A stretch of 64,000 bases of DNA from the NCBI RefSeq assembly GCF_001467955.1, contig NZ_LNYR01000046.1:21996-85995 (forward strand), given 5' to 3'. The notes beneath the pieces are model-generated. The model saw only the letters and a program-made list of their open reading frames with translations. It made no database searches and was not told where the DNA came from. The stretch is from Legionella quateirensis. GTDB taxonomy: Bacteria > Pseudomonadota > Gammaproteobacteria > Legionellales > Legionellaceae. This document shows, piece by piece, positions 1-64,000 of this stretch; within the stretch, counting starts at the first letter, position 1, and each line of letters begins with the position of its first letter. A program made the translations under genes and the position numbers.

Positions 1-396
1 GTCACTGGAGCCAATTGATCGCTATTCTGCTGCTCTTCATCAGAAATTCGCTGATCTAAATCCACATCCTGTTGAATCACTGGATCCATTTGCTCACTAT
101 TCCGCTGCTCTTCATCGGAAATTAGCTGAGCTAAATCCGCATCCTGTTGAATCACTGGATCCATTTGATAACTATTCTGCTGCTCTTCATCAAAAATTTG
201 CTGAGCTAAAACTGCATCCTTTTGAGTCGCTAGATCCAGTTGAACACTACTCTGCTGTTCTTTGTCAAAAATTTGTTGAGCTAAAGCTGCATCCTGTTCA
301 GTCGTTAGATCCTGTTGAGCACTAATCTGCTGCTCTTCATCAAAAATTTGCTGAGCTAAAGCTGCATCCTGTTGAGTCGCTAAATCGAGTTCTTCT
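1..396 (-). repeat. 75-bp tandem repeat inside the OTU-like gene
   Basis: A 75-bp unit recurs about five times in frame and continues past the left edge (for example GTTGAATCAC at 71 and again at 146). Each unit encodes 25 residues with a core like D-A-x-L-A-Q-Q-I-F-D-E-E-Q-Q. The leftmost (C-terminal) units are most alike in DNA, which suggests recent expansion. The composition predicts a charged coiled coil. Confidence 0.9.
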
Positions 397-1529
397 TTAG
401 CCACGATTTCTTCAACTTGCAGTTGTTCAGCAAGTTGCTGATCTTTTTCAAACATGAGTTTAATCATATCGGCAACAGCCAAGTCATCAGCTTCAATTTC
501 CTCAGCGATTTTACGATCTAAAGCATTTTGTTGCAGCGCAGTTATCTCAGCCTGAATTCGTTTCTTTTCCGCATTGTATAGGTCCTGAAGTTCACGTGCT
601 TTCTGCTCATCAGCATTGATTTGTACTTGATGCACGGGATCAAAGATATATTCAGGTATTAATGAGTTCCAATGAACATTTACGCTGTTATTCAGAATCA
701 GATCGGGTTGTTCAGTGTATTCATAAGTAGGACTTGCCCCATTAACACGAATCTGCAAATTAATTACTGTATCGTAGTAAGTGTCTACTTCATCTCGGTC
801 GTTACGTACAAAATGTTCTCCTTGCACGGCCCTATTAATGGTCAACAGCGTTTCTTCAGTACCCCAGACATAATTGGTAGCAAGGCGATCAATGTAAGCG
901 TCTAAGTTAAGATAATTATTAGATGTAAAAAATTCTATAGTTTTTTCAGCCATAATTTGATCTAAAATCATTTCTTTTCGGAACTCAACATCCTTTGGTT
1001 TGGTAGTGGCTTTTATTTTAGCCCACTCGGATTCAAATTTTGCATGGACTTCCTCGCTTTTATCTCTTGCAAATTGCAGCATTCTGGTTTTTATATTGGC
1101 TACTTTGTATATTTCAGCATCTGTATAATCCGCATCCGTAAAATCACTAGACAAAAATTGAGATTCAGGATGAGCGCGAAGACTTATTCGAAAATAGAAT
1201 TCCAAGCCATATTTTGCGGATGCAAACAAACCAGTTGTACGAGGACGGTTAATGAAATCTTCTCGTGTTTGCCGAGCCCCTAATGCCCTTGCTTTAGTAG
1301 CAAGAACCGGCTCAATAATTTTCCTAATGCTTTTCTCGGAGAGTTTTTGATCCCGATTTTCAGTGATCAGAGGAATTAATTTATTTTTCTCAGCATCTGT
1401 GAGACCAAATTTATTGAATACAGCCTCTGTAATTTGGGGATTATTTTTTGAACGTAAAAAATACATCAATGAAATGCTATACGCTTCATACATGCAATTA
1501 CCTTGAGCGCTATTTTCTACTGTAAACAT
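1..1529 (-). CDS. OTU-type cysteine protease (deubiquitinase-like effector candidate), partial
   Basis: The frame is open to the left edge, so the C-terminus is missing; 509 codons are visible. The ATG at 1529 is preceded by a GAGGTGAT ribosome site. Near the N-terminus is G-N-C-M-Y (C12), the OTU cysteine loop. At about residues 219-227 is N-Y-V-W-G-T-E-E-T (W222), like the conserved W-G-x-x-x-E-L segment, and at 284-289 N-V-H-W-N-S (H286), like the catalytic His strand H-[YW]-x-S. The roughly 200 residues between Cys loop and W222 are longer than in minimal OTUs and look helical; Legionella Lot deubiquitinases are known to carry such a helical insertion. Residues beyond about 380 are a Gln/Glu-rich repeat. 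Family knowledge: OTU enzymes hydrolyse ubiquitin linkages, and Dot/Icm-delivered versions act in the host. Delivery and activity are inferred. It is flanked by a housekeeping operon, so it is probably an inserted accessory gene. Confidence 0.72.
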   Translation of the reverse strand, partial: MFTVENSAQGNCMYEAYSISLMYFLRSKNNPQITEAVFNKFGLTDAEKNKLIPLITENRDQKLSEKSIRKIIEPVLATKARALGARQTREDFINRPRTTGLFASAKYGLEFYFRISLRAHPESQFLSSDFTDADYTDAEIYKVANIKTRMLQFARDKSEEVHAKFESEWAKIKATTKPKDVEFRKEMILDQIMAEKTIEFFTSNNYLNLDAYIDRLATNYVWGTEETLLTINRAVQGEHFVRNDRDEVDTYYDTVINLQIRVNGASPTYEYTEQPDLILNNSVNVHWNSLIPEYIFDPVHQVQINADEQKARELQDLYNAEKKRIQAEITALQQNALDRKIAEEIEADDLAVADMIKLMFEKDQQLAEQLQVEEIVAKEELDLATQQDAALAQQIFDEEQQISAQQDLTTEQDAALAQQIFDKEQQSSVQLDLATQKDAVLAQQIFDEEQQNSYQMDPVIQQDADLAQLISDEEQRNSEQMDPVIQQDVDLDQRISDEEQQNSDQLAPV

Positions 1530-1859
1530 AATAATCACCTCAAACTCAATCAATCGTGTTAAAACTTACGGTATTTTTATACCCTATAGTTCAAATGATA
1601 CGTTGGCTTGATTAACTAATTATTAAAAGTACATGTAAATTATTAATACCGATTATTAAAATTTCATATAATGAATTTCTGAATGATTAAGAGAGGACTT
1701 GACTGTTTTCGATAAATTACGCTAACAAGATAAAACCACCCTATCTGCACGACACAACACTGCTTATAGCGCAAGCGCATAACACCATCTAAAGCAATGC
1801 GAATAATTGACAACTTCTGGTATTCCAGAAGCTGAGATTTCATAGGTATTGATAATGCA
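1530..1859. other. Intergenic gap between the OTU-like gene and kdsB
   Basis: These 330 bases are AT-rich and hold no convincing gene. They must contain the promoter of the minus-strand OTU-like gene and the 3' end of the kdsB transcript. I see no clear hairpin-plus-T-run terminator. Confidence 0.5.
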
Positions 1860-2612
1860 TTACTCTTCAGAAAGTACTGCTAAAATGTTCCGAGCAATAA
1901 TTAAATCTTCTTTTGTATTAATATCCTGTAAAGGCTCAACACAGGCTTGCTCTACCTTGATGGAATAACCCGCCCACAAAACACGTAATTGCTCCAAAGC
2001 CTCCAATCGCTCCAGATCACAAACTGGCCAAGTAACAAAATCCAGTAAAAATGCGGCTCGATAAGCATACAAACCTATATGGCGAAACGTGTGTTCAAAG
2101 GACAGATTATCCTCTCTGCTTGCTGGTATGATGCTTCTGGAAAAATAAAGCGCATGGTTATCTCGATTACGTACTACTTTTACAACATTAGGATTTTTTA
2201 GCATGTCCATACTGGTTATTGGCCAACACAAAGTCGACATAGGGGCATCGGTATGAGTTAAACCTCCCGCTACTTGTTGAATGAGTAAAGGAGAAATAAA
2301 CGGCTCATCCCCCTGTACATTGACAATAATATCATCAGCCGCATAATTACCCTTTGCCACAACTTCCGCAATTCGGTCAGTTCCGGTTTGATGAGAAGGC
2401 AAGGTCATGACCACTTGCGCCCCAAATCCTCGGGCATGATCGGCAATGGACTCATCATCCGTAGCGATTATAATCGATTCTGCCTGTGTCAGAAGAACCT
2501 GCCGGTACACTCGCTCAAGAACCGTTAAACCATTTAATTCCTGAAGTAATTTCCCGGGGAATCGGGTTGATTGATATCGTGCAGGTATAATCACATGAAA
2601 ATGAGTGCTCAT
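1860..2612 (-). CDS. kdsB: 3-deoxy-manno-octulosonate cytidylyltransferase (CMP-KDO synthetase)
   Basis: KdsB activates KDO with CTP to CMP-KDO for the inner core of lipopolysaccharide, in the cytoplasm. The 250-residue length is typical. The N-terminus has the nucleotidyltransferase signature I-P-A-R-Y-x-S-x-R-x-P-G-K (about residues 9-21), followed by I-I-A-T-D-D and the N-V-Q-G-D-E-P-F motif that binds nucleotide and metal. Its ATG overlaps the TGA of the upstream ycaR by four bases (ATGA), so the two are translationally coupled. The same ycaR-kdsB order occurs in enterobacteria. Confidence 0.96.
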
Positions 2613-2788
2613 AATTTGTCTTTTTCTTCCAATGAAATAATCCGTGCTTCATCCTCCAACATAACCGGTATGTCATCACGCACCGGAAATGCCAAACGAT
2701 CGAACCTACAAATAAGTTCCTGTTTTTTTACGATTAATTTGCCCTTACATAAAGGACAAACCAACAATTCCAATAATTTTTTATCCAC
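2609..2788 (-). CDS. ycaR: Trm112/UPF0434-family small zinc-ribbon protein (YcaR-like)
   Basis: A 59-codon gene with a GTG start at 2788, preceded by GGAGATTCGC. The protein begins [16 protein letters not shown] and contains a third Cys in L-I-C, then [11 protein letters not shown], the typical YcaR/Trm112 core. The family is a small zinc-binding fold, and the eukaryotic relative Trm112 is a methyltransferase partner. The bacterial function is not settled. It overlaps the end of tsaB by eight bases and the start of kdsB by four, so it belongs to the same transcript. Confidence 0.9.
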
Positions 2789-3449
2789 GCGAATCTCCTT
2801 GAGTTACCTGATTTCGCACATATACAGGCTGAGCTTGTGCAGCTGGGACCGGGTTAAAACCAGTATGTTGCACTAATTTTATCATGGCAGCAGCATTTGG
2901 AAACACGTTCAAACGGCTGCTGATTTGAGATTTTATTAAATCTGAAAAATCATTCCAGTACAACTCGATGCCAACTCCAGCCAATACTACTGGTTGATTT
3001 ACGGGTAATGAAATCTCCTGTGCCGGATTTACCCGTTCTTCTGACACCCATTGATCTGCGGGATAAAATCCCCAATACATTTCACGCATGCGCGCATCCA
3101 GCACAGCTAATATGGGTGAACTGACGCAATCACTATGTTCTCGGGCAGCCCAGGCAATTGCAGCCAGACTACTGACCGGCATTAAATCCAAATCATGGGC
3201 ATAAGCTAATCCTTTGGCAATGCTACAGGCTATGCGCAAACCAGTAAAACTTCCAGGACCACAACCGAAAATTATTCCATCCAATTGGTTCATTTGCAAA
3301 CCGGCCTGAACCAATTGGCGGTTTATCATGGGCAATAATAACTGAGCATGAGTTCTCTGACTACCCTGCTCTTCACACGTTATCTCTTCGCCTGATAAAA
3401 CCGCCACGCTGGCTAATTCAGTGGAGGTATCAATCGCTAACAGTTTCAT
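2781..3449 (-). CDS. tsaB: tRNA threonylcarbamoyladenosine biosynthesis protein TsaB
   Basis: TsaB partners TsaD and TsaE in making t6A37 of ANN-decoding tRNAs. The start chosen is the ATG at 3449, giving [11 protein letters not shown], the standard TsaB N-terminus; an upstream in-frame ATG at 3470 would add seven residues inside the yoaA coding end. The G[12 protein letters not shown] signature, present as [11 protein letters not shown], is intact. At about 222 residues the length is normal. It lies directly after yoaA, the same neighbour as in Escherichia coli. Confidence 0.95.
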
Positions 3450-5388
3450 AATCCAGTGCCAACTCTTCAATAAAATTTAAAACTCTGCGTTCATCACGTG
3501 TCCGCGGTATTTGAGGTAAACTGGCCAATATATTACGGCCATATTCTCGCGAGGTGAGTCTCGGATCAGCAATCATCAGAACCCCTTTATCCGTGATGTC
3601 TCGAATCAAGCGACCGACTCCCTGTTTTAGAGCGATTACAGCATTCGGAAGAGACAGTTCATCAAACCCGGATAAGCCTCTGTCTTTTAAATAAGCCATT
3701 CGTCCACGAGTTACCGGATCAACGGGACTCGCAAAGGGTAATTTATCAATAATAACGCAGGAAAGCGCTTCTCCCTTGACATCAACCCCCTCCCAAAACG
3801 TTGCCGTTCCTAATAATACCGCATTACCTAATTGTCGGAATCGCTCCAGTAAAATGGGCTTTGCCTCTGAACCTTGAATCAAAAGAGGATAGTCTAAGGT
3901 ATTGCTCAGCATTTGGGCAACTAATTTTAATGCTTTATGGCTTGTAAACAAGAAGAAACATCGACCACCACAGGCTTTTATTACAGGCAGAGCACGTTCA
4001 AGTAAAGATTGATAGTATCCGGAATCTTTTGGATCAGGTAAGCCTCTGGGCAAGTAAAGTAATGCCTGTTCCTGAAAATTAAAAGGGCTGGGTAATAATA
4101 AAGTTTGAGCATTACTCAAGCCAAGAGGCTTACAGAAACAGTCAAACGAAGATGCCATGGTTAAAGTCGCTGAAGTAAATACATACGTACATTGATGATG
4201 CCGAAGCAGATTACTAAAGGTTTCCGCAATATCAAATGGAGTAGCATGGAAAACCAGGGTTTGTTTAAAGCGTTCAAGCCAGCGTATTTTATCCTGTGCG
4301 GACTGAGAAAAAGAAAGCAGGACTTTCTCCAATTCGAGCAAACGCTCCTTGCATCGTGCAAGACCAGGAACCTCTGCGACATGCTCGTCATTCAGACAGG
4401 TCAACAGTTCATCTTTTATTGCCAGCCAACTATCCCAGGCTTGCCTGAAGGTCTTGTTACGTTGTATTTCATCCCAGCTCACCCTGTCTTCGCGAAATGG
4501 GATAGAATTCAACAGCTCATCCAACACTTTATCCGACCTGTTGCGTATGGCTTTCAAAGGTTGATTCGCCAAATCCAAAACAGGCCATTCGCCTATAATA
4601 TCATCAACTAAATCGGAGAATTGACGTGTACCAATTCGTTCACCATTAAAATGAGTTGCTATTTCAGCCAGTTGGTGCGCTTCATCAAAAACAATAACAT
4701 CAACACCAGGTAATAATTCGCCAAAGCCATCCTGTTTCAAACGTGAATCCGCGAAAAATAAGTGATGGTTAATGACAACAATGTCGGCATCCATTGCTCG
4801 TTTACGAGCTTTTACTAAAAAACAGGTTTCATGATTAGGACATTCGGCGCCAAGACAATTATCTGTAGTAGACGTGACATAATTCCAGACTGGTGAATCT
4901 TCATTAATCTCGGGTAATTCTGATCGCTCCCCATCGCTCATTTGAGAAAGCTTGTCTCTAATATGAAGCACTTCATGCGCGCATTGCGGGCTTTGAAATT
5001 GTCCTTCTTCCGCATGCAACTGAACTCGATGCTGGCAAATGTAATTAGCACGACCTTTTAAATTTTGAATACGAGCGGATAATCCCAATGCTCTTACCAG
5101 AGTAGGCAAATCTTTTTGATACAGTTGATCTTGTAAGGTTTTGGTCGCGGTCGATATAAGTGCCTTTTTTCCACTTAATAAACACGGTAAAAGGTATGCG
5201 AACGTTTTACCTGTTCCAGTTCCAGCTTCTGCGACCAGAATCGATTGTTTTGCGATTGCCTGAGCAATAGCTACGGCCAAATCTGATTGAGGTGCTCGGG
5301 CAACAAATCCAGGAATTGCTGTAGAAAGCCGCCCTTTCTCGCTAAGAATTCGCCGACAGGATTCAGCGAGTGATGTTATTTCTTCCAC
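3430..5388 (-). CDS. yoaA: ATP-dependent DNA helicase, XPD/DinG family (YoaA-like)
   Basis: A superfamily 2 iron-sulfur helicase of 652 residues, a length closer to YoaA than to DinG. Walker A is A-G-T-G-T-G-K-T (about 55-62). Four cysteines that would hold the 4Fe-4S cluster are at C118, C178, C183 and C189. The DEAH box is at 235-238 (V-F-D-E-A-H), and motif VI is G-V-G-R-L-I-R near the C-terminus. YoaA acts in DNA repair; in E. coli it associates with the polymerase III chi subunit. Adjacency to tsaB supports YoaA over DinG. The start overlaps the fdxA end by 13 bases, which is consistent with coupling. Confidence 0.92.
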
Positions 5389-5711
5389 TCTTTCTGCAAA
5401 TATTGAAGTTTATCCTTAACATCTTCCCAATCTTTTGCATCTGCGGGCCCATCTTTCTTGGCAGTAATATTAGGCCAGGTTTTGGACAGCTCAGCATTCA
5501 ACTCTTTAAACTGCTGTTGTTCATCAGTCAAATCATCCTCAGAGACGATGGCATTAACCGGGCATTCAGGTTCACAAAGCGCGCAGTCAATACATTCTTC
5601 CGGATGAATCACCAAAAAATTAGGTCCTTCATAAAAACAATCAACCGGACATACTTCGACGCAATCAGTATACTTACACTTAATACAACTTTCTGTAACT
5701 ACAAAAGTCAT
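5376..5711 (-). CDS. fdxA: 7Fe ferredoxin (3Fe-4S / 4Fe-4S), FdxA type
   Basis: A 111-residue soluble ferredoxin. The ATG at 5711 (M-T-F-V-V-T-E-S-C) is chosen because it gives the canonical FdxA N-terminus and has GAAGGG upstream; a longer frame to 5879 exists but its extra residues do not look like the family. Cysteines C9, C12, C17, C21 and C25, then the C-I-D-C-A-L-C-x-P-E-C-P-V block, match the 7Fe pattern. The tail is acidic with aromatic residues, as in other proteobacterial FdxA. It is an electron carrier of unassigned partner, at the head of the yoaA-tsaB-ycaR-kdsB run. Confidence 0.93.
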
Positions 5712-5963
5712 AACAAACCCTTCAATTGATATTAATAATTGTAGGGTATTAAAGCATAAATCACCCCTTTGAAGATAGTCTCCAGAGTAATAACTATTAA
5801 ATTTTACAGCAACTGTTCTCGTTGAAAATTCTTTAAGAGACAACAATCGCAAAGTAAAAAATAAAACTATTCGTGACAAAATATTTCTTGTTGCCTATAA
5901 AATAAGCTTGCTCAAGTGATCATAATGTGCTATTTTTGTTCAAATTTTTATTCTAAATCTTAC

Positions 5964-6121
5964 GGTGCGTTGACAATTCATCAAAAGATTCTCAACGTCC
6001 CGCGACTTGTTCGCGGGATCCAGAGATCCAATACCATTTACGGACATAGTGTATTTATCAAGATAAAACTGGATCCCGCGAACAAGTCGCGGGACGTCGA
6101 AATCGGGATTGTCAACACACC
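5964..6121. repeat. Palindromic interspersed repeat, family A (copy 1)
   Basis: About 158 bp bounded by inverted ends GGTGCGTTGACAAT (left) and ATTGTCAACACACC (right). Just inside are long arms around CCCGCGACTTGTTCGCGGG and its reverse complement, separated by a spacer of about 60 bp. A second, interrupted copy lies at about 56900-57273. There is no coding capacity, so it resembles a MITE or REP-type element. It fills most of the gap between fdxA and the kinase gene. Confidence 0.85.
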
Positions 6122-6165
6122 TTATTGATTTAATTTTTGCTCTAATTTTTTATCCGGAGTCAGAT

Positions 6166-8886
6166 ATGCCGATGTTAGCCGCCCCAAAATCCTTTCCCTC
6201 ATTAGTTCAGTTAGTTGATGACTATAATAAAATTCCTGAACAAGAACACATTCAACGACTCTTTTATTTACAAAAAATTAATTATTTATCAAACACTCTC
6301 TCACCGAATGCAGAATTATACGAATGGATGACTAATTCTGAACAAAACAGTTTTCTAGATCATCTTAAGGCATATCACATAAATCCTCACGCATCGTTCT
6401 TTTTAAAAGGCATCCAATTTGCGCAGGCTGTTGCCTTATATTCAAAAAAAGAACCGGTTGATGAAGTGGTGATCGACAAAGAACAGGCTGTTGCCTTATA
6501 TTCAAAAAAAGAATCGGTTGATGAAGTAGTGAACGACAAAGAAAAAGAGTATCCCCCAAACAGTGAATACGCATTAATGCAAAATCGTGATGACATTTTG
6601 CTTAATAAAACTTTTGAAGAGTCAGGTGATGAGTATATGGCCCTATCTCTTAAACTCGCCCAACTCGCTCTTACCGACCATAAAATCAAAACAAAAGTAC
6701 AAAAACAAGTGATAATCTCAGAAATGGTAGAATCCAAAATTCAAGCCGTTAAAGGAAATACTAATTTTTCAGAACCGGTTCCATTCAGAGTGACCTATAA
6801 AACAGAACCACTTGGTGCAGGTGGTAATAATGCAAATTTCAGATTTAAAATGAGTGGCTGGGATGAGATGATGATATTTCGTGTCGAAGATCGTTCCGAT
6901 CTGAGCCTGGAACAACGGCTTCATTCTCATCCAGTATCCATATATTTTATCGAAGATTATGTACTCTTCAGAAAAATGGTCAAAAATAAGTTATCACCCA
7001 TTGAATACAGGCCTGTAGTTTTAAGTCAATTTGCCAATCAGGGCGACTTGACTGAAGTAGCCAAAAAATTACATAACCAACCCGCCACAAAAATCGCAGC
7101 GATAGCTGGCTATTATTTTGATCAAGTAACCCACTTTTGCTCCTTGTTAATCGATGCCAAGGCCTATCACCCAGACATTAAACTGTCCAATTTTCTTGCT
7201 CATAACAACCGCTTATTAATCAGCGACAGAAAGACATTGATTGAAAATGCGCATCCTTTGGTCAATACCGTACGCAGTAGTCCGAATTTTGCACCCGACG
7301 AATACAATGATTGCCTTGATTTTGACGTTTTTGGTATCGATTTCAATGAAAAGGCGGACACTACTGTACTGGATATGCCTCGTTTTATGGCTTTTCAAGT
7401 GGGAATGATATTAAAAGAATTCCTGTTGTTGACTCAATTGGATAAATTACCTGATGATTTCAGAAATAGGGATCAAAGTGCTGCATCCTATTTTGTCTCA
7501 CCACCAAACCCGATCATTAATTTATCCTTTCTGGTGCAAGAATTAACGCGTACTGACCCTCAGAAACGCATGACGATCGATCAATTTAAATCCCTGGTAA
7601 AATATCGCAATATGAACCCGGAAAATTTCTATAACAAAGTGGAAAGTGAGTTTCCTTCTGCACAACTGGGCATACAAGATGATATCGATGAAATCAACAC
7701 TCTGCTGAATGAGAAAAAGAATAACGGTTTTTGGCAGGGCATTGTCAGTTCATTCATGAATCTGTTCACGCCAAGTACTTATCACAAGGATTTTTTACTT
7801 CGCGCCAATGAAGTATTTAAAAAAATATCAGAAAGTGATCCCAAAGAAACTCGTTTAACCCGATTGGCCGAAAAACTTGCGGTTAAATGCTATAGAGAAT
7901 ACAGCCATACTTATTTTAAACAATGTTCCCAATCACTTGAGGCAGCATTATATAAACAGGACTGGGATAAAGCGCCTTGGTATAGTAAAGCATTATATTG
8001 GTTATCTTTTGGTTTATACAATGTGGAAAGGTCCTCAAATGTGGATATTGCCGCGGTAAAAATCAAACAAGATCTTAAAGGGGAAGAATTTCAAATGCAC
8101 TTCCCTCTTTTAGAATTCCTCCCTCCAAACGAACTGGATCATTTAGGAACACTACAATCCGCTCGATTTAAAGAGTTTCTCTATTCACATGTCAATGAAA
8201 TCCTGCCTCAAGATGCTGAAGAATCAGAACATTCAAGCTCCTCTTGTAATGATTCTGAAGAAGAGCAGAAGAGCCGTTCTTCTTTAAGAAAATTATCAAG
8301 ATCTCTTAATAAAAAATCGTCTGAAGAATCAGATTCATTACCCTCAGGCACCATGGTAATTAAAACGGATAAATCAGATCAAGAGACAGTACCAACAGAT
8401 TCCCTGCCCTCAGGAACCATGGTGATTAAAAAGGATGAAACCGATAATTCGCTTCCTCTATCCGATTCGTTACCCTCAGGTACTATGAAAATAAAATCAG
8501 ATGAAGAGATCAATGCACCTCTGTTAGCTAAAGATTCGCTCTCATCGTCTTCTGTTAAATCCACCAAAAAGACTAAAAAAGAACTGCCATCAGATACGGT
8601 TGTTATTAGACCTTCTGAAAACGGTAAAAAAGGAATGTCCTTTTCTTTCATAAAAGATCTGGGTATTTTCCATAGAAGCAAAAAAGCTGCAGATGCTGAG
8701 CCTAAATCACGAGTTTCCAGATTTAAAAAAGTGGATAGTGTCAGGACAGCTCTTCTAAGAGGAGACGGCAGCAATCGCCATAAAGCGAAAGGCCCACAGC
8801 GTTTACGAGTAGAGGATATCAATTGGGATCCCGTTACTTCTGATGTAAATGAACCCTCTTTAAGAACCAACTCTCCTCAAGTATAA
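6166..8886 (+). CDS. Divergent Ser/Thr protein kinase, LegK-type effector candidate (LegK7-like)
   Basis: A 906-residue protein. The ATG at 6166 is chosen because CGGAGT lies just upstream; the frame extends further 5' into the repeat. Kinase features: glycine loop L-G-A-G-G-N-N-A-N-F (216-225); strand F-R-V-E with R239 where the usual Lys would be; catalytic loop Y-H-P-D-I-K-L-S-N-F with D337; and D354-R-K in place of D-F-G. A 20-residue segment is duplicated near residues 87-126. The C-terminal third is Ser/Glu-rich and repeats S-L-P-S-G-T-M-V-I-K, with Thr at 729, 751 and 773 (exact 22-residue spacing) and a degenerate copy at T811. Human MST1/2 linkers carry L-G-T-M-V-I-N motifs, and LegK7 is known to mimic MST to phosphorylate MOB1, so a Hippo-mimicking effector is plausible. 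Host delivery is inferred. The orthology to LegK7 is a guess from these motifs. Confidence 0.75.
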   Translation: MPMLAAPKSFPSLVQLVDDYNKIPEQEHIQRLFYLQKINYLSNTLSPNAELYEWMTNSEQNSFLDHLKAYHINPHASFFLKGIQFAQAVALYSKKEPVDEVVIDKEQAVALYSKKESVDEVVNDKEKEYPPNSEYALMQNRDDILLNKTFEESGDEYMALSLKLAQLALTDHKIKTKVQKQVIISEMVESKIQAVKGNTNFSEPVPFRVTYKTEPLGAGGNNANFRFKMSGWDEMMIFRVEDRSDLSLEQRLHSHPVSIYFIEDYVLFRKMVKNKLSPIEYRPVVLSQFANQGDLTEVAKKLHNQPATKIAAIAGYYFDQVTHFCSLLIDAKAYHPDIKLSNFLAHNNRLLISDRKTLIENAHPLVNTVRSSPNFAPDEYNDCLDFDVFGIDFNEKADTTVLDMPRFMAFQVGMILKEFLLLTQLDKLPDDFRNRDQSAASYFVSPPNPIINLSFLVQELTRTDPQKRMTIDQFKSLVKYRNMNPENFYNKVESEFPSAQLGIQDDIDEINTLLNEKKNNGFWQGIVSSFMNLFTPSTYHKDFLLRANEVFKKISESDPKETRLTRLAEKLAVKCYREYSHTYFKQCSQSLEAALYKQDWDKAPWYSKALYWLSFGLYNVERSSNVDIAAVKIKQDLKGEEFQMHFPLLEFLPPNELDHLGTLQSARFKEFLYSHVNEILPQDAEESEHSSSSCNDSEEEQKSRSSLRKLSRSLNKKSSEESDSLPSGTMVIKTDKSDQETVPTDSLPSGTMVIKKDETDNSLPLSDSLPSGTMKIKSDEEINAPLLAKDSLSSSSVKSTKKTKKELPSDTVVIRPSENGKKGMSFSFIKDLGIFHRSKKAADAEPKSRVSRFKKVDSVRTALLRGDGSNRHKAKGPQRLRVEDINWDPVTSDVNEPSLRTNSPQV
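6424..6543 (+). repeat. 60-bp in-frame tandem duplication in the kinase gene
   Basis: Two adjacent 60-bp units starting at 6424 and 6484 differ at only a few bases. Each encodes a segment like Q-A-V-A-L-Y-S-K-K-E-x-V-D-E-V-V. The near identity indicates a recent duplication in the region before the kinase domain. Confidence 0.9.
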
Positions 8887-8893
8887 GTGAATA

Positions 8894-8918
8894 ATCCCCG
8901 CAATGCGGGGATTTTTTT
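8894..8918 (+). terminator. Rho-independent terminator of the kinase gene
   Basis: ATCCCCGC pairs with GCGGGGAT around an AAT loop and is followed by a run of T residues, eight bases after the TAA stop. Confidence 0.92.
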
Positions 8919-8953
8919 AAGTATTTGATTGAATGATATTCGATTATAGAGCA

Positions 8954-9805
8954 TTAGATTCCAAACGAAGGTCTTATTCCTTCATCTGGCTCCCTCAAAA
9001 CAGGCGTATGATGATACATGGATAACCCTGCTTTTTCAGCTCCAATCCTATCCTCATGAGACAGATAACTATCCGCAGCCTGTATACAATATTTCTTCAT
9101 CTCATCAATTGAGGCCAACTTAAAGGGAGTACTTAATACAATTCCTTTACCAAAATACGCATTATTAATTGATTCTTCCGAGTCACTTTCCGTCAACGAA
9201 GCCAAATGTAAAAATTTCCAGCACAAGATGTATCCCGCTCGGCATTGTTCCTCCATCCTCAAATTTTGATAACATAAAGCCAGTTGCATATAACCATTTG
9301 CCATCAACAAATACCCTGGGCATTGATGTTTTTTTGCGAACGATTCAAGATTAAATAAAAACTCGGCAATTTTTATCAGATCAGCCTCTGAAGCGTTTCG
9401 GAGATTAATGAATATCTGATGTAAATAAGTACGAATGCTATGAAATGATAAATAGTCTGTTGCATTCACTCCAATAAAACTAACCCCATCTGGAGATTGG
9501 GTAGTTTTTGATTTGAGCTGCAATAAATACAATAAATAACCCATTACAAAATCTGAGTCATGAATACCGGGTTGTGCCATAAAACGAAACTCAGGATTGC
9601 CAGGCAAACGCAAATTGGTTCTGCGTCTCTCCCAAAACTGATTATATTGAGGTTCTTTAAGCTTGGGATGCAATTGAGTATGACTGAAAAGAAAATCTGC
9701 TAATTGTCCATCATTCCATTGCTCTAGTATTTTTATCGCCTTATCAAAATGATTATTGGTCAAGAAAGAAACGACCTTTCCTTGTGTTGTTGATTTTTCT
9801 TTCAT
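8954..9805 (-). CDS. Legionella-type hypothetical protein, helical
   Basis: A 283-residue soluble protein with no signal peptide or membrane segment; the ATG has TGGAGATGC upstream. It appears helical and repeat-like, with segments such as Y-L-L-M-A-N-G-Y-M-Q-L-A-L-C-Y-Q-N-L that resemble TPR-like helices. It faintly recalls the Legionella DUF5630 group, but I cannot verify that. It is transcribed convergently with the kinase gene and divergently from the 883-residue protein, between two effector candidates. No enzymatic motif is visible, so the function is unknown. Confidence 0.7.
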   Translation of the reverse strand: MKEKSTTQGKVVSFLTNNHFDKAIKILEQWNDGQLADFLFSHTQLHPKLKEPQYNQFWERRRTNLRLPGNPEFRFMAQPGIHDSDFVMGYLLYLLQLKSKTTQSPDGVSFIGVNATDYLSFHSIRTYLHQIFINLRNASEADLIKIAEFLFNLESFAKKHQCPGYLLMANGYMQLALCYQNLRMEEQCRAGYILCWKFLHLASLTESDSEESINNAYFGKGIVLSTPFKLASIDEMKKYCIQAADSYLSHEDRIGAEKAGLSMYHHTPVLREPDEGIRPSFGI

Positions 9806-9906
9806 TGCATCTCCAGAATAAAAATTTGCGTTAATTTCTTACCAATCGAGTAAATCACTGTCTATAGTTATAGATAAGTCTAGTTGATACTATAAGGATA
9901 TAGCCA

Positions 9907-12558
9907 GTGGACGCCGAACAAAAAAATCGAATTATCAAGCGCTACATTAAGGAAAAAAGCGTACGACCAGATGATTTAAACCTTAATGACGATGCGCTTG
10001 CGCCTTATGCGGCACTAAATGGATTACTTGATTTTATCGTTCTCAATAATCATGGTTTATTCGATTTTGCTACTCTGGAAGGTGATGCCAATCAATGGAA
10101 AAAATTCACTGATATTTTAAATTATTCTACTGTTTTAACTCCCGGTTCACCACCAACGCTTACCAATACAAAGGAACGAAGCGCGGCATTTGGCTTACAA
10201 TACTGGCGAAATGCCAGAGACATCAGCGCATTACCCAAAGATAATTACTATGCCCGCGCTAGCAGTACACCTTTAGCGCCCGATGCAGAATTAAATGACG
10301 GAATCCAAAACAGCAGAGCGAAACTGTATGCTTTGACTCAAACCTTTCCGGCTGCGACGGTATTTAACGCGGCAGATAGTGCCGAGGTCAATTTACGAAT
10401 CAAGGCTCTAAACGAGCAAATAAAACCGATGGCCGACACAAATCCACAAAAAGCCATTCTGCAAAAAAGACTGAACATACTGCTGGATTTGAATAAAATC
10501 AATCAATTAGAACGAATCAACATACCACTGGACAATGGGGCAACATCAACCTACTGCACCCTTGCAGAAGCAGCTGGCGGAGTTACAGAAAAAATTTCCC
10601 TGATATCACTGGCCAATGTAAAAACACAGTTAGGTCATATCAATGCGAGGGATGATTTAACTGTCGATAACTATAATACCGATAGAGCACAATTCAAATT
10701 AAGTACCGAAGCCATTATAAAACTCCCCAAACATGGCGAGATTAAAGAAGTTCAGCGTGAAGCAATGGCTCTTAATATTTCCAGACTCATGGGATTGGAC
10801 ACGGCCTCTTCCACGACTATTGCACATAATGGACATCCAGCCATGTTCGTGCCTTTTGATAATATACGTTTACTCAGTGAGTTCTCCTCTGGAAAAACGT
10901 TCACTGCCGGATTGGGTATCAGTGGTCAAACATACACTCATTACTCTACGATTAAACCCGTAGGGGATGGAATGCAGGCGGATCGATTTGTTAACGATTT
11001 TGGCAATTCATTGGCGCTGTTCTATCTGTGCAGCGATACCGATGCTGTAGGAGGATATTGCCAGAATAAAGCGCTTAGAGACAGCAGAAGCTTGTTCATT
11101 TTTGATCAGGTAATTATGGACAGCGATAAATTCATTCTTGATTCCCGTTTAAGCCTGCAACCCGATCAATTCTTTATGAAACATACCCGCCACGGACAAG
11201 GTCGAAACAGAACACTTATTGAAGATTCTTCAATGGTTACCAAATATGCAAGCATCATGCAACTTAAAGAATTAGGCGGAAAAATAATCCAATATGCCAA
11301 TCATGTAGCCTGGCAGCACCACAATCGAGCTGAGGTATTGAAAGGACAATTAAGAGGTGTACTGGATAAAATAACACGAGATAAACTGATTGATGAATTA
11401 AAGGATGTAGAAATTCTTGAGAATGATGCCATCACTATTAGAACCAAAATAGAAAGTCGTATTAAACAAATAGATGAGGTGTTACCCAAAACAACAGGCG
11501 TTGTGAGTTCTGATGAAGTCCGACAGGCCCTGATATTAGAAAAACTGATTCATAATCCTGTTTTATTCAGCGACGATGGTCGGCCCTATAAAAATCCATG
11601 GACGACACGCCAGGCTAATAATGTAGAAACAATTAATGATTTGGGTAATGGCAGCGTACAAATCCATTTTAACTCTAAAGTTGCTCCAGACATGATTCAA
11701 TTCATTAAACGACATGGTGGTGGTGATTCATTAACCATTGTTTCTCCAAAAGTACTCACCATAAGTAAAGCGCATCTTAATGCACTTCGAGAAGGAATGT
11801 TGCATCCGGAACATAACGGGATTCTGGCTCCTGATGCAGATTATCTGGCCAATGCAGATTTAGCTCTGATCAAGGAAGCTTATGGTAAAGGGCACCGAAC
11901 TCGAATTATCAATACGATTACGACTTATAAAGCTGAAATGAATGATGCAGAACGAGGCCCTGCAGATAAAATTGCCTCTTTAATAAAGACCGAAGCCGAT
12001 TTAAAAGAATTTGTCAGGACAGCTAAAGACAAAGGATTGGGCATGCACGTGTTAAAAAAATTCTATTTTGATGCGCAACAACAGCTTCAAAAAATCATGA
12101 ACCCGGTATTAGTTCCCGCTAATATTAATGAAGCGTTCGCAGCAGCATTAAAGTTGGACAGAGTATCCGAGTTTAATGCGGTAGTCAGAGAAGCTATAGC
12201 ACACAACAAACTTACTGATGTCCAGTTTACCGGATTCCTTACTGCGTGTATCCAGAAAGAAGCCTTGGCAACAAATCATGCTGATGCAGTAAGAGAGAGC
12301 CAGGCCTTATCATTAGATGCGCAACGAGTCATAAACCATGTGCAATTGCCACCTGTACCCTTACTGATTCAATTAGGATTGCATGAGCCTGCTGATGATG
12401 GATTATTACATGTAGATCCCTTAGCTGCTCTTGAGGATGACTTAAGGGTTGAGCACGAAGTGTTAACTGCACAACCTCTCACCTCTGCGTCTGTGACACA
12501 AACAGTTCATGGGATGGATGATGGGGTAAGAGATGAGATTACTGTTCGAATTTCCTGA
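9907..12558 (+). CDS. Large cytosolic effector candidate with possible atypical-kinase core
   Basis: An 883-residue protein with a GTG start preceded by AAGGATA. It has no signal peptide or membrane segments. The centre has a pattern reminiscent of HipA/PI-kinase-like folds: A-I-I-K-L-P-K (K272) followed 13 residues later by Q-R-E-A (E285) on an apparent helix; then S-D-T-D-A-V-G-G-Y-C-Q-N with D379 and N387; and L-F-I-F-D-Q with D400. This would supply a Lys-Glu pair, a catalytic Asp/Asn and a metal Asp. The spacing between Asp and Asn is longer than in HipA, so this is inference only. The C-terminus has E/D-rich stretches like Dot/Icm signals. Another reading is that it is an uncharacterised Legionella family with a chance match. 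Confidence 0.7.
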   Translation: MDAEQKNRIIKRYIKEKSVRPDDLNLNDDALAPYAALNGLLDFIVLNNHGLFDFATLEGDANQWKKFTDILNYSTVLTPGSPPTLTNTKERSAAFGLQYWRNARDISALPKDNYYARASSTPLAPDAELNDGIQNSRAKLYALTQTFPAATVFNAADSAEVNLRIKALNEQIKPMADTNPQKAILQKRLNILLDLNKINQLERINIPLDNGATSTYCTLAEAAGGVTEKISLISLANVKTQLGHINARDDLTVDNYNTDRAQFKLSTEAIIKLPKHGEIKEVQREAMALNISRLMGLDTASSTTIAHNGHPAMFVPFDNIRLLSEFSSGKTFTAGLGISGQTYTHYSTIKPVGDGMQADRFVNDFGNSLALFYLCSDTDAVGGYCQNKALRDSRSLFIFDQVIMDSDKFILDSRLSLQPDQFFMKHTRHGQGRNRTLIEDSSMVTKYASIMQLKELGGKIIQYANHVAWQHHNRAEVLKGQLRGVLDKITRDKLIDELKDVEILENDAITIRTKIESRIKQIDEVLPKTTGVVSSDEVRQALILEKLIHNPVLFSDDGRPYKNPWTTRQANNVETINDLGNGSVQIHFNSKVAPDMIQFIKRHGGGDSLTIVSPKVLTISKAHLNALREGMLHPEHNGILAPDADYLANADLALIKEAYGKGHRTRIINTITTYKAEMNDAERGPADKIASLIKTEADLKEFVRTAKDKGLGMHVLKKFYFDAQQQLQKIMNPVLVPANINEAFAAALKLDRVSEFNAVVREAIAHNKLTDVQFTGFLTACIQKEALATNHADAVRESQALSLDAQRVINHVQLPPVPLLIQLGLHEPADDGLLHVDPLAALEDDLRVEHEVLTAQPLTSASVTQTVHGMDDGVRDEITVRIS

Positions 12559-12608
12559 TTAGGTACATTGAGAACACTGTAACATAACATGGACTTGATG
12601 GAGCAATT

Positions 12609-13166
12609 ATGCCAGTACATGAAAGACGCCAACATTTTCGCATCGATGATCACATCTATTTTGATTATCGTATTATTTCACCCGGTGAATTTTGTTCTGA
12701 TTTATCGATATCCAATCAGCTACTCGGCGAAAACGGGCAAAAATATATGGAAGCAACTCAATATTTTCAAAATATTGATTATGAGCTGGCTGAATTAACG
12801 CAGGCATTAGCGGTAAAAGAACCAGCCATGGCACATTATCTGAATCTGTTAAATGCGAAAATCGATTATTTATCCCGTCACATCCTGATGTCCGGAACAT
12901 TGCAAATGAGAAAAGTGAACATCAGTTTAGGTGGTATGGCCTTTAAAACAACGGAACTGATTAAGGAAAAAACCCATTTAAAAATCGTGATCTACACTAA
13001 ACCCAAAATGGTTCCGATTATAGTCGACGCGGTGGTGGTTTATAGTCAGTTTCAAAATGAGGCAAGCTACCGCACGGCAGTTTCTTTTACCCAATTAACT
13101 ACTGAACAGGAACAATTGCTCTCCCAACATATTCTGCAGGCGCAAGTAAAAAATCAGTGCGATTGA
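12609..13166 (+). CDS. PilZ-domain c-di-GMP-binding protein with helical insertion
   Basis: A 185-residue protein whose ATG is preceded by TGGAG. It has R7-x-x-x-R11 (E-R-R-Q-H-F-R) and, far downstream, N104-I-S-L-G-G109, the two halves of the PilZ c-di-GMP site. About 80 residues between them appear helical (Y-M-E-A-T-Q... to Y-L-S-R-H). Most PilZ domains have only about 25-30 residues there. Xanthomonas PilZ proteins with added long helices that oligomerise are a precedent. Its role as a c-di-GMP receptor is inferred. The window also contains two EAL proteins. Confidence 0.82.
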   Translation: MPVHERRQHFRIDDHIYFDYRIISPGEFCSDLSISNQLLGENGQKYMEATQYFQNIDYELAELTQALAVKEPAMAHYLNLLNAKIDYLSRHILMSGTLQMRKVNISLGGMAFKTTELIKEKTHLKIVIYTKPKMVPIIVDAVVVYSQFQNEASYRTAVSFTQLTTEQEQLLSQHILQAQVKNQCD

Positions 13167-13255
13167 TTTCAGTATACGTAGCTAAAGGATAGTACTTGGA
13201 GTAGATGAGAGATTCACGCATAATGTGCTTTCCTGATGAATTAAAGAGGCACAAA

Positions 13256-13525
13256 ATGAGTAGAATAATTTTTTGTTGTAAATTACAACAGGAAGCTGAG
13301 GGATTGCAAAAGCCCCCCTTCCCCGGAGCTCTGGGCGAGCGCATTTTTAATGAAGTGTCAAAACAAGCATGGAATATGTGGCTCTCACATCAAACCATGT
13401 TAATCAATGAATATCGTTTAAATCTGAGTGAAGCCAAATCCCGTGAGTTTTTAAAAGAAGAAATGCAAAAGTATTTTTTTGGTGAAGGTTCGGAAAAGCC
13501 TTCAGGCTATGTTGCAAAAGAATAA
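13256..13525 (+). CDS. yggX: Oxidative damage protection / Fe(II)-trafficking protein YggX
   Basis: An 89-residue protein. The ATG at 13256 ([10 protein letters not shown]) is chosen because AAAGAGG lies just upstream and it gives the family N-terminus; a frame from 13205 is probably spurious. Signatures are F-C-x-K-L-x-x-x-A-E-G-L, P-P-F-P-G and the [14 protein letters not shown] block. YggX protects iron-sulfur enzymes and supports iron handling in the cytoplasm. It lies 11 bases upstream of psuG, so the two are probably co-transcribed. Confidence 0.95.
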
Positions 13526-13536
13526 AGGATCCAATT

Positions 13537-14463
13537 ATGTTTCATGATTTATTAGAAATTAATGAGGAAGTTTTAGAAGCCATAGAACATCATAAACCTG
13601 TGGTTGCTCTTGAATCTACTATTATCTCTCATGGTATGCCTCATCCAGAAAATTTAAATACGGCTTATGAAGTTGAGGATATTATTCGTAATCATGGCGC
13701 AATTCCAGCAACTATTGCACTCTACCAAGGTAAAATTCATATTGGCCTGACTAAAAAAATAATGGAACATCTGGCAGAGTCTACAGAAGTAATGAAAGCG
13801 TCTCGCCGAGATATTGCCTACGTTCTCAGTAAAAAAATAACAGCAAGTACAACTGTTGCCGCTACCATGTTCTGCGCCCATTTGGCACGACTGCCATTAT
13901 TTGTTACCGGAGGCATAGGAGGCGTTCATCAGGAAGCAGGAAACAGCTTTGATATCTCAGCTGATCTTATTGAGTTGTCCACTACTCCTGTCACCGTAAT
14001 CTGTTCTGGGGCTAAATCCATTCTTGATCTGCCCAAGACGCTTGAAGTACTTGAAACGCATGGAGTAGCCGTTATCGGGTTTGGTACCGATGAATTCCCT
14101 GCCTTTTACAGCCGATCCAGTGGCATCCCCGTACTGCATCGATTGGACAGCGCCAAGGAAGTAGCTCAACTGATGATGTTTCAACGTCATTTAAATATGA
14201 ATAACGGCATAGTAATTGCCAATCCCATTCCTGTAGAGGCTGAAATCTCTGACGAAGAGATGATACCCTTTATTCAGCAAGCGCATCAGGAAGCAAAACA
14301 CATTAAAGGACAGGCAGTCACCCCATTCTTATTAAAACGTATTGCCGAATTAACTGCCGGCAAGAGTTTACAGGCCAATATTGAGCTAATTAAGAGCAAT
14401 GCATTATTAGGCGCACAGATCTCTGTAGCCTATCAAAAAAAATTATTTTCAAAAAAAATGTAA
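13537..14463 (+). CDS. psuG: Pseudouridine-5'-phosphate glycosidase
   Basis: PsuG cleaves pseudouridine 5'-phosphate to ribose 5-phosphate and uracil. The 308-residue length is typical. The N-terminus has V-A-L-E-S-T-I-I-S-H-G-M-P-x-P-x-N; later come G-G-I-G-G-V-H (about 126-132) and C-S-G-A-K-S-I-L-D-L-P-K-T-L-E. No psuK kinase gene is adjacent, so the pseudouridine phosphate source is not explained by this locus. Confidence 0.95.
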   Translation: MFHDLLEINEEVLEAIEHHKPVVALESTIISHGMPHPENLNTAYEVEDIIRNHGAIPATIALYQGKIHIGLTKKIMEHLAESTEVMKASRRDIAYVLSKKITASTTVAATMFCAHLARLPLFVTGGIGGVHQEAGNSFDISADLIELSTTPVTVICSGAKSILDLPKTLEVLETHGVAVIGFGTDEFPAFYSRSSGIPVLHRLDSAKEVAQLMMFQRHLNMNNGIVIANPIPVEAEISDEEMIPFIQQAHQEAKHIKGQAVTPFLLKRIAELTAGKSLQANIELIKSNALLGAQISVAYQKKLFSKKM

Positions 14464-14512
14464 TCAATACTTGACTCCAAACGCTTCTCGGAGTTTAATA
14501 GCAACCCATTGG

Positions 14513-14588
14513 GGCCAGATAGCTCAGTCGGTAGAGCAGAGGATTGAAAATCCTCGTGTCGGTGGTTCGATTCCGCCTCTGGCCACCA
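14513..14588 (+). tRNA. tRNA-Phe (GAA)
   Basis: A 76-nt cloverleaf. The acceptor GGCCAGA pairs with TCTGGCC; the anticodon stem-loop is AGGATTGAAAATCCT with anticodon GAA; the T-arm is GGTGGTTCGATTCCGCC; and CCA is encoded. The sequence is close to the gamma-proteobacterial tRNA-Phe consensus. A hairpin-forming segment follows at 14584-14611. A decayed copy of the 3' half lies about 640 bp downstream. Confidence 0.97.
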
Positions 14589-14782
14589 TGTAATTCAGCA
14601 GTTACGTGGTGGTTCCCAAATCCTCTGAAATTTCATGAAATCACACTACAGACACTCTTCCCTCATTATAAATCTGCAAATTTGAGCATTACTAGACTTA
14701 TAACATGCGCAGCCTGTATTAGACCAAATCGTATTACAAGATGGATTACCACCAAAGTCATAAAATCTGTTTTCACCATATT

Positions 14783-14885
14783 CTACGTTTTATCAATCAG
14801 CAAACGTAGTTGAAAACCTGGGATACGCCCCTTTGGGGCTACTCCCAGGCTACACTGGCTACGTTTTATCAATCAGCAAACGTAG
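14783..14885. repeat. 27-bp direct repeat pair
   Basis: Two identical 27-bp segments at 14783-14809 and 14859-14885 begin CTACGTTT and end AAACGTAG, so each could itself fold into a hairpin. The second lies in the loop of the large family B palindrome. Confidence 0.88.
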
Positions 14886-14923
14886 CCTGGGAGTAGGCCC
14901 AAAGGGCCGTATCCCAGGTTTTC
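14812..14923. repeat. Palindromic interspersed repeat, family B (full copy)
   Basis: About 112 bp with near-perfect inverted arms: GAAAACCTGGGATACG at the left is matched by CGTATCCCAGGTTTTC at the right, and the arms continue through GGCTACTCCCAGGCTACA. It is non-coding. Confidence 0.9.
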
Positions 14924-15098
14924 ATTTTACTTCCTGGCCTAATAAACCCTTATAAAATTCCATTCACAGAAATTCAACGTAATAAACAATAGGGTTTATT
15001 TTTGCAGAGATTTTACACATCACGGTACTTATTCGACAGGGATATATACCTTGGTAAAAAATGGAGTATTAAATGAACATTGAAAATATGATGGTGTT

Positions 15099-15141
15099 GA
15101 AAACCTGGGATACGCCCCTTTGGGGCTACTCCCAGGCTACA
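15099..15141. repeat. Family B repeat, left arm only
   Basis: Forty-three bases identical to the left arm of the family B palindrome at 14812, without the matching right arm. It is a truncated copy close to the tRNA remnant. Confidence 0.85.
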
Positions 15142-15178
15142 TGGCTGCATTTTGATTAGTAAGGGTTTGATGATAATT

Positions 15179-15258
15179 AGGATTAAAAATCCGCGTGTCG
15201 ATGATTCTATTCCGCCTCTGGCCACCATGTAAATCAAGGATTTACGTGGTGTTCCCCA
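15179..15258 (+). pseudogene. Decayed partial copy of tRNA-Phe 3' half and downstream hairpin
   Basis: From the anticodon-stem equivalent (AGGATTAAAAATCC) to the CCA end at 15227 and the following hairpin, this matches 14540-14611 with several substitutions. The stretch TTCCGCCTCTGGCCACCATG is identical in both. No 5' half is present and the T-loop is mutated, so it cannot be a tRNA. It looks like an att-site duplication or a local duplication. Confidence 0.85.
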
Positions 15259-15288
15259 ACATACCAACAAGTATGGTAAAGAGGGTAT

Positions 15289-17262
15289 TTGAACTTAAAA
15301 ATGAGTCAATATGAAAAAGAATATGGATTTTGCTTAAATTTTGAATTATTCTTGCTGCCTTTTAAAGCACTCTGCCAGGTATTTATTCTTATGTATGCTC
15401 GTGAAGAAATCATTAAAAAACAAGACTACTCACAAATAGCCGACTATGAAGATCATGATTTAGATGAGCAGGATTTAGTTTCGGTTTCTATTAATGATGA
15501 CGAGTTAACTACCATTGTACATGGTAACTCTTCTACAAATTACACTAGTTTTACCCCACTCTCACACTCTAATGCTCCGGATTTGACCCAATCTAGTCTG
15601 AGTGAACTTTATGACTATTTTATAAAGGAACATAGCGGTAATCCAATACCTTTTAATATGGCAAGTAAACTGGGTTTATTTTTAGAAGTTTTGGGTGGGA
15701 CCGGGGGAATTTATGCATGGCCACCCTCATGGGCTTATGCCCAATCAAAAAATCTGGCCCCTTGGCTTGCTTATAGTTTCGCCATATCCAACCCTCTTAG
15801 CAATGTTTTATTTTTAATGAACGCTACAGATGGTTTATTTGATTACGTTCAAGCAGAACTTCAACCACCCAAAGAAATAAAGGATCTTATTGAGTTGCCA
15901 ACAACGAAACAACTGGCTTCAAAATATACAAAAATGGTTTTGGGTTCGGTTGTTTGCGCAATTCCATTTGGGATCGCGGTCTATTTATTCCCTTTACCGG
16001 ATTGCACTCAAGCACCATGCATCGATATTACTGTGGCTCATTCTATTATCACAAATACCATTTTACACGCCGTTTCATGGAATCTTATACTCTCCGATGA
16101 ATACTGGTACTTTCGATTACCTATTATTCCTTTTGAAAAATTATTTTCTTCTTTAGCAAATTGTAGAAACACATCAGCACAAAATGAGTTTTTAAAGTTG
16201 TCAAAAGAGCAGGAACTCATTTTTTCAAAATATAGGGCTACTATTGCATCCACTTTTGCAGCAAGAGCTCAGGAACTGGTACAAGATCATATCATGAAAA
16301 AAGGCTCCTCCAGTCAAGGTTTAAGAGCGATTCAAAATAACGATATGAACTTAATTAAATTTGTAGAGCTGGCAAGAACAAATAATCCGGTACTTCCAAA
16401 AACTCAATCACCCTCTTTTTTTCGCACACTCTTGACCAAAGCAAATAATGTGTTAACAAGCGGCCCGGTAGGATTTTTGGGGGCTTCCGTTTTAGTGACT
16501 GGTTGTATTGGTTGGATTGCTAACTCTTATTATATAGGGGCTATGGCAGGTTTAGATATTACTGCAAACATTTTCGCCGGAACTTTACCTGCTTATTCTA
16601 CTGGGGTCTTATGTGCTTTTTATGGAACATTTATCGGAAAACAAATATACGATTATTTAACTACCTGGAATGGAATTCGTGATAAATTTTCTCTGGAAGC
16701 CCAATTATATCCAAAAACTTTTGCTCTATTTTTACTGGCAAACTTGTATATTTCTACGTTCGCCTATGCAAGTGGTTATGAGTTAATTAATACAGTTTTT
16801 TCAGATCCAATCTGGGATGGAATTAGGCCTGCATTACTGGATATTTCCATACCTACATTACAAGTACTTTCTTTTTTGCCATTGACGTCGCTTTTTAATG
16901 TAGTGATCAAAAAAGCAGTGGCAAAATTTGGCTCGCTTGAAAATGATGACACGCTCGCAGCCCGTTTACTCCTTAAAATGGATGCAATCAAGTTCTATTT
17001 GCACCATATGAAAGGTGATGCACTCATCAACGATCTTGCGAACCTGTCACCTGAGCAGCAAGAATTATTGGGAGTAGATAGTACTGAGTTTGAAGAAGAT
17101 TATGGAAATTTAGAACGTTTAACAACTGAAATACAAGCATTAGATCTTCCTATGCCAGATAAATCAGGACGAACAAGTTGTTTAGGTTTTTTTAGTAAAA
17201 AACCCAAACCTGACACTGAAGAGACCTCCTTACTCAATAATAATACTATGTCATTTGCTTGA
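15289..17262 (+). CDS. Polytopic membrane protein, function unknown
   Basis: Up to 657 residues. The start is uncertain: TTG at 15289 lies three bases after GAGGG, ATG at 15301 is too far from it, and ATG at 15391 has a weak AGG. The N-terminal 90 residues are acidic. Several hydrophobic segments follow, for example around L-G-S-V-V-C-A-I-P-F-G-I-A-V-Y-L-F, G-P-V-G-F-L-G-A-S-V-L-V-T-G-C-I-G-W-I and T-F-A-L-F-L-L-A-N-L-Y-I, giving perhaps seven or eight membrane spans. The tail is polar and acidic (E-E-T-S-L-L-N). I recognise no family. It lies next to a tRNA-associated repeat zone, so it may be a lineage-specific acquisition or a membrane-inserting effector; neither is shown. Confidence 0.7.
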   Translation: MNLKMSQYEKEYGFCLNFELFLLPFKALCQVFILMYAREEIIKKQDYSQIADYEDHDLDEQDLVSVSINDDELTTIVHGNSSTNYTSFTPLSHSNAPDLTQSSLSELYDYFIKEHSGNPIPFNMASKLGLFLEVLGGTGGIYAWPPSWAYAQSKNLAPWLAYSFAISNPLSNVLFLMNATDGLFDYVQAELQPPKEIKDLIELPTTKQLASKYTKMVLGSVVCAIPFGIAVYLFPLPDCTQAPCIDITVAHSIITNTILHAVSWNLILSDEYWYFRLPIIPFEKLFSSLANCRNTSAQNEFLKLSKEQELIFSKYRATIASTFAARAQELVQDHIMKKGSSSQGLRAIQNNDMNLIKFVELARTNNPVLPKTQSPSFFRTLLTKANNVLTSGPVGFLGASVLVTGCIGWIANSYYIGAMAGLDITANIFAGTLPAYSTGVLCAFYGTFIGKQIYDYLTTWNGIRDKFSLEAQLYPKTFALFLLANLYISTFAYASGYELINTVFSDPIWDGIRPALLDISIPTLQVLSFLPLTSLFNVVIKKAVAKFGSLENDDTLAARLLLKMDAIKFYLHHMKGDALINDLANLSPEQQELLGVDSTEFEEDYGNLERLTTEIQALDLPMPDKSGRTSCLGFFSKKPKPDTEETSLLNNNTMSFA

Positions 17263-17615
17263 TTTTAATGTGAGCTGCAGAAAAAATTAACAGGTTAGAA
17301 CTGGACTTGTATTGTTTTCTGCAAGCTCAGGCTCTTGGTCATTTTCCATCATCAGAGAAGGTTTATTTTGTATATGATTAGGGTGTGTTGAAATTCGTGT
17401 TCAATAATTATTTGATTTTTTGAGCTTATTTCTTTACCTGAATTAAAGTACTTGGAGATTGGGAACAATAGCAATGTATCTCTTCTATAATATCTTTGTA
17501 ATACACCGAATAACTCCTTTCTTCGTGGATCTAAACATCAAGCATCTTTGTCAATCATTAGATTCTATGTTAAATAGATGATGTTTTTATAACTGCTTAA
17601 AACCAGGAGTTCTAT
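17263..17615. other. Intergenic gap before nudC
   Basis: These 353 bases hold no supported gene. GGGTGTGTTG at 17381 resembles one end of the family A repeat, but no partner end is visible. The nudC promoter presumably lies near the 3' part. Confidence 0.45.
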
Positions 17616-18440
17616 ATGAGCCAATTTACGACACACATTATTCCTCCCTCAACTCTCACGGACCCTGTACTCTGGTTTATTTTTTTTGGTGAAGAAATTC
17701 TGCTCTATAGCGCACCAGGTCTTACCTCAATTCCTCAATGGATGGACACTAATTTTCTTAGTCCATATATCTCACAACAGCTTTATTTAGGCGTATGGAA
17801 TACAACACATTGCTTTGCTCTCAGTCTGGATAAGGCTCCTGAGTCACTTCCACACAATACTTTTTTCCAACACATACGCCAGGCGCATGAAACCCTAAAT
17901 AATGAGGTCTTATTTAGCATTGTATCGCGGGCAAAACAGCTTTTAAATTGGGATAAAAATACCCAGTTTTGCGGGCGTTGTGGGCAAAATAATCAATTAA
18001 GCAATAAAGAGCGCGCCAAAATATGTTCAACCTGTAGTTTCATGACCTTTCCTCATATATCTCCCGCGATGTTGGTGCTAATTTGGCGCGAAAATCAACT
18101 TTTGTTGGCTCGTTCACCCCATTTTATGCCCGGAGTTTATAGTATTCTCGCAGGCTTTGTTGATCCTGGAGAATCTCTGGAACAAACGGTTGTCCGGGAA
18201 GTAAAAGAAGAAGTAGGAATTACTATAAAAAATCTTCAATATTTTGGCTCGCAGCCCTGGCCGTTCCCTAGCAATTTAATGCTAGGATTTATAGCAGAAT
18301 ACGACAACGGGGAACTTCAATTCGATCCCAAGGAGCTCGAGGATGCTCAATGGTTTTCTCTGGACAAGTTACCAAAACTCCCAAAACCTATAAGTCTTTC
18401 AAGACTTATGATTGATGATTTTTTATCTAGGCAACTGTAA
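17616..18440 (+). CDS. nudC: NAD(+) diphosphatase / Nudix hydrolase
   Basis: A 274-residue NudC-type enzyme that cleaves NAD(H) to NMN(H) plus AMP and in bacteria removes NAD caps from RNA. A zinc ribbon, C-G-R-C plus C-S-T-C, precedes the Nudix domain. The Nudix box G-F-V-D-P-G-E-S-L-E-Q-T-V-V-R-E-V-K-E-E is intact, and S-Q-P-W-P-F-P-S-N is the NADH-specific motif of this subfamily. It overlaps the 3' end of the opposing aminotransferase gene by 14 bases, which marks the edge of the biosynthetic cluster. Confidence 0.95.
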   Translation: MSQFTTHIIPPSTLTDPVLWFIFFGEEILLYSAPGLTSIPQWMDTNFLSPYISQQLYLGVWNTTHCFALSLDKAPESLPHNTFFQHIRQAHETLNNEVLFSIVSRAKQLLNWDKNTQFCGRCGQNNQLSNKERAKICSTCSFMTFPHISPAMLVLIWRENQLLLARSPHFMPGVYSILAGFVDPGESLEQTVVREVKEEVGITIKNLQYFGSQPWPFPSNLMLGFIAEYDNGELQFDPKELEDAQWFSLDKLPKLPKPISLSRLMIDDFLSRQL

Positions 18441-19650
18441 GTTCCTGCCGATGTATGCTCGCAATGCGTGGCGATCTGCGGCTGAAAGCAGGCAAATTGA
18501 TTATAGAATCATTAAGTTTTTTTATACCTAATTGAATCTCTTCACATGAAGGATAGGTGAAATTCAATCTCATAGCTTGTTTGTTAATCGATTTATCCAC
18601 CGCAAACGCAGAGCCCGGTATAAAGAGTGTTTTTGATTTTTCAAACAGATACTCTTTATGCCGTTCTATATTAATATGAGGAAATTCAAGCCAAACAAAC
18701 ATCCCATGTTGCGGTTTCACATAATTAAATTCAATTTCCATATGTTCATTTAAAGCGGTGATCATACATTCCAATTTTTTATTGTATAATTTGACTTGCG
18801 GCTCTATGACTTGGGGCAGAGAAAAAGAGTCCAAAAAACGATTCACCACCAAGTGATTAGGATTAGAAACAGACAGATCATTCATGTCTTTTAACTGCTC
18901 CAACTTTTGAATAATTTCTTTATCCCCGACAATCCACCCTGTTCTTAAGGCTGGTGATATGATTTTTGAAAAGGAACTGATATAAATTGCGTTTTTTGTA
19001 TAAGAACGCATTGGTAAATATTCTTCATCAGAAAAACTTAGAAAGCCATAAGGATCATCCTCGATAATAATGAAATTATATCGATCTGCCAATGCCGCTA
19101 GTTCTTTCCTTAATTGGGTATTCCAGGTTATGCCCTGAGGATTATGTCCATTACACACAATATATAAATAAGGTAGTGTTTTTTTTGTTTTTAAAATAGT
19201 TTCAAGATAATCCAGATCGATCCCTTCATTAAACAGTGAGGGAATGGGTAAATAATTCAAATTAAACAGATTAGCTACTTGCAAAAAACCGGGATAAACA
19301 AACTCTTCGATCAGTAATGAAGCCTTTTCTCTGAACCATAAATGAGCCGTTAGAAAAATACCCTGCTGCGCCCCATTAATGATAAGAATTTCATCCAATT
19401 GACAAGGCACTGATTTCTTAGCCATTATATTTTGTATCTTCGTTTTCAAATGCACTGATGTTGACTGATATTGAAAAGAACGGTCTGATTCCTCAGCCAA
19501 TTGAAGATAAACTTCCTTCAACTGAGACAATGGTAAAACAGAAAGATCCGGTAAACCTGCTGCAAAAGAGATTACATCGTTTTTTTGCGCTAATTTAATA
19601 TAGGTTTGAATTTCTAAGGGCTGTATCCTCTCATTCATGGGCTGTCTCAT
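18427..19650 (-). CDS. hpgT: PLP-dependent aminotransferase (hydroxyphenylglycine transaminase candidate)
   Basis: A 407-residue class I/II aminotransferase without the DNA-binding domain of MocR regulators. Visible PLP-site features are N-G-H-N-P-Q-G (about 167-173), E-D-D-P-Y (197-201), the Schiff-base Lys K229 in S-S-F-S-K, and R236. ATG at 19650 or 19638 are both possible starts. It is the last gene of the operon with the hydroxymandelate oxidase and hydroxymandelate-synthase homologues. In glycopeptide pathways HpgT converts 4-hydroxybenzoylformate to L-4-hydroxyphenylglycine using tyrosine as amino donor, which regenerates hydroxyphenylpyruvate. That role is assigned from context; sequence alone supports only an alpha-keto acid aminotransferase of the LysN/AroT type. 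Confidence 0.75.
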   Translation of the reverse strand: MRQPMNERIQPLEIQTYIKLAQKNDVISFAAGLPDLSVLPLSQLKEVYLQLAEESDRSFQYQSTSVHLKTKIQNIMAKKSVPCQLDEILIINGAQQGIFLTAHLWFREKASLLIEEFVYPGFLQVANLFNLNYLPIPSLFNEGIDLDYLETILKTKKTLPYLYIVCNGHNPQGITWNTQLRKELAALADRYNFIIIEDDPYGFLSFSDEEYLPMRSYTKNAIYISSFSKIISPALRTGWIVGDKEIIQKLEQLKDMNDLSVSNPNHLVVNRFLDSFSLPQVIEPQVKLYNKKLECMITALNEHMEIEFNYVKPQHGMFVWLEFPHINIERHKEYLFEKSKTLFIPGSAFAVDKSINKQAMRLNFTYPSCEEIQLGIKKLNDSIINLPAFSRRSPRIASIHRQELTVA

Positions 19651-19655
19651 TTTAA

Positions 19656-20615
19656 TTATTTATTGAAAAACTTAGGGCTTGCTGAGTAATGGGCAGATGT
19701 TTCCTCCGAAGGCATTGAATTTTTTAATTCATTGACTTGCTCTTCAAGCCGCTCAACCCGCTTAATTAATTCTTCTGTAAGAGACTTTTCTGCCAACTCT
19801 TCAGAAGCAGAACTCCAGGTGTTTCTCAGTGTTTTACAACGAAGATTAATTCCTTTAAGAGTTTCTGGAGTCATTTTAGGTACAACATGACTCAACGCTT
19901 CTTTATTTAAGCGAGAACTATTATGTTCAATCGTAATTGAGAAATAAAAGGGCGGTAGAATAATTTCAGGAGTTACCTGCCCCAGTTCACGACGGTTCAA
20001 CTCTTCAGCAATCATGAATTCAAATTCATTAAAATCAGAGTCATTCAAAGCAGCTAAAGCAGTATCAATGTAGGTTTTCCCATCCAGAATATGATTCATT
20101 TCATGCCATAAAGCGATGGCCGCACTACCACCCAAGGTCAATGTCACTGACTTCATATCCTGACCCGGATCCAAATATTGAACGGTTAATTCTTCAGGGC
20201 TTTGAATCGCACAGCGATTAGGGCATGGAACACTAAGACATCCATGGTCAAATTTTTGCATCCTACTACTTTGTTCCAAAATAATAGGATTAACCATGAT
20301 CATCGCCTGCGGAAAGACTGCCGATGGATATCGCCTCGTAACACCTGCAACATGTTCTTCACTCTCATGAAATACCCCCACAATGGCAAATTGGTAAGGT
20401 CGTTGTATTTCAACACATTGATTCGCAGCAATTCCACCACCACCGGTTTTAATCAATATACTCTTGGCAATATTTATTTGACGGTTTAATTCCAAATGAT
20501 CCTCCGGAGAGGCATCTAGTGGAAACCTTAAGCCAGGCTGATGTAAAACAGGATCACCAATAATTCTTATCCATTGAGAGGTGTTATTAATTAGTCCCGA
20601 GTGTTTTTCTCTCAT
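19656..20615 (-). CDS. Peptide-deformylase-like metalloprotein with C-terminal coiled coil
   Basis: A 319-residue protein, much longer than housekeeping deformylase (about 170). All three deformylase motifs are present: G-G-G-I-A-A-N-Q (motif 1, ending at Q66), H-G-C-L-S (motif 2, C126) and H-E-M-N-H (motif 3, H171, E172, H175), so the metal site looks complete. Motif 2 has His where Glu is usual. After about residue 185 comes an extra domain and a charged coiled coil. It is embedded in the hydroxyphenylglycine operon, in a cluster that also contains a formyltransferase domain. It may remove an N-formyl group from an intermediate or be a resistant deformylase for self-protection; both are inference. 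Confidence 0.82.
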   Translation of the reverse strand: MREKHSGLINNTSQWIRIIGDPVLHQPGLRFPLDASPEDHLELNRQINIAKSILIKTGGGGIAANQCVEIQRPYQFAIVGVFHESEEHVAGVTRRYPSAVFPQAMIMVNPIILEQSSRMQKFDHGCLSVPCPNRCAIQSPEELTVQYLDPGQDMKSVTLTLGGSAAIALWHEMNHILDGKTYIDTALAALNDSDFNEFEFMIAEELNRRELGQVTPEIILPPFYFSITIEHNSSRLNKEALSHVVPKMTPETLKGINLRCKTLRNTWSSASEELAEKSLTEELIKRVERLEEQVNELKNSMPSEETSAHYSASPKFFNK

Positions 20616-20650
20616 TGCTTCACCCCTCTCATATCAATTAAATTCCATAC

Positions 20651-21679
20651 CTAAGCTTCTAGTGTCTCGTATAAAGATTTAATATTAACCGTGCCAAACC
20701 CTTCACAAACATCGCGTTGAACAAACTCTAAAAACAGTGTAGGCCGCGACACTACCGGTTTTGTAAATATTTGGAATAAAATACCTTTATCGTCTTGCTC
20801 TAACATAACTCCATAAGGTGCAAGTCGATCAATGTTTTCAACTTGATTGGGGTAGGTTTCTTTTGCTTCATCATAATACCGAGGAGAGGCTTTTCTTAGT
20901 TCGCCACAATTTTGCTCATAATGATTAACCGCATCGATAATATCATCTGTAGCAAATGCAATATGGTGGACTCCAGCCCCTTGATTGTATTTGAGATAAG
21001 TATTCAAAGGAGACTTTTCTGCACTGGGTTCTACAAGTGGCAATTTAACTCGTCCATTAGGAGACTTCATAATAATGATATGCATCCCGCTTTCCTCAGA
21101 ATAGATATCTTCATTTTTATTTTCTGAGAATGAAAACGCTTCTTGATAGAATTTCACCCATTTTTCTATAGTATTGCTTGGATGACAAAAGGCAATATGA
21201 TCAATTTCAAAAAGCATGGAATTAGGTTGTACGGCTTGCTCATCATACTCAAAACCAGGAATTTTTTGAAAGGAGCTGATTTGCAAAAATTCATGTTCTA
21301 CGGAGTTAAAAACCTCCACAGATGCAGTATACACACCATCTTTTATTTGAGGAGTTAAACTCGCAACTGCCCCCTTGCTGGTTGTATTATGATAACAAGC
21401 ATCCACATCATGGACCCAGAAGCTTATCTTTTTGATACTGTCTCCAAATTTAGTCAGGTGGTTAGCTACTGGATTATCTTGACTCAAACTGGAGTTCAGC
21501 ACGATATGAATATCGCCCTGTTTCAATAAATACTGTACTGTATTTTCATTTTTCTTGGTCGTAATATGTTCAAATTTCATCGCATTGACAAAAAAGCTTT
21601 TGGCATGAAAAATGTTTCCCACGTACATCTCAACATAAGCTATTTTTTCAATTAAATTTGAAAATTTTTGTGTGTTCAT
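20651..21679 (-). CDS. hmaS: 4-hydroxymandelate synthase-like Fe(II) dioxygenase (HPPD/VOC family)
   Basis: A 342-residue two-domain vicinal-oxygen-chelate protein with AAGGA before its ATG. The iron triad reads H161 (E-I-D-H-I-A), H239 (G-V-H-H-I-A-F) and E318 (F-L-E-F). HPPD and HmaS act on 4-hydroxyphenylpyruvate, giving homogentisate and 4-hydroxymandelate respectively. Two features favour HmaS: the active-site strand reads L-P-L-V-E-P, where HPPD has P-L-N-E-P and HmaS a hydrophobic residue at that position (V216), and the C-terminal helix is N-I-K-S-L-Y-E rather than N-F-x-A-L-F-x-S. Immediate neighbours are a hydroxymandelate oxidase and an aminotransferase. A diverged HPPD is the main alternative. 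Confidence 0.82.
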   Translation of the reverse strand: MNTQKFSNLIEKIAYVEMYVGNIFHAKSFFVNAMKFEHITTKKNENTVQYLLKQGDIHIVLNSSLSQDNPVANHLTKFGDSIKKISFWVHDVDACYHNTTSKGAVASLTPQIKDGVYTASVEVFNSVEHEFLQISSFQKIPGFEYDEQAVQPNSMLFEIDHIAFCHPSNTIEKWVKFYQEAFSFSENKNEDIYSEESGMHIIIMKSPNGRVKLPLVEPSAEKSPLNTYLKYNQGAGVHHIAFATDDIIDAVNHYEQNCGELRKASPRYYDEAKETYPNQVENIDRLAPYGVMLEQDDKGILFQIFTKPVVSRPTLFLEFVQRDVCEGFGTVNIKSLYETLEA

Positions 21680-21689
21680 GTTTTTTTCC

Positions 21690-22760
21690 TTACAGCTTGA
21701 TAAAATCAGAAGTGATATCTTTAGTACTGGCGCATCCGCATAAAATCATGGTTTCAATTAATTCGCGTTGCAAAATAGAAAGCGCGTGAAAAACACCTTT
21801 CGAGCCGCCCGCAGCTAAAGCCCACAACGCAGCTCTACCGATTAAGGTAGCATCAGCACCTAAAGCTAATGCTTTAAATACATCACTTCCACGAGCAATT
21901 CCGCCATCTAAAAAGAGTTTTACTTTATCGCCAACTACTTGTTTATGCTCTTTCATTATTTCTACTGCGGTACAGCTTGAATCCAATTGCCTGCCGCCAT
22001 GATTGGAAATAATAATGCCTTTAACATTAGGATAACCAAGGGCTATTTCTGTATCACGCGGGTCGAGTATTCCTTTTAAAATAATTGGCAATTGAGTTTC
22101 TTGAGCAAGCCAATCTAAATCATCCCAACTGATTTGATGATCTAAAAGCGTGGAAAGATGTTTTTTTGTTTTCAGACATTGATTAATGGGTATCCCTAGT
22201 CGCTCTAAATGAGCAAAAGAGGTGTTGTCAGGAAACTTTAGAGGTTGCGCGCATTCACGTTCTTTTTTGGCGTAAACAGGTGCGTCAACGGTGACTACCA
22301 AGGCATCAAAATGATTGTCTTGTGCCATTTGAATGAAATTTTTATTTATAGATCTATCTTGTAAAAAATACATTTGCAACCACAATGGCCCTTTTTTATT
22401 TTGAGCCACTAAAATGTGATCAACGGAAGCAAACATACTCAATATCATAATCGTATTGAATTGATTTGCTGCTTCAAGCATATCCAACTCACCTTTTGGT
22501 GACAGAAGCCCATGATAAGCTGATGGAGCTATTAGAACAGGTGTAGAAAGGTTGTGTCCGAATATCTGTGTTTGAGCAGAAATTTCACCCAATCCACGCA
22601 GAACTCGAGGTACTAGTCTTATGTCATTCAAGTGTTGTCGGTTTCTTTTTACTGCAAGCTCATCCAAACTTCCGCCATCAATGAACGAAAAGACATCCGC
22701 TGACACAAGAGTTCGGGCTTTTTCATAAAAAGATTGAAGACTTGTTAATTCTTCAAGCAT
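21690..22760 (-). CDS. hmo: FMN-dependent alpha-hydroxy acid oxidase (4-hydroxymandelate oxidase candidate)
   Basis: A 356-residue TIM-barrel flavoenzyme. The start at 22760 (M-L-E-E-L-T-S) is chosen for the GGAA upstream and family length; a frame from 22847 would add 29 unrelated residues. Signatures include F-I-D-G-G-S-L-D-E at the N-terminus, S-N-H-G-G-R-Q-L-D (catalytic His and Arg) and D-G-G-I-A-R-G-S-D-V-F-K-A-L-A-L-G-A, with the F-Y-E-K-A-R family start. The family includes lactate, glycolate and mandelate oxidases. Here it lies 11 bases upstream of the hmaS homologue, so oxidation of 4-hydroxymandelate to 4-hydroxybenzoylformate is the contextual assignment. Confidence 0.83.
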   Translation of the reverse strand: MLEELTSLQSFYEKARTLVSADVFSFIDGGSLDELAVKRNRQHLNDIRLVPRVLRGLGEISAQTQIFGHNLSTPVLIAPSAYHGLLSPKGELDMLEAANQFNTIMILSMFASVDHILVAQNKKGPLWLQMYFLQDRSINKNFIQMAQDNHFDALVVTVDAPVYAKKERECAQPLKFPDNTSFAHLERLGIPINQCLKTKKHLSTLLDHQISWDDLDWLAQETQLPIILKGILDPRDTEIALGYPNVKGIIISNHGGRQLDSSCTAVEIMKEHKQVVGDKVKLFLDGGIARGSDVFKALALGADATLIGRAALWALAAGGSKGVFHALSILQRELIETMILCGCASTKDITSDFIKL

Positions 22761-22918
22761 ATTATTGTTCCATTTTTTTATTTTTTTTCCAAAGTCTTGC
22801 AATATTATTACATACAAATGCTCCAGAATAAAGCAAGGTGAATTCATTGCGATCTACTAGATTTTTATTGGGCACAACACAGTAGCCATTGCTTGATCAT
22901 CATGCTTAAAAAACAATC

Positions 22919-22948
22919 TTGACACTCCAACATGTATGATCAGATAAT
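22919..22948 (+). promoter_or_regulatory. Sigma-70-type promoter for the NTF2-like/monooxygenase operon
   Basis: TTGACA at 22919-22924, an 18-bp spacer, and GATAAT at 22943-22948. It is about 65 bp upstream of the first ATG of the plus-strand operon, in the divergent gap with hmo. Confidence 0.7.
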
Positions 22949-22957
22949 CGCCAACAC

Positions 22958-22983
22958 GAACTAAATCAGTGTCGATTTAGTTC
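22958..22983. promoter_or_regulatory. Perfect 10-bp inverted repeat, operator candidate
   Basis: GAACTAAATC (22958-22967) and GATTTAGTTC (22974-22983) are exact reverse complements with a six-base spacer. The dyad lies just downstream of the predicted -10 and before the ribosome site. It could be a repressor operator at the transcription start or a 5' UTR hairpin. Confidence 0.75.
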
Positions 22984-23011
22984 TTTAACAATCATTCTCC
23001 AGGAGTTGGTG

Positions 23012-23395
23012 ATGGATAAAAAAGCACTTGAAGTGTTTATTGCTGATTTTTATCAAGCATGGAAAAATCGTGACGAAGAAAAAATTCCTACTTTTTATGA
23101 TGAAAATATTCGTGCTTATTCGGATTTTACTGAAATAACCTTGAAGGATATTCTAAATCGTCTGGAGTTCTCAAAAACTAAATTTGCTGAAGTCAATTAC
23201 ATTATTGAAGACCAATTTATTGATGAAGCAGAGGGTAAAATAGCAATTCGGATGAAACAACGTCACATACTTAAAGATGGTGGCTTAGTAAAATGGGAAT
23301 CGATTATGCATTATAAAATCGTTAACCATAAAATCACTGAACTATGGATGTCTTTCTATCCAAATGCCGATTATTTAAACAATGATCAATTCTAA
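23012..23395 (+). CDS. SnoaL/NTF2-like small protein
   Basis: A 127-residue protein. The ATG at 23012 has AGGAG six bases upstream; an in-frame TTG at 23006 is less likely. The N-terminus, F-I-A-D-F-Y-Q-A-W-K-N-R-D-E-E-K-I-P-x-F-Y-D-E-N, is the classic SnoaL/NTF2-like cone-fold opening, and the later W-E-S-I-M-H-Y-K-I strand also fits. Such proteins act as cyclases, isomerases or hydrolases in natural-product pathways, or merely bind ligands. It is the first gene of a three-gene operon overlapping the flavin monooxygenase by 14 bases. The reaction cannot be predicted. Confidence 0.8.
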   Translation: MDKKALEVFIADFYQAWKNRDEEKIPTFYDENIRAYSDFTEITLKDILNRLEFSKTKFAEVNYIIEDQFIDEAEGKIAIRMKQRHILKDGGLVKWESIMHYKIVNHKITELWMSFYPNADYLNNDQF

Positions 23396-24959
23396 TTATG
23401 AAGTCATTATAGTTGGGGGCGGCCCTGTTGGAATTGCCCTTGCTATAGAATTAGGATTGAACCAGGTTAAAACTCTGGTTCTTGAAAAATATGCGAAGCC
23501 ATTGAAAATGCCACGCGCACAATCATTATCGGCCCGCACTATGGAATTTTTTATACGTTGGGGTGCAGACATGGCTCTTGAAGAGAGTCTATTGCTCCCC
23601 AAAGATTTACCTCAAACTGGAATTTGGTGTTCTACCTTATGCGGAGAAACCTATTTTGAAACAGCATGGGGCGATAATCAACTAAAAGAAAATGCCTCCC
23701 CTAAAGCAGGTGTTCGATCCCCTATATGGATTACAGAAGAGGTGCTGCGTACGAGGCTACAGGCGTTTCCAAGTGTTGATTTTCTTAAAGAACACGAAGT
23801 CCAAGACATACAAATTGATAATAAGATTGTCTCTATCACTTCTTTTGATAAAAACAGCCAACAGAAAAAGGTTCATCAAGCAAACTACCTGGCCTGTTGT
23901 GACGGGAGTACCGGCCCGACAAAACAACTGTTTAATAATTGTTACAACACGATGTCAGATGCCACAAAAATGCTGGGTACGATGTTCATTTCTAAAGAAC
24001 TGATGCAACTAAAAACTGTTCCTGATGGCATTATGTATTTCGTATTGGCAGAGGGTGCTATGGCTTTTGTAGGCCCTATCGATCTGCAAGAAGGACTATG
24101 GCTAGCACAAATTGTCTGGAATAAACCAGAAGATCCAGATGAACTTTCAATTTCCTCAATAATCGATGCTATTGTGGGTATTCCCATTGAAAAAGAAATA
24201 GTTGATTTTAATATATGGGATATGCAAGTTAAAATTGCGGATTTTTTCAATTTTAATAATCAAGTTTTTTGGTTAGGAGATTCCGCTCACGCTTTTGCTC
24301 CCACCGGAGGATTGGGCTTAAATACGGGATTTGGTGATGCTCATAATTTGGGTTGGAAATTAGCTGCAGTTATTCAAAACAAAGCTTCAGCCAAATTACT
24401 TGAGACTTATGCAAAAGAACGTCATCCAATATGGCTAAGTAATCTGAATTTTGCGGGAAATAATGCGTTAGAGTTTTTAGAACTAAAGAAAAAATATCCC
24501 CCTGAAGTAGATTATAAAGCATATACCATGGCTTATGCTGATTTAGGAAACCGCTATTTAAGATCCTCAGGCCTTACTTTAGGGTATGCGTATTTCGACT
24601 CCCCATTAACTCAATTAATGCCCCAGCAAGTGCAAGAAAATAATCCATTTGAATATACCCCTAAAACCGAACCGGGATATTTTTTGCCTCATGCCATACA
24701 TCAAAACGACACTATTTACGCCACGTTATCCCCTACTCTATGGAATCTTATTGTTTGTGATTCAGATCCAGTTCAAGAGTCTGAAAAGAAAAAAATTGCA
24801 GATGTATTTTCCTTGGATGATATTCACATTGTGAAAGTAGCTGCGAATACTTACCCCTATTCTTATCTTTTATTACGGCCTGATTGGCATATTGCCCGTT
24901 TGGGAAATAGTCTTGACAGTATCGCCGGCTCTATACAGGAGAAGCTCCAATGCGCTTGA
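23382..24959 (+). CDS. Class A FAD-dependent aromatic monooxygenase (PheA/TfdB-type)
   Basis: A 525-residue flavoprotein. An N-terminal Rossmann motif reads V-G-G-G-P-V-G-I-A-L-A-I-E-L-G (about 11-25) with acidic E35 later. The second FAD motif is G-D-S-A-H-A-F-A-P-T-G-G-L-G-L-N-T-G-F-G (around residue 300). Length and the C-terminal extension resemble phenol hydroxylases and polyketide hydroxylases such as MhpA, PgaE and RdmE. The start overlaps the upstream gene and its end overlaps the formyltransferase start by 10 bases, so it is translationally coupled. The probable substrate is a phenolic or peptide intermediate of the cluster; that is inference. Confidence 0.88.
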   Translation: MINSNYEVIIVGGGPVGIALAIELGLNQVKTLVLEKYAKPLKMPRAQSLSARTMEFFIRWGADMALEESLLLPKDLPQTGIWCSTLCGETYFETAWGDNQLKENASPKAGVRSPIWITEEVLRTRLQAFPSVDFLKEHEVQDIQIDNKIVSITSFDKNSQQKKVHQANYLACCDGSTGPTKQLFNNCYNTMSDATKMLGTMFISKELMQLKTVPDGIMYFVLAEGAMAFVGPIDLQEGLWLAQIVWNKPEDPDELSISSIIDAIVGIPIEKEIVDFNIWDMQVKIADFFNFNNQVFWLGDSAHAFAPTGGLGLNTGFGDAHNLGWKLAAVIQNKASAKLLETYAKERHPIWLSNLNFAGNNALEFLELKKKYPPEVDYKAYTMAYADLGNRYLRSSGLTLGYAYFDSPLTQLMPQQVQENNPFEYTPKTEPGYFLPHAIHQNDTIYATLSPTLWNLIVCDSDPVQESEKKKIADVFSLDDIHIVKVAANTYPYSYLLLRPDWHIARLGNSLDSIAGSIQEKLQCA

Positions 24960-27418
24960 CCTTCCTTTTAATTGGCCAAGACTCTTTGTTAATTCAATGT
25001 GGGAACGTGCTACTCGAAAAAAATCATGAAATTAAATGGGTAGTTTCTCAGGTTGCCTCTATACAAAACTGGTGTGAAAAACATAATATTCCTTGTTTAC
25101 CGACCTTAAATGAATTACCAGGTGAAAAAAAACAGAGTGTCGATTATTTGTTTAGCATCGTAAACGGTAAAATTCTAACCAAAGAAGATCTGCAAATAGC
25201 ACGCTATGCCTCCATTAATTATCATGATTCCTTGTTACCAAAATATGCTGGTGTACACGCCACGACCTGGTCTATTTTAAACAACGAGACCTTTCACGGT
25301 ATTACATGGCATCTTATTAATGAGGGGATAGATGAGGGAGATATTGTTTATCAGAATAAATTCCCTATTGCTAATAATGAGACAGTTCTGACATTGAATT
25401 TACGATGTTTTGAAGCAGCGGTGAAGGGATTTTCAGACATCCTTCAAAAAATTGAATCCTCTTCGTTAAACACATTGAAACAACAAAAAGAAAGTCGGAG
25501 TTATTATGGGCTAAGCCACGTTCTTCCTGATATGGGTTTTATCAATTGGAACAAGGCTAATGCGGAGGATGTAATCCAATGCTACCGTGCACTTAATTTT
25601 GGCAACTATACAAATAATGTCGGGTTGTTAAAGCTCTACTTAAATCAAACATTTCTTATTGTTATGGATGTTGCCTTATCCACGTATCCTTGTTCAATAC
25701 AACAAGGCGGTGTAGTGCTCGCAATAGAAAACGAAGGTTTAATAGTTTCTACTCTTACTCAACCGATTGTGATTAAAAAAATCATAACTCCTATGGGTGC
25801 TTCAGTAACACCAAAAGAGCTTATTGAAACTTATGACATAAAAGTTAATAGTCATCTTCCCCAAATATCACCCCAAATTGTTGAAGAAAATACACCCGTT
25901 TATAAAAAAGCCTTAACTCATGAGCAATATTGGTTAAAACAACTTATCTCAAGCACAGAGCATGGTTTTTTTTCAGATAGAATGTTTGAGGAAAATGGAA
26001 CCGAGAAAAAGCTTTCTCCAATTCGACTCAATACAGCTTCAACACAATTGGCTCATAGTTCTGAAGTTTATCTGCTCGCAAGTATAATGATTTATTTGTA
26101 CCGAATTAATAATTACGAATCCTTCACTGTATTTTGGCATCAACCTCAAGGGTTAAATACAACTAATCTTTTTTCTAATCTTTTGCCCATCTCTGCACAT
26201 GACTTTCAAAGCGATCTAAAAATTGGGGAAATTATAGAACTGGTTAGTCAAAAATTAAACTCTATACGTAGGCATGGAACTTATCTTAATGATATTTATA
26301 TGCGACAACCGTCTTTAACATCTATAGTTCAGGAAGCTAAAAAGTATGTAATTACCGTAGGAACTGAGCGTACAGAAAACTCTTTAATTCATTTTGGCAT
26401 CCAGCCTGACTCAGATGAAATCAATATAGCGCATTATATTAATAGTCATTATCAAGGTGGAACGGTAATGCCCGTGCTGGAAAATATGTCAGCTCATATA
26501 AACACTATTTTGCAAATAATGTGTTCGGAACCTAATTTATTAGTGCATCAATTTTCATTTCTTGAACAAGATGAGCACGCTCAGTTATTGGAATGGAGTA
26601 TTGGGGAATATCGTCCCTTACCGAGTAATACCATTACCGATTTATTTGAACAACGAGTTAAATTTTCCCCGGAAAAAACGGTACTCTTTGAAAACAATAC
26701 CCCTTTAAGTTATTACCAGCTTTGGTTAGAAGCAGAATCTATCTCTTCATATTTACAATCATTACAATTGCCTCATCAATCTGCCGTATCGTTTTCAATG
26801 GTCCCCAGTGCGACAACACTTGCCTTAATGCTAGGTATTTTAAAAGCGGGACATATTGGCGTCCCTATAACACCAGGTACTTTTATTGAGGAATCAGTAG
26901 CAAATTATAAAGCTGAAACCTTGCTTGATCACAAACCTATGAGTCAAAATTTAACTGTTTATTCATCTAATTTATCAGTTGGTAAACAGGAGTGTTTGCG
27001 TTTTTACACACCGCAATCAGTATGTGACACATTAAATCAAAAGCAAATTATTAATTACAGTTATTGGTATGCTAATACTGTAGGTTTAAATGAGCATTCC
27101 CTATTAAATGTTCATACTTCGGTACCTTTTAACCTGCTCATGATGAGTATGTTATCCTCGATAATTGTAGGTGGAACCCTGGATTTTAATCAGGTAACCG
27201 CTTGTAGAGAAGATTATCTGGATCATCTAAGAACACAGAACATTACGCATCTACGGATATCGGCTGAGGAATGGGAGTTTCTTCTGGATTATCCAGAATT
27301 AGTGAGTCAATTAAAGTCATTGCGTTATATCGTATTAACCAATACGGTGAGTCATACTGATCAGATTATTGAATGGCGAGCCCTTAATTCACAAAGTCGT
27401 TTTATAGTTATATCATAG
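24950..27418 (+). CDS. Formyltransferase domain fused to incomplete NRPS condensation/adenylation domains
   Basis: An 822-residue fusion. Residues 1 to about 300 are a methionyl-tRNA-formyltransferase-like domain: I-N-Y-H-D-S-L-L-P-K-Y-A-G has the catalytic N90 and H92, and G-I-D-E-G-D has D128, followed by a Formyl_trans_C-like barrel. Residues about 325-540 resemble part of a condensation domain but lack a visible H-H-x-x-x-D-G. Residues about 555-822 resemble the N-terminal lobe of an adenylation domain, with a weak core A3 and no A5-A10: the protein stops just where N-x-Y-G-P-T-E would follow, and there is no PCP. N-formylation of an amino group on an NRPS intermediate is known from gramicidin LgrA and siderophores. 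The degenerate A part may only serve docking. Confidence 0.8.
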   Translation: MRLTFLLIGQDSLLIQCGNVLLEKNHEIKWVVSQVASIQNWCEKHNIPCLPTLNELPGEKKQSVDYLFSIVNGKILTKEDLQIARYASINYHDSLLPKYAGVHATTWSILNNETFHGITWHLINEGIDEGDIVYQNKFPIANNETVLTLNLRCFEAAVKGFSDILQKIESSSLNTLKQQKESRSYYGLSHVLPDMGFINWNKANAEDVIQCYRALNFGNYTNNVGLLKLYLNQTFLIVMDVALSTYPCSIQQGGVVLAIENEGLIVSTLTQPIVIKKIITPMGASVTPKELIETYDIKVNSHLPQISPQIVEENTPVYKKALTHEQYWLKQLISSTEHGFFSDRMFEENGTEKKLSPIRLNTASTQLAHSSEVYLLASIMIYLYRINNYESFTVFWHQPQGLNTTNLFSNLLPISAHDFQSDLKIGEIIELVSQKLNSIRRHGTYLNDIYMRQPSLTSIVQEAKKYVITVGTERTENSLIHFGIQPDSDEINIAHYINSHYQGGTVMPVLENMSAHINTILQIMCSEPNLLVHQFSFLEQDEHAQLLEWSIGEYRPLPSNTITDLFEQRVKFSPEKTVLFENNTPLSYYQLWLEAESISSYLQSLQLPHQSAVSFSMVPSATTLALMLGILKAGHIGVPITPGTFIEESVANYKAETLLDHKPMSQNLTVYSSNLSVGKQECLRFYTPQSVCDTLNQKQIINYSYWYANTVGLNEHSLLNVHTSVPFNLLMMSMLSSIIVGGTLDFNQVTACREDYLDHLRTQNITHLRISAEEWEFLLDYPELVSQLKSLRYIVLTNTVSHTDQIIEWRALNSQSRFIVIS

Positions 27419-27450
27419 CCCGATTTCACAGGGCTATATTGTTTTGTTTA
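27416..27450. terminator. Hairpin terminator between convergent cluster operons
   Basis: TAGCCC (which includes the TAG stop) pairs with GGGCTA across a nine-base loop and is followed by T-rich sequence. It lies between the plus-strand formyltransferase operon and the minus-strand SDR gene. Confidence 0.7.
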
Positions 27451-27488
27451 TTTGATCGAACAGTTAAACAGATCCTTTATCGCGACAC

Positions 27489-28295
27489 TTATAATGTGCA
27501 CTGAACTCTCAATTCAGTGCGCTTTGCCGTAACAATCTCAGGCTCGGGGTACGCTTCCAAGACACTGCCATCATAGAGATATAAAGAGCATTGCTTATGT
27601 TTTCTTACATCATGGATTACTTTTACCATCCCGGCAACGCTCTCAGAAACAGTTAATGGACTTGTTGGGCCGCCCATATCGGTTTGTACCACACCCGGTG
27701 AGATTGGAAAGGCACAAGGCCTATCATCGACAGCACCGCCATTGACAAACCATTCTTTTGCTAACTCAATGTTCCAATTTTGAAATAGGATGTTGCCCGC
27801 AGCTTTACTTGCTCTATAAGATTGATATCTTCCTTTTAAATTATTAGCAGAGCTACTTAAAGTAGAGCTCATATAAACGGCACAACTATGAGGATGCAGT
27901 ACCTTGGGAAATAACGTTCTCATGATTTGATCTGGAGCAAAAGTATTCACTTCCATAGTTCGGCGTATGTCCTCAACTCGTTCAGTTAATGGTTGAGAGC
28001 CAGGAGGACAAAGAATAATTCCAGCATTCAAAATAAGAATATCAATCGGTCTATGAATTTTATCTTTAAGTAGATCAACCGCTTCATAGTCTGTGGTTTC
28101 CAATTCGCTGAGTTCTAAACGCCCAGCATATTCCTCTTTTAATACTCTTAACCCATCCCATTTTCCATTATTTCGATACGTTGCAAGTACATTATGGCCT
28201 TGAGTCAAATATTCTTTTACAAAACCCAAACCAATACCGCGGCTTGCACCAATCACCACTACATTTAATGGCATTACACACTTCTTAAACATCAT
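27489..28295 (-). CDS. Short-chain dehydrogenase/reductase
   Basis: A 268-residue classical SDR. The cofactor motif is G-A-S-R-G-I-G (about 17-23), then L-N-A-G-I, S-S-T-L-S-S and Y-R-A-S-K, the catalytic Tyr-Lys pair. It overlaps the end of the C-A-PCP-R NRPS gene by 11 bases and is the last gene of that operon. A reductase acting on the aldehyde or ketone released by the NRPS is the most likely role. An alternative start at M8 (M-P-L-N-V-V-V-I-G) is possible. Confidence 0.88.
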   Translation of the reverse strand: MMFKKCVMPLNVVVIGASRGIGLGFVKEYLTQGHNVLATYRNNGKWDGLRVLKEEYAGRLELSELETTDYEAVDLLKDKIHRPIDILILNAGIILCPPGSQPLTERVEDIRRTMEVNTFAPDQIMRTLFPKVLHPHSCAVYMSSTLSSSANNLKGRYQSYRASKAAGNILFQNWNIELAKEWFVNGGAVDDRPCAFPISPGVVQTDMGGPTSPLTVSESVAGMVKVIHDVRKHKQCSLYLYDGSVLEAYPEPEIVTAKRTELRVQCTL

Positions 28296-31200
28296 AGCTC
28301 ATTACCTCTGGCTCTATCACCGCTTTAGTACAATCCATTCTTTGAGGTTTTTCTAAAAAACCTGATGTAATTAGAGAATGGAACTGTTGCTCAATCATCT
28401 CCTGATAGGAGGGAGTTATAATCTCATAATCGGGTGCTATTGTCGTGCTTTCCAGATCGGTTTCCCGTGCATTAGTACGTATTTTATAAAAGTGGGATAA
28501 CTTATACAGTGCATTATCCTCGTCTAAATTATTAATGATGTTATTCCATTGCTCTTCATCATCCAGCGCTTGAAAACAAAATCCAAAATTTTTGGCTAAT
28601 TGTAAATAATCCGACCAAAGAATGGTTTTAATATTATTTAGATTATAGGAAAATAAATTGGGCCGTTGCGACAGGTTAATGATTGCTTGTGATAACAAAT
28701 CCACTGGCATCATTTCCACTTGTTCTTGAGAACCAATAAACCCTTTTTCTAATTGCAACAACCCTTTTAACCGCAACAAAGTATGATTGTCGCCGGGCTC
28801 ATATATTCCGTTAATACCCGCAATGATATTGCCTGGGCGATACACATGGGCAACAATCCCTCGTTCATTTGCTTCTTTTAATAGTTGTTCGGCCACCCAT
28901 TTAGTCGTTAAATAGCCATTAAAACTCAACTGAGCCTCAATAGAATCCGGACTCAAACCAGGTAATCGCTTTACAGGAGAAATAACGCCTGCAGCTAAAG
29001 TGGACACGAAATGTAGGGCTTTGTTTTTAACTGATACGGCAAGTTTAAGCGCTTCCTTTACTGATTGTACATTCGAATGATACAGCAAACTATAATCATA
29101 GATGTGATGAACCCAAGCCCCCACATGCATTATAGAATCAATCTCTTTAGCCAGGAATTCAAAATCATGTTCTGATAATCCAAGCTGAGGTTGATTTAAA
29201 TCTCCCAACACCGGGATAATCCGGTTAGAATGTGCAGGTACCAGTTTATAATGTTTTTGCTTCATCACAATTCGATGAAGAGCTTCCTCTTTTGAACTTG
29301 CTCGAATTAAACAATAAATCTGCGCTTCAGTAGTGTTCAATAATTCAAACAACATGTGTGCACCTAAAAAGCCAGTCACCCCAGTGATTAAGATGTTTTT
29401 AGGATTAAGGATGTTTGGATTCGTTTCTTTTAGCGGTCTAATGTTCTCTGCGAGAACTCTATCATTATCTAATCGGTCACAAAACTCCCGAACATCTTTT
29501 GTTGTATCATAATGTGTATCTGTTTGCGCAGACAAGGTAGCAATAGTTGGAGCGGCAATAAAACGACCTAATAAAAAATCCATCTTTAATTTATTATTCA
29601 ATTGAGTCAACATTTTCACTACTAATAGAGAATTCCCCCCCAGCTCGAAAAAGTTTGATGAAGAACCAATCACATCGAGCGGAACTTTTAAAATACCAGC
29701 CCATATCGCTGCAATCTCATGTTCAAGTTGTGATCGCAAAGGAATAATAGCTTGTGTACTCGTAGGTATATCGTGTCGTTGATTTAAAACATTTCTGTCA
29801 ATTTTTCCGTTAACAGTCATTGGAAAAGAGGGCAGTTCAGTCACTATTTTAGGCACCATGTAGTCAGGCAAAAATGATTTTAAATGTGCCATTAAAGCAT
29901 TGTTCTCGATAGCAACACCAGGTTTGGTTGTATAATAAGCAGCCAGATAAGCTGAATCACCTACCCCTTTTAAAAGTACGACGGTATGAGTAATTCCGTC
30001 AAAACTACCCAATGCTGCCTCAATCTCACCAAGCTCAATTCGAAAACCACGTAGCTTTATTTGAAAATCTTTTCTTCCCAAATATTCGATAGATCCATCC
30101 TCCATCCATCGTCCCAGGTCACCGGTTCTATATAAAAGGGCACCCTCAGGCAAACCTAAATAGGAAGCATAGGGATCTGGAAAAAATTTTTCTTTTGTTA
30201 AATCATCGCGATAAAGGTATCCTCGTGAGAGTCCACGCCCACCAATACAAATTTCGCCCACAATCCCCACCGGACACCATTCGTTATTGTGGTCTAAAAC
30301 ACACATACTAAATTCTTCTAATGGCCAACCAATATTATCTCGTCCCTTATCGATGTCTTGTTGGGTCACGAATTTATAATTGGTATATACTGTTGTCTCT
30401 GTAATCCCATATAAATTAGCCAAACGTGGTTGTTCTGTTCCATATTTTTCTACCCAGGGTCGAAGAATCGAAACTTTTAATGACTCACCAACAAAACCAA
30501 CATATCTTAAAGATTCCAATTTTTTATTAGAACGAAGATCTTCATTAATAAAAAGTTGAAACGCTGAAGCTGTTTGCGTCAGTACTGTCACCTGTTCCGC
30601 AGCAATTAAATCATAAAATTGTTTGGTATCTCGTGTTACTTCATAAGGAATGACAATCAAAGAACCTCCATATAAAAAGGCTCCCCAAATTTCCCATACT
30701 GAAATATCAAAACAAAATGTATGAAATAAACTCCATACATCGTTATTATTTAAATTAAATTGCTTATCTAAAGAGGCAAACAAGCAATTCACGTTTTCAT
30801 GAGTAACCGCCACACCCTTGGGCTTACCTGTAGAACCAGAGGTATATAAAACGTAGGCAATGTCTTTGGGGTTAACGCGATGATTTAAAGCTCTGTTCAC
30901 AAAGTCAGGTGAGACAGCAATGGATGTATCATCCATATAAATAGTATGCGTTGTTGAAAACTCTAAATTCAATGCATCTTGTTTTTTATGAGTTAACAAT
31001 AAGGATGCCTTGCTGTGATTAATAATATAATTAATGCGTTCCTGGGGGTATTGGGGATCTACAGGTACATAAGCTGCACCCGCCTTTAAAATTCCCAGCA
31101 TCCCAAAAATCATGTCTTCATTTCTATCAACACACAAAGCAATAAGCGTGTCAGATACTAACTCCTGGTTATAAAGTTGCTTGTATTTCGCGCGAATATA

Positions 31201-32730
31201 AGAGGCCCATTGATTACTTTTCTTATCAATTGTTTCATAGTCATATCGATTAGTACCAAATACTAAACCTATATTTTTAGGATAATGTGACGCTGTCTGC
31301 GAAAATAATTCACCTAGAGATTGTGTCACCTCTCGCCCTAGTTTTGCTGTAAAAAATCGCTCCTTCATGTGTTGCTTTCGACCATCATCCAGAAGACTAA
31401 AAGAACCTAACACCTGTTCAGGACTATTAAGTATATTCTTGAGTAAAATTTTAAAACTTGTAGCAAATTGCTCAATGAGCTCACGATCAAATAAACAATC
31501 TCGATACTCAAAGTAACCAATGACTTCTTTCTTTTCTTCCAACATAAAAAGAGACACATCAAATTTTGATGTTTTTGTGTCATAGTGTTGTTGAAGCTGA
31601 GCGTTAATTCCATCAAAACTCAACTGCAATTTATCGGTACTGCCCCAAACAAAAAGTGTTTGGATGAGAGGATGTTGACCAGCAGCCCTTCTTTCCAGGT
31701 TAAGCTTTGGTGCAATATGCTCAAAAGAAACACTTTGCCTGGACAGATAAGCAAAAATTAGTGATTTAACTTTGATTACTAAATCCAAGAAACTATTCTG
31801 TTCTTCTAAAACCAAACGAACAGGCATAGTATTGATAAAATAACCTATTATTTCTTTCTCAAGATCAGACTCACGATTTGCAAAAGGCACACCAATAACC
31901 ACATCATTACTGCGAGTATAATGACTGATTAATAAAGCATAAACAGAATATAAAACGTGAAACACTGTTGCTCTATGCGCTTTAGAAAAGCAGATCATTT
32001 GTTCATAGAGTTCGTTTTCAAGAGTAAAATAAACACGATTTCCTGAGTAAATATCTTTCTGTTGACTTGAGGGTGTAGTTAAAAAATTTAAACCAGAATA
32101 ACTCTTTAATTGCTCAGCAACTTGCTCAACCTGCTCCTGATAGTCCGCGGTAGCATAATTCTCCTGCTCAAATAACACATGAGTGTAAAAAGATGTTCTC
32201 GTAAGTTCTTCCTGCACTTCTCCGCGCATTATTTGACTATAAAAAGTATTTAAGTCATCAACCAAAATAGAAAACGAGGTGCCATCAGTAATAATATGAT
32301 GCAAAACGATAACAAGAACATGCTCACTTTCGTTTTTTTTAATCAACGACACCCTCATTGCAGAAGCGTTCATCAAATTAAAAGGCTTGGCAATCTCCTG
32401 GTTAATGTATGCTGTTATTTCTTCTTCATCATTTAATTCCACTAAATGAAAATCCAGGGATGCCGATTGATGAACTGACTGCAATAAATTGCCTTCATCA
32501 TCAGTATTAAAGGAAGTACGCAAAATATCATGTTTTTGCATTAAAAGCGTAAATGCTTTTTTTAAGACATTAATCGGTAAATAACCCTCAAGGGTATAAA
32601 TTAAAGGTTCATTATAAGCAGACTGTGCACATCCACCCATAGAATGAATAAACCAAAGTTCTTTTTGGCCTATAGAGAGTTCAAAAGATTGAGCAAGATC
32701 GTGCTTTTGTTCGAAGTACTCATATGCCAT
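28285..32730 (-). CDS. NRPS module C-A-PCP with terminal thioester reductase (R) domain
   Basis: 1481 residues. The condensation domain has an intact H-H-I-I-T-D-G (144-150). The adenylation domain has Y-T-S-G-S-T-G-K-P-K-G (629-639), F-D-I-S-V-W-E, N-L-Y-G-I-T-E-T and N-G-K-I-D-R (Lys977). The carrier Ser is S1034 in L-G-G-N-S-L. From about 1110 a reductase domain starts with G-V-T-G-F-L-G-A-H and has Y-L-T-T-K. R domains release the chain with NAD(P)H as an aldehyde or alcohol instead of hydrolysing it. Specificity residues read by eye are D-I-W-T-V-F-L-V-Y-K, which match no code I know; the surrounding sequence is closest to Thr-type domains. The start overlaps the upstream hybrid gene by 11 bases. 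Confidence 0.93.
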   Translation of the reverse strand: MAYEYFEQKHDLAQSFELSIGQKELWFIHSMGGCAQSAYNEPLIYTLEGYLPINVLKKAFTLLMQKHDILRTSFNTDDEGNLLQSVHQSASLDFHLVELNDEEEITAYINQEIAKPFNLMNASAMRVSLIKKNESEHVLVIVLHHIITDGTSFSILVDDLNTFYSQIMRGEVQEELTRTSFYTHVLFEQENYATADYQEQVEQVAEQLKSYSGLNFLTTPSSQQKDIYSGNRVYFTLENELYEQMICFSKAHRATVFHVLYSVYALLISHYTRSNDVVIGVPFANRESDLEKEIIGYFINTMPVRLVLEEQNSFLDLVIKVKSLIFAYLSRQSVSFEHIAPKLNLERRAAGQHPLIQTLFVWGSTDKLQLSFDGINAQLQQHYDTKTSKFDVSLFMLEEKKEVIGYFEYRDCLFDRELIEQFATSFKILLKNILNSPEQVLGSFSLLDDGRKQHMKERFFTAKLGREVTQSLGELFSQTASHYPKNIGLVFGTNRYDYETIDKKSNQWASYIRAKYKQLYNQELVSDTLIALCVDRNEDMIFGMLGILKAGAAYVPVDPQYPQERINYIINHSKASLLLTHKKQDALNLEFSTTHTIYMDDTSIAVSPDFVNRALNHRVNPKDIAYVLYTSGSTGKPKGVAVTHENVNCLFASLDKQFNLNNNDVWSLFHTFCFDISVWEIWGAFLYGGSLIVIPYEVTRDTKQFYDLIAAEQVTVLTQTASAFQLFINEDLRSNKKLESLRYVGFVGESLKVSILRPWVEKYGTEQPRLANLYGITETTVYTNYKFVTQQDIDKGRDNIGWPLEEFSMCVLDHNNEWCPVGIVGEICIGGRGLSRGYLYRDDLTKEKFFPDPYASYLGLPEGALLYRTGDLGRWMEDGSIEYLGRKDFQIKLRGFRIELGEIEAALGSFDGITHTVVLLKGVGDSAYLAAYYTTKPGVAIENNALMAHLKSFLPDYMVPKIVTELPSFPMTVNGKIDRNVLNQRHDIPTSTQAIIPLRSQLEHEIAAIWAGILKVPLDVIGSSSNFFELGGNSLLVVKMLTQLNNKLKMDFLLGRFIAAPTIATLSAQTDTHYDTTKDVREFCDRLDNDRVLAENIRPLKETNPNILNPKNILITGVTGFLGAHMLFELLNTTEAQIYCLIRASSKEEALHRIVMKQKHYKLVPAHSNRIIPVLGDLNQPQLGLSEHDFEFLAKEIDSIMHVGAWVHHIYDYSLLYHSNVQSVKEALKLAVSVKNKALHFVSTLAAGVISPVKRLPGLSPDSIEAQLSFNGYLTTKWVAEQLLKEANERGIVAHVYRPGNIIAGINGIYEPGDNHTLLRLKGLLQLEKGFIGSQEQVEMMPVDLLSQAIINLSQRPNLFSYNLNNIKTILWSDYLQLAKNFGFCFQALDDEEQWNNIINNLDEDNALYKLSHFYKIRTNARETDLESTTIAPDYEIITPSYQEMIEQQFHSLITSGFLEKPQRMDCTKAVIEPEVMSYDV

Positions 32731-35700
32731 GTTCAGCCACCCTGGAATTAATATATTGAATCATTGAACCAAATTCATTGTATTGAGTAAGCTCTTCTAA
32801 ATGGAATTTGGCGGAAAACGCTCTTTTTATATAATTGAACAAATCAATGTAGGAGAGCGAATCGCCCCCTAGCTCAAGAAAATTAGACGATTCATGCAAC
32901 TCTGCCGCAGCAACTCCTAATGCTTTCGACCACATATCTTTCAATTGCTTTTCTAATGACTGCGATTCTTTGATTTCGCTGGTTTGTATCGATGGAGCAA
33001 CTTTTGACGCATTTATTTTAGGCAAGCAATAATATTTTCTGGTAAAGCAATAGGTGGGAATACTTGTCTTTTGAGAAGAATGTGCCTGTTTATTAAATTT
33101 CTCCCAAATGATTGGCAACTCTTGAGTCCAGAGCATGCCCGCCATCTGCAAATAAAGAAGCTCAACTACTTCCACGAATTGATTCAATTCTGCTTGATCA
33201 TAAGAATGCTTATCAAAAAATTTCTCTATTGATGAAAGCAATCGAATCAACAACTCGCCAAACCCAAAAAAGAGATAGGCTACATCCCAATATTCGTCAT
33301 CATTTAAATAAGATGAAATAAAACGAATATCTTCACTTTTTGAGATTGCTGATACAAGAAAATAGCCTCTGTATTTAAATTCTGCGCGTCCACATTGTGC
33401 AGTGTAGGCCACATTAGGCAGATTCATTGCGGAGCATCCATCCAGATATTTTTTAAATTTGGTTGCCATCGCATACAAGGACTCCCTGGTTTTTGCTGAA
33501 AAAGGAATCAAAAAATAGCCTGGTTCGAAATTTTGTTCTAAGGACTCAGAATACTCTTCAAGAATCATATGAGCATTCGTTCCACCAAGACCAAAAGAGC
33601 TGATTGCAGCACGTCTAAGTCCTTCACAATCCCATTCCATGGTTTTATTAGAAACACGAAATAGTTGATTAAATGAAGCAATTTCAGGATTAAGCGTTTC
33701 AAAATTAAGAGTAGCTGGAAGTATTTTATTGTTTAGTGCTAATGAAGTCTTTATCAAGCCAAAAACGCCAGCAGCCGAATCGGTGTGCCCTATATTGGTT
33801 TTCACAGAGCCAATCGTACAATAGTCATTTTTATTACTATACTTTTGATACACCTGATGCAAAGCAGTCCATTCAATAGGATCGCCAAGCATAGTACCCG
33901 TACCATGAGATTCAATATAAGTGATGGTATCAGGCGTTACCTCAGCATTTTTTAATGCTTTTTCTATTACCGCAGATTGGCCTGTAACACTGGGAGCTGT
34001 AAAAGCCATTTTGGAAGAACCGTCGTTGTTAATAGCTCCGCCTTTAATTACCGCGTAAATAGTATCTTTTTGAGCAATCGCGTCACTAAGGCGCTTTAGA
34101 ACAACGACACCTACCCCACTAGTAATGACTGTACCTTTAGCTCGTGCATCAAATGCACGGCAATATCCATCCGGAGACTCTATCAACTGTTCTTGATAAG
34201 GGTAACCATAATTATAAAAAAGAGACACGCCCCCTGCCAGAGCCATATCACATCCCTTTGTTTTCAAATTCTCACAGGCCATCTGGATTGCGACTAGTGA
34301 ACTTGAACAGGCTGATTGAAGTGTAATGCTTGGCCCGGTAAGGTTTAATTTAAAGGACACTCGGGTACTCAAAAAATCCTTTTCATTTCCCAATATTGCT
34401 TGAAATAAATTCGGATCACTAACGGCTTGGTTGTACACGTGATCCATAAAATAAGTATTTCTTCCCTGGGTTGCAAAAACACTGATGTCCCCATCGAAAT
34501 GATCTGGAATATTCCCACTGTGCTCTAATGCTTCCCAGGCACATTCAAGAAATTGACGGTGCTGTGGATCCATGATTTCAGCATCTTTTACTGAATATCC
34601 AAAAAAATCCGCATCAAAATGAAAACTATCGTCAAAAATAGCACCGCGTTTCACATATGAAGTACTTGCAATTAACGTATCGGATATTCCATGCTCTTGT
34701 AACTCATCTTGAGTAAAATCACGTATATTTGTTCCTGCTGTTTTAATAAGATTCCAAAATGACTCTGCATCTTTAGCCCCAGGCACACGACAAGCCATCC
34801 CAACTATTGCAATAGATTCATTAATGTTCGGCTCAGGATCACTGAACATGTTTTCAGTGCTGCATTTAAACTTATTCATGCCACCTGAAGCCTTGAGTAA
34901 CTCGACTATACGCCCTGATAATAACGATAATGTGGTGTACTGAAATATCTCGACGATATTAATTGTAACCGAAAAAGCATCCTCTAATTCTTTACGAACC
35001 ATCATAGCAGCAAGCGAATTCCCGCCTAGATCAAAAAAGGATTGTTCCTCACTAAAATTTTGAATATTAAGTGTACGCGACCAGATATCATAAATTGTCT
35101 GCGCAACCGATTGTGATTTAACTGGTTTATTATTTGGGCTTATTGCTTCAGTTAAAATAGGCTTGGGCAAGGCTTTTCTGTCTAGTTTACCGTTGGTAGT
35201 TACAGGTAACGTATGTAAATGCACAAAGACACTGGGTATCATATAATCAGGAAGCGTTAACGATAGGTGCTCACGAATTAAATGTTCATCTAATTTTTGT
35301 GACGAAACATAATATCCTGCCAAATAGGAAAAATTGTCATTTTGTTGTAACAACACAACACTGTGCTGAATCTCAGGGTACTCAACCAGTCTGGTTTCAA
35401 TTTCTCCCAGCTCAATGCGGTATCCACGGAGCTTCACCATAAAATCATTGCGACCTATATATTCAAGATTTCCACCCTGTAACCATTTTACTAAATCATT
35501 GGTCTTATAGATTAAAGGGTAATTACATCCACTTTCATTAAAATAAAGGTTGGGAATGAATTTATCTTGAGTCATTTCAGGGTGATTCAAATACCCATTT
35601 GACAAACTTGTACCGCCCACATAAAGCTCACCCGTTACACCAATTGGTAACAGCTGCAAATGTTTGTCTAAAACAAAACCCACTCGATTCGAATACGGTC

Positions 35701-36760
35701 TACCGATAGGTACTGAATTTAATAAACTAAAATCCTCTTCGATGGTGTAAGTAGTACAAAAGGTACTGTTTTCAGTAGGCCCATAAGCATTAATTAAAAG
35801 TGAAGGTTTATAGGGTGATTGAGACAATTTTAGCATAATATGTTTTGTTAATGCTTCACCACCAACCATCATCATACGAACTTCTGAAAAAACGGTTTCA
35901 TCAAGAGTAAACAACAGATCAAACAGTGCCCGAGTCAATAATATAACGGTTAATTTTTTTTCTTTAACTGTTGTTTTAAACAACTCGGGATTTGATAATA
36001 AATCAAAAAAATTGTCAGGAATAAATAAACTGGCACCACTTAATAAGGCCCCCCAAATTTCCGTTGTTGTAGAATCGAATGATACATCTGAAAAAAATGC
36101 CACCGTATCTGTCTCATCCGCACTAAAATAGCTTGCACAGACGGTTTGTGAAATAAGAGTGATGTGCTTTGCTAACACTCCCTTTGGATTTCCAGAGCTT
36201 CCTGAGGTGTAAATAACATATGCTAAATTATTGGGGTTTAAAGGTACATGTAGATTTTCTTTGGATTCATTGAAATGAGGCTCCAAATTCATTAAAAAGA
36301 GATGTTCATCATAAGCTTGGAATTTATCAAATAAATGGGTGTCTGTGAGCATTAATTTGCTCTGGATATCAGATAAAATATAGCTTATTCGAGTATCGGG
36401 ATACTCGGGATTAATGGGAACATAAGCGCCCCCTGCCTTGAGTATGGCTAATATCCCAATAACAAAATCAGCACTTCTTTTTAGGCAAATTGGAATTAAT
36501 GTATCGGGTGTTAACTCAGTTTGTGTGACTTTCTTATATTGGCTGCGTATTGTGCGCGCTAATTGATTCGTAAGTTCATTTAATGCGTTGTAACTTAAAA
36601 GACGGTCTTTATAAATTAATGCCGTTTGATTGGGAACACGTGCAACCTGAGCCTCAAACAATTGACACGTTGTTTTTACATCAAAGGAACCTGCTTCCAA
36701 CTCTTTAGGACCACATTGAACTTGGAGGTATATATCAGAACACTCTATAGTTGAAGTCAT
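32720..36760 (-). CDS. NRPS-PKS hybrid: A-PCP-KS-ACP loading/extension protein without AT
   Basis: 1346 residues from the ATG at 36760 (a TTG six bases earlier is in frame). It starts directly with an adenylation domain (Y-T-S-G-S-S-G-N-P-K-G about 184-194; N-A-Y-G-P-T-E; N-G-K-L-D-R), so it is a loading module. Carrier Ser582 lies in L-G-G-N-S-L. The ketosynthase is complete: C818 in S-A-C-S-S-S, H952 in S-H-G-T-G-T, H992 in N-I-G-H. The roughly 200 residues after the KS contain no acyltransferase G-H-S-x-G motif. A final carrier has Ser1301 in L-G-G-D-S-L. Malonyl would have to be supplied in trans. Specificity residues read D-S-T-L-M-V-A-T-F-K. It probably loads an amino acid, possibly the arylglycine made by the neighbouring operon, and extends it once. 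Confidence 0.93.
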   Translation of the reverse strand: MTSTIECSDIYLQVQCGPKELEAGSFDVKTTCQLFEAQVARVPNQTALIYKDRLLSYNALNELTNQLARTIRSQYKKVTQTELTPDTLIPICLKRSADFVIGILAILKAGGAYVPINPEYPDTRISYILSDIQSKLMLTDTHLFDKFQAYDEHLFLMNLEPHFNESKENLHVPLNPNNLAYVIYTSGSSGNPKGVLAKHITLISQTVCASYFSADETDTVAFFSDVSFDSTTTEIWGALLSGASLFIPDNFFDLLSNPELFKTTVKEKKLTVILLTRALFDLLFTLDETVFSEVRMMMVGGEALTKHIMLKLSQSPYKPSLLINAYGPTENSTFCTTYTIEEDFSLLNSVPIGRPYSNRVGFVLDKHLQLLPIGVTGELYVGGTSLSNGYLNHPEMTQDKFIPNLYFNESGCNYPLIYKTNDLVKWLQGGNLEYIGRNDFMVKLRGYRIELGEIETRLVEYPEIQHSVVLLQQNDNFSYLAGYYVSSQKLDEHLIREHLSLTLPDYMIPSVFVHLHTLPVTTNGKLDRKALPKPILTEAISPNNKPVKSQSVAQTIYDIWSRTLNIQNFSEEQSFFDLGGNSLAAMMVRKELEDAFSVTINIVEIFQYTTLSLLSGRIVELLKASGGMNKFKCSTENMFSDPEPNINESIAIVGMACRVPGAKDAESFWNLIKTAGTNIRDFTQDELQEHGISDTLIASTSYVKRGAIFDDSFHFDADFFGYSVKDAEIMDPQHRQFLECAWEALEHSGNIPDHFDGDISVFATQGRNTYFMDHVYNQAVSDPNLFQAILGNEKDFLSTRVSFKLNLTGPSITLQSACSSSLVAIQMACENLKTKGCDMALAGGVSLFYNYGYPYQEQLIESPDGYCRAFDARAKGTVITSGVGVVVLKRLSDAIAQKDTIYAVIKGGAINNDGSSKMAFTAPSVTGQSAVIEKALKNAEVTPDTITYIESHGTGTMLGDPIEWTALHQVYQKYSNKNDYCTIGSVKTNIGHTDSAAGVFGLIKTSLALNNKILPATLNFETLNPEIASFNQLFRVSNKTMEWDCEGLRRAAISSFGLGGTNAHMILEEYSESLEQNFEPGYFLIPFSAKTRESLYAMATKFKKYLDGCSAMNLPNVAYTAQCGRAEFKYRGYFLVSAISKSEDIRFISSYLNDDEYWDVAYLFFGFGELLIRLLSSIEKFFDKHSYDQAELNQFVEVVELLYLQMAGMLWTQELPIIWEKFNKQAHSSQKTSIPTYCFTRKYYCLPKINASKVAPSIQTSEIKESQSLEKQLKDMWSKALGVAAAELHESSNFLELGGDSLSYIDLFNYIKRAFSAKFHLEELTQYNEFGSMIQYINSRVAEHGI

Positions 36761-36782
36761 ATTCAAAAACCCGTTTAAAATT

Positions 36783-36800
36783 TAATTATAATTATCATTG
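36783..36800 (-). promoter_or_regulatory. Possible promoter -10 / AT-rich regulatory site of the NRPS operon
   Basis: On the minus strand the sequence reads AATGATAATTATAATTAAA about 20 bases before the ATG. It contains TATAAT, a plausible -10, and two GATAAT-like hexamers that faintly resemble a Fur box. No convincing -35 is seen. Confidence 0.3.
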
Positions 36801-36850
36801 CCTCCGTTCGATTTAGGTTAAACATCCTTACTGAATCACATACACTGCCG

Positions 36851-37093
36851 ATGTACCCTCATAATTTAGATGAATTAAAACGCTCGCTCCGAGTAAATAA
36901 AGAGCCTAAAAACAGCAGGGTGCTCAATTTACGAATACCCCCCTTACGAGAAAGCGACAATACATTATTCAATTATAAAAAGAGTCCTCAGGACAAAAGT
37001 ACTCTTCGCAAGACAGTTAAAATCCAGCAACCCCCTGGGAAGATTATGTCTAGAGTTTCAGGTGTGTTGATAGATAGAAAAAATCACGATTAA
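36851..37093 (+). CDS. Doubtful small basic protein
   Basis: An 80-codon frame in the 337-base gap between the hybrid NRPS gene and the MFS gene, pointing away from the NRPS operon. The product is Lys/Arg-rich with no membrane segment. There is no ribosome site before its ATG and I recognise no family. It may be real, or the gap may be only a promoter region. Confidence 0.25.
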   Translation: MYPHNLDELKRSLRVNKEPKNSRVLNLRIPPLRESDNTLFNYKKSPQDKSTLRKTVKIQQPPGKIMSRVSGVLIDRKNHD

Positions 37094-37097
37094 AATC

Positions 37098-38342
37098 CTA
37101 TGATTCAACCAATCCTAATTGTTGATTTTTTGTTTTAACACTTCGTAAAGCTAAAATACCCACTACGATAAACACACCACTAACAACAAAAGCAAAACTG
37201 GATCCATACTGATTCAAAGCACCAGTCAACAACGGGCCAACACCCCAGGTAACAGAGGATAAGGCCGCAACCACACCCATAACTCGTCCTTGCCAATCAC
37301 TTTCTGTACTATCTGAAATCAAAGTCAATAAAGCGATATACATCAATCCCGCAAAAGCAGAAATACAAGTAAAGAGAACTATGTTCACTACAAAAGAATC
37401 AATGCAAAGAGATAAAAGAAGATAAGAACACAATTGCAATACTAAAGTTAAAAAAACCACTGTAGTCTTTTCAAGGTAATTAAAAATATATTTTCCACCA
37501 AACATCAATGTCAATGAAAAAACAATGGCTTCTGTACTTAGTACAGTTCCTGTGGCCGAAGCATGATCTGAAAATTGTCGGCTTAAAAACACCGGAATAT
37601 CTGAAAAAAATAAACCAAAAGCCACCATAGAAAAGAGTAAAGAAACGAGATAACTGGATAATACAGGTTTCTTAAAGGCAATTTTTATATTTGCAAAATC
37701 CTTCAAAAAATTGAACTTCTCCCCTTTTTTACTAGGTGCATAAGTTTCATCAAAGAAAAGCGTAATTCCAATAAAACCAATAGCGCTCATCAACGCACCA
37801 ATTAAGAAAGTAGTAGTACCCAAAGGCGCATAACTCGAATTAAGTAATAGATCGCCCAAAACGGGTCCTAAAGAAAAACCAAGGCAGTTCGCGAGCATCA
37901 CGATAGATAAATTGAATGCTTTATTTTGGGGAGTACTGATATCAACAGTAGCGGCTTGAGCAATGGATAAAGAACCAGCAGTGATACCTGAAATAATACG
38001 ACCGACTACCAAAAGCCAGATAGCGCTGAAGTAGCAACCTAAAGCACCTAAAATAAAGCCAAAAGTCAAACCCAACATGGAAATTATCAGACCAGGTTTT
38101 CGTCCATAACGATCTGCTACCCCTCCCAGAACTGGAGCAAAGAAAAACATAAACACACTGTAAATAGCGAGTAAAAACTCATAGATCATATATCTGGAAG
38201 CATCAGATACAGTAGCTGGTAATAGAGAAACGTTATCTGTTAGAAATAAGGCAGCAAAAACTGAGAACGCAATCCCCCATCCCATAGAATCTACAAATAC
38301 CACCCAAATTAAAGAAGATAAGCTGATGTTTTTTTTATTCAT
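37098..38342 (-). CDS. Major facilitator superfamily exporter (DHA1/TetA-like)
   Basis: A 414-residue protein with about 12 hydrophobic segments in two halves. Motif A reads G-G-V-A-D-R-Y-G-R-K-P-G (about 74-85), and V-G-R-I-I-S-G-I-T-A-G follows in TM4. This is the drug:proton antiporter type. It precedes the NRPS-PKS operon on the same strand, so export of or resistance to the cluster product is the likely role. Legionella siderophore exporters are also MFS proteins, so metallophore export remains possible. Confidence 0.88.
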   Translation of the reverse strand: MNKKNISLSSLIWVVFVDSMGWGIAFSVFAALFLTDNVSLLPATVSDASRYMIYEFLLAIYSVFMFFFAPVLGGVADRYGRKPGLIISMLGLTFGFILGALGCYFSAIWLLVVGRIISGITAGSLSIAQAATVDISTPQNKAFNLSIVMLANCLGFSLGPVLGDLLLNSSYAPLGTTTFLIGALMSAIGFIGITLFFDETYAPSKKGEKFNFLKDFANIKIAFKKPVLSSYLVSLLFSMVAFGLFFSDIPVFLSRQFSDHASATGTVLSTEAIVFSLTLMFGGKYIFNYLEKTTVVFLTLVLQLCSYLLLSLCIDSFVVNIVLFTCISAFAGLMYIALLTLISDSTESDWQGRVMGVVAALSSVTWGVGPLLTGALNQYGSSFAFVVSGVFIVVGILALRSVKTKNQQLGLVES

Positions 38343-38405
38343 ACCGTTCTTTTATAAACTCCGATGAGTGATAATTATACGCACACCTTGTTAAAATACA
38401 AGGAT

Positions 38406-39911
38406 TTATACGTGAGAACAAGGGCTGTTTAAATTTTTTGATAATAGTAATTCTATCTCTTCCTTTGTTCTAAATTTATACTCAACTTTAAAGCCTTCTT
38501 GAATAATTGTTCGATAATAGCCCCCATCAAGCAGGCATTGTACCAACTCATTCCCAGGTAGTAATTTACCAATAGGAGTTTCATCCACTACTACGCCATT
38601 GCTCATGTCTAAACTATTTTTGATTTCTTTGCCCGTGAGTAAACTCGCGTCAATGTTTATATTTAAATGATCCTCATTAGCATGGATTTGCAAAGTATGA
38701 AATGAAGGCCCTCGCGTGTCGTGAATGTTATTCGCTCGGGAATTAGCATAACTAGTGTCGCCATTGATAAAAACCACGCGGTCATCTTCAGAACGTAATA
38801 ACGCGGGATGATCGCCACAAGGTTGATGGCCAGATAAAACCAATTGAATACCGTTTCGATATAAATAATCACTCACAAGGCCTGGAACAGGAACAAAACG
38901 CCGTTGAGAATCGAGCATGCTTGCAGCTACTATTGATCTGTATTCTGATGGAACTCGAATTGAAAAGGTATCGAGAGGAGAACGAGCTGGTCTTAAATCT
39001 AAAAGCATATTTTCAACATTTAAATCAGCCCATCGAGTCACCTCGGTTTTATACCAGATATTAAATTGATCTATCCAGGAGTGCATGTCTTCGATAATTG
39101 GGTCACTAGGCTGCATACTCGGTAGACGCCCAATATTTTCTTCCGTCAACCCGCCATGGACTGCAAAAATCCCTGCTTGCGGTATAATAGCAGCGAGCTG
39201 TGTCTGTTGAATATATTCACCAATTAAACCTTTTGGAGAATTCTGCTCTAAAATGCTTCGTAGCACCATATAATCAGAGATATCGGTAATAGAACAGCCT
39301 TTCTCTGTAGCCAAATGTTGTTGATGATAATAAAATGTATTAGGACAGCCCAAATTTTGCTCAAGCATCCACTTTAAATAGATAAGTTGACATTCTTCAA
39401 TATCAAGGCAATTTACATAATGCTCAATGTCTTCTAAAGTATCTGTAGATTTATGGTTCGCTTCCATGTGTTTTTTTACATAATCAATGGGCAATTGGTG
39501 AGGAGCTGATAATAGCCAAAATGGAGCACTTCCTTTTATTAACCGCTCACGAATATACTTGGGGTTAAGTTCAACAAAAAATCGTGTTTTACTCGACTCT
39601 CGATTGCCAACAAGTAAAATTACTCTATCAGAATAACGATATTTAAAATCAAGTAACATTCGAGCGAGCTTTAAGTCTCCAACACCTCTGTCCGTGAGAT
39701 CACCTCCAAAAATAAAATAAGGATCTCTAACCCCAGGGTGAAAATCCAGTTTACCCGTGGAATCAAATCGAACAACGGTGCTTTTTTTTATTGAACTTGA
39801 AAATGAAGGATAATGCCCTTCTGTATCCGTTATGTAGTGGACGTTCGTTCTATATTTTTTTACACGAGCAATTGGAGCAAATAACCCATTTAACGCTTTT
39901 AAATACATCAA
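38406..39911 (-). CDS. Calcineurin-like metallophosphatase of protist-like type
   Basis: A 501-residue phosphoesterase. Motifs in order: I-T-D-T-E-G-H-Y near the N-terminus, F-G-G-D-L-T-D-R-G-V-G-D, Y-S-D-R-V-I-L-L-V-G-N-R-E, V-H-G-G and S-G-H-Q-P. The G-N-R-E in place of the usual G-N-H-[DE] and the T-E-G-H first motif match a subgroup I associate with ciliates and other protists rather than with bacterial PPP enzymes. There is no signal peptide. It lies just beyond the biosynthetic cluster but has no evident link to it. It may be an effector phosphatase acquired from a protist host; substrate unknown. Confidence 0.82.
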   Translation of the reverse strand: MMYLKALNGLFAPIARVKKYRTNVHYITDTEGHYPSFSSSIKKSTVVRFDSTGKLDFHPGVRDPYFIFGGDLTDRGVGDLKLARMLLDFKYRYSDRVILLVGNRESSKTRFFVELNPKYIRERLIKGSAPFWLLSAPHQLPIDYVKKHMEANHKSTDTLEDIEHYVNCLDIEECQLIYLKWMLEQNLGCPNTFYYHQQHLATEKGCSITDISDYMVLRSILEQNSPKGLIGEYIQQTQLAAIIPQAGIFAVHGGLTEENIGRLPSMQPSDPIIEDMHSWIDQFNIWYKTEVTRWADLNVENMLLDLRPARSPLDTFSIRVPSEYRSIVAASMLDSQRRFVPVPGLVSDYLYRNGIQLVLSGHQPCGDHPALLRSEDDRVVFINGDTSYANSRANNIHDTRGPSFHTLQIHANEDHLNINIDASLLTGKEIKNSLDMSNGVVVDETPIGKLLPGNELVQCLLDGGYYRTIIQEGFKVEYKFRTKEEIELLLSKNLNSPCSHV

Positions 39912-40112
39912 TAAACTCTCTTATCGAAGACATAATACAAAGCGGGAAATGTAACATAGTTAATTTAATATGGTCAAATTGGAAAAATCCACGCAAACAA
40001 GGCAAGAAAATGAACTTACCCAAAACTTAATCGATTTTACTTCAACTGTTACGCATCAGGCGCTCAATCATTTGTTCCAGATGCACCCAGTTTATTTTTT
40101 ACTTGCTCAATA

Positions 40113-41210
40113 TTAATCACTATCCTTATGATAACAATTGCCGTCTTCAAGATATTGAGTTAATTGTTCATAGGGCATAGGGCGCGCAAATAAGAACCCT
40201 TGATAAAAATCGATGTCGTATCTTTTAATGACATCATACTCTTCTTCAGATTCAATGCCCTCACAAATAATCTTAATGCCCAGCTTATTGGCCATTACAC
40301 ATATATTCTCCATAATCACTTGCTTAAACTCATTGATGTGGATATTTCTAACAAGCTCCAGGTCCAACTTAACATAATCAGGCTTTAGAGCGGATAATAG
40401 ATTTAACGAGCTATAACCCGAACCTAAATCATCTAATGCAACACCATATCCTTGTTTTCGATAGAAATCCATGATGCTTAATAAATGCTTTTTATCATTT
40501 ACTTCATCACTTTCGATAACTTCAAACACGATTTGAGACGGATCTAAATCTGTTCTTTTTAAAGCCCGGTTCGTTGTAGTCAAACAATAAGACGGGTCAT
40601 AAATTGCGGTAGGATTAAAGTTGATAAATATTTTTTTTTCAGTACTCACTTTGTTCATATTTTCTATATGAGTAATTCTTGCCCTTTTATCCAACAAAAA
40701 CAACATATCACTGGTTTTAGCAGCATTAAAAATATCTGATGGCGAAATGATGCTGTTGTTTATGCTTCCCCTTAATAAACATTCGAATCCATAAGGTTCC
40801 AGTGTTCCTTTGTGAACAATAGGTTGGCAAAAGGTGGTCAAAGAACCATTTTCGATTAGATCTACCAACCATTGCGCTAAAAGTAACCCGACCAATTTTC
40901 TCAATGTATACGTGTGGTTTAAAAGTACTTCTACCCCAGCATTCGCGTGTACAGAAGGTATTAACAATGCCTTGGAGTCTTCTAGCTCAACCTGCGAAAA
41001 ACAAGTATCAATGATTTGACCCAGTTGATATGCTTCTTTGGCAGAAAAAGATAAAGTAATTACATTATCATCCGTATGGATATCATATTTATTATCGACT
41101 AAGTGATTGAGAAGCTTAGTTGAACTATGGCCTCTTGGTGGAGCAATAAGCAACGTGTATTGACCAGAGAGTTGATAAGTACGCACTGAGTCACATTTTT
41201 CACATGGCAT
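40113..41210 (-). CDS. EAL-domain c-di-GMP phosphodiesterase, cytoplasmic
   Basis: A 365-residue protein. The ATG at 41210 is chosen for GAAGGATC upstream; an in-frame ATG at 41312 lacks one. The N-terminus has a C-E-K-C pair and a domain of about 125 residues of unknown type. The EAL domain has E-C-L-L-R in place of E-A-L-V-R, D-D-L-G-S-G-Y-S-S, V-K-L-D, C-E-G-I-E and Y-Q-G-F-L-F-A-R-P, so metal-binding and catalytic residues look intact. It hydrolyses c-di-GMP to pGpG. The N-terminal region may sense a ligand or metal. Confidence 0.88.
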   Translation of the reverse strand: MPCEKCDSVRTYQLSGQYTLLIAPPRGHSSTKLLNHLVDNKYDIHTDDNVITLSFSAKEAYQLGQIIDTCFSQVELEDSKALLIPSVHANAGVEVLLNHTYTLRKLVGLLLAQWLVDLIENGSLTTFCQPIVHKGTLEPYGFECLLRGSINNSIISPSDIFNAAKTSDMLFLLDKRARITHIENMNKVSTEKKIFINFNPTAIYDPSYCLTTTNRALKRTDLDPSQIVFEVIESDEVNDKKHLLSIMDFYRKQGYGVALDDLGSGYSSLNLLSALKPDYVKLDLELVRNIHINEFKQVIMENICVMANKLGIKIICEGIESEEEYDVIKRYDIDFYQGFLFARPMPYEQLTQYLEDGNCYHKDSD

Positions 41211-41684
41211 TTCAGATCCTTCGCATATATATTTCCTTATATAAGTCACTATAGTACTTATTTGTTCTATTTTCCTTAAAAGGCTGTTAGGGCGTTGCAT
41301 CAGTACGAACATCGTAAAGTAAAAAATAAGGGGCGTTATTTTGCAAAATTATGAGGGTGTATTGACCATTCCGATTACGCATGCAACGACCCTTTATCGA
41401 TTATTTAAAGCAGGCTGGCTGTGACATTTTGCCCAAGGCATACTATTCTGGTTATTCAACACAATGATTTTTAGCAAAAACCGGCACCCACGTCCGATTG
41501 TTAGTTAGATAAATATCTTGATTTTTAATTATTAATGGATACATCAATAAGTCTTTAAACAATCTTCTATACTTAAAAAAAACAATACCTATCACGAACT
41601 CCTGTTTAGTCGCTGGATTATATTTGTGATGACCTGGTGTAGGTGCTTTGTCGTCAGATAGGGTGCTTCTTTTGGAGACAAATT
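41211..41684. other. Divergent promoter region between EAL gene and binding-protein gene
   Basis: These 474 bases hold no supported gene and no obvious repeat. They separate two divergent c-di-GMP-related transcription units, so promoters for both must lie here. Confidence 0.5.
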
Positions 41685-42824
41685 ATGTCGGCACCAAGAA
41701 CGATGGCTGTCATTTTAATAGGTACTTTAGTTTGTGCGGGAACTCTATGGATGTGGAGTTACTACTCCATGCAATCCCCTGTGATAACAATTAAAATTGG
41801 TGCATTGCTGCCTTCTTCAAACGGAGATTTGGCGGAAAATCGCAAAATGATGATACAAGGCATGGAGCTTGCGAAAGAATACATAGAGACCCAATACAAA
41901 GGACAAGTAATTCTCGATTTTGATTATCAGAATGGATGCTTTGCTAAAGAATCTATTCCAGCAGTTCAAAAATTTTCTCATGACAACGTTCCAATCATTG
42001 CAGCGTCATTTTGCCTGTTTGGACATCTGCCTATTTTGCCCGTAACTGAGGGGAATAAAATAATTACGTTTAATACAGCGGCTAATCCTGACCAGGCTTT
42101 AAATCTGCACTATGCTTTTTCTACAAATGTTGAAATAAAGGATGAAGCCCAAAGGCTTTCCCAGTTCGCATGTAACCAGTTGGGAGCCAGACGAGCAGTG
42201 ACTATGTTCCTGGATACCCCTTTTGGTCATGATTATGATAAATATTTTACTTATGATTTTAATCACTGTGGAGGGGATGTAGTAGGAAGTTTTCCAAATG
42301 CTCCTGATGGTAAGCAATTTAAGTCGATGATTAACCAAATAAAATCATTGAATCCTGACATCATTATCACCGCTCATTTTGGTCTGCCTCTGGCGATGTT
42401 TATTAAAGAAGTGAGAAAAGCAAACATCAACGTGCCCATTTTAGGGAACTACGAAACAGAGGATCCTACTGTAATAAGTTATGCCGGAGATGCGGCTGAA
42501 GGCGTGATATTCTCTTCTTCTGAATTGAATGAGAAAACACCGATGATGAAAGATTTTGAAAGACGTTATATTCGAAAGTTCGGTACAGAACCTAACGTAC
42601 TGGTTACTAATGTTTATGATGATGTAGTGCTGTCCGTCGAGAGCTATCTGGCATGTAAAAATGACCGAGATTGTATGGCAAACTATTTGCATCAAATCAG
42701 CAATTATCAAGGGGTAAGTGGAACTATTACTATTAAACCAAGTGGAGCCACTAATAAACCCACTATATTCAAAATAATAAAAAATCACACGTTTATACCC
42801 TATCAAAAATACCAGGCAAGATAA
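41685..42824 (+). CDS. Periplasmic ligand-binding protein (LivK/ABC-type receptor family)
   Basis: A 379-residue protein. The ATG at 41685 is chosen because TTTTGGAGA lies before it. An N-terminal hydrophobic segment (M-A-V-I-L-I-G-T-L-V-C-A-G-T-L) acts as signal or anchor. The rest follows the branched-chain amino-acid binding fold: I-K-I-G-A-L-L-P-S-S-N-G near the start, G-M-E-L-A-K-E-Y, A-A-S-F-C-L-F and G-V-I-F-S-S-S. No ABC permease follows. Instead the stop overlaps the ATG of a membrane GGDEF-EAL gene (TAATG), so the protein is probably the sensor of that regulator. Confidence 0.85.
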   Translation: MSAPRTMAVILIGTLVCAGTLWMWSYYSMQSPVITIKIGALLPSSNGDLAENRKMMIQGMELAKEYIETQYKGQVILDFDYQNGCFAKESIPAVQKFSHDNVPIIAASFCLFGHLPILPVTEGNKIITFNTAANPDQALNLHYAFSTNVEIKDEAQRLSQFACNQLGARRAVTMFLDTPFGHDYDKYFTYDFNHCGGDVVGSFPNAPDGKQFKSMINQIKSLNPDIIITAHFGLPLAMFIKEVRKANINVPILGNYETEDPTVISYAGDAAEGVIFSSSELNEKTPMMKDFERRYIRKFGTEPNVLVTNVYDDVVLSVESYLACKNDRDCMANYLHQISNYQGVSGTITIKPSGATNKPTIFKIIKNHTFIPYQKYQAR

Positions 42825-44902
42825 TGAAAATAAAAACGATGTTACAACTATTTTTTTTATTGTTTGTGTTGATCTCTGCTAGCCTGGTTAGTCTTGTTGT
42901 TGTGCAAAAAAACAACTTGGAGCGGATGATAATAAAAGGTATGTTAGCAAACGAAATCGTCAGAGTGGTGAACCAACGAGAAAAAATCATTAATAATTAT
43001 ATAAATGACCATCAAACTGAACAGATTATACTGCTACAACTCATGTACGAGATAACAACTAAACTGCTCCAATCCGACGCATTCGATACACCGGAAGAAC
43101 AGGCTGTTCTTGAGGGCATGCGTGAAGATAATGTAGCTATAAATAAATTACTTACTGAGTTAATTATTTTTGAGCAGGAAAATCAATCGGAAATAAAAGG
43201 CCATGCCGATAATCAACCTTTGCTAAATAAATTTAAATCCTCGTTAAATAAAATAAGTGAATCAATAATGGCAGAAGCCTATCGATTAAGCGAAATCAAT
43301 CGAAAGAACATCAAAAAAACCATGGAAAAGGTTGATTTGATTGTTATCTGCTCTGTCTTGACTCTAATTGTGCTTGGTTTTTTAGTTTTAATTTTCTTAA
43401 GAAGAAAAATCTATACCCCCCTTTCCAAGCTCAATGAAGGAATTAAGGTTATTGGGGAGGGTGATTTGGACTATAAAATCGAAGCTCATCGAAATGACGA
43501 AGTGAGCTTACTCATCAAATCGTTTAATGAAATGGCCCATAACCTGAAAGATCGAACCATAGAACAACAACACATACGCAACAAGCTGGAGAAATCGAAT
43601 CGAGCTAACGTGTATATTGCTCAGCACGATTCGCTTACGAATCTTCCAAACAAAATTATGGCTAAAATTTTTTTATATAATGCGATTAAGCATGCGAACA
43701 ATACTAACTCAATGGTGGCGGTAATTGATCTTGATCTGGATAATTTTAAACGCATCAATAACACCATAGGTCATTTAAAAGCCGATCTCTTGATAAAAAA
43801 AGTAGGGAGACGGCTGCAAAAAGTGACGCGCACTAATATTGATCTTGTCGCACGATTTGGTGGTAATGCATTTTATATTATAGTTCCATTGATTAAAACT
43901 AAAGATGAGGTTACTGCTGCTACGGAAAAAATCCGTAAAACCATTACAAAACCATTAAGTATAGATAAAAAAGAATTTTACCTTACGGCAAGCATTGGCA
44001 TCAGTCTTTATCCGTTTGATGGTGTAGAGGTTAACACGCTCCTTGAACAAGCTGATTTTGCTATGTATCAGGCCAAAAATGCAGGCAGAAATAACATTCA
44101 ATTTGCACTTCAAGAATTAAGAGATTTAGAGAAGAAAAAAGGCGAAATGGAAGTGGAAATGCACCATGCTATCGAGAATAATCAATTTATTCTCTACTAT
44201 CAGCCCATCGTCAGTACTAAAACCCACAATATTGTTGGAGTGGAGGCGTTGATTCGCTGGATAAATGATAAAGGGGACATGATAAACCCAGAAGAGTTTG
44301 TCCCCATAGCGGAGCGATCAGATTTAATTATATCAATGGGTGAATGGGTTTTAAAAACAGCCAGTAAACAATTTAAAGAGTGGCAACATTACGGTTTGCA
44401 AACCATGGCTATTAATATTTCGGTACATCAATTAAGCGATCATTTATTAGAACTAACAAAAAATATACTGAAGCAATTGGAACTCGCTGAAGGCAGTCTT
44501 ATTTTTGAAATTACTGAAACGGTATTGATGCAACAAACTGACGTGATGCTTCGATTTAATAAAATCCTGACCGAGATGGGGGTTAGGGTATCCATTGATG
44601 ATTTTGGTACCGGCTATTCTTCATTTACTTACTTAAATAAATTTAATATTTCTAATCTTAAACTCGACGTCTCATTTATTAAGGACGTTAATAACGATAA
44701 AAGAAAAGCAGCTATCGTCAAAGCCATTCTTCAAATGGCACATACATTAAATATAAAAACCATTGCTGAGGGAATAGAAACCAAAGCAGAGTTTGAATTT
44801 TTAAAAGAAAATGAGTGTGATGAATGCCAGGGCTTTTATTTTAGCAAGCCACTGCCCCCTCATGAACTAGAGAAATTATTGCAACGTAATGTGCCAGACT
44901 AA
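42824..44902 (+). CDS. Membrane HAMP-GGDEF(degenerate)-EAL protein
   Basis: A 692-residue protein. TM1 is at about 5-27, a periplasmic helical region of about 140 residues follows, then TM2 near 168-193 (L-I-V-I-C-S-V-L-T-L-I-V-L-G) and a HAMP segment. The GGDEF domain has D-L-D-N-F-K-R-I-N-N but the signature is G-G-N-A-F (346-350), so cyclase activity is probably lost. The EAL domain has E474-A-L-I-R, D-D-F-G-T-G-Y-S-S and A-E-G-I-E-T, so it looks active as a phosphodiesterase. It is translationally coupled to the binding-protein gene. I infer a ligand-controlled c-di-GMP switch across the inner membrane. Confidence 0.92.
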   Translation: MKIKTMLQLFFLLFVLISASLVSLVVVQKNNLERMIIKGMLANEIVRVVNQREKIINNYINDHQTEQIILLQLMYEITTKLLQSDAFDTPEEQAVLEGMREDNVAINKLLTELIIFEQENQSEIKGHADNQPLLNKFKSSLNKISESIMAEAYRLSEINRKNIKKTMEKVDLIVICSVLTLIVLGFLVLIFLRRKIYTPLSKLNEGIKVIGEGDLDYKIEAHRNDEVSLLIKSFNEMAHNLKDRTIEQQHIRNKLEKSNRANVYIAQHDSLTNLPNKIMAKIFLYNAIKHANNTNSMVAVIDLDLDNFKRINNTIGHLKADLLIKKVGRRLQKVTRTNIDLVARFGGNAFYIIVPLIKTKDEVTAATEKIRKTITKPLSIDKKEFYLTASIGISLYPFDGVEVNTLLEQADFAMYQAKNAGRNNIQFALQELRDLEKKKGEMEVEMHHAIENNQFILYYQPIVSTKTHNIVGVEALIRWINDKGDMINPEEFVPIAERSDLIISMGEWVLKTASKQFKEWQHYGLQTMAINISVHQLSDHLLELTKNILKQLELAEGSLIFEITETVLMQQTDVMLRFNKILTEMGVRVSIDDFGTGYSSFTYLNKFNISNLKLDVSFIKDVNNDKRKAAIVKAILQMAHTLNIKTIAEGIETKAEFEFLKENECDECQGFYFSKPLPPHELEKLLQRNVPD

Positions 44903-45073
44903 ACTATTTTATCCGTTAATAAATCGCTCTTATCTGGGTCTTTCTCAATTCAAGGAGTACTAATCAAGATCACAACCTATATAATGGTCTATCATAAGTA
45001 ATAATGGAGAAAATAAGAGAGTTCGTTTAGATATTCTCTCAAACACATTATTCATTCAAAAGGATGTATGTTT

Positions 45074-45388
45074 ATGAAAAACATTATATTTTTACTATTA
45101 ATGTGCATCTATATTGAGTCATCTGGAGCAACTCTCGTTGTTAAAGGTCAGCCAACTCCATTAGAATATCAAAATGATGTATATTACTGGCCTCTCAATC
45201 TTGCTATTAGTCCTGGGCTCCAAACCTTATACATTACAATGGATGGCATTAATAAAGTGTGTTTTTTGAATACGGCTCCTCCAGGATTATTGGAGCAAAT
45301 GTCTGAGATCAGTATTATTATCAAAGGTAAAATGACAGATTGGAATTGTTTCCCATATACAACTACCTACTATGAGGTCCGCCCATAA
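45074..45388 (+). CDS. Small secreted protein, unknown
   Basis: A 104-residue protein from the ATG at 45074, which has AAAGGATG at good distance; an ATG at 45068 is also in frame. A signal peptide is clear (M-K-N-I-I-F-L-L-L-M-C-I-Y-I-E-S-S-G-A). The mature part is about 85 residues, beta-rich, with two Cys (V-C-F-L and W-N-C-F-P) that could form a disulfide. I recognise no family. Confidence 0.72.
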   Translation: MKNIIFLLLMCIYIESSGATLVVKGQPTPLEYQNDVYYWPLNLAISPGLQTLYITMDGINKVCFLNTAPPGLLEQMSEISIIIKGKMTDWNCFPYTTTYYEVRP

Positions 45389-45431
45389 TACTGCAAACGC
45401 AGCAAGCGTAGAACCTGTGCGAAATAAAAAT

Positions 45432-45458
45432 TTCAAAAATTCAAAAATTCAAAAATTC
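45432..45458. repeat. 8-bp simple sequence repeat
   Basis: TTCAAAAA is repeated three times plus a partial unit, about 80 bp upstream of the CheD-like gene. It is short and could vary in copy number by slippage. Confidence 0.8.
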
Positions 45459-45539
45459 ATGTCCATTTAAAGTCATTTTTGATTAAAAAATCATAACTGT
45501 GGTATAATTTTATATTGCATTATTAATCACTATATATTT

Positions 45540-46118
45540 ATGCCCGAGATTATTGAAATTGCGATGGATGAGTGCGATTTTACTTCAGATATAACTACAG
45601 ATTTAGTTACTTATGGAGTGAGTACCTGTATTGCTTTTATAATTTATGCTTCATTTTATGATGAAGATGACGAGTTGATACAAGCACGTGGTTTATACCA
45701 CTGGTCTGGTTTTAAAGCAGAACCAAAAGATCCTGCCCTATCCATGAACAACACTTTAAGCTATTTTTTAGATGAACTCAGAATGCATTTTGACTTCCCC
45801 TTCGAGCTTGATATTCAAATAGATTCATTACATTTCATCGGTGGAGAAAAAGCAGTATGGGAAGATGGCGAACTCATACTTTCAGGCACAGAAAGAGAAG
45901 TGCTTCACTTAACTGAAGCAGTCAAAAACTTTGATTATGAAGGATCTAATTTTAGAAAGCCCAAAGAAATAAGCCATTCACATTTTCTGACTTCTGGAAA
46001 TGAGTCATTGACTATAGAGGTCACTGCAAATAAGTGTATCTATGTAACAAAATTTATTGATAATTTTTGTGAAGAAGAACAAGAAAGCCATTCTTCATCA
46101 TTAAACCACGCCTGTTAA
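45540..46118 (+). CDS. CheD-like deamidase-fold protein candidate
   Basis: A 192-residue acidic protein without signal peptide. TATAAT lies at 45503, and there is no strong ribosome site. The segment T24-Y-G-V-S-T-C30 followed by A-R-G-L-Y-H54-W-S-G resembles CheD, where the catalytic Thr, Cys and His sit in T-L-G-L-G-S-C and G-G-L-x-H. The Thr-Cys spacing of six is identical; the Cys-His spacing here is a little longer. CheD deamidates glutamines of chemoreceptors, and the same fold occurs in CNF-type toxins. No chemotaxis genes are nearby. The similarity is short, so the assignment is tentative. Confidence 0.6.
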   Translation: MPEIIEIAMDECDFTSDITTDLVTYGVSTCIAFIIYASFYDEDDELIQARGLYHWSGFKAEPKDPALSMNNTLSYFLDELRMHFDFPFELDIQIDSLHFIGGEKAVWEDGELILSGTEREVLHLTEAVKNFDYEGSNFRKPKEISHSHFLTSGNESLTIEVTANKCIYVTKFIDNFCEEEQESHSSSLNHAC

Positions 46119-46190
46119 TATCTGGAACCGATATTATTTATCAATAAGTCCTGTGAACAACAAGGGGTTTGGGACGAGCGCAGAAAACAC

Positions 46191-46215
46191 CCCTACAAAG
46201 TATAACTTTGTAGGG
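46191..46215. terminator. Bidirectional hairpin terminator
   Basis: CCCTACAAAGT and ACTTTGTAGGG form an 11-bp perfect stem with a three-base loop. It lies between the convergent CheD-like gene and the 150-residue gene, with short AT-rich flanks. Confidence 0.72.
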
Positions 46216-46234
46216 AGTATTTAAAATACCTCTA

Positions 46235-46687
46235 TTAAATAGGTCTAAAAGTTCGTTCTTCCATTGAGTCATCACTAAGCGCTTCAGCAATACTGGCAAT
46301 CGGTCTGGTAATCAAACTTACCGCACTAAACAATATATTAACAATTTGAGCCAAAAGCGAGCTAAAAATGTGGTGTATATTATCGACAAATGCATCCAGC
46401 TCTCTTTCAGTGGCTTTATCAAATAGGTCACTGGTTTTTTGTTGATTCAAGGTCCAGGTATAAGCCGCTTTTAATAAAGAAGCAGTAGCATTCAAAAGGC
46501 GTATAGAGGCATCAACAGCAAAAACTGTATCTAATACAAAGAAATCAAGAACTGGAGTGGCAACAAAAGCAAGAAAATCCGAATGTTTGGTTTCAGTTTC
46601 CTGAATCGGTTGAAACATTGTTAAGAAACGGTGCGCGGTTGACTCATAAGGTCTACCATTTAATAAAGGTTTTATTAGTTCGGCCAT
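46235..46687 (-). CDS. Small hydrophobic/amphipathic hypothetical protein
   Basis: A 150-residue protein with AGGAGC nine bases before its ATG. It has long helical hydrophobic stretches (for example V-L-D-F-F-V-L-D-T-V-F-A-V-D-A-S and L-L-A-Q-I-V-N-I-L-F-S-A-V-S-L-I) that could associate with membrane. The C-terminus is E/D/S-rich (A-L-S-D-D-S-M-E-E-R), reminiscent of Dot/Icm signals. No known family is recognised. Confidence 0.65.
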   Translation of the reverse strand: MAELIKPLLNGRPYESTAHRFLTMFQPIQETETKHSDFLAFVATPVLDFFVLDTVFAVDASIRLLNATASLLKAAYTWTLNQQKTSDLFDKATERELDAFVDNIHHIFSSLLAQIVNILFSAVSLITRPIASIAEALSDDSMEERTFRPI

Positions 46688-46971
46688 ATCATAATGCTCC
46701 TATAGAGTTTAACTTTCGGCGCAAGGATAACATCAAATACTTAAGCAATTATTAAGACAAACTAAATTAATAAAGAAGCAACATTACCCTAAAGAACCGA
46801 TCACCCAACCGGATTAGTAGAAATTAGTCCAACACTTATGGAGAACAAGTCTATGAACTGTGAGATTGATCTCAAGAATCCTTATAGACACTTCTTCTAT
46901 ATGACCAAAAAAAGAACAGTTATTGGAAACTGTGCTATAACTAAAATAGTGTTATCACTGGACAAAAAGAT

Positions 46972-47523
46972 ATGCCTGGCTTAACTTCCAAAATAAAAAG
47001 GGGTGCTAAGTATTTAATTACTAAGGCTAGTGCTCTTCATCAAGATGTAAAAGATGAGATGAATGGGGCAAGTACTGTTCATACTGAAGTACAACATTTA
47101 TATAATAAAGTAAAAATTATTATGGAGCTTGAAGGAAAAAAACTTGATCCACAAGTTAAAGAAGCAGCGCAGTGTATGTTAAACGATTTACAAGCCGTAC
47201 TCGAAGAAGATTCCAGTCATGGTCCTCTTACCCGACACCACCCAAGTGGCCAATATGACTTGGCTGAAAAAAGCATTGATATCATTTTCAAATATCAACC
47301 CAAACTTGAAGCAGCCCCAGGATTTTGGAATCAGATTAAAGCACATATTAATACATTTATTGAAAAAATATCCGGTGAAAAAAATGTTTTTGAAACACAA
47401 GGCACTGCGTTTTCTAAAAGTAAATCTTTTCAGGATCTGAAACAAAGCGTCACTGAACTCAGAGATGAAATGAAAAGTGAGTTAGAGCCTGATGAACCAG
47501 GGACGAAGTTTGAACATCGATAA
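46972..47523 (+). CDS. Hypothetical helical protein with acidic C-terminus
   Basis: A 183-residue soluble protein, mostly helical and charged. The first 20 residues are basic, and the last 30 carry E-L-R-D-E-M-K-S-E-L-E-P-D-E-P, an E-block like those in Dot/Icm substrates. There is only a weak ribosome site. I do not recognise the family; effector status is a possibility only. Confidence 0.6.
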   Translation: MPGLTSKIKRGAKYLITKASALHQDVKDEMNGASTVHTEVQHLYNKVKIIMELEGKKLDPQVKEAAQCMLNDLQAVLEEDSSHGPLTRHHPSGQYDLAEKSIDIIFKYQPKLEAAPGFWNQIKAHINTFIEKISGEKNVFETQGTAFSKSKSFQDLKQSVTELRDEMKSELEPDEPGTKFEHR

Positions 47524-47710
47524 CACCATACAATAAACTCTGTTCATTAGAACAATGCTCCAAGTGTGACAGGATCCAAGGATACATCTTAACCTTTCCC
47601 ATGCAGAGATAGAACTTAAAAATCATGAAAAGTATGTATATCTTAATGAGCCATAATTATGAGTAACAGCGATATTGTGCATAGAAATAACGTTTAGCGC
47701 GAGATAAAAA

Positions 47711-48097
47711 ATGAGTAATCCTTTTGAGAACAATCGCTTAACCTACTTAAAGGCCGCTTTATTTGTGGTTGGGTTGATCTTTATTTTTGGAATTTACCCC
47801 TTGACGATTGTTTGGCCAACAGGCTGGGCATGGCACTCCGGACAATCAGAATATTTGCAAATGATTCTTGGGATTTACGCAACACTTGGCGTATTCTTGC
47901 TAATTGCTTCCAGAAATCCTTTAGAACACCGCAGTCTCATCTGGTTCACAATCTGGTCGAGCATAGTGCATGGAGGGATTATGGGTATTCAATCTATTGT
48001 CTACCCTCAACATATGGGGCACCTGTGTGGTGACGTTCTTGCACTATTTGCCGTTGCCTTAATCCTGGGTCTGTTGATGCCAAGAAAAAATAGCTAA
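47711..48097 (+). CDS. Four-TM small membrane protein, DUF6632-like
   Basis: A 128-residue protein with four hydrophobic segments: about 13-35, 48-67, 75-95 and 103-123. Conserved-looking W-P-T-G-W-A-W and G-I-Y-A-T-L-G-V-F-L-L-I-A-S-R-N-P fit small DUF6632-type membrane proteins as I remember them. Function unknown. Its 3' end is partly duplicated at 54279-54358 on the other side of the RND operon. Confidence 0.7.
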   Translation: MSNPFENNRLTYLKAALFVVGLIFIFGIYPLTIVWPTGWAWHSGQSEYLQMILGIYATLGVFLLIASRNPLEHRSLIWFTIWSSIVHGGIMGIQSIVYPQHMGHLCGDVLALFAVALILGLLMPRKNS

Positions 48098-48132
48098 TAA
48101 ATATCGAAAATATATCCGTCTGATTAAAATGC

Positions 48133-48222
48133 GCGTCATTCCCGCGAAGGCGGGAATCCATGCATCAAATGAGCACATGATAGTGTTTACTTAATCGATC
48201 ACCGCTTTCGCGAGGATGACGT
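48133..48222. repeat. Palindromic interspersed repeat, family C
   Basis: CGTCATTCCCGCGAAGGCGG at the left is mirrored by CCGCTTTCGCGAGGATGACG at the right, about 90 bp in all. The CATTCCCGCGAAGGCGGGAA core is a widespread bacterial REP-like sequence. It is non-coding. Confidence 0.85.
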
Positions 48223-48383
48223 CATGTTGATCTCGGTGAATTAACAAAGCCCTATGAAATGATTAAATCAAAACCAGCTCTACATAGCGATGCACGAATA
48301 TGAGATACAAATTCACTAAACATAAAAGAAAAATTACAATTAAAGTACACTATTTAAAAACGGTTATAACGAAGAGATACCAT

Positions 48384-49823
48384 CTAGTGTACTTTATTCA
48401 CATGCACCCAACTTCCGCCTAATGCCTTAATCAATTGAACACTGGCAATTTGGCGCCGAGTGAGCACATTAACCGCTGCAAGTTCTGTTTGTAAGGCTGT
48501 GTTTTCAACTACCACTACGTCCAGGAACGTCACAATACCTCCAGAATAACGATTGTTTGCTTGTGTTAATGCACGTTTTGCTGCCTGAGCAGCCGCTTTT
48601 TGACTACGAATTTCCTGATCCAGTTGATTTACAGCAACCAGACTGTCTTCTACTTCCTGAAATGCAGTTAATACCGTTTGTCTATAATCTGCTACTGTTT
48701 CAAAATAACTGGCCTTTGCATATTTTAACTGCCCTACTAACTTGCCTCCTTCAAAAATTGGCTGAGCAACAAGTGGCTGCGCCAAAGCGAGCGTGCTGAT
48801 TGGCCCTAAAGACCAGATTAAACTGGGCTTTGAAATCAGATTGGATAAACTCTGACTTTGAAAACCAAGAATCCCGGTCAGATCCAGCACAGGAAAAAAT
48901 GCCGCTCGTGCAACCCCAATAGTGGCATTAGCAGCTTGTACACGAAACTCTGCTGCTGCAATATCAGGTCTTCTCTCTAATAAAGTTGAAGGAAGATCTG
49001 GAGCAACTTTGACAAGCGTCCGAGATAATTTAGCAGGAGGCAAAGAAAAATCTGCTGGGAATTGGCCAATAAGTATCGCAATAGCATGTTCATACTGTGC
49101 GCGTTTCAGGCGCATATCTGCTGCAGCAGTCTTTGCATTTTCCAGTTGCGTCTCAGCCTGATCTACAGCTTCTATTGGAGAAGCGCCACCGTGATAACGC
49201 TTTTTATTTAGGTACAAGGCTTTTTGATAAGCAACGACTGTAGCATCTAAAATACGTTGTGACTCATCACAACCTCTTAGCGAAAAATAATCACTAGCCA
49301 GTTCTGCATGCAAACTTAAAGAGATTGCTGCAAGTTCAGCTTCCGTTGCATGTGCTGTATCTTGTTGTGCCGCAACTGCATTGCTAATACTTCCCCAAGC
49401 ATCAAGTTCATAATTGACCCGAGAACCAATGATGTAATTATTATACAAAGGAATTGTCGATGGATCTGCCATAGTTGTTGAAGTCTGTTGCCTGTTGGCA
49501 TTAAGCGTTCCCTGAATGTTGGGAAAAAAGGCTGCCCTGGATACCTGAACCAATGCCAGCGCTTCTTGATAACGAAAAAATATTTTTTTAAGATCCTGGT
49601 TTGAAACCTCAATCAAACGCTCTAATTTATTTAAAACGGGATCGTTATATACTTCCCACCAGGGAGTAACTTTAGAAGAAGGCATCTTCGTTTTGGCTGG
49701 AACCCATGTCCCGGTTTCTTTAAAATGTGCAGGAACGGGCATAAATGGTCGTTCATATTTGGGAGCAAAAGAACAACTTGTTACAATAAAAATGACGATT
49801 CCCAAAATAATGATCTTGTTCAT
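48384..49823 (-). CDS. Outer membrane factor lipoprotein of RND efflux (NodT/OprM family)
   Basis: A 479-residue protein. It has a lipoprotein signal with lipobox V-T-S-C (Cys17), then S-F-A-P-K-Y-E-R-P. Two repeats of the OMF fold are visible, with P-W-W-E-V-Y-N-D-P and R-R-P-D-I-A-A-A-E-F-R-V-Q-A-A-N-A at the expected places. It is the outer-membrane channel for the adjacent pump. Its ATG overlaps the end of the adaptor gene by four bases. Confidence 0.95.
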   Translation of the reverse strand: MNKIIILGIVIFIVTSCSFAPKYERPFMPVPAHFKETGTWVPAKTKMPSSKVTPWWEVYNDPVLNKLERLIEVSNQDLKKIFFRYQEALALVQVSRAAFFPNIQGTLNANRQQTSTTMADPSTIPLYNNYIIGSRVNYELDAWGSISNAVAAQQDTAHATEAELAAISLSLHAELASDYFSLRGCDESQRILDATVVAYQKALYLNKKRYHGGASPIEAVDQAETQLENAKTAAADMRLKRAQYEHAIAILIGQFPADFSLPPAKLSRTLVKVAPDLPSTLLERRPDIAAAEFRVQAANATIGVARAAFFPVLDLTGILGFQSQSLSNLISKPSLIWSLGPISTLALAQPLVAQPIFEGGKLVGQLKYAKASYFETVADYRQTVLTAFQEVEDSLVAVNQLDQEIRSQKAAAQAAKRALTQANNRYSGGIVTFLDVVVVENTALQTELAAVNVLTRRQIASVQLIKALGGSWVHVNKVH

Positions 49824-50965
49824 GAAACAACCTTAACGTGTTCACCATTTATTATAGAATCAGAAGGATTAAGAATAATTTTTTCTCCTGCGTTTATTCC
49901 CTCATCAATCTCTACTACATCTCCAAAATCCCGACTGATGGTTATCGGTTTTAAAACAACCTGATTATTTTTATCAACTACAGCAATTTGCAATCCTTGT
50001 GCCTGGAACAAAAGAGTATTTACCGGCAAACGAAATGTATTTTTAGGAATGGTGAAAGTAAAAGTCACCTTTGTATATCCGCCCGCAAGCAGTTCTTCAT
50101 TAGAATTTTCCGCTTTAAACTGAGCCAGCAAGGTTCGAGTTGCAGGATCAATAGCCTGGGCAGTTTTTATTAATTGCGCAGGAAAAGTTTGCCCCGGGTG
50201 CTCTGCGAAAGTCAAACTAACCTTCATATCAGGAGTAATTCGTGATGAATAATTCTGAGGAATTTTCACATAAATTCTCAATGGATTGGTTTGAGCTATC
50301 TGGAACAACGGTAAACCGGTATCACTACTTCCTGCATTGATTAATGAACCTATATCGGTTGTTCTGGAAGTAATCACACCATCAAAGGGTGCTATAACTC
50401 GCTCGAAACTCACCAGTTCCTTTAGTCGATCTACATTGGCGCGAGCTGCCACTTCCAGGGCATATTTCGATGCAGCGTCGCTTACTTTTTCATCGCGCTC
50501 TTGCTTGGATACTGAATTGGATTTTACCAGATTCACCCAACGTTTAGCGGTAGATTGAGCGATTTGATTATTCGCAATAGCAGTATTGAGATCCGCCTCT
50601 GCCTGACGAAGTTGAGCATCCAGCTCGGGAGTTTCAATAACAGCAAGTAAATCTCCCTTTTTTACATGACTGCCAATATCAACATACCAATTCTTAATGT
50701 ACCCATTCGTTCGCGCGTAAATTGTAGCATCATGCCAAGCCTGCACATTACCCGGTAAAATAATTCGTTCTGTTCCGCTAAGAGGAGTTGCGGTGAGTAC
50801 TCTGACATAGTTGACCTCATCGGCTCGGGTTTGTTGGCGTAAGATAATCGCTGAATAAACACGATAAACAATAACGGTTAAAAAAAGCATTAAAAAAAGA
50901 ACCAGAAACACAAACAGTGGATTGCTTTTATGCTCTTTAAATTGATATTTAATTCCCTTAAGCAT
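49820..50965 (-). CDS. RND periplasmic adaptor (membrane fusion protein)
   Basis: A 381-residue protein. It has one N-terminal membrane anchor (L-F-V-F-L-V-L-F-L-M-L-F-L-T-V-I-V), then a lipoyl half-motif G-Y-I-K-N-W-Y-V-D-I-G-S-H-V-K-K-G-D-L-L, a helical hairpin and the matching half P-F-D-G-V-I-T-S-R. This is the HlyD/AcrA layout. It overlaps the permease gene by eight bases. It links inner-membrane pump and outer-membrane channel. Confidence 0.95.
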   Translation of the reverse strand: MLKGIKYQFKEHKSNPLFVFLVLFLMLFLTVIVYRVYSAIILRQQTRADEVNYVRVLTATPLSGTERIILPGNVQAWHDATIYARTNGYIKNWYVDIGSHVKKGDLLAVIETPELDAQLRQAEADLNTAIANNQIAQSTAKRWVNLVKSNSVSKQERDEKVSDAASKYALEVAARANVDRLKELVSFERVIAPFDGVITSRTTDIGSLINAGSSDTGLPLFQIAQTNPLRIYVKIPQNYSSRITPDMKVSLTFAEHPGQTFPAQLIKTAQAIDPATRTLLAQFKAENSNEELLAGGYTKVTFTFTIPKNTFRLPVNTLLFQAQGLQIAVVDKNNQVVLKPITISRDFGDVVEIDEGINAGEKIILNPSDSIINGEHVKVVS

Positions 50966-53900
50966 TATTATTCCTTTGCTTCACTTTCAATTGATGATTA
51001 TGAATCATGTAAAACACCGTAGGCACAAAAAAGAGCGTTGCAATTGTCGCAAAAGACAACCCTCCAATTACAGCTCGGCCTAATGGAGCATTCTGCTCAC
51101 CGCCATCACCCAATCCAAGAGCCATAGGCATCATACCGATAATCATTGCTGATGCGGTCATCAGTACAGGACGAATACGAGTTCTTCCTGCCTCCATAGC
51201 GGCCAGTAACGGATTGTTTGTTTCTAATAAATGTTGACGGGCAAAACTGATAATGAGAATACTGTTTGATGTGGCAACTCCCATACACATAATCGCCCCT
51301 GTTAATGCAGGAACACTCAACGTAGTACAGGTAATAAATAAAAACCAGGCAATGCCAGCAATTGCAGCGGGTAAGGCCGTAATGATGATAAAGGGATCAA
51401 CCCAGGATTGAAAATTAATCACAATAAGTAAATAAATTAATAGAACAGAAAAAACAATTCCCCAATACAATCCCTGAAATGCCTGTTGCTGGGTATCAAT
51501 CTGTCCCCTGACCGCTATAGTCGAACCTAAAGGCACTTCACTCTTCATTTCGGCAAGGATCTGATTGATGTCATGAGTAATCGAACCTAAATCTCTGTCT
51601 TGTGTCGCTGCAAAAATATCAATGACCGGCATGACGTTATAATGAGATTCAACAACAGAAGTCCATTTTCGTGTAATGGTACCCAATGCTCCCAATATCT
51701 GATGTTGCGCAGCTGATTGTATGTTGGGAGAAATCCCGTCAATCATGATATTGCGTAATGCTTGTAAAGAGTTCATCACATATTGTGGTGCCTGGACTAC
51801 GATAGGATAAGAAACTTTATTTTCAGGACTTAACCAAAAAGTAGGCGTCGTTTGAAAACTGCCCGACAAAGCAATAAATAAATTCCTGGCAATGTTACTT
51901 TGAGTTATCCCTAGTTCCTTTGCTTTACTTCTGTCAATATCAACAAATAATTCAGGATAGTTCATTGCCTGGTGCTCCCGAATATCCACAAGACCAGGAA
52001 CTTCTTTTAATCGTTGCATCAATTTTTTCGCATAAATTCTGTTTTCATCTTGCTTCAAGCCAATTATCTGAATATCAATGGGTGAAGGAAGACCAAAATT
52101 AATGGTCTGGTTCACAATATCTGCTGGTAAAAATGCAAAGGATATATCCGGAAATTTCTGATTAAGCACGGTTCTTAATTCACGCTGATAGTCAAAAACA
52201 GAGTGATGTTTTGGTTTCAGAGAAATCAGGATATCTGCATCCTCTGGTCCAACAGGAGCAGAATTACTGTACGATAAATTGATTCCACTCACAGGCAAAC
52301 CTATATTATCCACTATGGTATCCAATTCCTGAGGAGGAATAACTGTTCTGATAAGCTTATCTATAGTGTCAACGTAACGTGCGGTAACCTCAACGCGAGT
52401 TCCTGTAGGAGCACGAATATGAAGCTTTATTTGGCCAGCATCAACATTGGGAAAGAAATTACTACCCAGCCAAGGCCATAATAAAACAACGGATGAAACA
52501 ATAAATACTAAAAAAATCCCGACAAAATAAGTGGCATTGTGCAATGCCTTATTCAATAAAGTACTGTAATTTTCTCGAAAAATTTCAAACTTTTTTTCAA
52601 ATTGAAGATGAATTCGTGCGAAGAAATTTTGAGATTGTTCCTTTTTTTTAGCATCATGCTTGTGCAGCAGATATTTTGCCAACGTAGGAATAAGAGTTCG
52701 TGATAAAAGATAAGAGATTAACATGGCAAAAATAACTGCCTCTGCCAGAGGCACAAATAAATATTGAGCGACCCCTCCTAGATAAAACATCGGTACAAAC
52801 ACGATACTGATACACAAAGTAGACACTAATGCGGGGATGGCAATTTGATGTGCGCCATCTAAAATGGCCTCTTCTACCTCTTTACCTTGCTCCAAATTCC
52901 AATTGATGTTTTCAATAGCAACCGTTGCATCATCAACTAAAATACCTACCGCTAATGCCAGACCACCCAATGTCATAATATTTATCGTTTCACCCAATAC
53001 TGAAAGTATGGTTAGTGAACCGATAATGGATAGAGGAATGGAGATACTAATGATTAAGGTACTGCGTAAACTACCAAGAAATATTAAAATCATAAGAGCA
53101 GTCAATGATGCAGCAATAATCCCTTCTGTAATCACTCCTTGAATCGCTGAAGTCACAAATATGGATTGATCCGCAAATTGTCCCAAATTTAAACCTGCGG
53201 GCATAATTTCTTTAATTTTGGGTAATAACGCTTTGATCTGCTTGATAATTCCCAAAGTTGAAGCATCGCCTGTTTTTTGAACTGACATCATTACGGCTCG
53301 CTTACCATCGACCCGTACTATATTGGTTTGCGGTGCAAAACCATCACGTACATGAGCAACATCACGAATATATAAAACCCGACCAGGAGTAGTTTTAACG
53401 GGCATATCATTTAAGTCGTTTACCTTTAGAGGACTATTATTGAGCTTTACAATGTACTCATAATCACCAATTTTTTGTGTTCCTGAAGGGATGATTAGAT
53501 TTTGCGCTTCAATAGCGGTATTGATTTCTAAAGGAGATACTCCATACGTTTGCATGGCTTGCAAGTCCAGATCAACTTGTACCTGACGTACTTTACCTCC
53601 ATATGGATAAGGCAAGGAAGCTCCTGCCACAGGCGCTAATTGTGGACGAATAAAGTTATTGCCCAAATCATTTAGTTCTTGTTCAGGAATGGTGTCACTG
53701 GATAAAACCAATTGCAAAATAGGAACGGTTGATGCTTTATAATTTAATATCAACGGAGGCAGAGTACCAGGAGGCAAGGAACGCAGAATCGTTTGAGCTA
53801 TAGAAGTAACCTGACTCAAGGCGAGCTCAATATTCACACCGGGTTGAAAGAATAGCTTGACTACACTGACACCAATTAAAGATTCAGATTCAATATGTTC

Positions 53901-54134
53901 AATATCGTTGACAGTAGTAGGTAATACCCTTTCGAAAACGCTGGTAATTCGATTGCCCATATCGTCAGGTGGCAATTCTGAGTAGCTCCAGATAACACTA
54001 ATGACCGGAATGTTGATGTCCGGAAAAATATCGGTGGGAGTACGCATTATAGACAATGGCCCAATGATGAGCAGCAATAGAGCTAATACTATAAATGTGT
54101 AAGGTCGTGTCAGCGCAATCCGTACAATCCACAT
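50958..54134 (-). CDS. RND efflux permease (HAE/AcrB-like superfamily)
   Basis: A 1058-residue protein with 12 membrane spans and two large periplasmic loops. The N-terminus R-P-Y-T-F-I-V-L-A-L-L and P-T-D-I-F-P-D-I-N are typical. TM4 carries G-I-L-V-D-D-A-T-V-A-I-E-N, with the proton-relay Asp pair of drug-type pumps. It is the first gene of a three-gene operon. The substrate is not predictable; the divergent regulator has a TipAS-type drug-binding domain, which fits a small-molecule exporter. Confidence 0.95.
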   Translation of the reverse strand: MWIVRIALTRPYTFIVLALLLLIIGPLSIMRTPTDIFPDINIPVISVIWSYSELPPDDMGNRITSVFERVLPTTVNDIEHIESESLIGVSVVKLFFQPGVNIELALSQVTSIAQTILRSLPPGTLPPLILNYKASTVPILQLVLSSDTIPEQELNDLGNNFIRPQLAPVAGASLPYPYGGKVRQVQVDLDLQAMQTYGVSPLEINTAIEAQNLIIPSGTQKIGDYEYIVKLNNSPLKVNDLNDMPVKTTPGRVLYIRDVAHVRDGFAPQTNIVRVDGKRAVMMSVQKTGDASTLGIIKQIKALLPKIKEIMPAGLNLGQFADQSIFVTSAIQGVITEGIIAASLTALMILIFLGSLRSTLIISISIPLSIIGSLTILSVLGETINIMTLGGLALAVGILVDDATVAIENINWNLEQGKEVEEAILDGAHQIAIPALVSTLCISIVFVPMFYLGGVAQYLFVPLAEAVIFAMLISYLLSRTLIPTLAKYLLHKHDAKKKEQSQNFFARIHLQFEKKFEIFRENYSTLLNKALHNATYFVGIFLVFIVSSVVLLWPWLGSNFFPNVDAGQIKLHIRAPTGTRVEVTARYVDTIDKLIRTVIPPQELDTIVDNIGLPVSGINLSYSNSAPVGPEDADILISLKPKHHSVFDYQRELRTVLNQKFPDISFAFLPADIVNQTINFGLPSPIDIQIIGLKQDENRIYAKKLMQRLKEVPGLVDIREHQAMNYPELFVDIDRSKAKELGITQSNIARNLFIALSGSFQTTPTFWLSPENKVSYPIVVQAPQYVMNSLQALRNIMIDGISPNIQSAAQHQILGALGTITRKWTSVVESHYNVMPVIDIFAATQDRDLGSITHDINQILAEMKSEVPLGSTIAVRGQIDTQQQAFQGLYWGIVFSVLLIYLLIVINFQSWVDPFIIITALPAAIAGIAWFLFITCTTLSVPALTGAIMCMGVATSNSILIISFARQHLLETNNPLLAAMEAGRTRIRPVLMTASAMIIGMMPMALGLGDGGEQNAPLGRAVIGGLSFATIATLFFVPTVFYMIHNHQLKVKQRNNNA

Positions 54135-54278
54135 AACATTCCATGTTTAAAATTGAAAAAAAATCTAAGTTTAAAGGGATACCAGGAAAATAAAATAAAA
54201 CATGTATCAAAAAATCAGAGTAAATTCTTCTTTTGACTAATGCAACAATTTTATTATTTCAGCGTCAACAAATAAACC

Positions 54279-54358
54279 GTGATGTTCTTGCACTTTTGCT
54301 ATTGCCTTAATCCTGGGGCGGTAGATGCCAAGAAAAAATAAATAATACTCACCGAAAA
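54279..54358 (+). pseudogene. Fragment of the DUF6632-like gene 3' end
   Basis: GATGTTCTTGCAC... to ...GATGCCAAGAAAAAATA aligns with the last 65 coding bases and first 15 downstream bases of the gene at 47711-48097, with substitutions and at least one indel. There is no start and the frame is broken. It lies upstream of the RND operon, on the opposite side from the intact gene. Confidence 0.82.
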
Positions 54359-54368
54359 TCAAACCATC

Positions 54369-54456
54369 GTAGCCGGTATTAGCGCAGCGTAATACGGGGG
54401 ACTTTGAGCTTCGAACATGATTTTCCCCCGTATTACGCTGCGCTAATACGGGCTAC
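54369..54456. repeat. Palindromic interspersed repeat, family D
   Basis: GTAGCCGGTATTAGCGCAGC at the left mirrors GCTGCGCTAATACGGGCTAC at the right. The arms are about 33 bp with a loop of about 20 bases. It is non-coding and follows the gene fragment. Confidence 0.88.
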
Positions 54457-54557
54457 AAACTCTATATGCTTCTCTTCGATTCGTCAGGATTTTATTATTG
54501 GTTACAGAGTCAGATTCCTATACATAAAAAATAATTACAATTATGCTTAAATAATAC

Positions 54558-54588
54558 TTGACCCTATTGTTGCTATAGACCTTATCTT
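54558..54588 (+). promoter_or_regulatory. MerR-type promoter with 19-bp spacer
   Basis: TTGACC at 54558-54563 and TATCTT at 54583-54588 are separated by 19 bp, the over-long spacing typical of MerR-family promoters. CTAT and ATAG within the spacer form a short dyad. The gene starts 22 bases downstream, so autoregulation is likely. Confidence 0.6.
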
Positions 54589-54609
54589 AGTTAACAAGGA
54601 GGAAATACA

Positions 54610-55557
54610 ATGACTCAATGGTTCGTAAAAGACTTAGCTAAACTAACCGGCATAACAGTGCAAACACTGCATCATTATGATCGCATTAATTTATTGAAGC
54701 CTTCGTTACGAATGCCTAATGGTTATCGTGTTTACTCTGAACAGGATTTATTGCAACTGCAACAGATTATTGCTTTGAAGTTTTTCGGGTTTGAGTTAGC
54801 ACAAATCAAAACTCTGCTCACAGAAGAAAGTGAGGCACTAAAGCATTTTAACAACCAGGTCCGGGTGCTGGAAGAAAAAGGAAGGGCTTTGGTTGATGGT
54901 GCAAAAGCGCTGCAAAGCATCATTGATACTGTTGATAGTCATAAATCCATACCATGGGAAACCATTATACAACTTATAGAGGTCTATAAAATGACAGATA
55001 ATCTTGAACACAGCTGGGTAAAAGAAATATTCACCCCTGATGAATTAAAACAGTATGCTGAATTCGAAAAAGAAATGAAAGCCAATAAAACTCCAGAGCA
55101 AAAAGCTGCTTTTGAACAACAATGGCAGCAACTTTTGGCTGAGCTGAAAATGAATATGAACCAGGATCCTCAATCTGCTTCAGGTATTGAATTAGGCAAA
55201 AAATACATGGCATGGGTCAATGGAATTTATGGAAAAAAATATGCCCACCTAAGAACCAAAAAATGGGAAAAAGGCTTTGGGGAAGGCAAAGGTTTACAAG
55301 ACATTGGGTTAACACCTGAATTAATGACCTGGGTAGAAAAAGCCACCAACGCCTACTGGAAAAATCGAATTTTTGGCATTCTCGAACTCGTTGGTAAAAA
55401 ACCAGACGCTACCGTTTTATCACTATGGAATGAAGCACTTGATGATTTGTATGGGAATGAAACAGCTCGTAAACAAACCATTTATGAAATGGCTTTAAGT
55501 GATGAACAGGTCAGCGCAGAAGCAAAAGCCTGGCTTAAAAAACAGATGCACTCTTAA
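54610..55557 (+). CDS. MerR-family activator with TipAS-type ligand-binding domain
   Basis: A 315-residue protein with AAGGAGG upstream. The N-terminal winged helix reads F-V-K-D-L-A-K-L-T-G-I-T-V-Q-T-L-H-H-Y-D-R-I-N-L-L-style sequence at residues 5-29, followed by G-Y-R-V-Y and a dimerisation helix to about 115. The C-terminal 180 residues (H-S-W-V-K-E-I-F-T-P-D-E-L-K-Q-Y onward) match the TipAS fold, which in Streptomyces TipA binds thiopeptide antibiotics. It is divergent from the RND operon 475 bp away, so it may control it; it probably also controls itself. Confidence 0.9.
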   Translation: MTQWFVKDLAKLTGITVQTLHHYDRINLLKPSLRMPNGYRVYSEQDLLQLQQIIALKFFGFELAQIKTLLTEESEALKHFNNQVRVLEEKGRALVDGAKALQSIIDTVDSHKSIPWETIIQLIEVYKMTDNLEHSWVKEIFTPDELKQYAEFEKEMKANKTPEQKAAFEQQWQQLLAELKMNMNQDPQSASGIELGKKYMAWVNGIYGKKYAHLRTKKWEKGFGEGKGLQDIGLTPELMTWVEKATNAYWKNRIFGILELVGKKPDATVLSLWNEALDDLYGNETARKQTIYEMALSDEQVSAEAKAWLKKQMHS

Positions 55558-55570
55558 TCCTTTCCTGCAG

Positions 55571-55595
55571 GCAGGGGCAATCGCCCCGCCTCAGC
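55571..55595. terminator. GC-rich hairpin after the MerR gene
   Basis: GGCAGGGGC and GCCCCGCC pair around AATC, 15 bases after the stop. No T-run follows, so termination is likely but not certain. Confidence 0.5.
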
Positions 55596-55733
55596 ATCTT
55601 CATTACTCAAAATTGTCTCATTCAAACGTCATTTAAACCGTTTAAATTCAATACGATTACAGAATTCTTAATGTTTCCTTAATGTTCCTTATGTATAATA
55701 TTTGCCCTTTAAGATGCCTATTGAGTACAGCAA

Positions 55734-56903
55734 ATGAAATTTTTTGCAATCCCTAAAAACTATCTACCTCAAAGTATTTCTTCAGAAACCCAAATTTATG
55801 TACGCGCAACCTTTGGATTGCTTGCAGCCGTAACAACAGCTATTAATCCAATAGTTGGAGCCCTGGTTCTCGTAAGCCATGGCACATGGGAATTAGCAGG
55901 TTTTTTTACTGAACAAGAACACCCGGTACCCAATGTGAAACCACCAATAATGAGCAAGGAAGAACTCAGAGAACAAAAGTATACTGAGGCGTTCAATAAA
56001 TTACTTTTAAAAGCACAAGAACTGGGGACTCAATGCTCACCTCAGGAAATTGAGAATGCAAAAAGAATATTCTTTGTCCATAATCTGATCGAAGAAGTAT
56101 GCTATGAAGCCTTAGCTAAAATAGTTAAAAAGCTTGAGATCACTGGAGATGTAATTACTGAGCAACAATCAGGTCAAATTCTTGCCTACATTAAAAAAAT
56201 GGCTCATGTGGAATTGCGTAAACGTGGGGGTTATACCTTAACTGGAAGAAACATGATCACGCCCAGTCAATTTTCACACGTTTTGCTCAACATAACTACT
56301 ATTATTCATGATCGAGACGTTCGCTTGACGGATGCACGATACTATACATTAACTGATTTATGCGTAGCTTTGGATGATCATAACAGTTATGTTAAAAATA
56401 TATTGTTTCGCTCGTGGTTTAAATGTGACCAAATGTCCTGTGACAGCCATTTAAATATGATAAAAGATGTGGTTGGATTTAATGGGCGGATATCAGAGCA
56501 ATTAGGTTTTGACTTTGAACACGCATTATCGAATAAGAAAGAATACTACAATACATATCATACCGGTATAAGAACAGTAGAGAATCCTGTTACAGGCGAA
56601 CGTTCTGCTTTAAAATTTACAAATTTAACTGAAGTCAGATCCAAATTTAAATCTATTATCAATAAATTGTTAAATTCTACTCCTGATAGCCGGTTAATCA
56701 CTGAGTTAAGAATGAATAGGTTACTTGAAAAAGATGAGATAGATGCTCTTATAGGAGGACGCAGTTATTCATGCGCACCACGTTTTCATCAACCAATAAC
56801 ACAGAACGCATTATTAGATCCCACTATCACTGTAGGTGAGTTCTTGAATAACTATTTCCCAGAATTACAAGCTAAAAATACACATACTCCAATTTTTAAC
56901 TAG
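55734..56903 (+). CDS. Hypothetical protein, effector candidate
   Basis: A 389-residue protein with no ribosome site visible before its ATG. A hydrophobic segment at about 26-52 (A-T-F-G-L-L-A-A-V-T-T-A-I-N-P-I-V-G-A-L-V-L) could be a membrane hairpin; the remainder is soluble and helical. No motif is recognised. The TAG stop coincides with the left end of the family A repeat, so the end of the gene may have been altered by that insertion. Confidence 0.65.
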   Translation: MKFFAIPKNYLPQSISSETQIYVRATFGLLAAVTTAINPIVGALVLVSHGTWELAGFFTEQEHPVPNVKPPIMSKEELREQKYTEAFNKLLLKAQELGTQCSPQEIENAKRIFFVHNLIEEVCYEALAKIVKKLEITGDVITEQQSGQILAYIKKMAHVELRKRGGYTLTGRNMITPSQFSHVLLNITTIIHDRDVRLTDARYYTLTDLCVALDDHNSYVKNILFRSWFKCDQMSCDSHLNMIKDVVGFNGRISEQLGFDFEHALSNKKEYYNTYHTGIRTVENPVTGERSALKFTNLTEVRSKFKSIINKLLNSTPDSRLITELRMNRLLEKDEIDALIGGRSYSCAPRFHQPITQNALLDPTITVGEFLNNYFPELQAKNTHTPIFN

Positions 56904-57273
56904 GGGCTGTTGACATTTTCGATTTCCACCTCCTGCGACTTGTTCGCGGGATCCAGTTCGATCTTGATGAATACATTATGTTTGTTAATGAAACTTGATC
57001 TCTGGATCCCGCGAACAAGTCCTGAGAGATGGTCACAAAATGCGAGCGTAACCAATTGATTTATAATTAAAAATCGACGTACCGCGCTTTATGCGCGGTA
57101 TCCAAGCTTTGCTCCTAAGGAAAACAGTATTTGCATAGCACTACCATCACTATGGATACCGCGCATAAAGCGCGGTACGTAGGCACTTATAAGATGCTTC
57201 AATTTTGTGAGGATCTCTCAGTAACAAGTCACGGGACGTTGGAAATAAATAGATGAATTGTCAATACACCCTA
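56900..57273. repeat. Palindromic interspersed repeat, family A (copy 2, interrupted)
   Basis: The outer ends CTAGGGGCTGTTGACA and TGTCAATACACCCTAG are inverted repeats like those of copy 1 at 5964. The left CGACTTGTTCGCGGG arm and most of the right arm are present, but the right arm is split by a 200-bp insertion at 57022-57221. It occupies most of the gap before the ankyrin gene. Confidence 0.85.
57022..57221. mobile_element. MITE-like element (family E) nested in the family A repeat
   Basis: About 200 bp starting CTGAGAGAT and ending ATCTCTCAG, with imperfect inverted similarity extending about 26 bp inward. Inside is another strong palindrome, GTACCGCGCTTTATGCGCGG with its mirror. AACAAGTC occurs immediately to the left (57014-57021) and one base to the right (57223-57230), an apparent 8-bp target duplication. 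There is no transposase, so it would be non-autonomous. Confidence 0.8.
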
Positions 57274-57544
57274 GTAACCCATTAAGAAGCCAAGTCTTTT
57301 GTTTATCATCTGATTATCAAAAGACTAGACCTCTATCTCAATTAATATTAATCATTCATCCAAAATCAAAAATCCATTCGCTCTGAGATTAAGCGGTAAA
57401 CTACATGCATGATTCCTCACTTTTATCCGACTCATTAATAAAAAAACGTTTGTAGAAAAACCATACAAAATGGCCGCTAATATTAATATTCTCTTAATGT
57501 TAATGTTTTATCATTTAGACAATTTGATGTAAGTGGAGATAATC

Positions 57545-59227
57545 ATGCCTAAAGTCATTTTAATCTATGCAAACTGCCAAAATACAACAGCCAAAGGTGA
57601 TTTCGCTTTTGCAGGGAACATTGCTAAAGATTTGAAAGAAGACATTGATAGGACTGGAAATGATATTGATGTAATTCTCACCTCAACTTTAGATGGCATG
57701 GAGCGATTTGAAAAACTCTACGGCAAAACTATAGATGGCAGGGTTATCATAGAAGGCAGAAGTATAGGGATTAGTGCTCTTGAGTTATTAGATCCTGTAA
57801 AAATTGAAGTTGTTGCCTTTATTGAAGCCAATCGTTGCAAATATGCCCCAGCAGACATAGTGAAACGGATTATTTCTCCAGATAGTAAATTTCTTTTTAT
57901 TGGTGCTGCAAATCAAGATGCAATTAGTGGACCATTTCGTCATTATTTTAGATATTTAGGACTTCAGAGGGAACAGCCCGAACTGTATAATCATTTTGAT
58001 GCTGACGATATAAAGTTGGGAAGCAGTGGACTAGGCACTGACCGCTTGGGCTTACCTAAAATAAAGACAGCTGATGAATTACCCGAGTTAAGTTACGAGC
58101 AAAGCCTCCAAATTCCAAATACAGACTATGGATTTATTTATCTGGCTAAAATTAATAAGTCAATAGATCTACGCACAATTGCTCAATACACCATGATTTC
58201 TGATTTAAGTGAATACGTTCTGGTTGGTGACTATTCTGAGAAGCCTCTACAAGTAAGAGCCGCAGTTATAGCAGAAATGAAATACCATGGAACCTCTTTG
58301 TTACAGCAACTGCCAAAGATTCATTATCATCAATCTCTAGACAATTGCTTAATGCGTCACATGGTCGCTAAGTCTACTGGTAACTTAGTGCTGTCAACCG
58401 GGGTGATGAGCGCCATAGAGGCAATGAATGACAAAAAATTACCCTATTACCAAACGTTACCCAATAACACCAATTTTGTAGCATCATATCTACTTGCTGT
58501 AAAAGACATTGCTTCCAACGATTCCAGCTTAATTGGCGCTATGCCACAGATAATCATTGAATTATCAAATTTACTTTTTGCTGATAAACCATTAAGTCTC
58601 AGTCAAGTTAATAGGACAAAAGATTTGTTAAGTATATCATCAGTTCCCTCTCGCCTGATTGAAACAAATCAGAAGATAATTAAAATTGCGAATGGTACCC
58701 TTGCCGGTCAACTTTTGAGTTTCATAGGAAATCCTACTCATACCAAACTTCACAGACAATGTGTCAGTGTGTGCCAATCCTTACGTAAAAGCGGTGAAAT
58801 CAACTCACCTGTTTATGATCAAGCATTGCGACGCGCAGCAGCGTGGGGACGGATATTTGAGTTAAAAGTATTAATCAAATCGATGAGTGTTGAGGACATT
58901 AGTAAACAGGATATTTCAGGTAAACGATGTACTGCCTTACATTGGGCTGTTTTGCAAAAGCAAATTGATTGCGTGAACCTGTTGATATTAGCAGGTGCCA
59001 AATTAAATACTCAGGATATCAACGGTAAAACCCCTTTGCACTATGCAATACAAGCAGGCGAAAGGAGTATAATTCAATCCTTGGTTGAACATGGAGCCTC
59101 TCTGGAGATCCCCGATATTAGTGGTGTTAAACCCTGTGATGGAGCAGAACCTTGGGTTCCTGAGTTTATTCATGCGTGTTTGAGTGCGAATAAAAGCCAT
59201 TTATATTCCCCTGTTGATAGTATCTAA
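57545..59227 (+). CDS. Ankyrin-repeat protein with N-terminal Rossmann-like domain, effector candidate
   Basis: A 560-residue protein. The ATG at 57545 is chosen for GGAG six bases upstream; a GTG at 57533 is in frame. The N-terminus, P-K-V-I-L-I-Y-A-N-C-Q followed by G-D-F-A-F-A-G-N-I-A-K-D-L, resembles the first strand and loop of GT-B-type or other nucleotide-sugar Rossmann folds; this is inference. Residues about 458-525 form two clear ankyrin repeats (T-A-L-H-W-A-V and T-P-L-H-Y-A-I). Ankyrin proteins are common Dot/Icm substrates. The enzymatic role is unproven. Confidence 0.75.
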   Translation: MPKVILIYANCQNTTAKGDFAFAGNIAKDLKEDIDRTGNDIDVILTSTLDGMERFEKLYGKTIDGRVIIEGRSIGISALELLDPVKIEVVAFIEANRCKYAPADIVKRIISPDSKFLFIGAANQDAISGPFRHYFRYLGLQREQPELYNHFDADDIKLGSSGLGTDRLGLPKIKTADELPELSYEQSLQIPNTDYGFIYLAKINKSIDLRTIAQYTMISDLSEYVLVGDYSEKPLQVRAAVIAEMKYHGTSLLQQLPKIHYHQSLDNCLMRHMVAKSTGNLVLSTGVMSAIEAMNDKKLPYYQTLPNNTNFVASYLLAVKDIASNDSSLIGAMPQIIIELSNLLFADKPLSLSQVNRTKDLLSISSVPSRLIETNQKIIKIANGTLAGQLLSFIGNPTHTKLHRQCVSVCQSLRKSGEINSPVYDQALRRAAAWGRIFELKVLIKSMSVEDISKQDISGKRCTALHWAVLQKQIDCVNLLILAGAKLNTQDINGKTPLHYAIQAGERSIIQSLVEHGASLEIPDISGVKPCDGAEPWVPEFIHACLSANKSHLYSPVDSI

Positions 59228-59317
59228 TCATGCATTAGATACTATCCTCTTGAGCACGTTACCTGTTTACTATCATAAAATAGAGGCTCAGCGGAATTCG
59301 ATTAAAAGAATACAATA

Positions 59318-60583
59318 CTAATGCATGCTTAAAGTGATGCCGTCTTCGACACTATTTTCTTGCTTTTCATCTACGTCTTGTGATGGATCTTTAATTAGAT
59401 CGTGTAATCTTTTTTTGAAGTCCAGAGTGGTTGTTTTGTGTGTTTCAGATGCCTTTGCTTCTTTTATACCGTGTTGCATTATCTGGTCCTGATTTATCTC
59501 AAGATCCTGATTGAGATTCAGATGGATTAACTCTGTTTGGATTTGTTGACTAAAATGACGACAGGATGTCGGTGTAGCTATAGTCGCTTTAGCTGCGCTG
59601 TCGACGCTAAAACCATCGTTCTTCATGATGTCTTTTAACTCATCACTGATGCCAGCCTTGACCACTTCTGTTGCAGTAGTAGAGCAGTTAAATTTATAGA
59701 AACTATACGCTTTGGGGCTTTCAGCCAGACTAGCCATTTTATCAAGGACTTGTTCAGCATCAAGTGCAAAAGCAGGCGCATTGTGATCAAGATTCGTAGG
59801 TATTCTAATAACCGATGCGGGTGATTCACCAACGCTGAGATGCCGCTCTTCAAAGTCTCTTTTGCATAATTTAATTTGTGCATCTAATCTTCTTAGCTCT
59901 TTGCTTATCTCAGAAACACGAGCAACTTCAGCATCATTTAAATCAAGGTTCGTGTCAGGTTTTCTTTGTTCACGAGCAGCAGCAATTAACTCTTGTCTAT
60001 AAAGGTTTCCCTTATCGAGCAAGTGCTGCATCTCAGATACTAATGCATTTACCGATGATTTGAGCTCCTTATAGGCAAGATCATCTTCAATATCTTTTTG
60101 AAGTTGTTGATGTGCAATTTCTTTAATCTTGATAATTGTTTTATCTCTGGTCAACATCCCCTTAACCTTGGTTTTATTAGCCAAAGGAATGCCCTCTTCA
60201 AATAAATGCTCATGAATTTCCGATTTAATCTTGGGAGCTGGCTCATGCCTCCATTCGGATTCCAAATCATCTCGGTGATTATTAATATGATGCCCATTGG
60301 TATTTCCTGGCCACCAACTAAAATAAACAAAATAACTCACTTGCTCTTTTGGTTTATAACTGTCATCTTCTTGTCGTTCAGGAACAATTTCTGTTCGTTT
60401 GCTTATCGAAAGACCGGGCACATCCTGATATTTTTTTGCCAGCTCCTCTCCTCTTGCATCAGCAGGGAAGGTTAGTTCAACAGCAGCATGGCCAACATTG
60501 CCACCGAATAAAGTGGATTTAACTGGGTTAGCAAACCCCAAACCCTTAGAGCTGCTCTTCCAGGTAAAGATCTCAAGTCCCAT
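59318..60583 (-). CDS. Permuted NlpC/P60-like cysteine hydrolase candidate with coiled coil
   Basis: A 421-residue soluble protein with TGGAG before the ATG. G-N-V-G-H-A-A-V-E-L near the N-terminus (H32) and, far downstream, Y-K-F-N-C-S-T-T-A-T-E-V-V-K-A-G (C300) fit the His-before-Cys order of permuted papain-fold enzymes (LRAT, YiiX, PPPDE). About 160 residues between them, rich in Lys/Glu/Leu, look like a coiled-coil insertion. The tail is acidic. Such folds act as proteases, amidases or acyltransferases. The protein resembles Legionella effector architecture; substrate unknown. Confidence 0.68.
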   Translation of the reverse strand: MGLEIFTWKSSSKGLGFANPVKSTLFGGNVGHAAVELTFPADARGEELAKKYQDVPGLSISKRTEIVPERQEDDSYKPKEQVSYFVYFSWWPGNTNGHHINNHRDDLESEWRHEPAPKIKSEIHEHLFEEGIPLANKTKVKGMLTRDKTIIKIKEIAHQQLQKDIEDDLAYKELKSSVNALVSEMQHLLDKGNLYRQELIAAAREQRKPDTNLDLNDAEVARVSEISKELRRLDAQIKLCKRDFEERHLSVGESPASVIRIPTNLDHNAPAFALDAEQVLDKMASLAESPKAYSFYKFNCSTTATEVVKAGISDELKDIMKNDGFSVDSAAKATIATPTSCRHFSQQIQTELIHLNLNQDLEINQDQIMQHGIKEAKASETHKTTTLDFKKRLHDLIKDPSQDVDEKQENSVEDGITLSMH

Positions 60584-60831
60584 AATAAAACTCCAATCAT
60601 TACGAATGATTCTATTATGAGCTAAATGATTAATTTATAGGTTAAGTGGTGGTTATGCTGCTATTTGAATTTCGTATAAGCCATACCCAACATGAACGAG
60701 TGTTTTATGCTCCAGCTTTGCTAATGCCCAAAAAGACAATTGATTTCATCAGGTTACAAAAATGGATAAAGTCTGGTTAAAGGCGGCTATAATTAAGTAA
60801 TGGCATTAAACGTCTTGCAAGGATAACGAAT

Positions 60832-61557
60832 ATGACCTGTACTCATAATAGAATGTTTCAAACTGGCGCATTATGCGGATTCATCGATAAAGTCTATGAT
60901 GGAGATTGCACTCTTAAGACTTTGAGCGAAAAAGGTAATTTTGGAATTGGAACTTTTGATGCAGTACATGGTGAGTTAATTGGTTTTGATGGCCAATTTT
61001 ATCGAATACTCGAAGACGGTATTGCTCGCCCGGTCGATCCACAACAAAAAACCCCCTTTGCGTGGGTAGTTCATTTTGATGAAACACATCAATTTGAATT
61101 AAACAACATAGAAAGCTTCGAGCATTTTTCTGAAGAATTTGATAAAAAGATCCCTTCTCTAAATTATATATATGCCTATCGCTTTGAATGCCTATTGGAT
61201 GAAATCGAATGTCGTTCCGAGGCGTGTCAACCCAAACCGTATCAATCACTCGTTAAAACATTTCCCAAAGTGCAAGTCAATTTCAGCTATCAAAACATCA
61301 ACGGTGTGTTTGCAGGGTTTCGCTTTCCTGAATATTTTTCAACATTAAACATCCCAGGACATCATATGCATTTTTTAAATCCCGACGATATGAAAGGAGG
61401 CCATGTGTTTCGATTTAAATTTAAATCGGCACAAATTAAAGTGTGTATGATTAAAAATTATGAGCTGGCGTTAATCGAATCAGAAGCGTTTAGCGATTTA
61501 AAAATTGGTGCCGAAGAATTACATAGTGCAACACAGGCTATTGAAAAACAGAAATAA
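60832..61557 (+). CDS. alsD: Alpha-acetolactate decarboxylase
   Basis: AlsD/BudA converts alpha-acetolactate to acetoin. It has 241 residues, AAGGATAA before the ATG and no signal peptide. The N-terminal G-N-F-G-I-G-T-F-D-x-x-x-G-E-L and D-G-x-F-Y are typical, and P-G-H-H-M-H-F-L with a later G-G-H-V supplies the zinc histidines. It is convergent with the acetolactate synthase gene; together they form an acetoin pathway from pyruvate. Confidence 0.94.
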   Translation: MTCTHNRMFQTGALCGFIDKVYDGDCTLKTLSEKGNFGIGTFDAVHGELIGFDGQFYRILEDGIARPVDPQQKTPFAWVVHFDETHQFELNNIESFEHFSEEFDKKIPSLNYIYAYRFECLLDEIECRSEACQPKPYQSLVKTFPKVQVNFSYQNINGVFAGFRFPEYFSTLNIPGHHMHFLNPDDMKGGHVFRFKFKSAQIKVCMIKNYELALIESEAFSDLKIGAEELHSATQAIEKQK

Positions 61558-61617
61558 CCATTACGAAATCCGCCCCCCATCAAAAGATGGGGACGGATTA
61601 GGGTGATAAAGAACAAT

Positions 61618-63276
61618 TTAATTTCCAGTACTACTAGTCACCGCTTCAAATAGTTTGGGATTATCTGAGTAATCAATTGGTATATCGACGATTACCGGTC
61701 CTTTTTGAGCAAGCGTTTCTTGTAGCAAAGATTTAAAATCGGACGGATGTTTTAACTCATATCCTTTTGCCCCAAATGCCTTGGCAAAATCGACTATATT
61801 GACTGTGCCAAAATCCACACCTGAGCCACGCTTGTATTTCATTAGTTCCTGTTCTTTCACCATGTTGTAACAATTATCCCGCCAGATAAAATGAACGAAA
61901 TTCTGTTTGTGTCGTACTGCATTTTCAAGCTCCATAGCTGAAAACAAAAATCCCCCATCGCCAGACAATGAAACTATTCGTTTATCAGGATGAACGAAAC
62001 TCACGGCCATAGCCCAAGGTAAACCAACACCCAGGGTTTGTTGGCCATTACTAAATAAGAGATGGTGTGGTTCATAGGATAAAAAGTAACGCGCCATCCA
62101 AATATAAACAGAACCTATATCACAAACAACATAAGCATCATCATCAATGGCATTTCTTAATTCATGGATAAAATGTAAAGGATGCAGGAGGTTTCCTTTT
62201 GATAAATGTTCACCACTTTGAATGATTTTTTGATGTGCATCATGATAAGGTTTCACATGCTTGTCATTTTGAGCAACCATTGCTGCATTTAATAAATCCG
62301 TTAAAGCAGCAATATTTGCATCGACATCGCCCAGTAGTTCATATCTCGGTTGATAGGTTTCATGAATTTTTGCTGGTAAATAATCAATATGGATGATCGT
62401 TCTTTGTTTTCCAACATTCCAGCTTTCAGGGTCATACTCTGCCATATTTAATCCAACGGTGATGACTACATCCGCCTTATTCAGCAGTTGATCACCGGGT
62501 TGATTACTAAACAGACCTACCCGTCCGGCAAAACAGGAAACCAATTCTCTTGAAACCACGCCAGCAGCCTGAAAAGTACCGATAGTGGGTAAATGAGTTT
62601 TTTCTAATAAAGCGCGGATTGCTCTGGTATTTTCTGGTCGGCTTGCCTCTTGCCCTAATAATAACACCGGAAATTTTGCAGCATTAATAATATCTGCAAC
62701 AGCGAGCAAAGAGTGTTTATGCGCAACTCCATAACGAATAGTATCCAAGGGTTTAATTACAGGCACATTAACCATTTCTGTTAATACATCCTGCGGTAAA
62801 CTAATAAAACAAGCGCCTCGTTTAGGAGCAGTAGCACAACGAAACGCATTGGCAAAAACTTCTGGAATCATTTGCGGCACTAAAACTTCAACACTGGATT
62901 TCGTTACTGGAGACATTAATGCGACGTTATTCGTATTTTGATGCGATTCTTTTAAGGCCATGCTGCGTGGAACATTTCCACCAATAGCGACTATAGGATC
63001 ACCTTCAGTTGTAGCCGTCAATAATCCAGTGGCCAGGTTAGAAACACCGGGGCCAGAAGTGACCAGAACCACGCCGGGTTTACCGGTTAAACGTCCATAT
63101 GCTTGCGCCATAAATGCAGCATTTTGCTCATGACGACATAAGATTAACTCAATAGAAGAATCTTCCAGTGCATCAAAAACCGTATCAATTTTCGCGCCAG
63201 GGATACCAAATACAAATTCAACACCCTGTGCTTCCAGACACTTAACAACAAGTTGCCCACCTTTTAATTTTCCCAT
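61618..63276 (-). CDS. alsS: Catabolic acetolactate synthase
   Basis: A 552-residue ThDP enzyme that condenses two pyruvates to alpha-acetolactate. The ATG at 63276 is chosen for the GGATGGA before it; a TTG at 63297 is in frame. Signatures are F-G-I-P-G-A-K, R-H-E-Q-N-A-A (ThDP Glu), and G-D-G-G-F-L-F-S (ThDP/Mg motif). The sequence is closer to FAD-independent AlsS/BudB than to biosynthetic IlvB, and no ilvN-type small subunit is adjacent. It works with alsD next door. Confidence 0.93.
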   Translation of the reverse strand: MGKLKGGQLVVKCLEAQGVEFVFGIPGAKIDTVFDALEDSSIELILCRHEQNAAFMAQAYGRLTGKPGVVLVTSGPGVSNLATGLLTATTEGDPIVAIGGNVPRSMALKESHQNTNNVALMSPVTKSSVEVLVPQMIPEVFANAFRCATAPKRGACFISLPQDVLTEMVNVPVIKPLDTIRYGVAHKHSLLAVADIINAAKFPVLLLGQEASRPENTRAIRALLEKTHLPTIGTFQAAGVVSRELVSCFAGRVGLFSNQPGDQLLNKADVVITVGLNMAEYDPESWNVGKQRTIIHIDYLPAKIHETYQPRYELLGDVDANIAALTDLLNAAMVAQNDKHVKPYHDAHQKIIQSGEHLSKGNLLHPLHFIHELRNAIDDDAYVVCDIGSVYIWMARYFLSYEPHHLLFSNGQQTLGVGLPWAMAVSFVHPDKRIVSLSGDGGFLFSAMELENAVRHKQNFVHFIWRDNCYNMVKEQELMKYKRGSGVDFGTVNIVDFAKAFGAKGYELKHPSDFKSLLQETLAQKGPVIVDIPIDYSDNPKLFEAVTSSTGN

Positions 63277-63443
63277 GTTTCCATCCAATTCGTCCAATCC
63301 ATAGTATTACTAGTGTAGCTTGATTCATACGAAAGCAACAACAAAGGCTAACCTTTAGATATCAATTACACTGCTCAAAATAAAAAATAAATACAGCTTA
63401 AATATCTCACTTAAATTAAGTACACTTCGCCTAATCAGTTTAT

Positions 63444-64000
63444 ATGGGTAGCACCATGTATAAGATAAGCCATAATATGTTTACAGGAGTATTAATCCCT
63501 TTTATTGGGCTTGTGAGTCTATTTGCCCTATTGTCTCCTGACTTTCTTTCTACGACAACCTGGGCAAGTATTCTTGGTTCTGCAGCTGACCTGGGCATTG
63601 TTGTACTGGGCGTTACCTTATTACTCATTGCTGGAGAATTTGATCTTTCTGTGGGTGCAAATTTCGCTTTATCTGGAATACTATTTGGCTCACTGTCTCT
63701 ATCAGGTGTTAATGGGTGTTTTGCGTTAATCATTTCCTTGTTAACTGGCACCACTATTGGATTAATCAATGCCGCATTAACTGTTTTTCTTAAAATTCCT
63801 TCATTCATTGTAACTTTGGGTACCATGCTCATTGTTCGTAGTTTTATTCTTTTATACACGCAGGGATTACCCATATCTATTGAAGATAATAGTCTCATTA
63901 TGACTATTCTGGCAGGTGAATTGAACCAAAATTTATTAGCGTCATTTCTTTGGTGGTTAATCATCGCACTTTATCTCACCTACGTGCTTCAGTGGACTAA
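63444..64000 (+). CDS. Sugar ABC transporter permease (RbsC-like), partial
   Basis: The frame is open to the right edge. Start is ATG at 63444 or 63456; the ribosome site is weak. The product is hydrophobic with about five spans in view. A-G-E-F-D-L-S-V-G-A and L-I-N-A-A-L-T-V-F-L-K-I-P-S-F-I-V-T-L-G-T are the hallmark of BPD_transp_2 permeases for ribose, inositol and related sugars (family form G-G-I-D-L-S-V-G). ATPase and binding-protein genes presumably lie outside the window. Confidence 0.88.
   Translation, partial: MGSTMYKISHNMFTGVLIPFIGLVSLFALLSPDFLSTTTWASILGSAADLGIVVLGVTLLLIAGEFDLSVGANFALSGILFGSLSLSGVNGCFALIISLLTGTTIGLINAALTVFLKIPSFIVTLGTMLIVRSFILLYTQGLPISIEDNSLIMTILAGELNQNLLASFLWWLIIALYLTYVLQWT

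What the first reader, a model, noticed from the sequence alone, without database searches (positions are those of the whole stretch)
18427..38342. Arylglycine-linked NRPS-PKS cluster in a Legionella-like genome
Seen: a hydroxymandelate-oxidase homologue, an HPPD-family dioxygenase with HmaS-like residues and an aminotransferase in one operon, close to an A-PCP-KS-ACP / C-A-PCP-R assembly line, SDR, flavin monooxygenase, formyltransferase and MFS exporter. Known: HmaS-Hmo-HpgT make 4-hydroxyphenylglycine, found chiefly in actinobacterial glycopeptide, CDA, nocardicin and feglymycin pathways. Inferred: this gammaproteobacterium makes a short, reductively released peptide-polyketide containing (hydroxy)phenylglycine, possibly formylated and hydroxylated. 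That combination is new to me.
Basis: partly seen in the sequence, partly recalled or inferred. Interest (0 to 1): 0.93.

Follow-up and report, generated by a model that had tools for sequence, protein, structure and literature searches.

The report
Legionellaceae arylglycine peptide-polyketide gene cluster
A conserved gene cluster found so far in four Legionella-family genomes looks set to make a small peptide-polyketide from a rare phenylglycine-type amino acid, by a route best known from antibiotic-producing actinobacteria but with an altered first enzyme.

Summary
The cluster is real and larger than described (window about 15289-39911). The dioxygenase groups with 4-hydroxymandelate synthases (HmaS), apart from HPPD (support 100/98), and carries HmaS-type residues. 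The gene set recurs in three genomes of the genus Tatlockia: HmaS-type gene in 1 of 45 genomes of the window's genus (its own) and 3 of 22 of Tatlockia, apparently spread horizontally. Four other Legionellaceae genomes have a second lineage of Hmo-HmaS-AT operons; in one the nearby NRPS has an Hpg-like code. The '4-hydroxyphenylglycine' reading is doubtful here: in all four window-type enzymes HPPD's polar Ser/Asn/Gln/Gln network is Ile/Val/Pro/His, while the other lineage keeps Ser, Gln, Gln, and neither adenylation domain has an Hpg code. I favour a non-hydroxylated arylglycine (phenylglycine) combined with one malonate-derived unit and a further amino acid, formylated in trans and released by reduction. 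The HmaS-Hmo-AT logic is known; host, pocket and combination are new as far as my searches reach. Substrates and product are inferred.

The parts
21690..22847 (-). Hmo-like FMN 2-hydroxyacid oxidase (true start probably internal; homologues 356-370 aa)
   Evidence: PF01070 E 2.7e-107; 72% to three homologous clusters; the only strong FMN_dh match in its genome, 359 bits against 56 for the next. Arg of the GRR/GKR motif is Lys in window and L065
20651..21679 (-). HmaS-type dioxygenase with altered substrate pocket
19656..20615 (-). divergent peptide-deformylase homologue, in the window's cluster only
   Evidence: PF01327 E 2.1e-16; motifs GGGIAANQ, HGCLS, WHEMNH read; relative at 50% over residues 8-260 in G005 outside any cluster; no hit in the stretches of the three other clusters
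18427..19650 (-). class I/II aminotransferase (alpha-aminoadipate/LysN-like)
   Evidence: PF00155; nearest solved structures 1x0m, 3aov and similar; 63-67% in the other clusters
23006..23395 (+). SnoaL-like small protein
   Evidence: PF12680 E 1.7e-4, below cut-off; 73-88% in the other clusters
23382..24959 (+). FAD aromatic-hydroxylase-type monooxygenase
   Evidence: PF01494 E 1.1e-52; 64-69% in the other clusters
24950..27418 (+). formyltransferase fused to a vestigial adenylation domain
   Evidence: PF00551 E 3.7e-21 plus AMP-binding positions 1-80 only; INYHDS.LP and D.G motifs in 4 of 4, A3/A5/PCP motifs in 0 of 4, present in full-length relatives G013 and G022
27489..28295 (-). SDR oxidoreductase
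   Evidence: PF00106 E 2.9e-20; 62-70% in the other clusters
28285..32730 (-). NRPS C-A-PCP-R
   Evidence: Pfam Condensation, AMP-binding, PP-binding, NAD_binding_4; A code DIWTGVLVY
32720..36766 (-). hybrid A-PCP-KS-(AT remnant)-ACP
   Evidence: Pfam; KS Cys/His/His motifs in 4 of 4, no acyltransferase active-site motif found in 4 of 4; A code DSTLMGATF
37098..38342 (-). MFS exporter
   Evidence: PF07690 E 5.8e-49; 66-77% in the other clusters, two of the three copies cut by the stretch end; 79% over the whole length to L152
38406..39911 (-). calcineurin-like metallophosphoesterase, conserved neighbour
   Evidence: PF00149 E 1.3e-9; 63% in the Tatlockia MAG contig, 56% in G163; G164 stretch ends before it
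15289..17262 (+). conserved ORF without a named family; lies inside the cluster in the three relatives
   Evidence: 48-54% in three clusters; no Pfam model over its cut-off, no NCBIfam match

Best explanation
A horizontally spread Legionellaceae biosynthetic cluster. An HmaS-type dioxygenase oxidises an arylpyruvate (most likely phenylpyruvate) to a mandelate, the FMN oxidase gives the phenylglyoxylate, and the aminotransferase gives an arylglycine (most likely phenylglycine). The hybrid module loads one amino acid (A1) and extends it with one malonate unit supplied by an acyltransferase in trans; the formyltransferase formylates the loaded amine in trans; C-A-PCP-R adds a second amino acid (A2) and releases the chain as an aldehyde (or alcohol), which may cyclise. 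The arylglycine enters at A1 or A2; I cannot tell which. SDR and flavin monooxygenase tailor, MFS exports. Shown by sequence: gene set, domains, motifs, conservation, HmaS clade, altered pocket. Inferred: every substrate, the site of loading, formylation in trans, the trans acyltransferase, the product.
For: HmaS clade apart from HPPD 99/96 and 100/98 with more rows of its own kind; joining the window type to HPPD rows rejected, AU p 0.012 and 0.0046. HmaS-type residues Ala163, Cys165, Val216, Ile333, Tyr337 with Fe ligands His161, His239, Glu318. Same gene set in G163, G164, G172. All four share Ile201, Val216, Pro224, His238 where the other lineage keeps Ser, Val or Thr, Gln, Gln. Both A codes are kept between window and G172 and lack the His278 of the Hpg modules DIFHLGLLC and DAVHLGLLC read from A. 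orientalis. HmaS of S. coelicolor turns phenylpyruvate into (S)-mandelate in vitro (PMC3720870, passages), and an artificial HmaS-Hmo-aminotransferase set makes phenylglycine in E. coli (PMC7089894, passages).
Against: No chemistry is shown. The window-type branch is long (2.79, 1.93), its place inside the HmaS clade is unresolved, and the AU tests were framed after the first tree. Asn332, whose counterpart Asn423 in plant HPPD holds the phenol hydroxyl (PMC6750108, passages), is kept, so a 4-hydroxy substrate is not excluded. Neither A domain joins the arylglycine modules in a tree of 26 A domains; by BLAST A1 is nearest among the seven A. orientalis modules to module 1 (Leu by my knowledge), A2 to modules 4, 7 and 5 (Hpg, Dpg, Hpg; 244, 234, 233 bits against 210-227), a small margin. 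The PKS has no acyltransferase of its own, and a trans partner was not sought. Lys for Arg in Hmo could mean altered chemistry.
Confidence: 0.6

Rival explanations
1. One reading: the trio makes 4-hydroxyphenylglycine from tyrosine-derived 4-hydroxyphenylpyruvate, and the pocket changes are neutral or compensated.
For: HmaS clade and signature; Asn332 retained; a related Legionellaceae operon in G147 sits near an NRPS with an Hpg-like code DIFHAGLIL; A2 is by BLAST slightly nearer to the Hpg and Dpg modules than to the other four.
Against: Four network positions altered in all 4 window-type enzymes; A codes not Hpg-like; A2 does not join those modules in a tree.
Confidence: 0.22
2. The trio works on another 2-oxo acid (aliphatic, indolepyruvate or a ring-modified arylpyruvate) and supplies a different one-carbon-shorter amino acid.
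For: Pocket residues changed in the dioxygenase and one active-site-region Arg in the oxidase of window and L065; a flavin monooxygenase of the aromatic-hydroxylase kind is present.
Against: Aliphatic oxo acids are very poor substrates of S. coelicolor HmaS (PMC3720870, passages); Ser to Ile should narrow the pocket, against indolepyruvate (inference).
Confidence: 0.15
3. The deformylase is a self-resistance copy and the product is a peptide-deformylase inhibitor, as in the lydiamycin and gammanonin clusters.
For: A deformylase homologue in the operon; cluster-borne deformylases are described as guarding makers of such inhibitors (PMC12130866, PMC12690207, passages); reductive release would give a short peptide aldehyde or alcohol.
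Against: No hit in the stretches of the three homologous clusters; the nearest relative, in G005, stands alone; motif II has His for Glu and motif III Trp and Asn for Gln and Asp (read).
Confidence: 0.1
4. The deformylase is a biosynthetic enzyme: the formyl group is a temporary protecting group put on by the formyltransferase and taken off by the deformylase.
For: Both enzymes present; Cys, both His and the catalytic Glu of the deformylase kept.
Against: Three of four clusters have the formyltransferase and no deformylase hit in the stretch compared.
Confidence: 0.1

Closest known systems
HmaS-Hmo-HpgT 4-hydroxyphenylglycine supply of actinobacterial glycopeptide-type clusters (e.g. Amycolatopsis orientalis, L074; PDB 2r5v)
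   Same: Dioxygenase clade and signature residues; FMN oxidase; aminotransferase nearby; coupling to NRPS
   Different: HmaS identity 27-33% to actinobacterial rows; four network residues altered; aminotransferase 22-24% to those near four actinobacterial HmaS genes but 33-39% to proteobacterial operon copies; no Hpg code in the NRPS
Pgl pathway to L-phenylglycine in Streptomyces pristinaespiralis (PMC7089894, passages)
   Same: Proposed end product
   Different: Pgl goes through phenylacetyl-CoA and benzoylformyl-CoA; the window has HmaS and Hmo instead. That 2020 paper calls pgl the only known natural route and the HmaS-Hmo route artificial
Legionella monomodular formyltransferase NRPS clusters C, G, I (PMC5126622, section 17 read)
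   Same: Formyltransferase-NRPS type of enzyme; full-length relatives of the window's gene are in its genus; reductive release in cluster C
   Different: In the window type the A domain behind the formyltransferase is vestigial in 4 of 4 clusters, and the assembly line is a separate hybrid
Hmo-HmaS-AT with C-A-PCP-R in G147 (unnamed Legionellaceae genome)
   Same: Same trio, nearby reductase-terminated NRPS
   Different: HmaS pocket with Ser, Gln, Gln; Hpg-like A code; no match to the window's PKS part, formyltransferase or flavin monooxygenase in the 40 kb compared

Membership tests
4-hydroxymandelate synthase (HmaS) | Two-His-one-Glu iron site in the vicinal-oxygen-chelate fold | tested here: met
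4-hydroxymandelate synthase (HmaS) | Groups with HmaS and not HPPD in a tree | tested here: met
   99/96, 100/98; alternatives with HPPD rows rejected, p 0.012 and 0.0046; long branch; the HPPD rows themselves fall in two groups
4-hydroxymandelate synthase (HmaS) | HmaS-type residues: Ile for Phe at 333, non-Asn at 216, IDHxAxC | tested here: met
   Ile333 in 23 of 23 HmaS rows against Phe in 15 of 15 HPPD rows; Asn216 in 0 of 23 against 15 of 15; A..C in 22 of 23 against 0 of 15 (the window is one of the 23 and has all three)
4-hydroxymandelate synthase (HmaS) | Pocket Ser/Thr201, Gln224, Gln238 | tested here: not met
   Ile, Pro, His in window and L065 and in 4 of 4 window-type clusters; among the 23 HmaS rows Ser/Thr201 in 21, Gln224 in 19, Gln238 in 21
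4-hydroxymandelate synthase (HmaS) | Makes 4-hydroxymandelate from 4-hydroxyphenylpyruvate | not testable with these tools
   Needs chemistry
HPPD | Asn216, Phe333, Phe337 and the Ser267-Asn282-Gln293-Gln307 network of plant HPPD | tested here: not met
   Val, Ile, Tyr; network Ile-Val-Pro-His; the genome has a separate HPPD with HPPD residues (L001)
NRPS module for 4-hydroxyphenylglycine | A-domain code like DIFHLGLLC or DAVHLGLLC | tested here: not met
   DSTLMGATF and DIWTGVLVY; seven A. orientalis modules read with the same ruler as control
NRPS module for 4-hydroxyphenylglycine | A domain in one clade with arylglycine A domains | tested here: inconclusive
   A1 and A2 group with other Legionellaceae A domains, weakly supported deep forks; the A. 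orientalis arylglycine modules group with module 1; A2 slightly nearer to them by BLAST
Trans-AT type PKS module | Intact KS, no working cis acyltransferase | tested here: met
   KS motifs 4 of 4, acyltransferase motif found in 0 of 4; KS clade and trans partner not tested
Formyltransferase-NRPS of Legionella (cluster C kind) | Formyltransferase in cis with working A-PCP | tested here: not met
   A3, A5 and PCP motifs absent in 4 of 4
Deformylase self-resistance clusters | Deformylase constant in the cluster | tested here: not met
   In 1 of 4 homologous clusters, within the stretches compared
HpgT-type aminotransferase | Same clade as actinobacterial HpgT | tested here: inconclusive
   22-24% to aminotransferases near HmaS in four actinobacterial loci, 34-37% to three proteobacterial operon copies; no tree built

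The most novel reading that the evidence does not exclude
The first natural HmaS-Hmo-aminotransferase route to a non-hydroxylated arylglycine (L-phenylglycine), evolved by stripping the HPPD/HmaS hydrogen-bond network, in Legionellaceae, feeding a trans-AT hybrid with formylation in trans and reductive release: a new class of N-formyl peptide-polyketide aldehyde with a phenylglycine unit, or of the heterocycle it closes to.
Probability: 0.35. Interest if true: 0.75.

Novelty: new variant of a known kind. Interest (0 to 1): 0.62.

Why it matters
Arylglycine supply by HmaS and Hmo is known to me from actinobacterial antibiotics. Finding it in two lineages of Legionellaceae, one with an Hpg-like NRPS code nearby in one genome and one with a rebuilt pocket, gives a natural experiment on what sets HmaS substrate choice and points to unexplored small molecules of this family. 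If the window type makes phenylglycine, nature would already have the pathway that engineers assembled artificially.

Tried and rejected
Dioxygenase as ordinary HPPD: rejected by tree and residues; the genome holds a separate HPPD.

Formyltransferase gene as a fresh pseudogene: rejected, A3, A5 and PCP motifs are missing in all four clusters while the formyltransferase motif is intact.

Cluster as a peculiarity of one genome: rejected. Cluster as a genus-wide trait: rejected, 1 of 45 and 3 of 22.

Deformylase as a constant part: rejected (0 of 3 relatives). Its G+C content (0.397) lies within that of the genes measured beside it (0.31-0.408), so composition gives no sign of recent entry.

A wider survey of the phylum with the alphaproteobacterial enzyme: 1 of 398 sampled genomes matched at E 1e-50 or better, and that protein (G548) has HPPD residues, so it added nothing.

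A1 as the loader of the arylglycine, my first idea: dropped. By BLAST A1 is nearest to A. orientalis module 1, and A2 to modules 4, 7 and 5 by a small margin; a tree of 26 A domains places neither with them. In that tree the G147 domain with the Hpg-like code is also unplaced, on a long branch.

Paper searches: Legionella with hydroxyphenylglycine (1 paper, off topic), Legionella with phenylglycine and nonribosomal (1 paper, a review of actinomycete polyketides), HmaS with proteobacteria (20 of 45 listed) and hydroxyphenylglycine with HmaS, gene cluster, Gammaproteobacteria (13 of 14 listed) showed no title on an arylglycine cluster in this family.
Full report
WHAT IS THERE. On the minus strand run Hmo-like oxidase, HmaS-type dioxygenase, deformylase, aminotransferase; on the plus strand SnoaL-like, flavin monooxygenase, formyltransferase; on the minus strand again MFS, A-PCP-KS-ACP, C-A-PCP-R, SDR. 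The deformylase (19656-20615) was not in the finding. It lies 35 bases behind the dioxygenase and 5 before the aminotransferase.

WHERE ELSE. The window's genome is a Legionellaceae member: it shares the family of G172, whose contig of 232328 bases equals in length that of the Tatlockia record found by name, which the tree tool lists under Legionellaceae. An HmaS-type gene is in 1 of 45 genomes of the window's genus, its own (E 1e-32 or better), in 3 of 22 of the Tatlockia genus (1e-40) and in 8 of 143 of the order (1e-45 with the G052 protein); the thresholds were set to exclude HPPD, and weaker relatives could be missed. In the three Tatlockia genomes the same set is syntenic: aminotransferase, dioxygenase, oxidase, SnoaL-like, monooxygenase, formyltransferase, SDR, the 657-residue ORF, both synthases and MFS, at 42-88% identity. 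The metallophosphoesterase was seen in two of three; the stretch of the third, G164, ends inside MFS. No deformylase was hit in the stretches compared. For 12 of 12 genes the window is closer to G172 than G172 is to its congeners G163 and G164, two of them by only one point. With the patchy presence this suggests horizontal spread; no species tree was built.

SECOND LINEAGE. G052, G134 (its contig length equals that of the L072 record), G122 and G147 carry Hmo-HmaS-AT without the other cluster genes. In G122 a large NRPS frame of at least 4746 codons begins about 1 kb away; in G147 a C-A-PCP-R begins about 4 kb away. In G052 and G134 no homologue of the window's synthases appears in the stretch held, 33 kb beside an operon at a contig edge and 20 kb of a 30 kb contig; G052 and the L072 genome still have 17 and 15 condensation-domain matches. 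An alphaproteobacterial MAG has HmaS and aminotransferase near NRPS genes (L070).

OXIDASE AND AMINOTRANSFERASE. The oxidase is the only strong FMN_dh match in G000, G092, G052 and the L072 genome, and G022, without HmaS, has none of that strength. The family is broad, solved lactate, glycolate and other hydroxyacid oxidases score as high as or higher than Hmo itself, and no tree was built. Lys replaces the Arg of the GRR/GKR motif in window and L065 (G163 and G164 not looked at). The aminotransferase resembles alpha-aminoadipate/LysN-type enzymes.

ASSEMBLY LINE. KS motifs are intact in 4 of 4; the acyltransferase is a remnant, longer in G163 and G164, without an active-site motif. A-domain codes, read with a ruler recalled from memory and checked on the seven A. 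orientalis modules (DIFHLGLLC and DAVHLGLLC at modules 4 and 5, the Hpg positions by my knowledge of vancomycin), are DSTLMGATF (A1; DSFLLGATF in G163 and G164) and DIWTGVLVY (A2; DIWTSVMVY). An earlier, looser reading gave DSFLLGAFC for G163 A1; I use. G147 gives DIFHAGLIL, six of nine with the Hpg code. Which domain takes the arylglycine is open: by BLAST A2 ranks the arylglycine modules 4, 7 and 5 first (244, 234, 233 bits against 210-227), A1 ranks module 1 first, and a tree of 26 A domains puts A1 and A2 among other Legionellaceae domains with weak deep support.

FORMYL CHEMISTRY. The formyltransferase keeps its catalytic motif in 4 of 4, while A3, A5 and PCP motifs are gone; full-length relatives in G013 and G022 have them. 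It would act in trans. Legionella formyltransferase NRPSs are in print as cluster C, with G and I very similar (PMC5126622, section 17). The deformylase keeps Cys, both His and Glu but departs from motifs II and III as given in PMC12690207 (passages), and has Gly at a hydrophobic place of motif I. Its only near relative in the 57 genomes searched is a lone gene in G005. Cluster-borne deformylases are known as self-protection (PMC12130866, PMC12690207, passages), which makes it a lead, not a conclusion.

NOVELTY. The held library showed no paper on arylglycine clusters in Legionella or on a proteobacterial HmaS pathway (titles and abstract starts of the papers listed). Most subscription papers and all preprints are missing from it. 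PMC7089894 (passages) calls pgl the only known natural phenylglycine pathway, as of 2020. I rate this a new variant of a known kind: known chemistry, new host and a changed pocket.

Noticed in passing
L207:4929-9302 (G147): C-A-PCP-R synthetase with Hpg-like code near an Hmo-HmaS-AT operon, with asparagine-synthetase-like, enoyl-CoA-hydratase-like and peptide-transporter-like ORFs (my reading of the translations) between: a separate small cluster.
   Followed up: partly
L204 and L205 (G122:C19:520761-535000): NRPS frame of at least 4746 codons, running off the stretch, about 1 kb from an Hmo-HmaS-AT operon.
   Followed up: partly
L070:1346-3632: Alphaproteobacterial MAG with HmaS-type and aminotransferase genes near a phosphopantetheinyl-transferase-like ORF (my reading) and NRPS genes; no Hmo hit in the piece held.
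   Followed up: partly
L170:9418-10722 (G005): Second member of the extended deformylase family (50% over residues 8-260), standing alone.
   Followed up: partly
L040 (G005:C3:137175-137876): Match to the formyltransferase part with three in-frame stops, probably a remnant.
   Followed up: no
L066, L067, L071: Micromonosporaceae HmaS genes just downstream of a ketosynthase-like gene.
   Followed up: no
window 17616-18440: NUDIX (NudC-like) gene beside the aminotransferase; in G163 a 63% homologue lies between MFS and the metallophosphoesterase, so it may travel with the cluster.
   Followed up: partly
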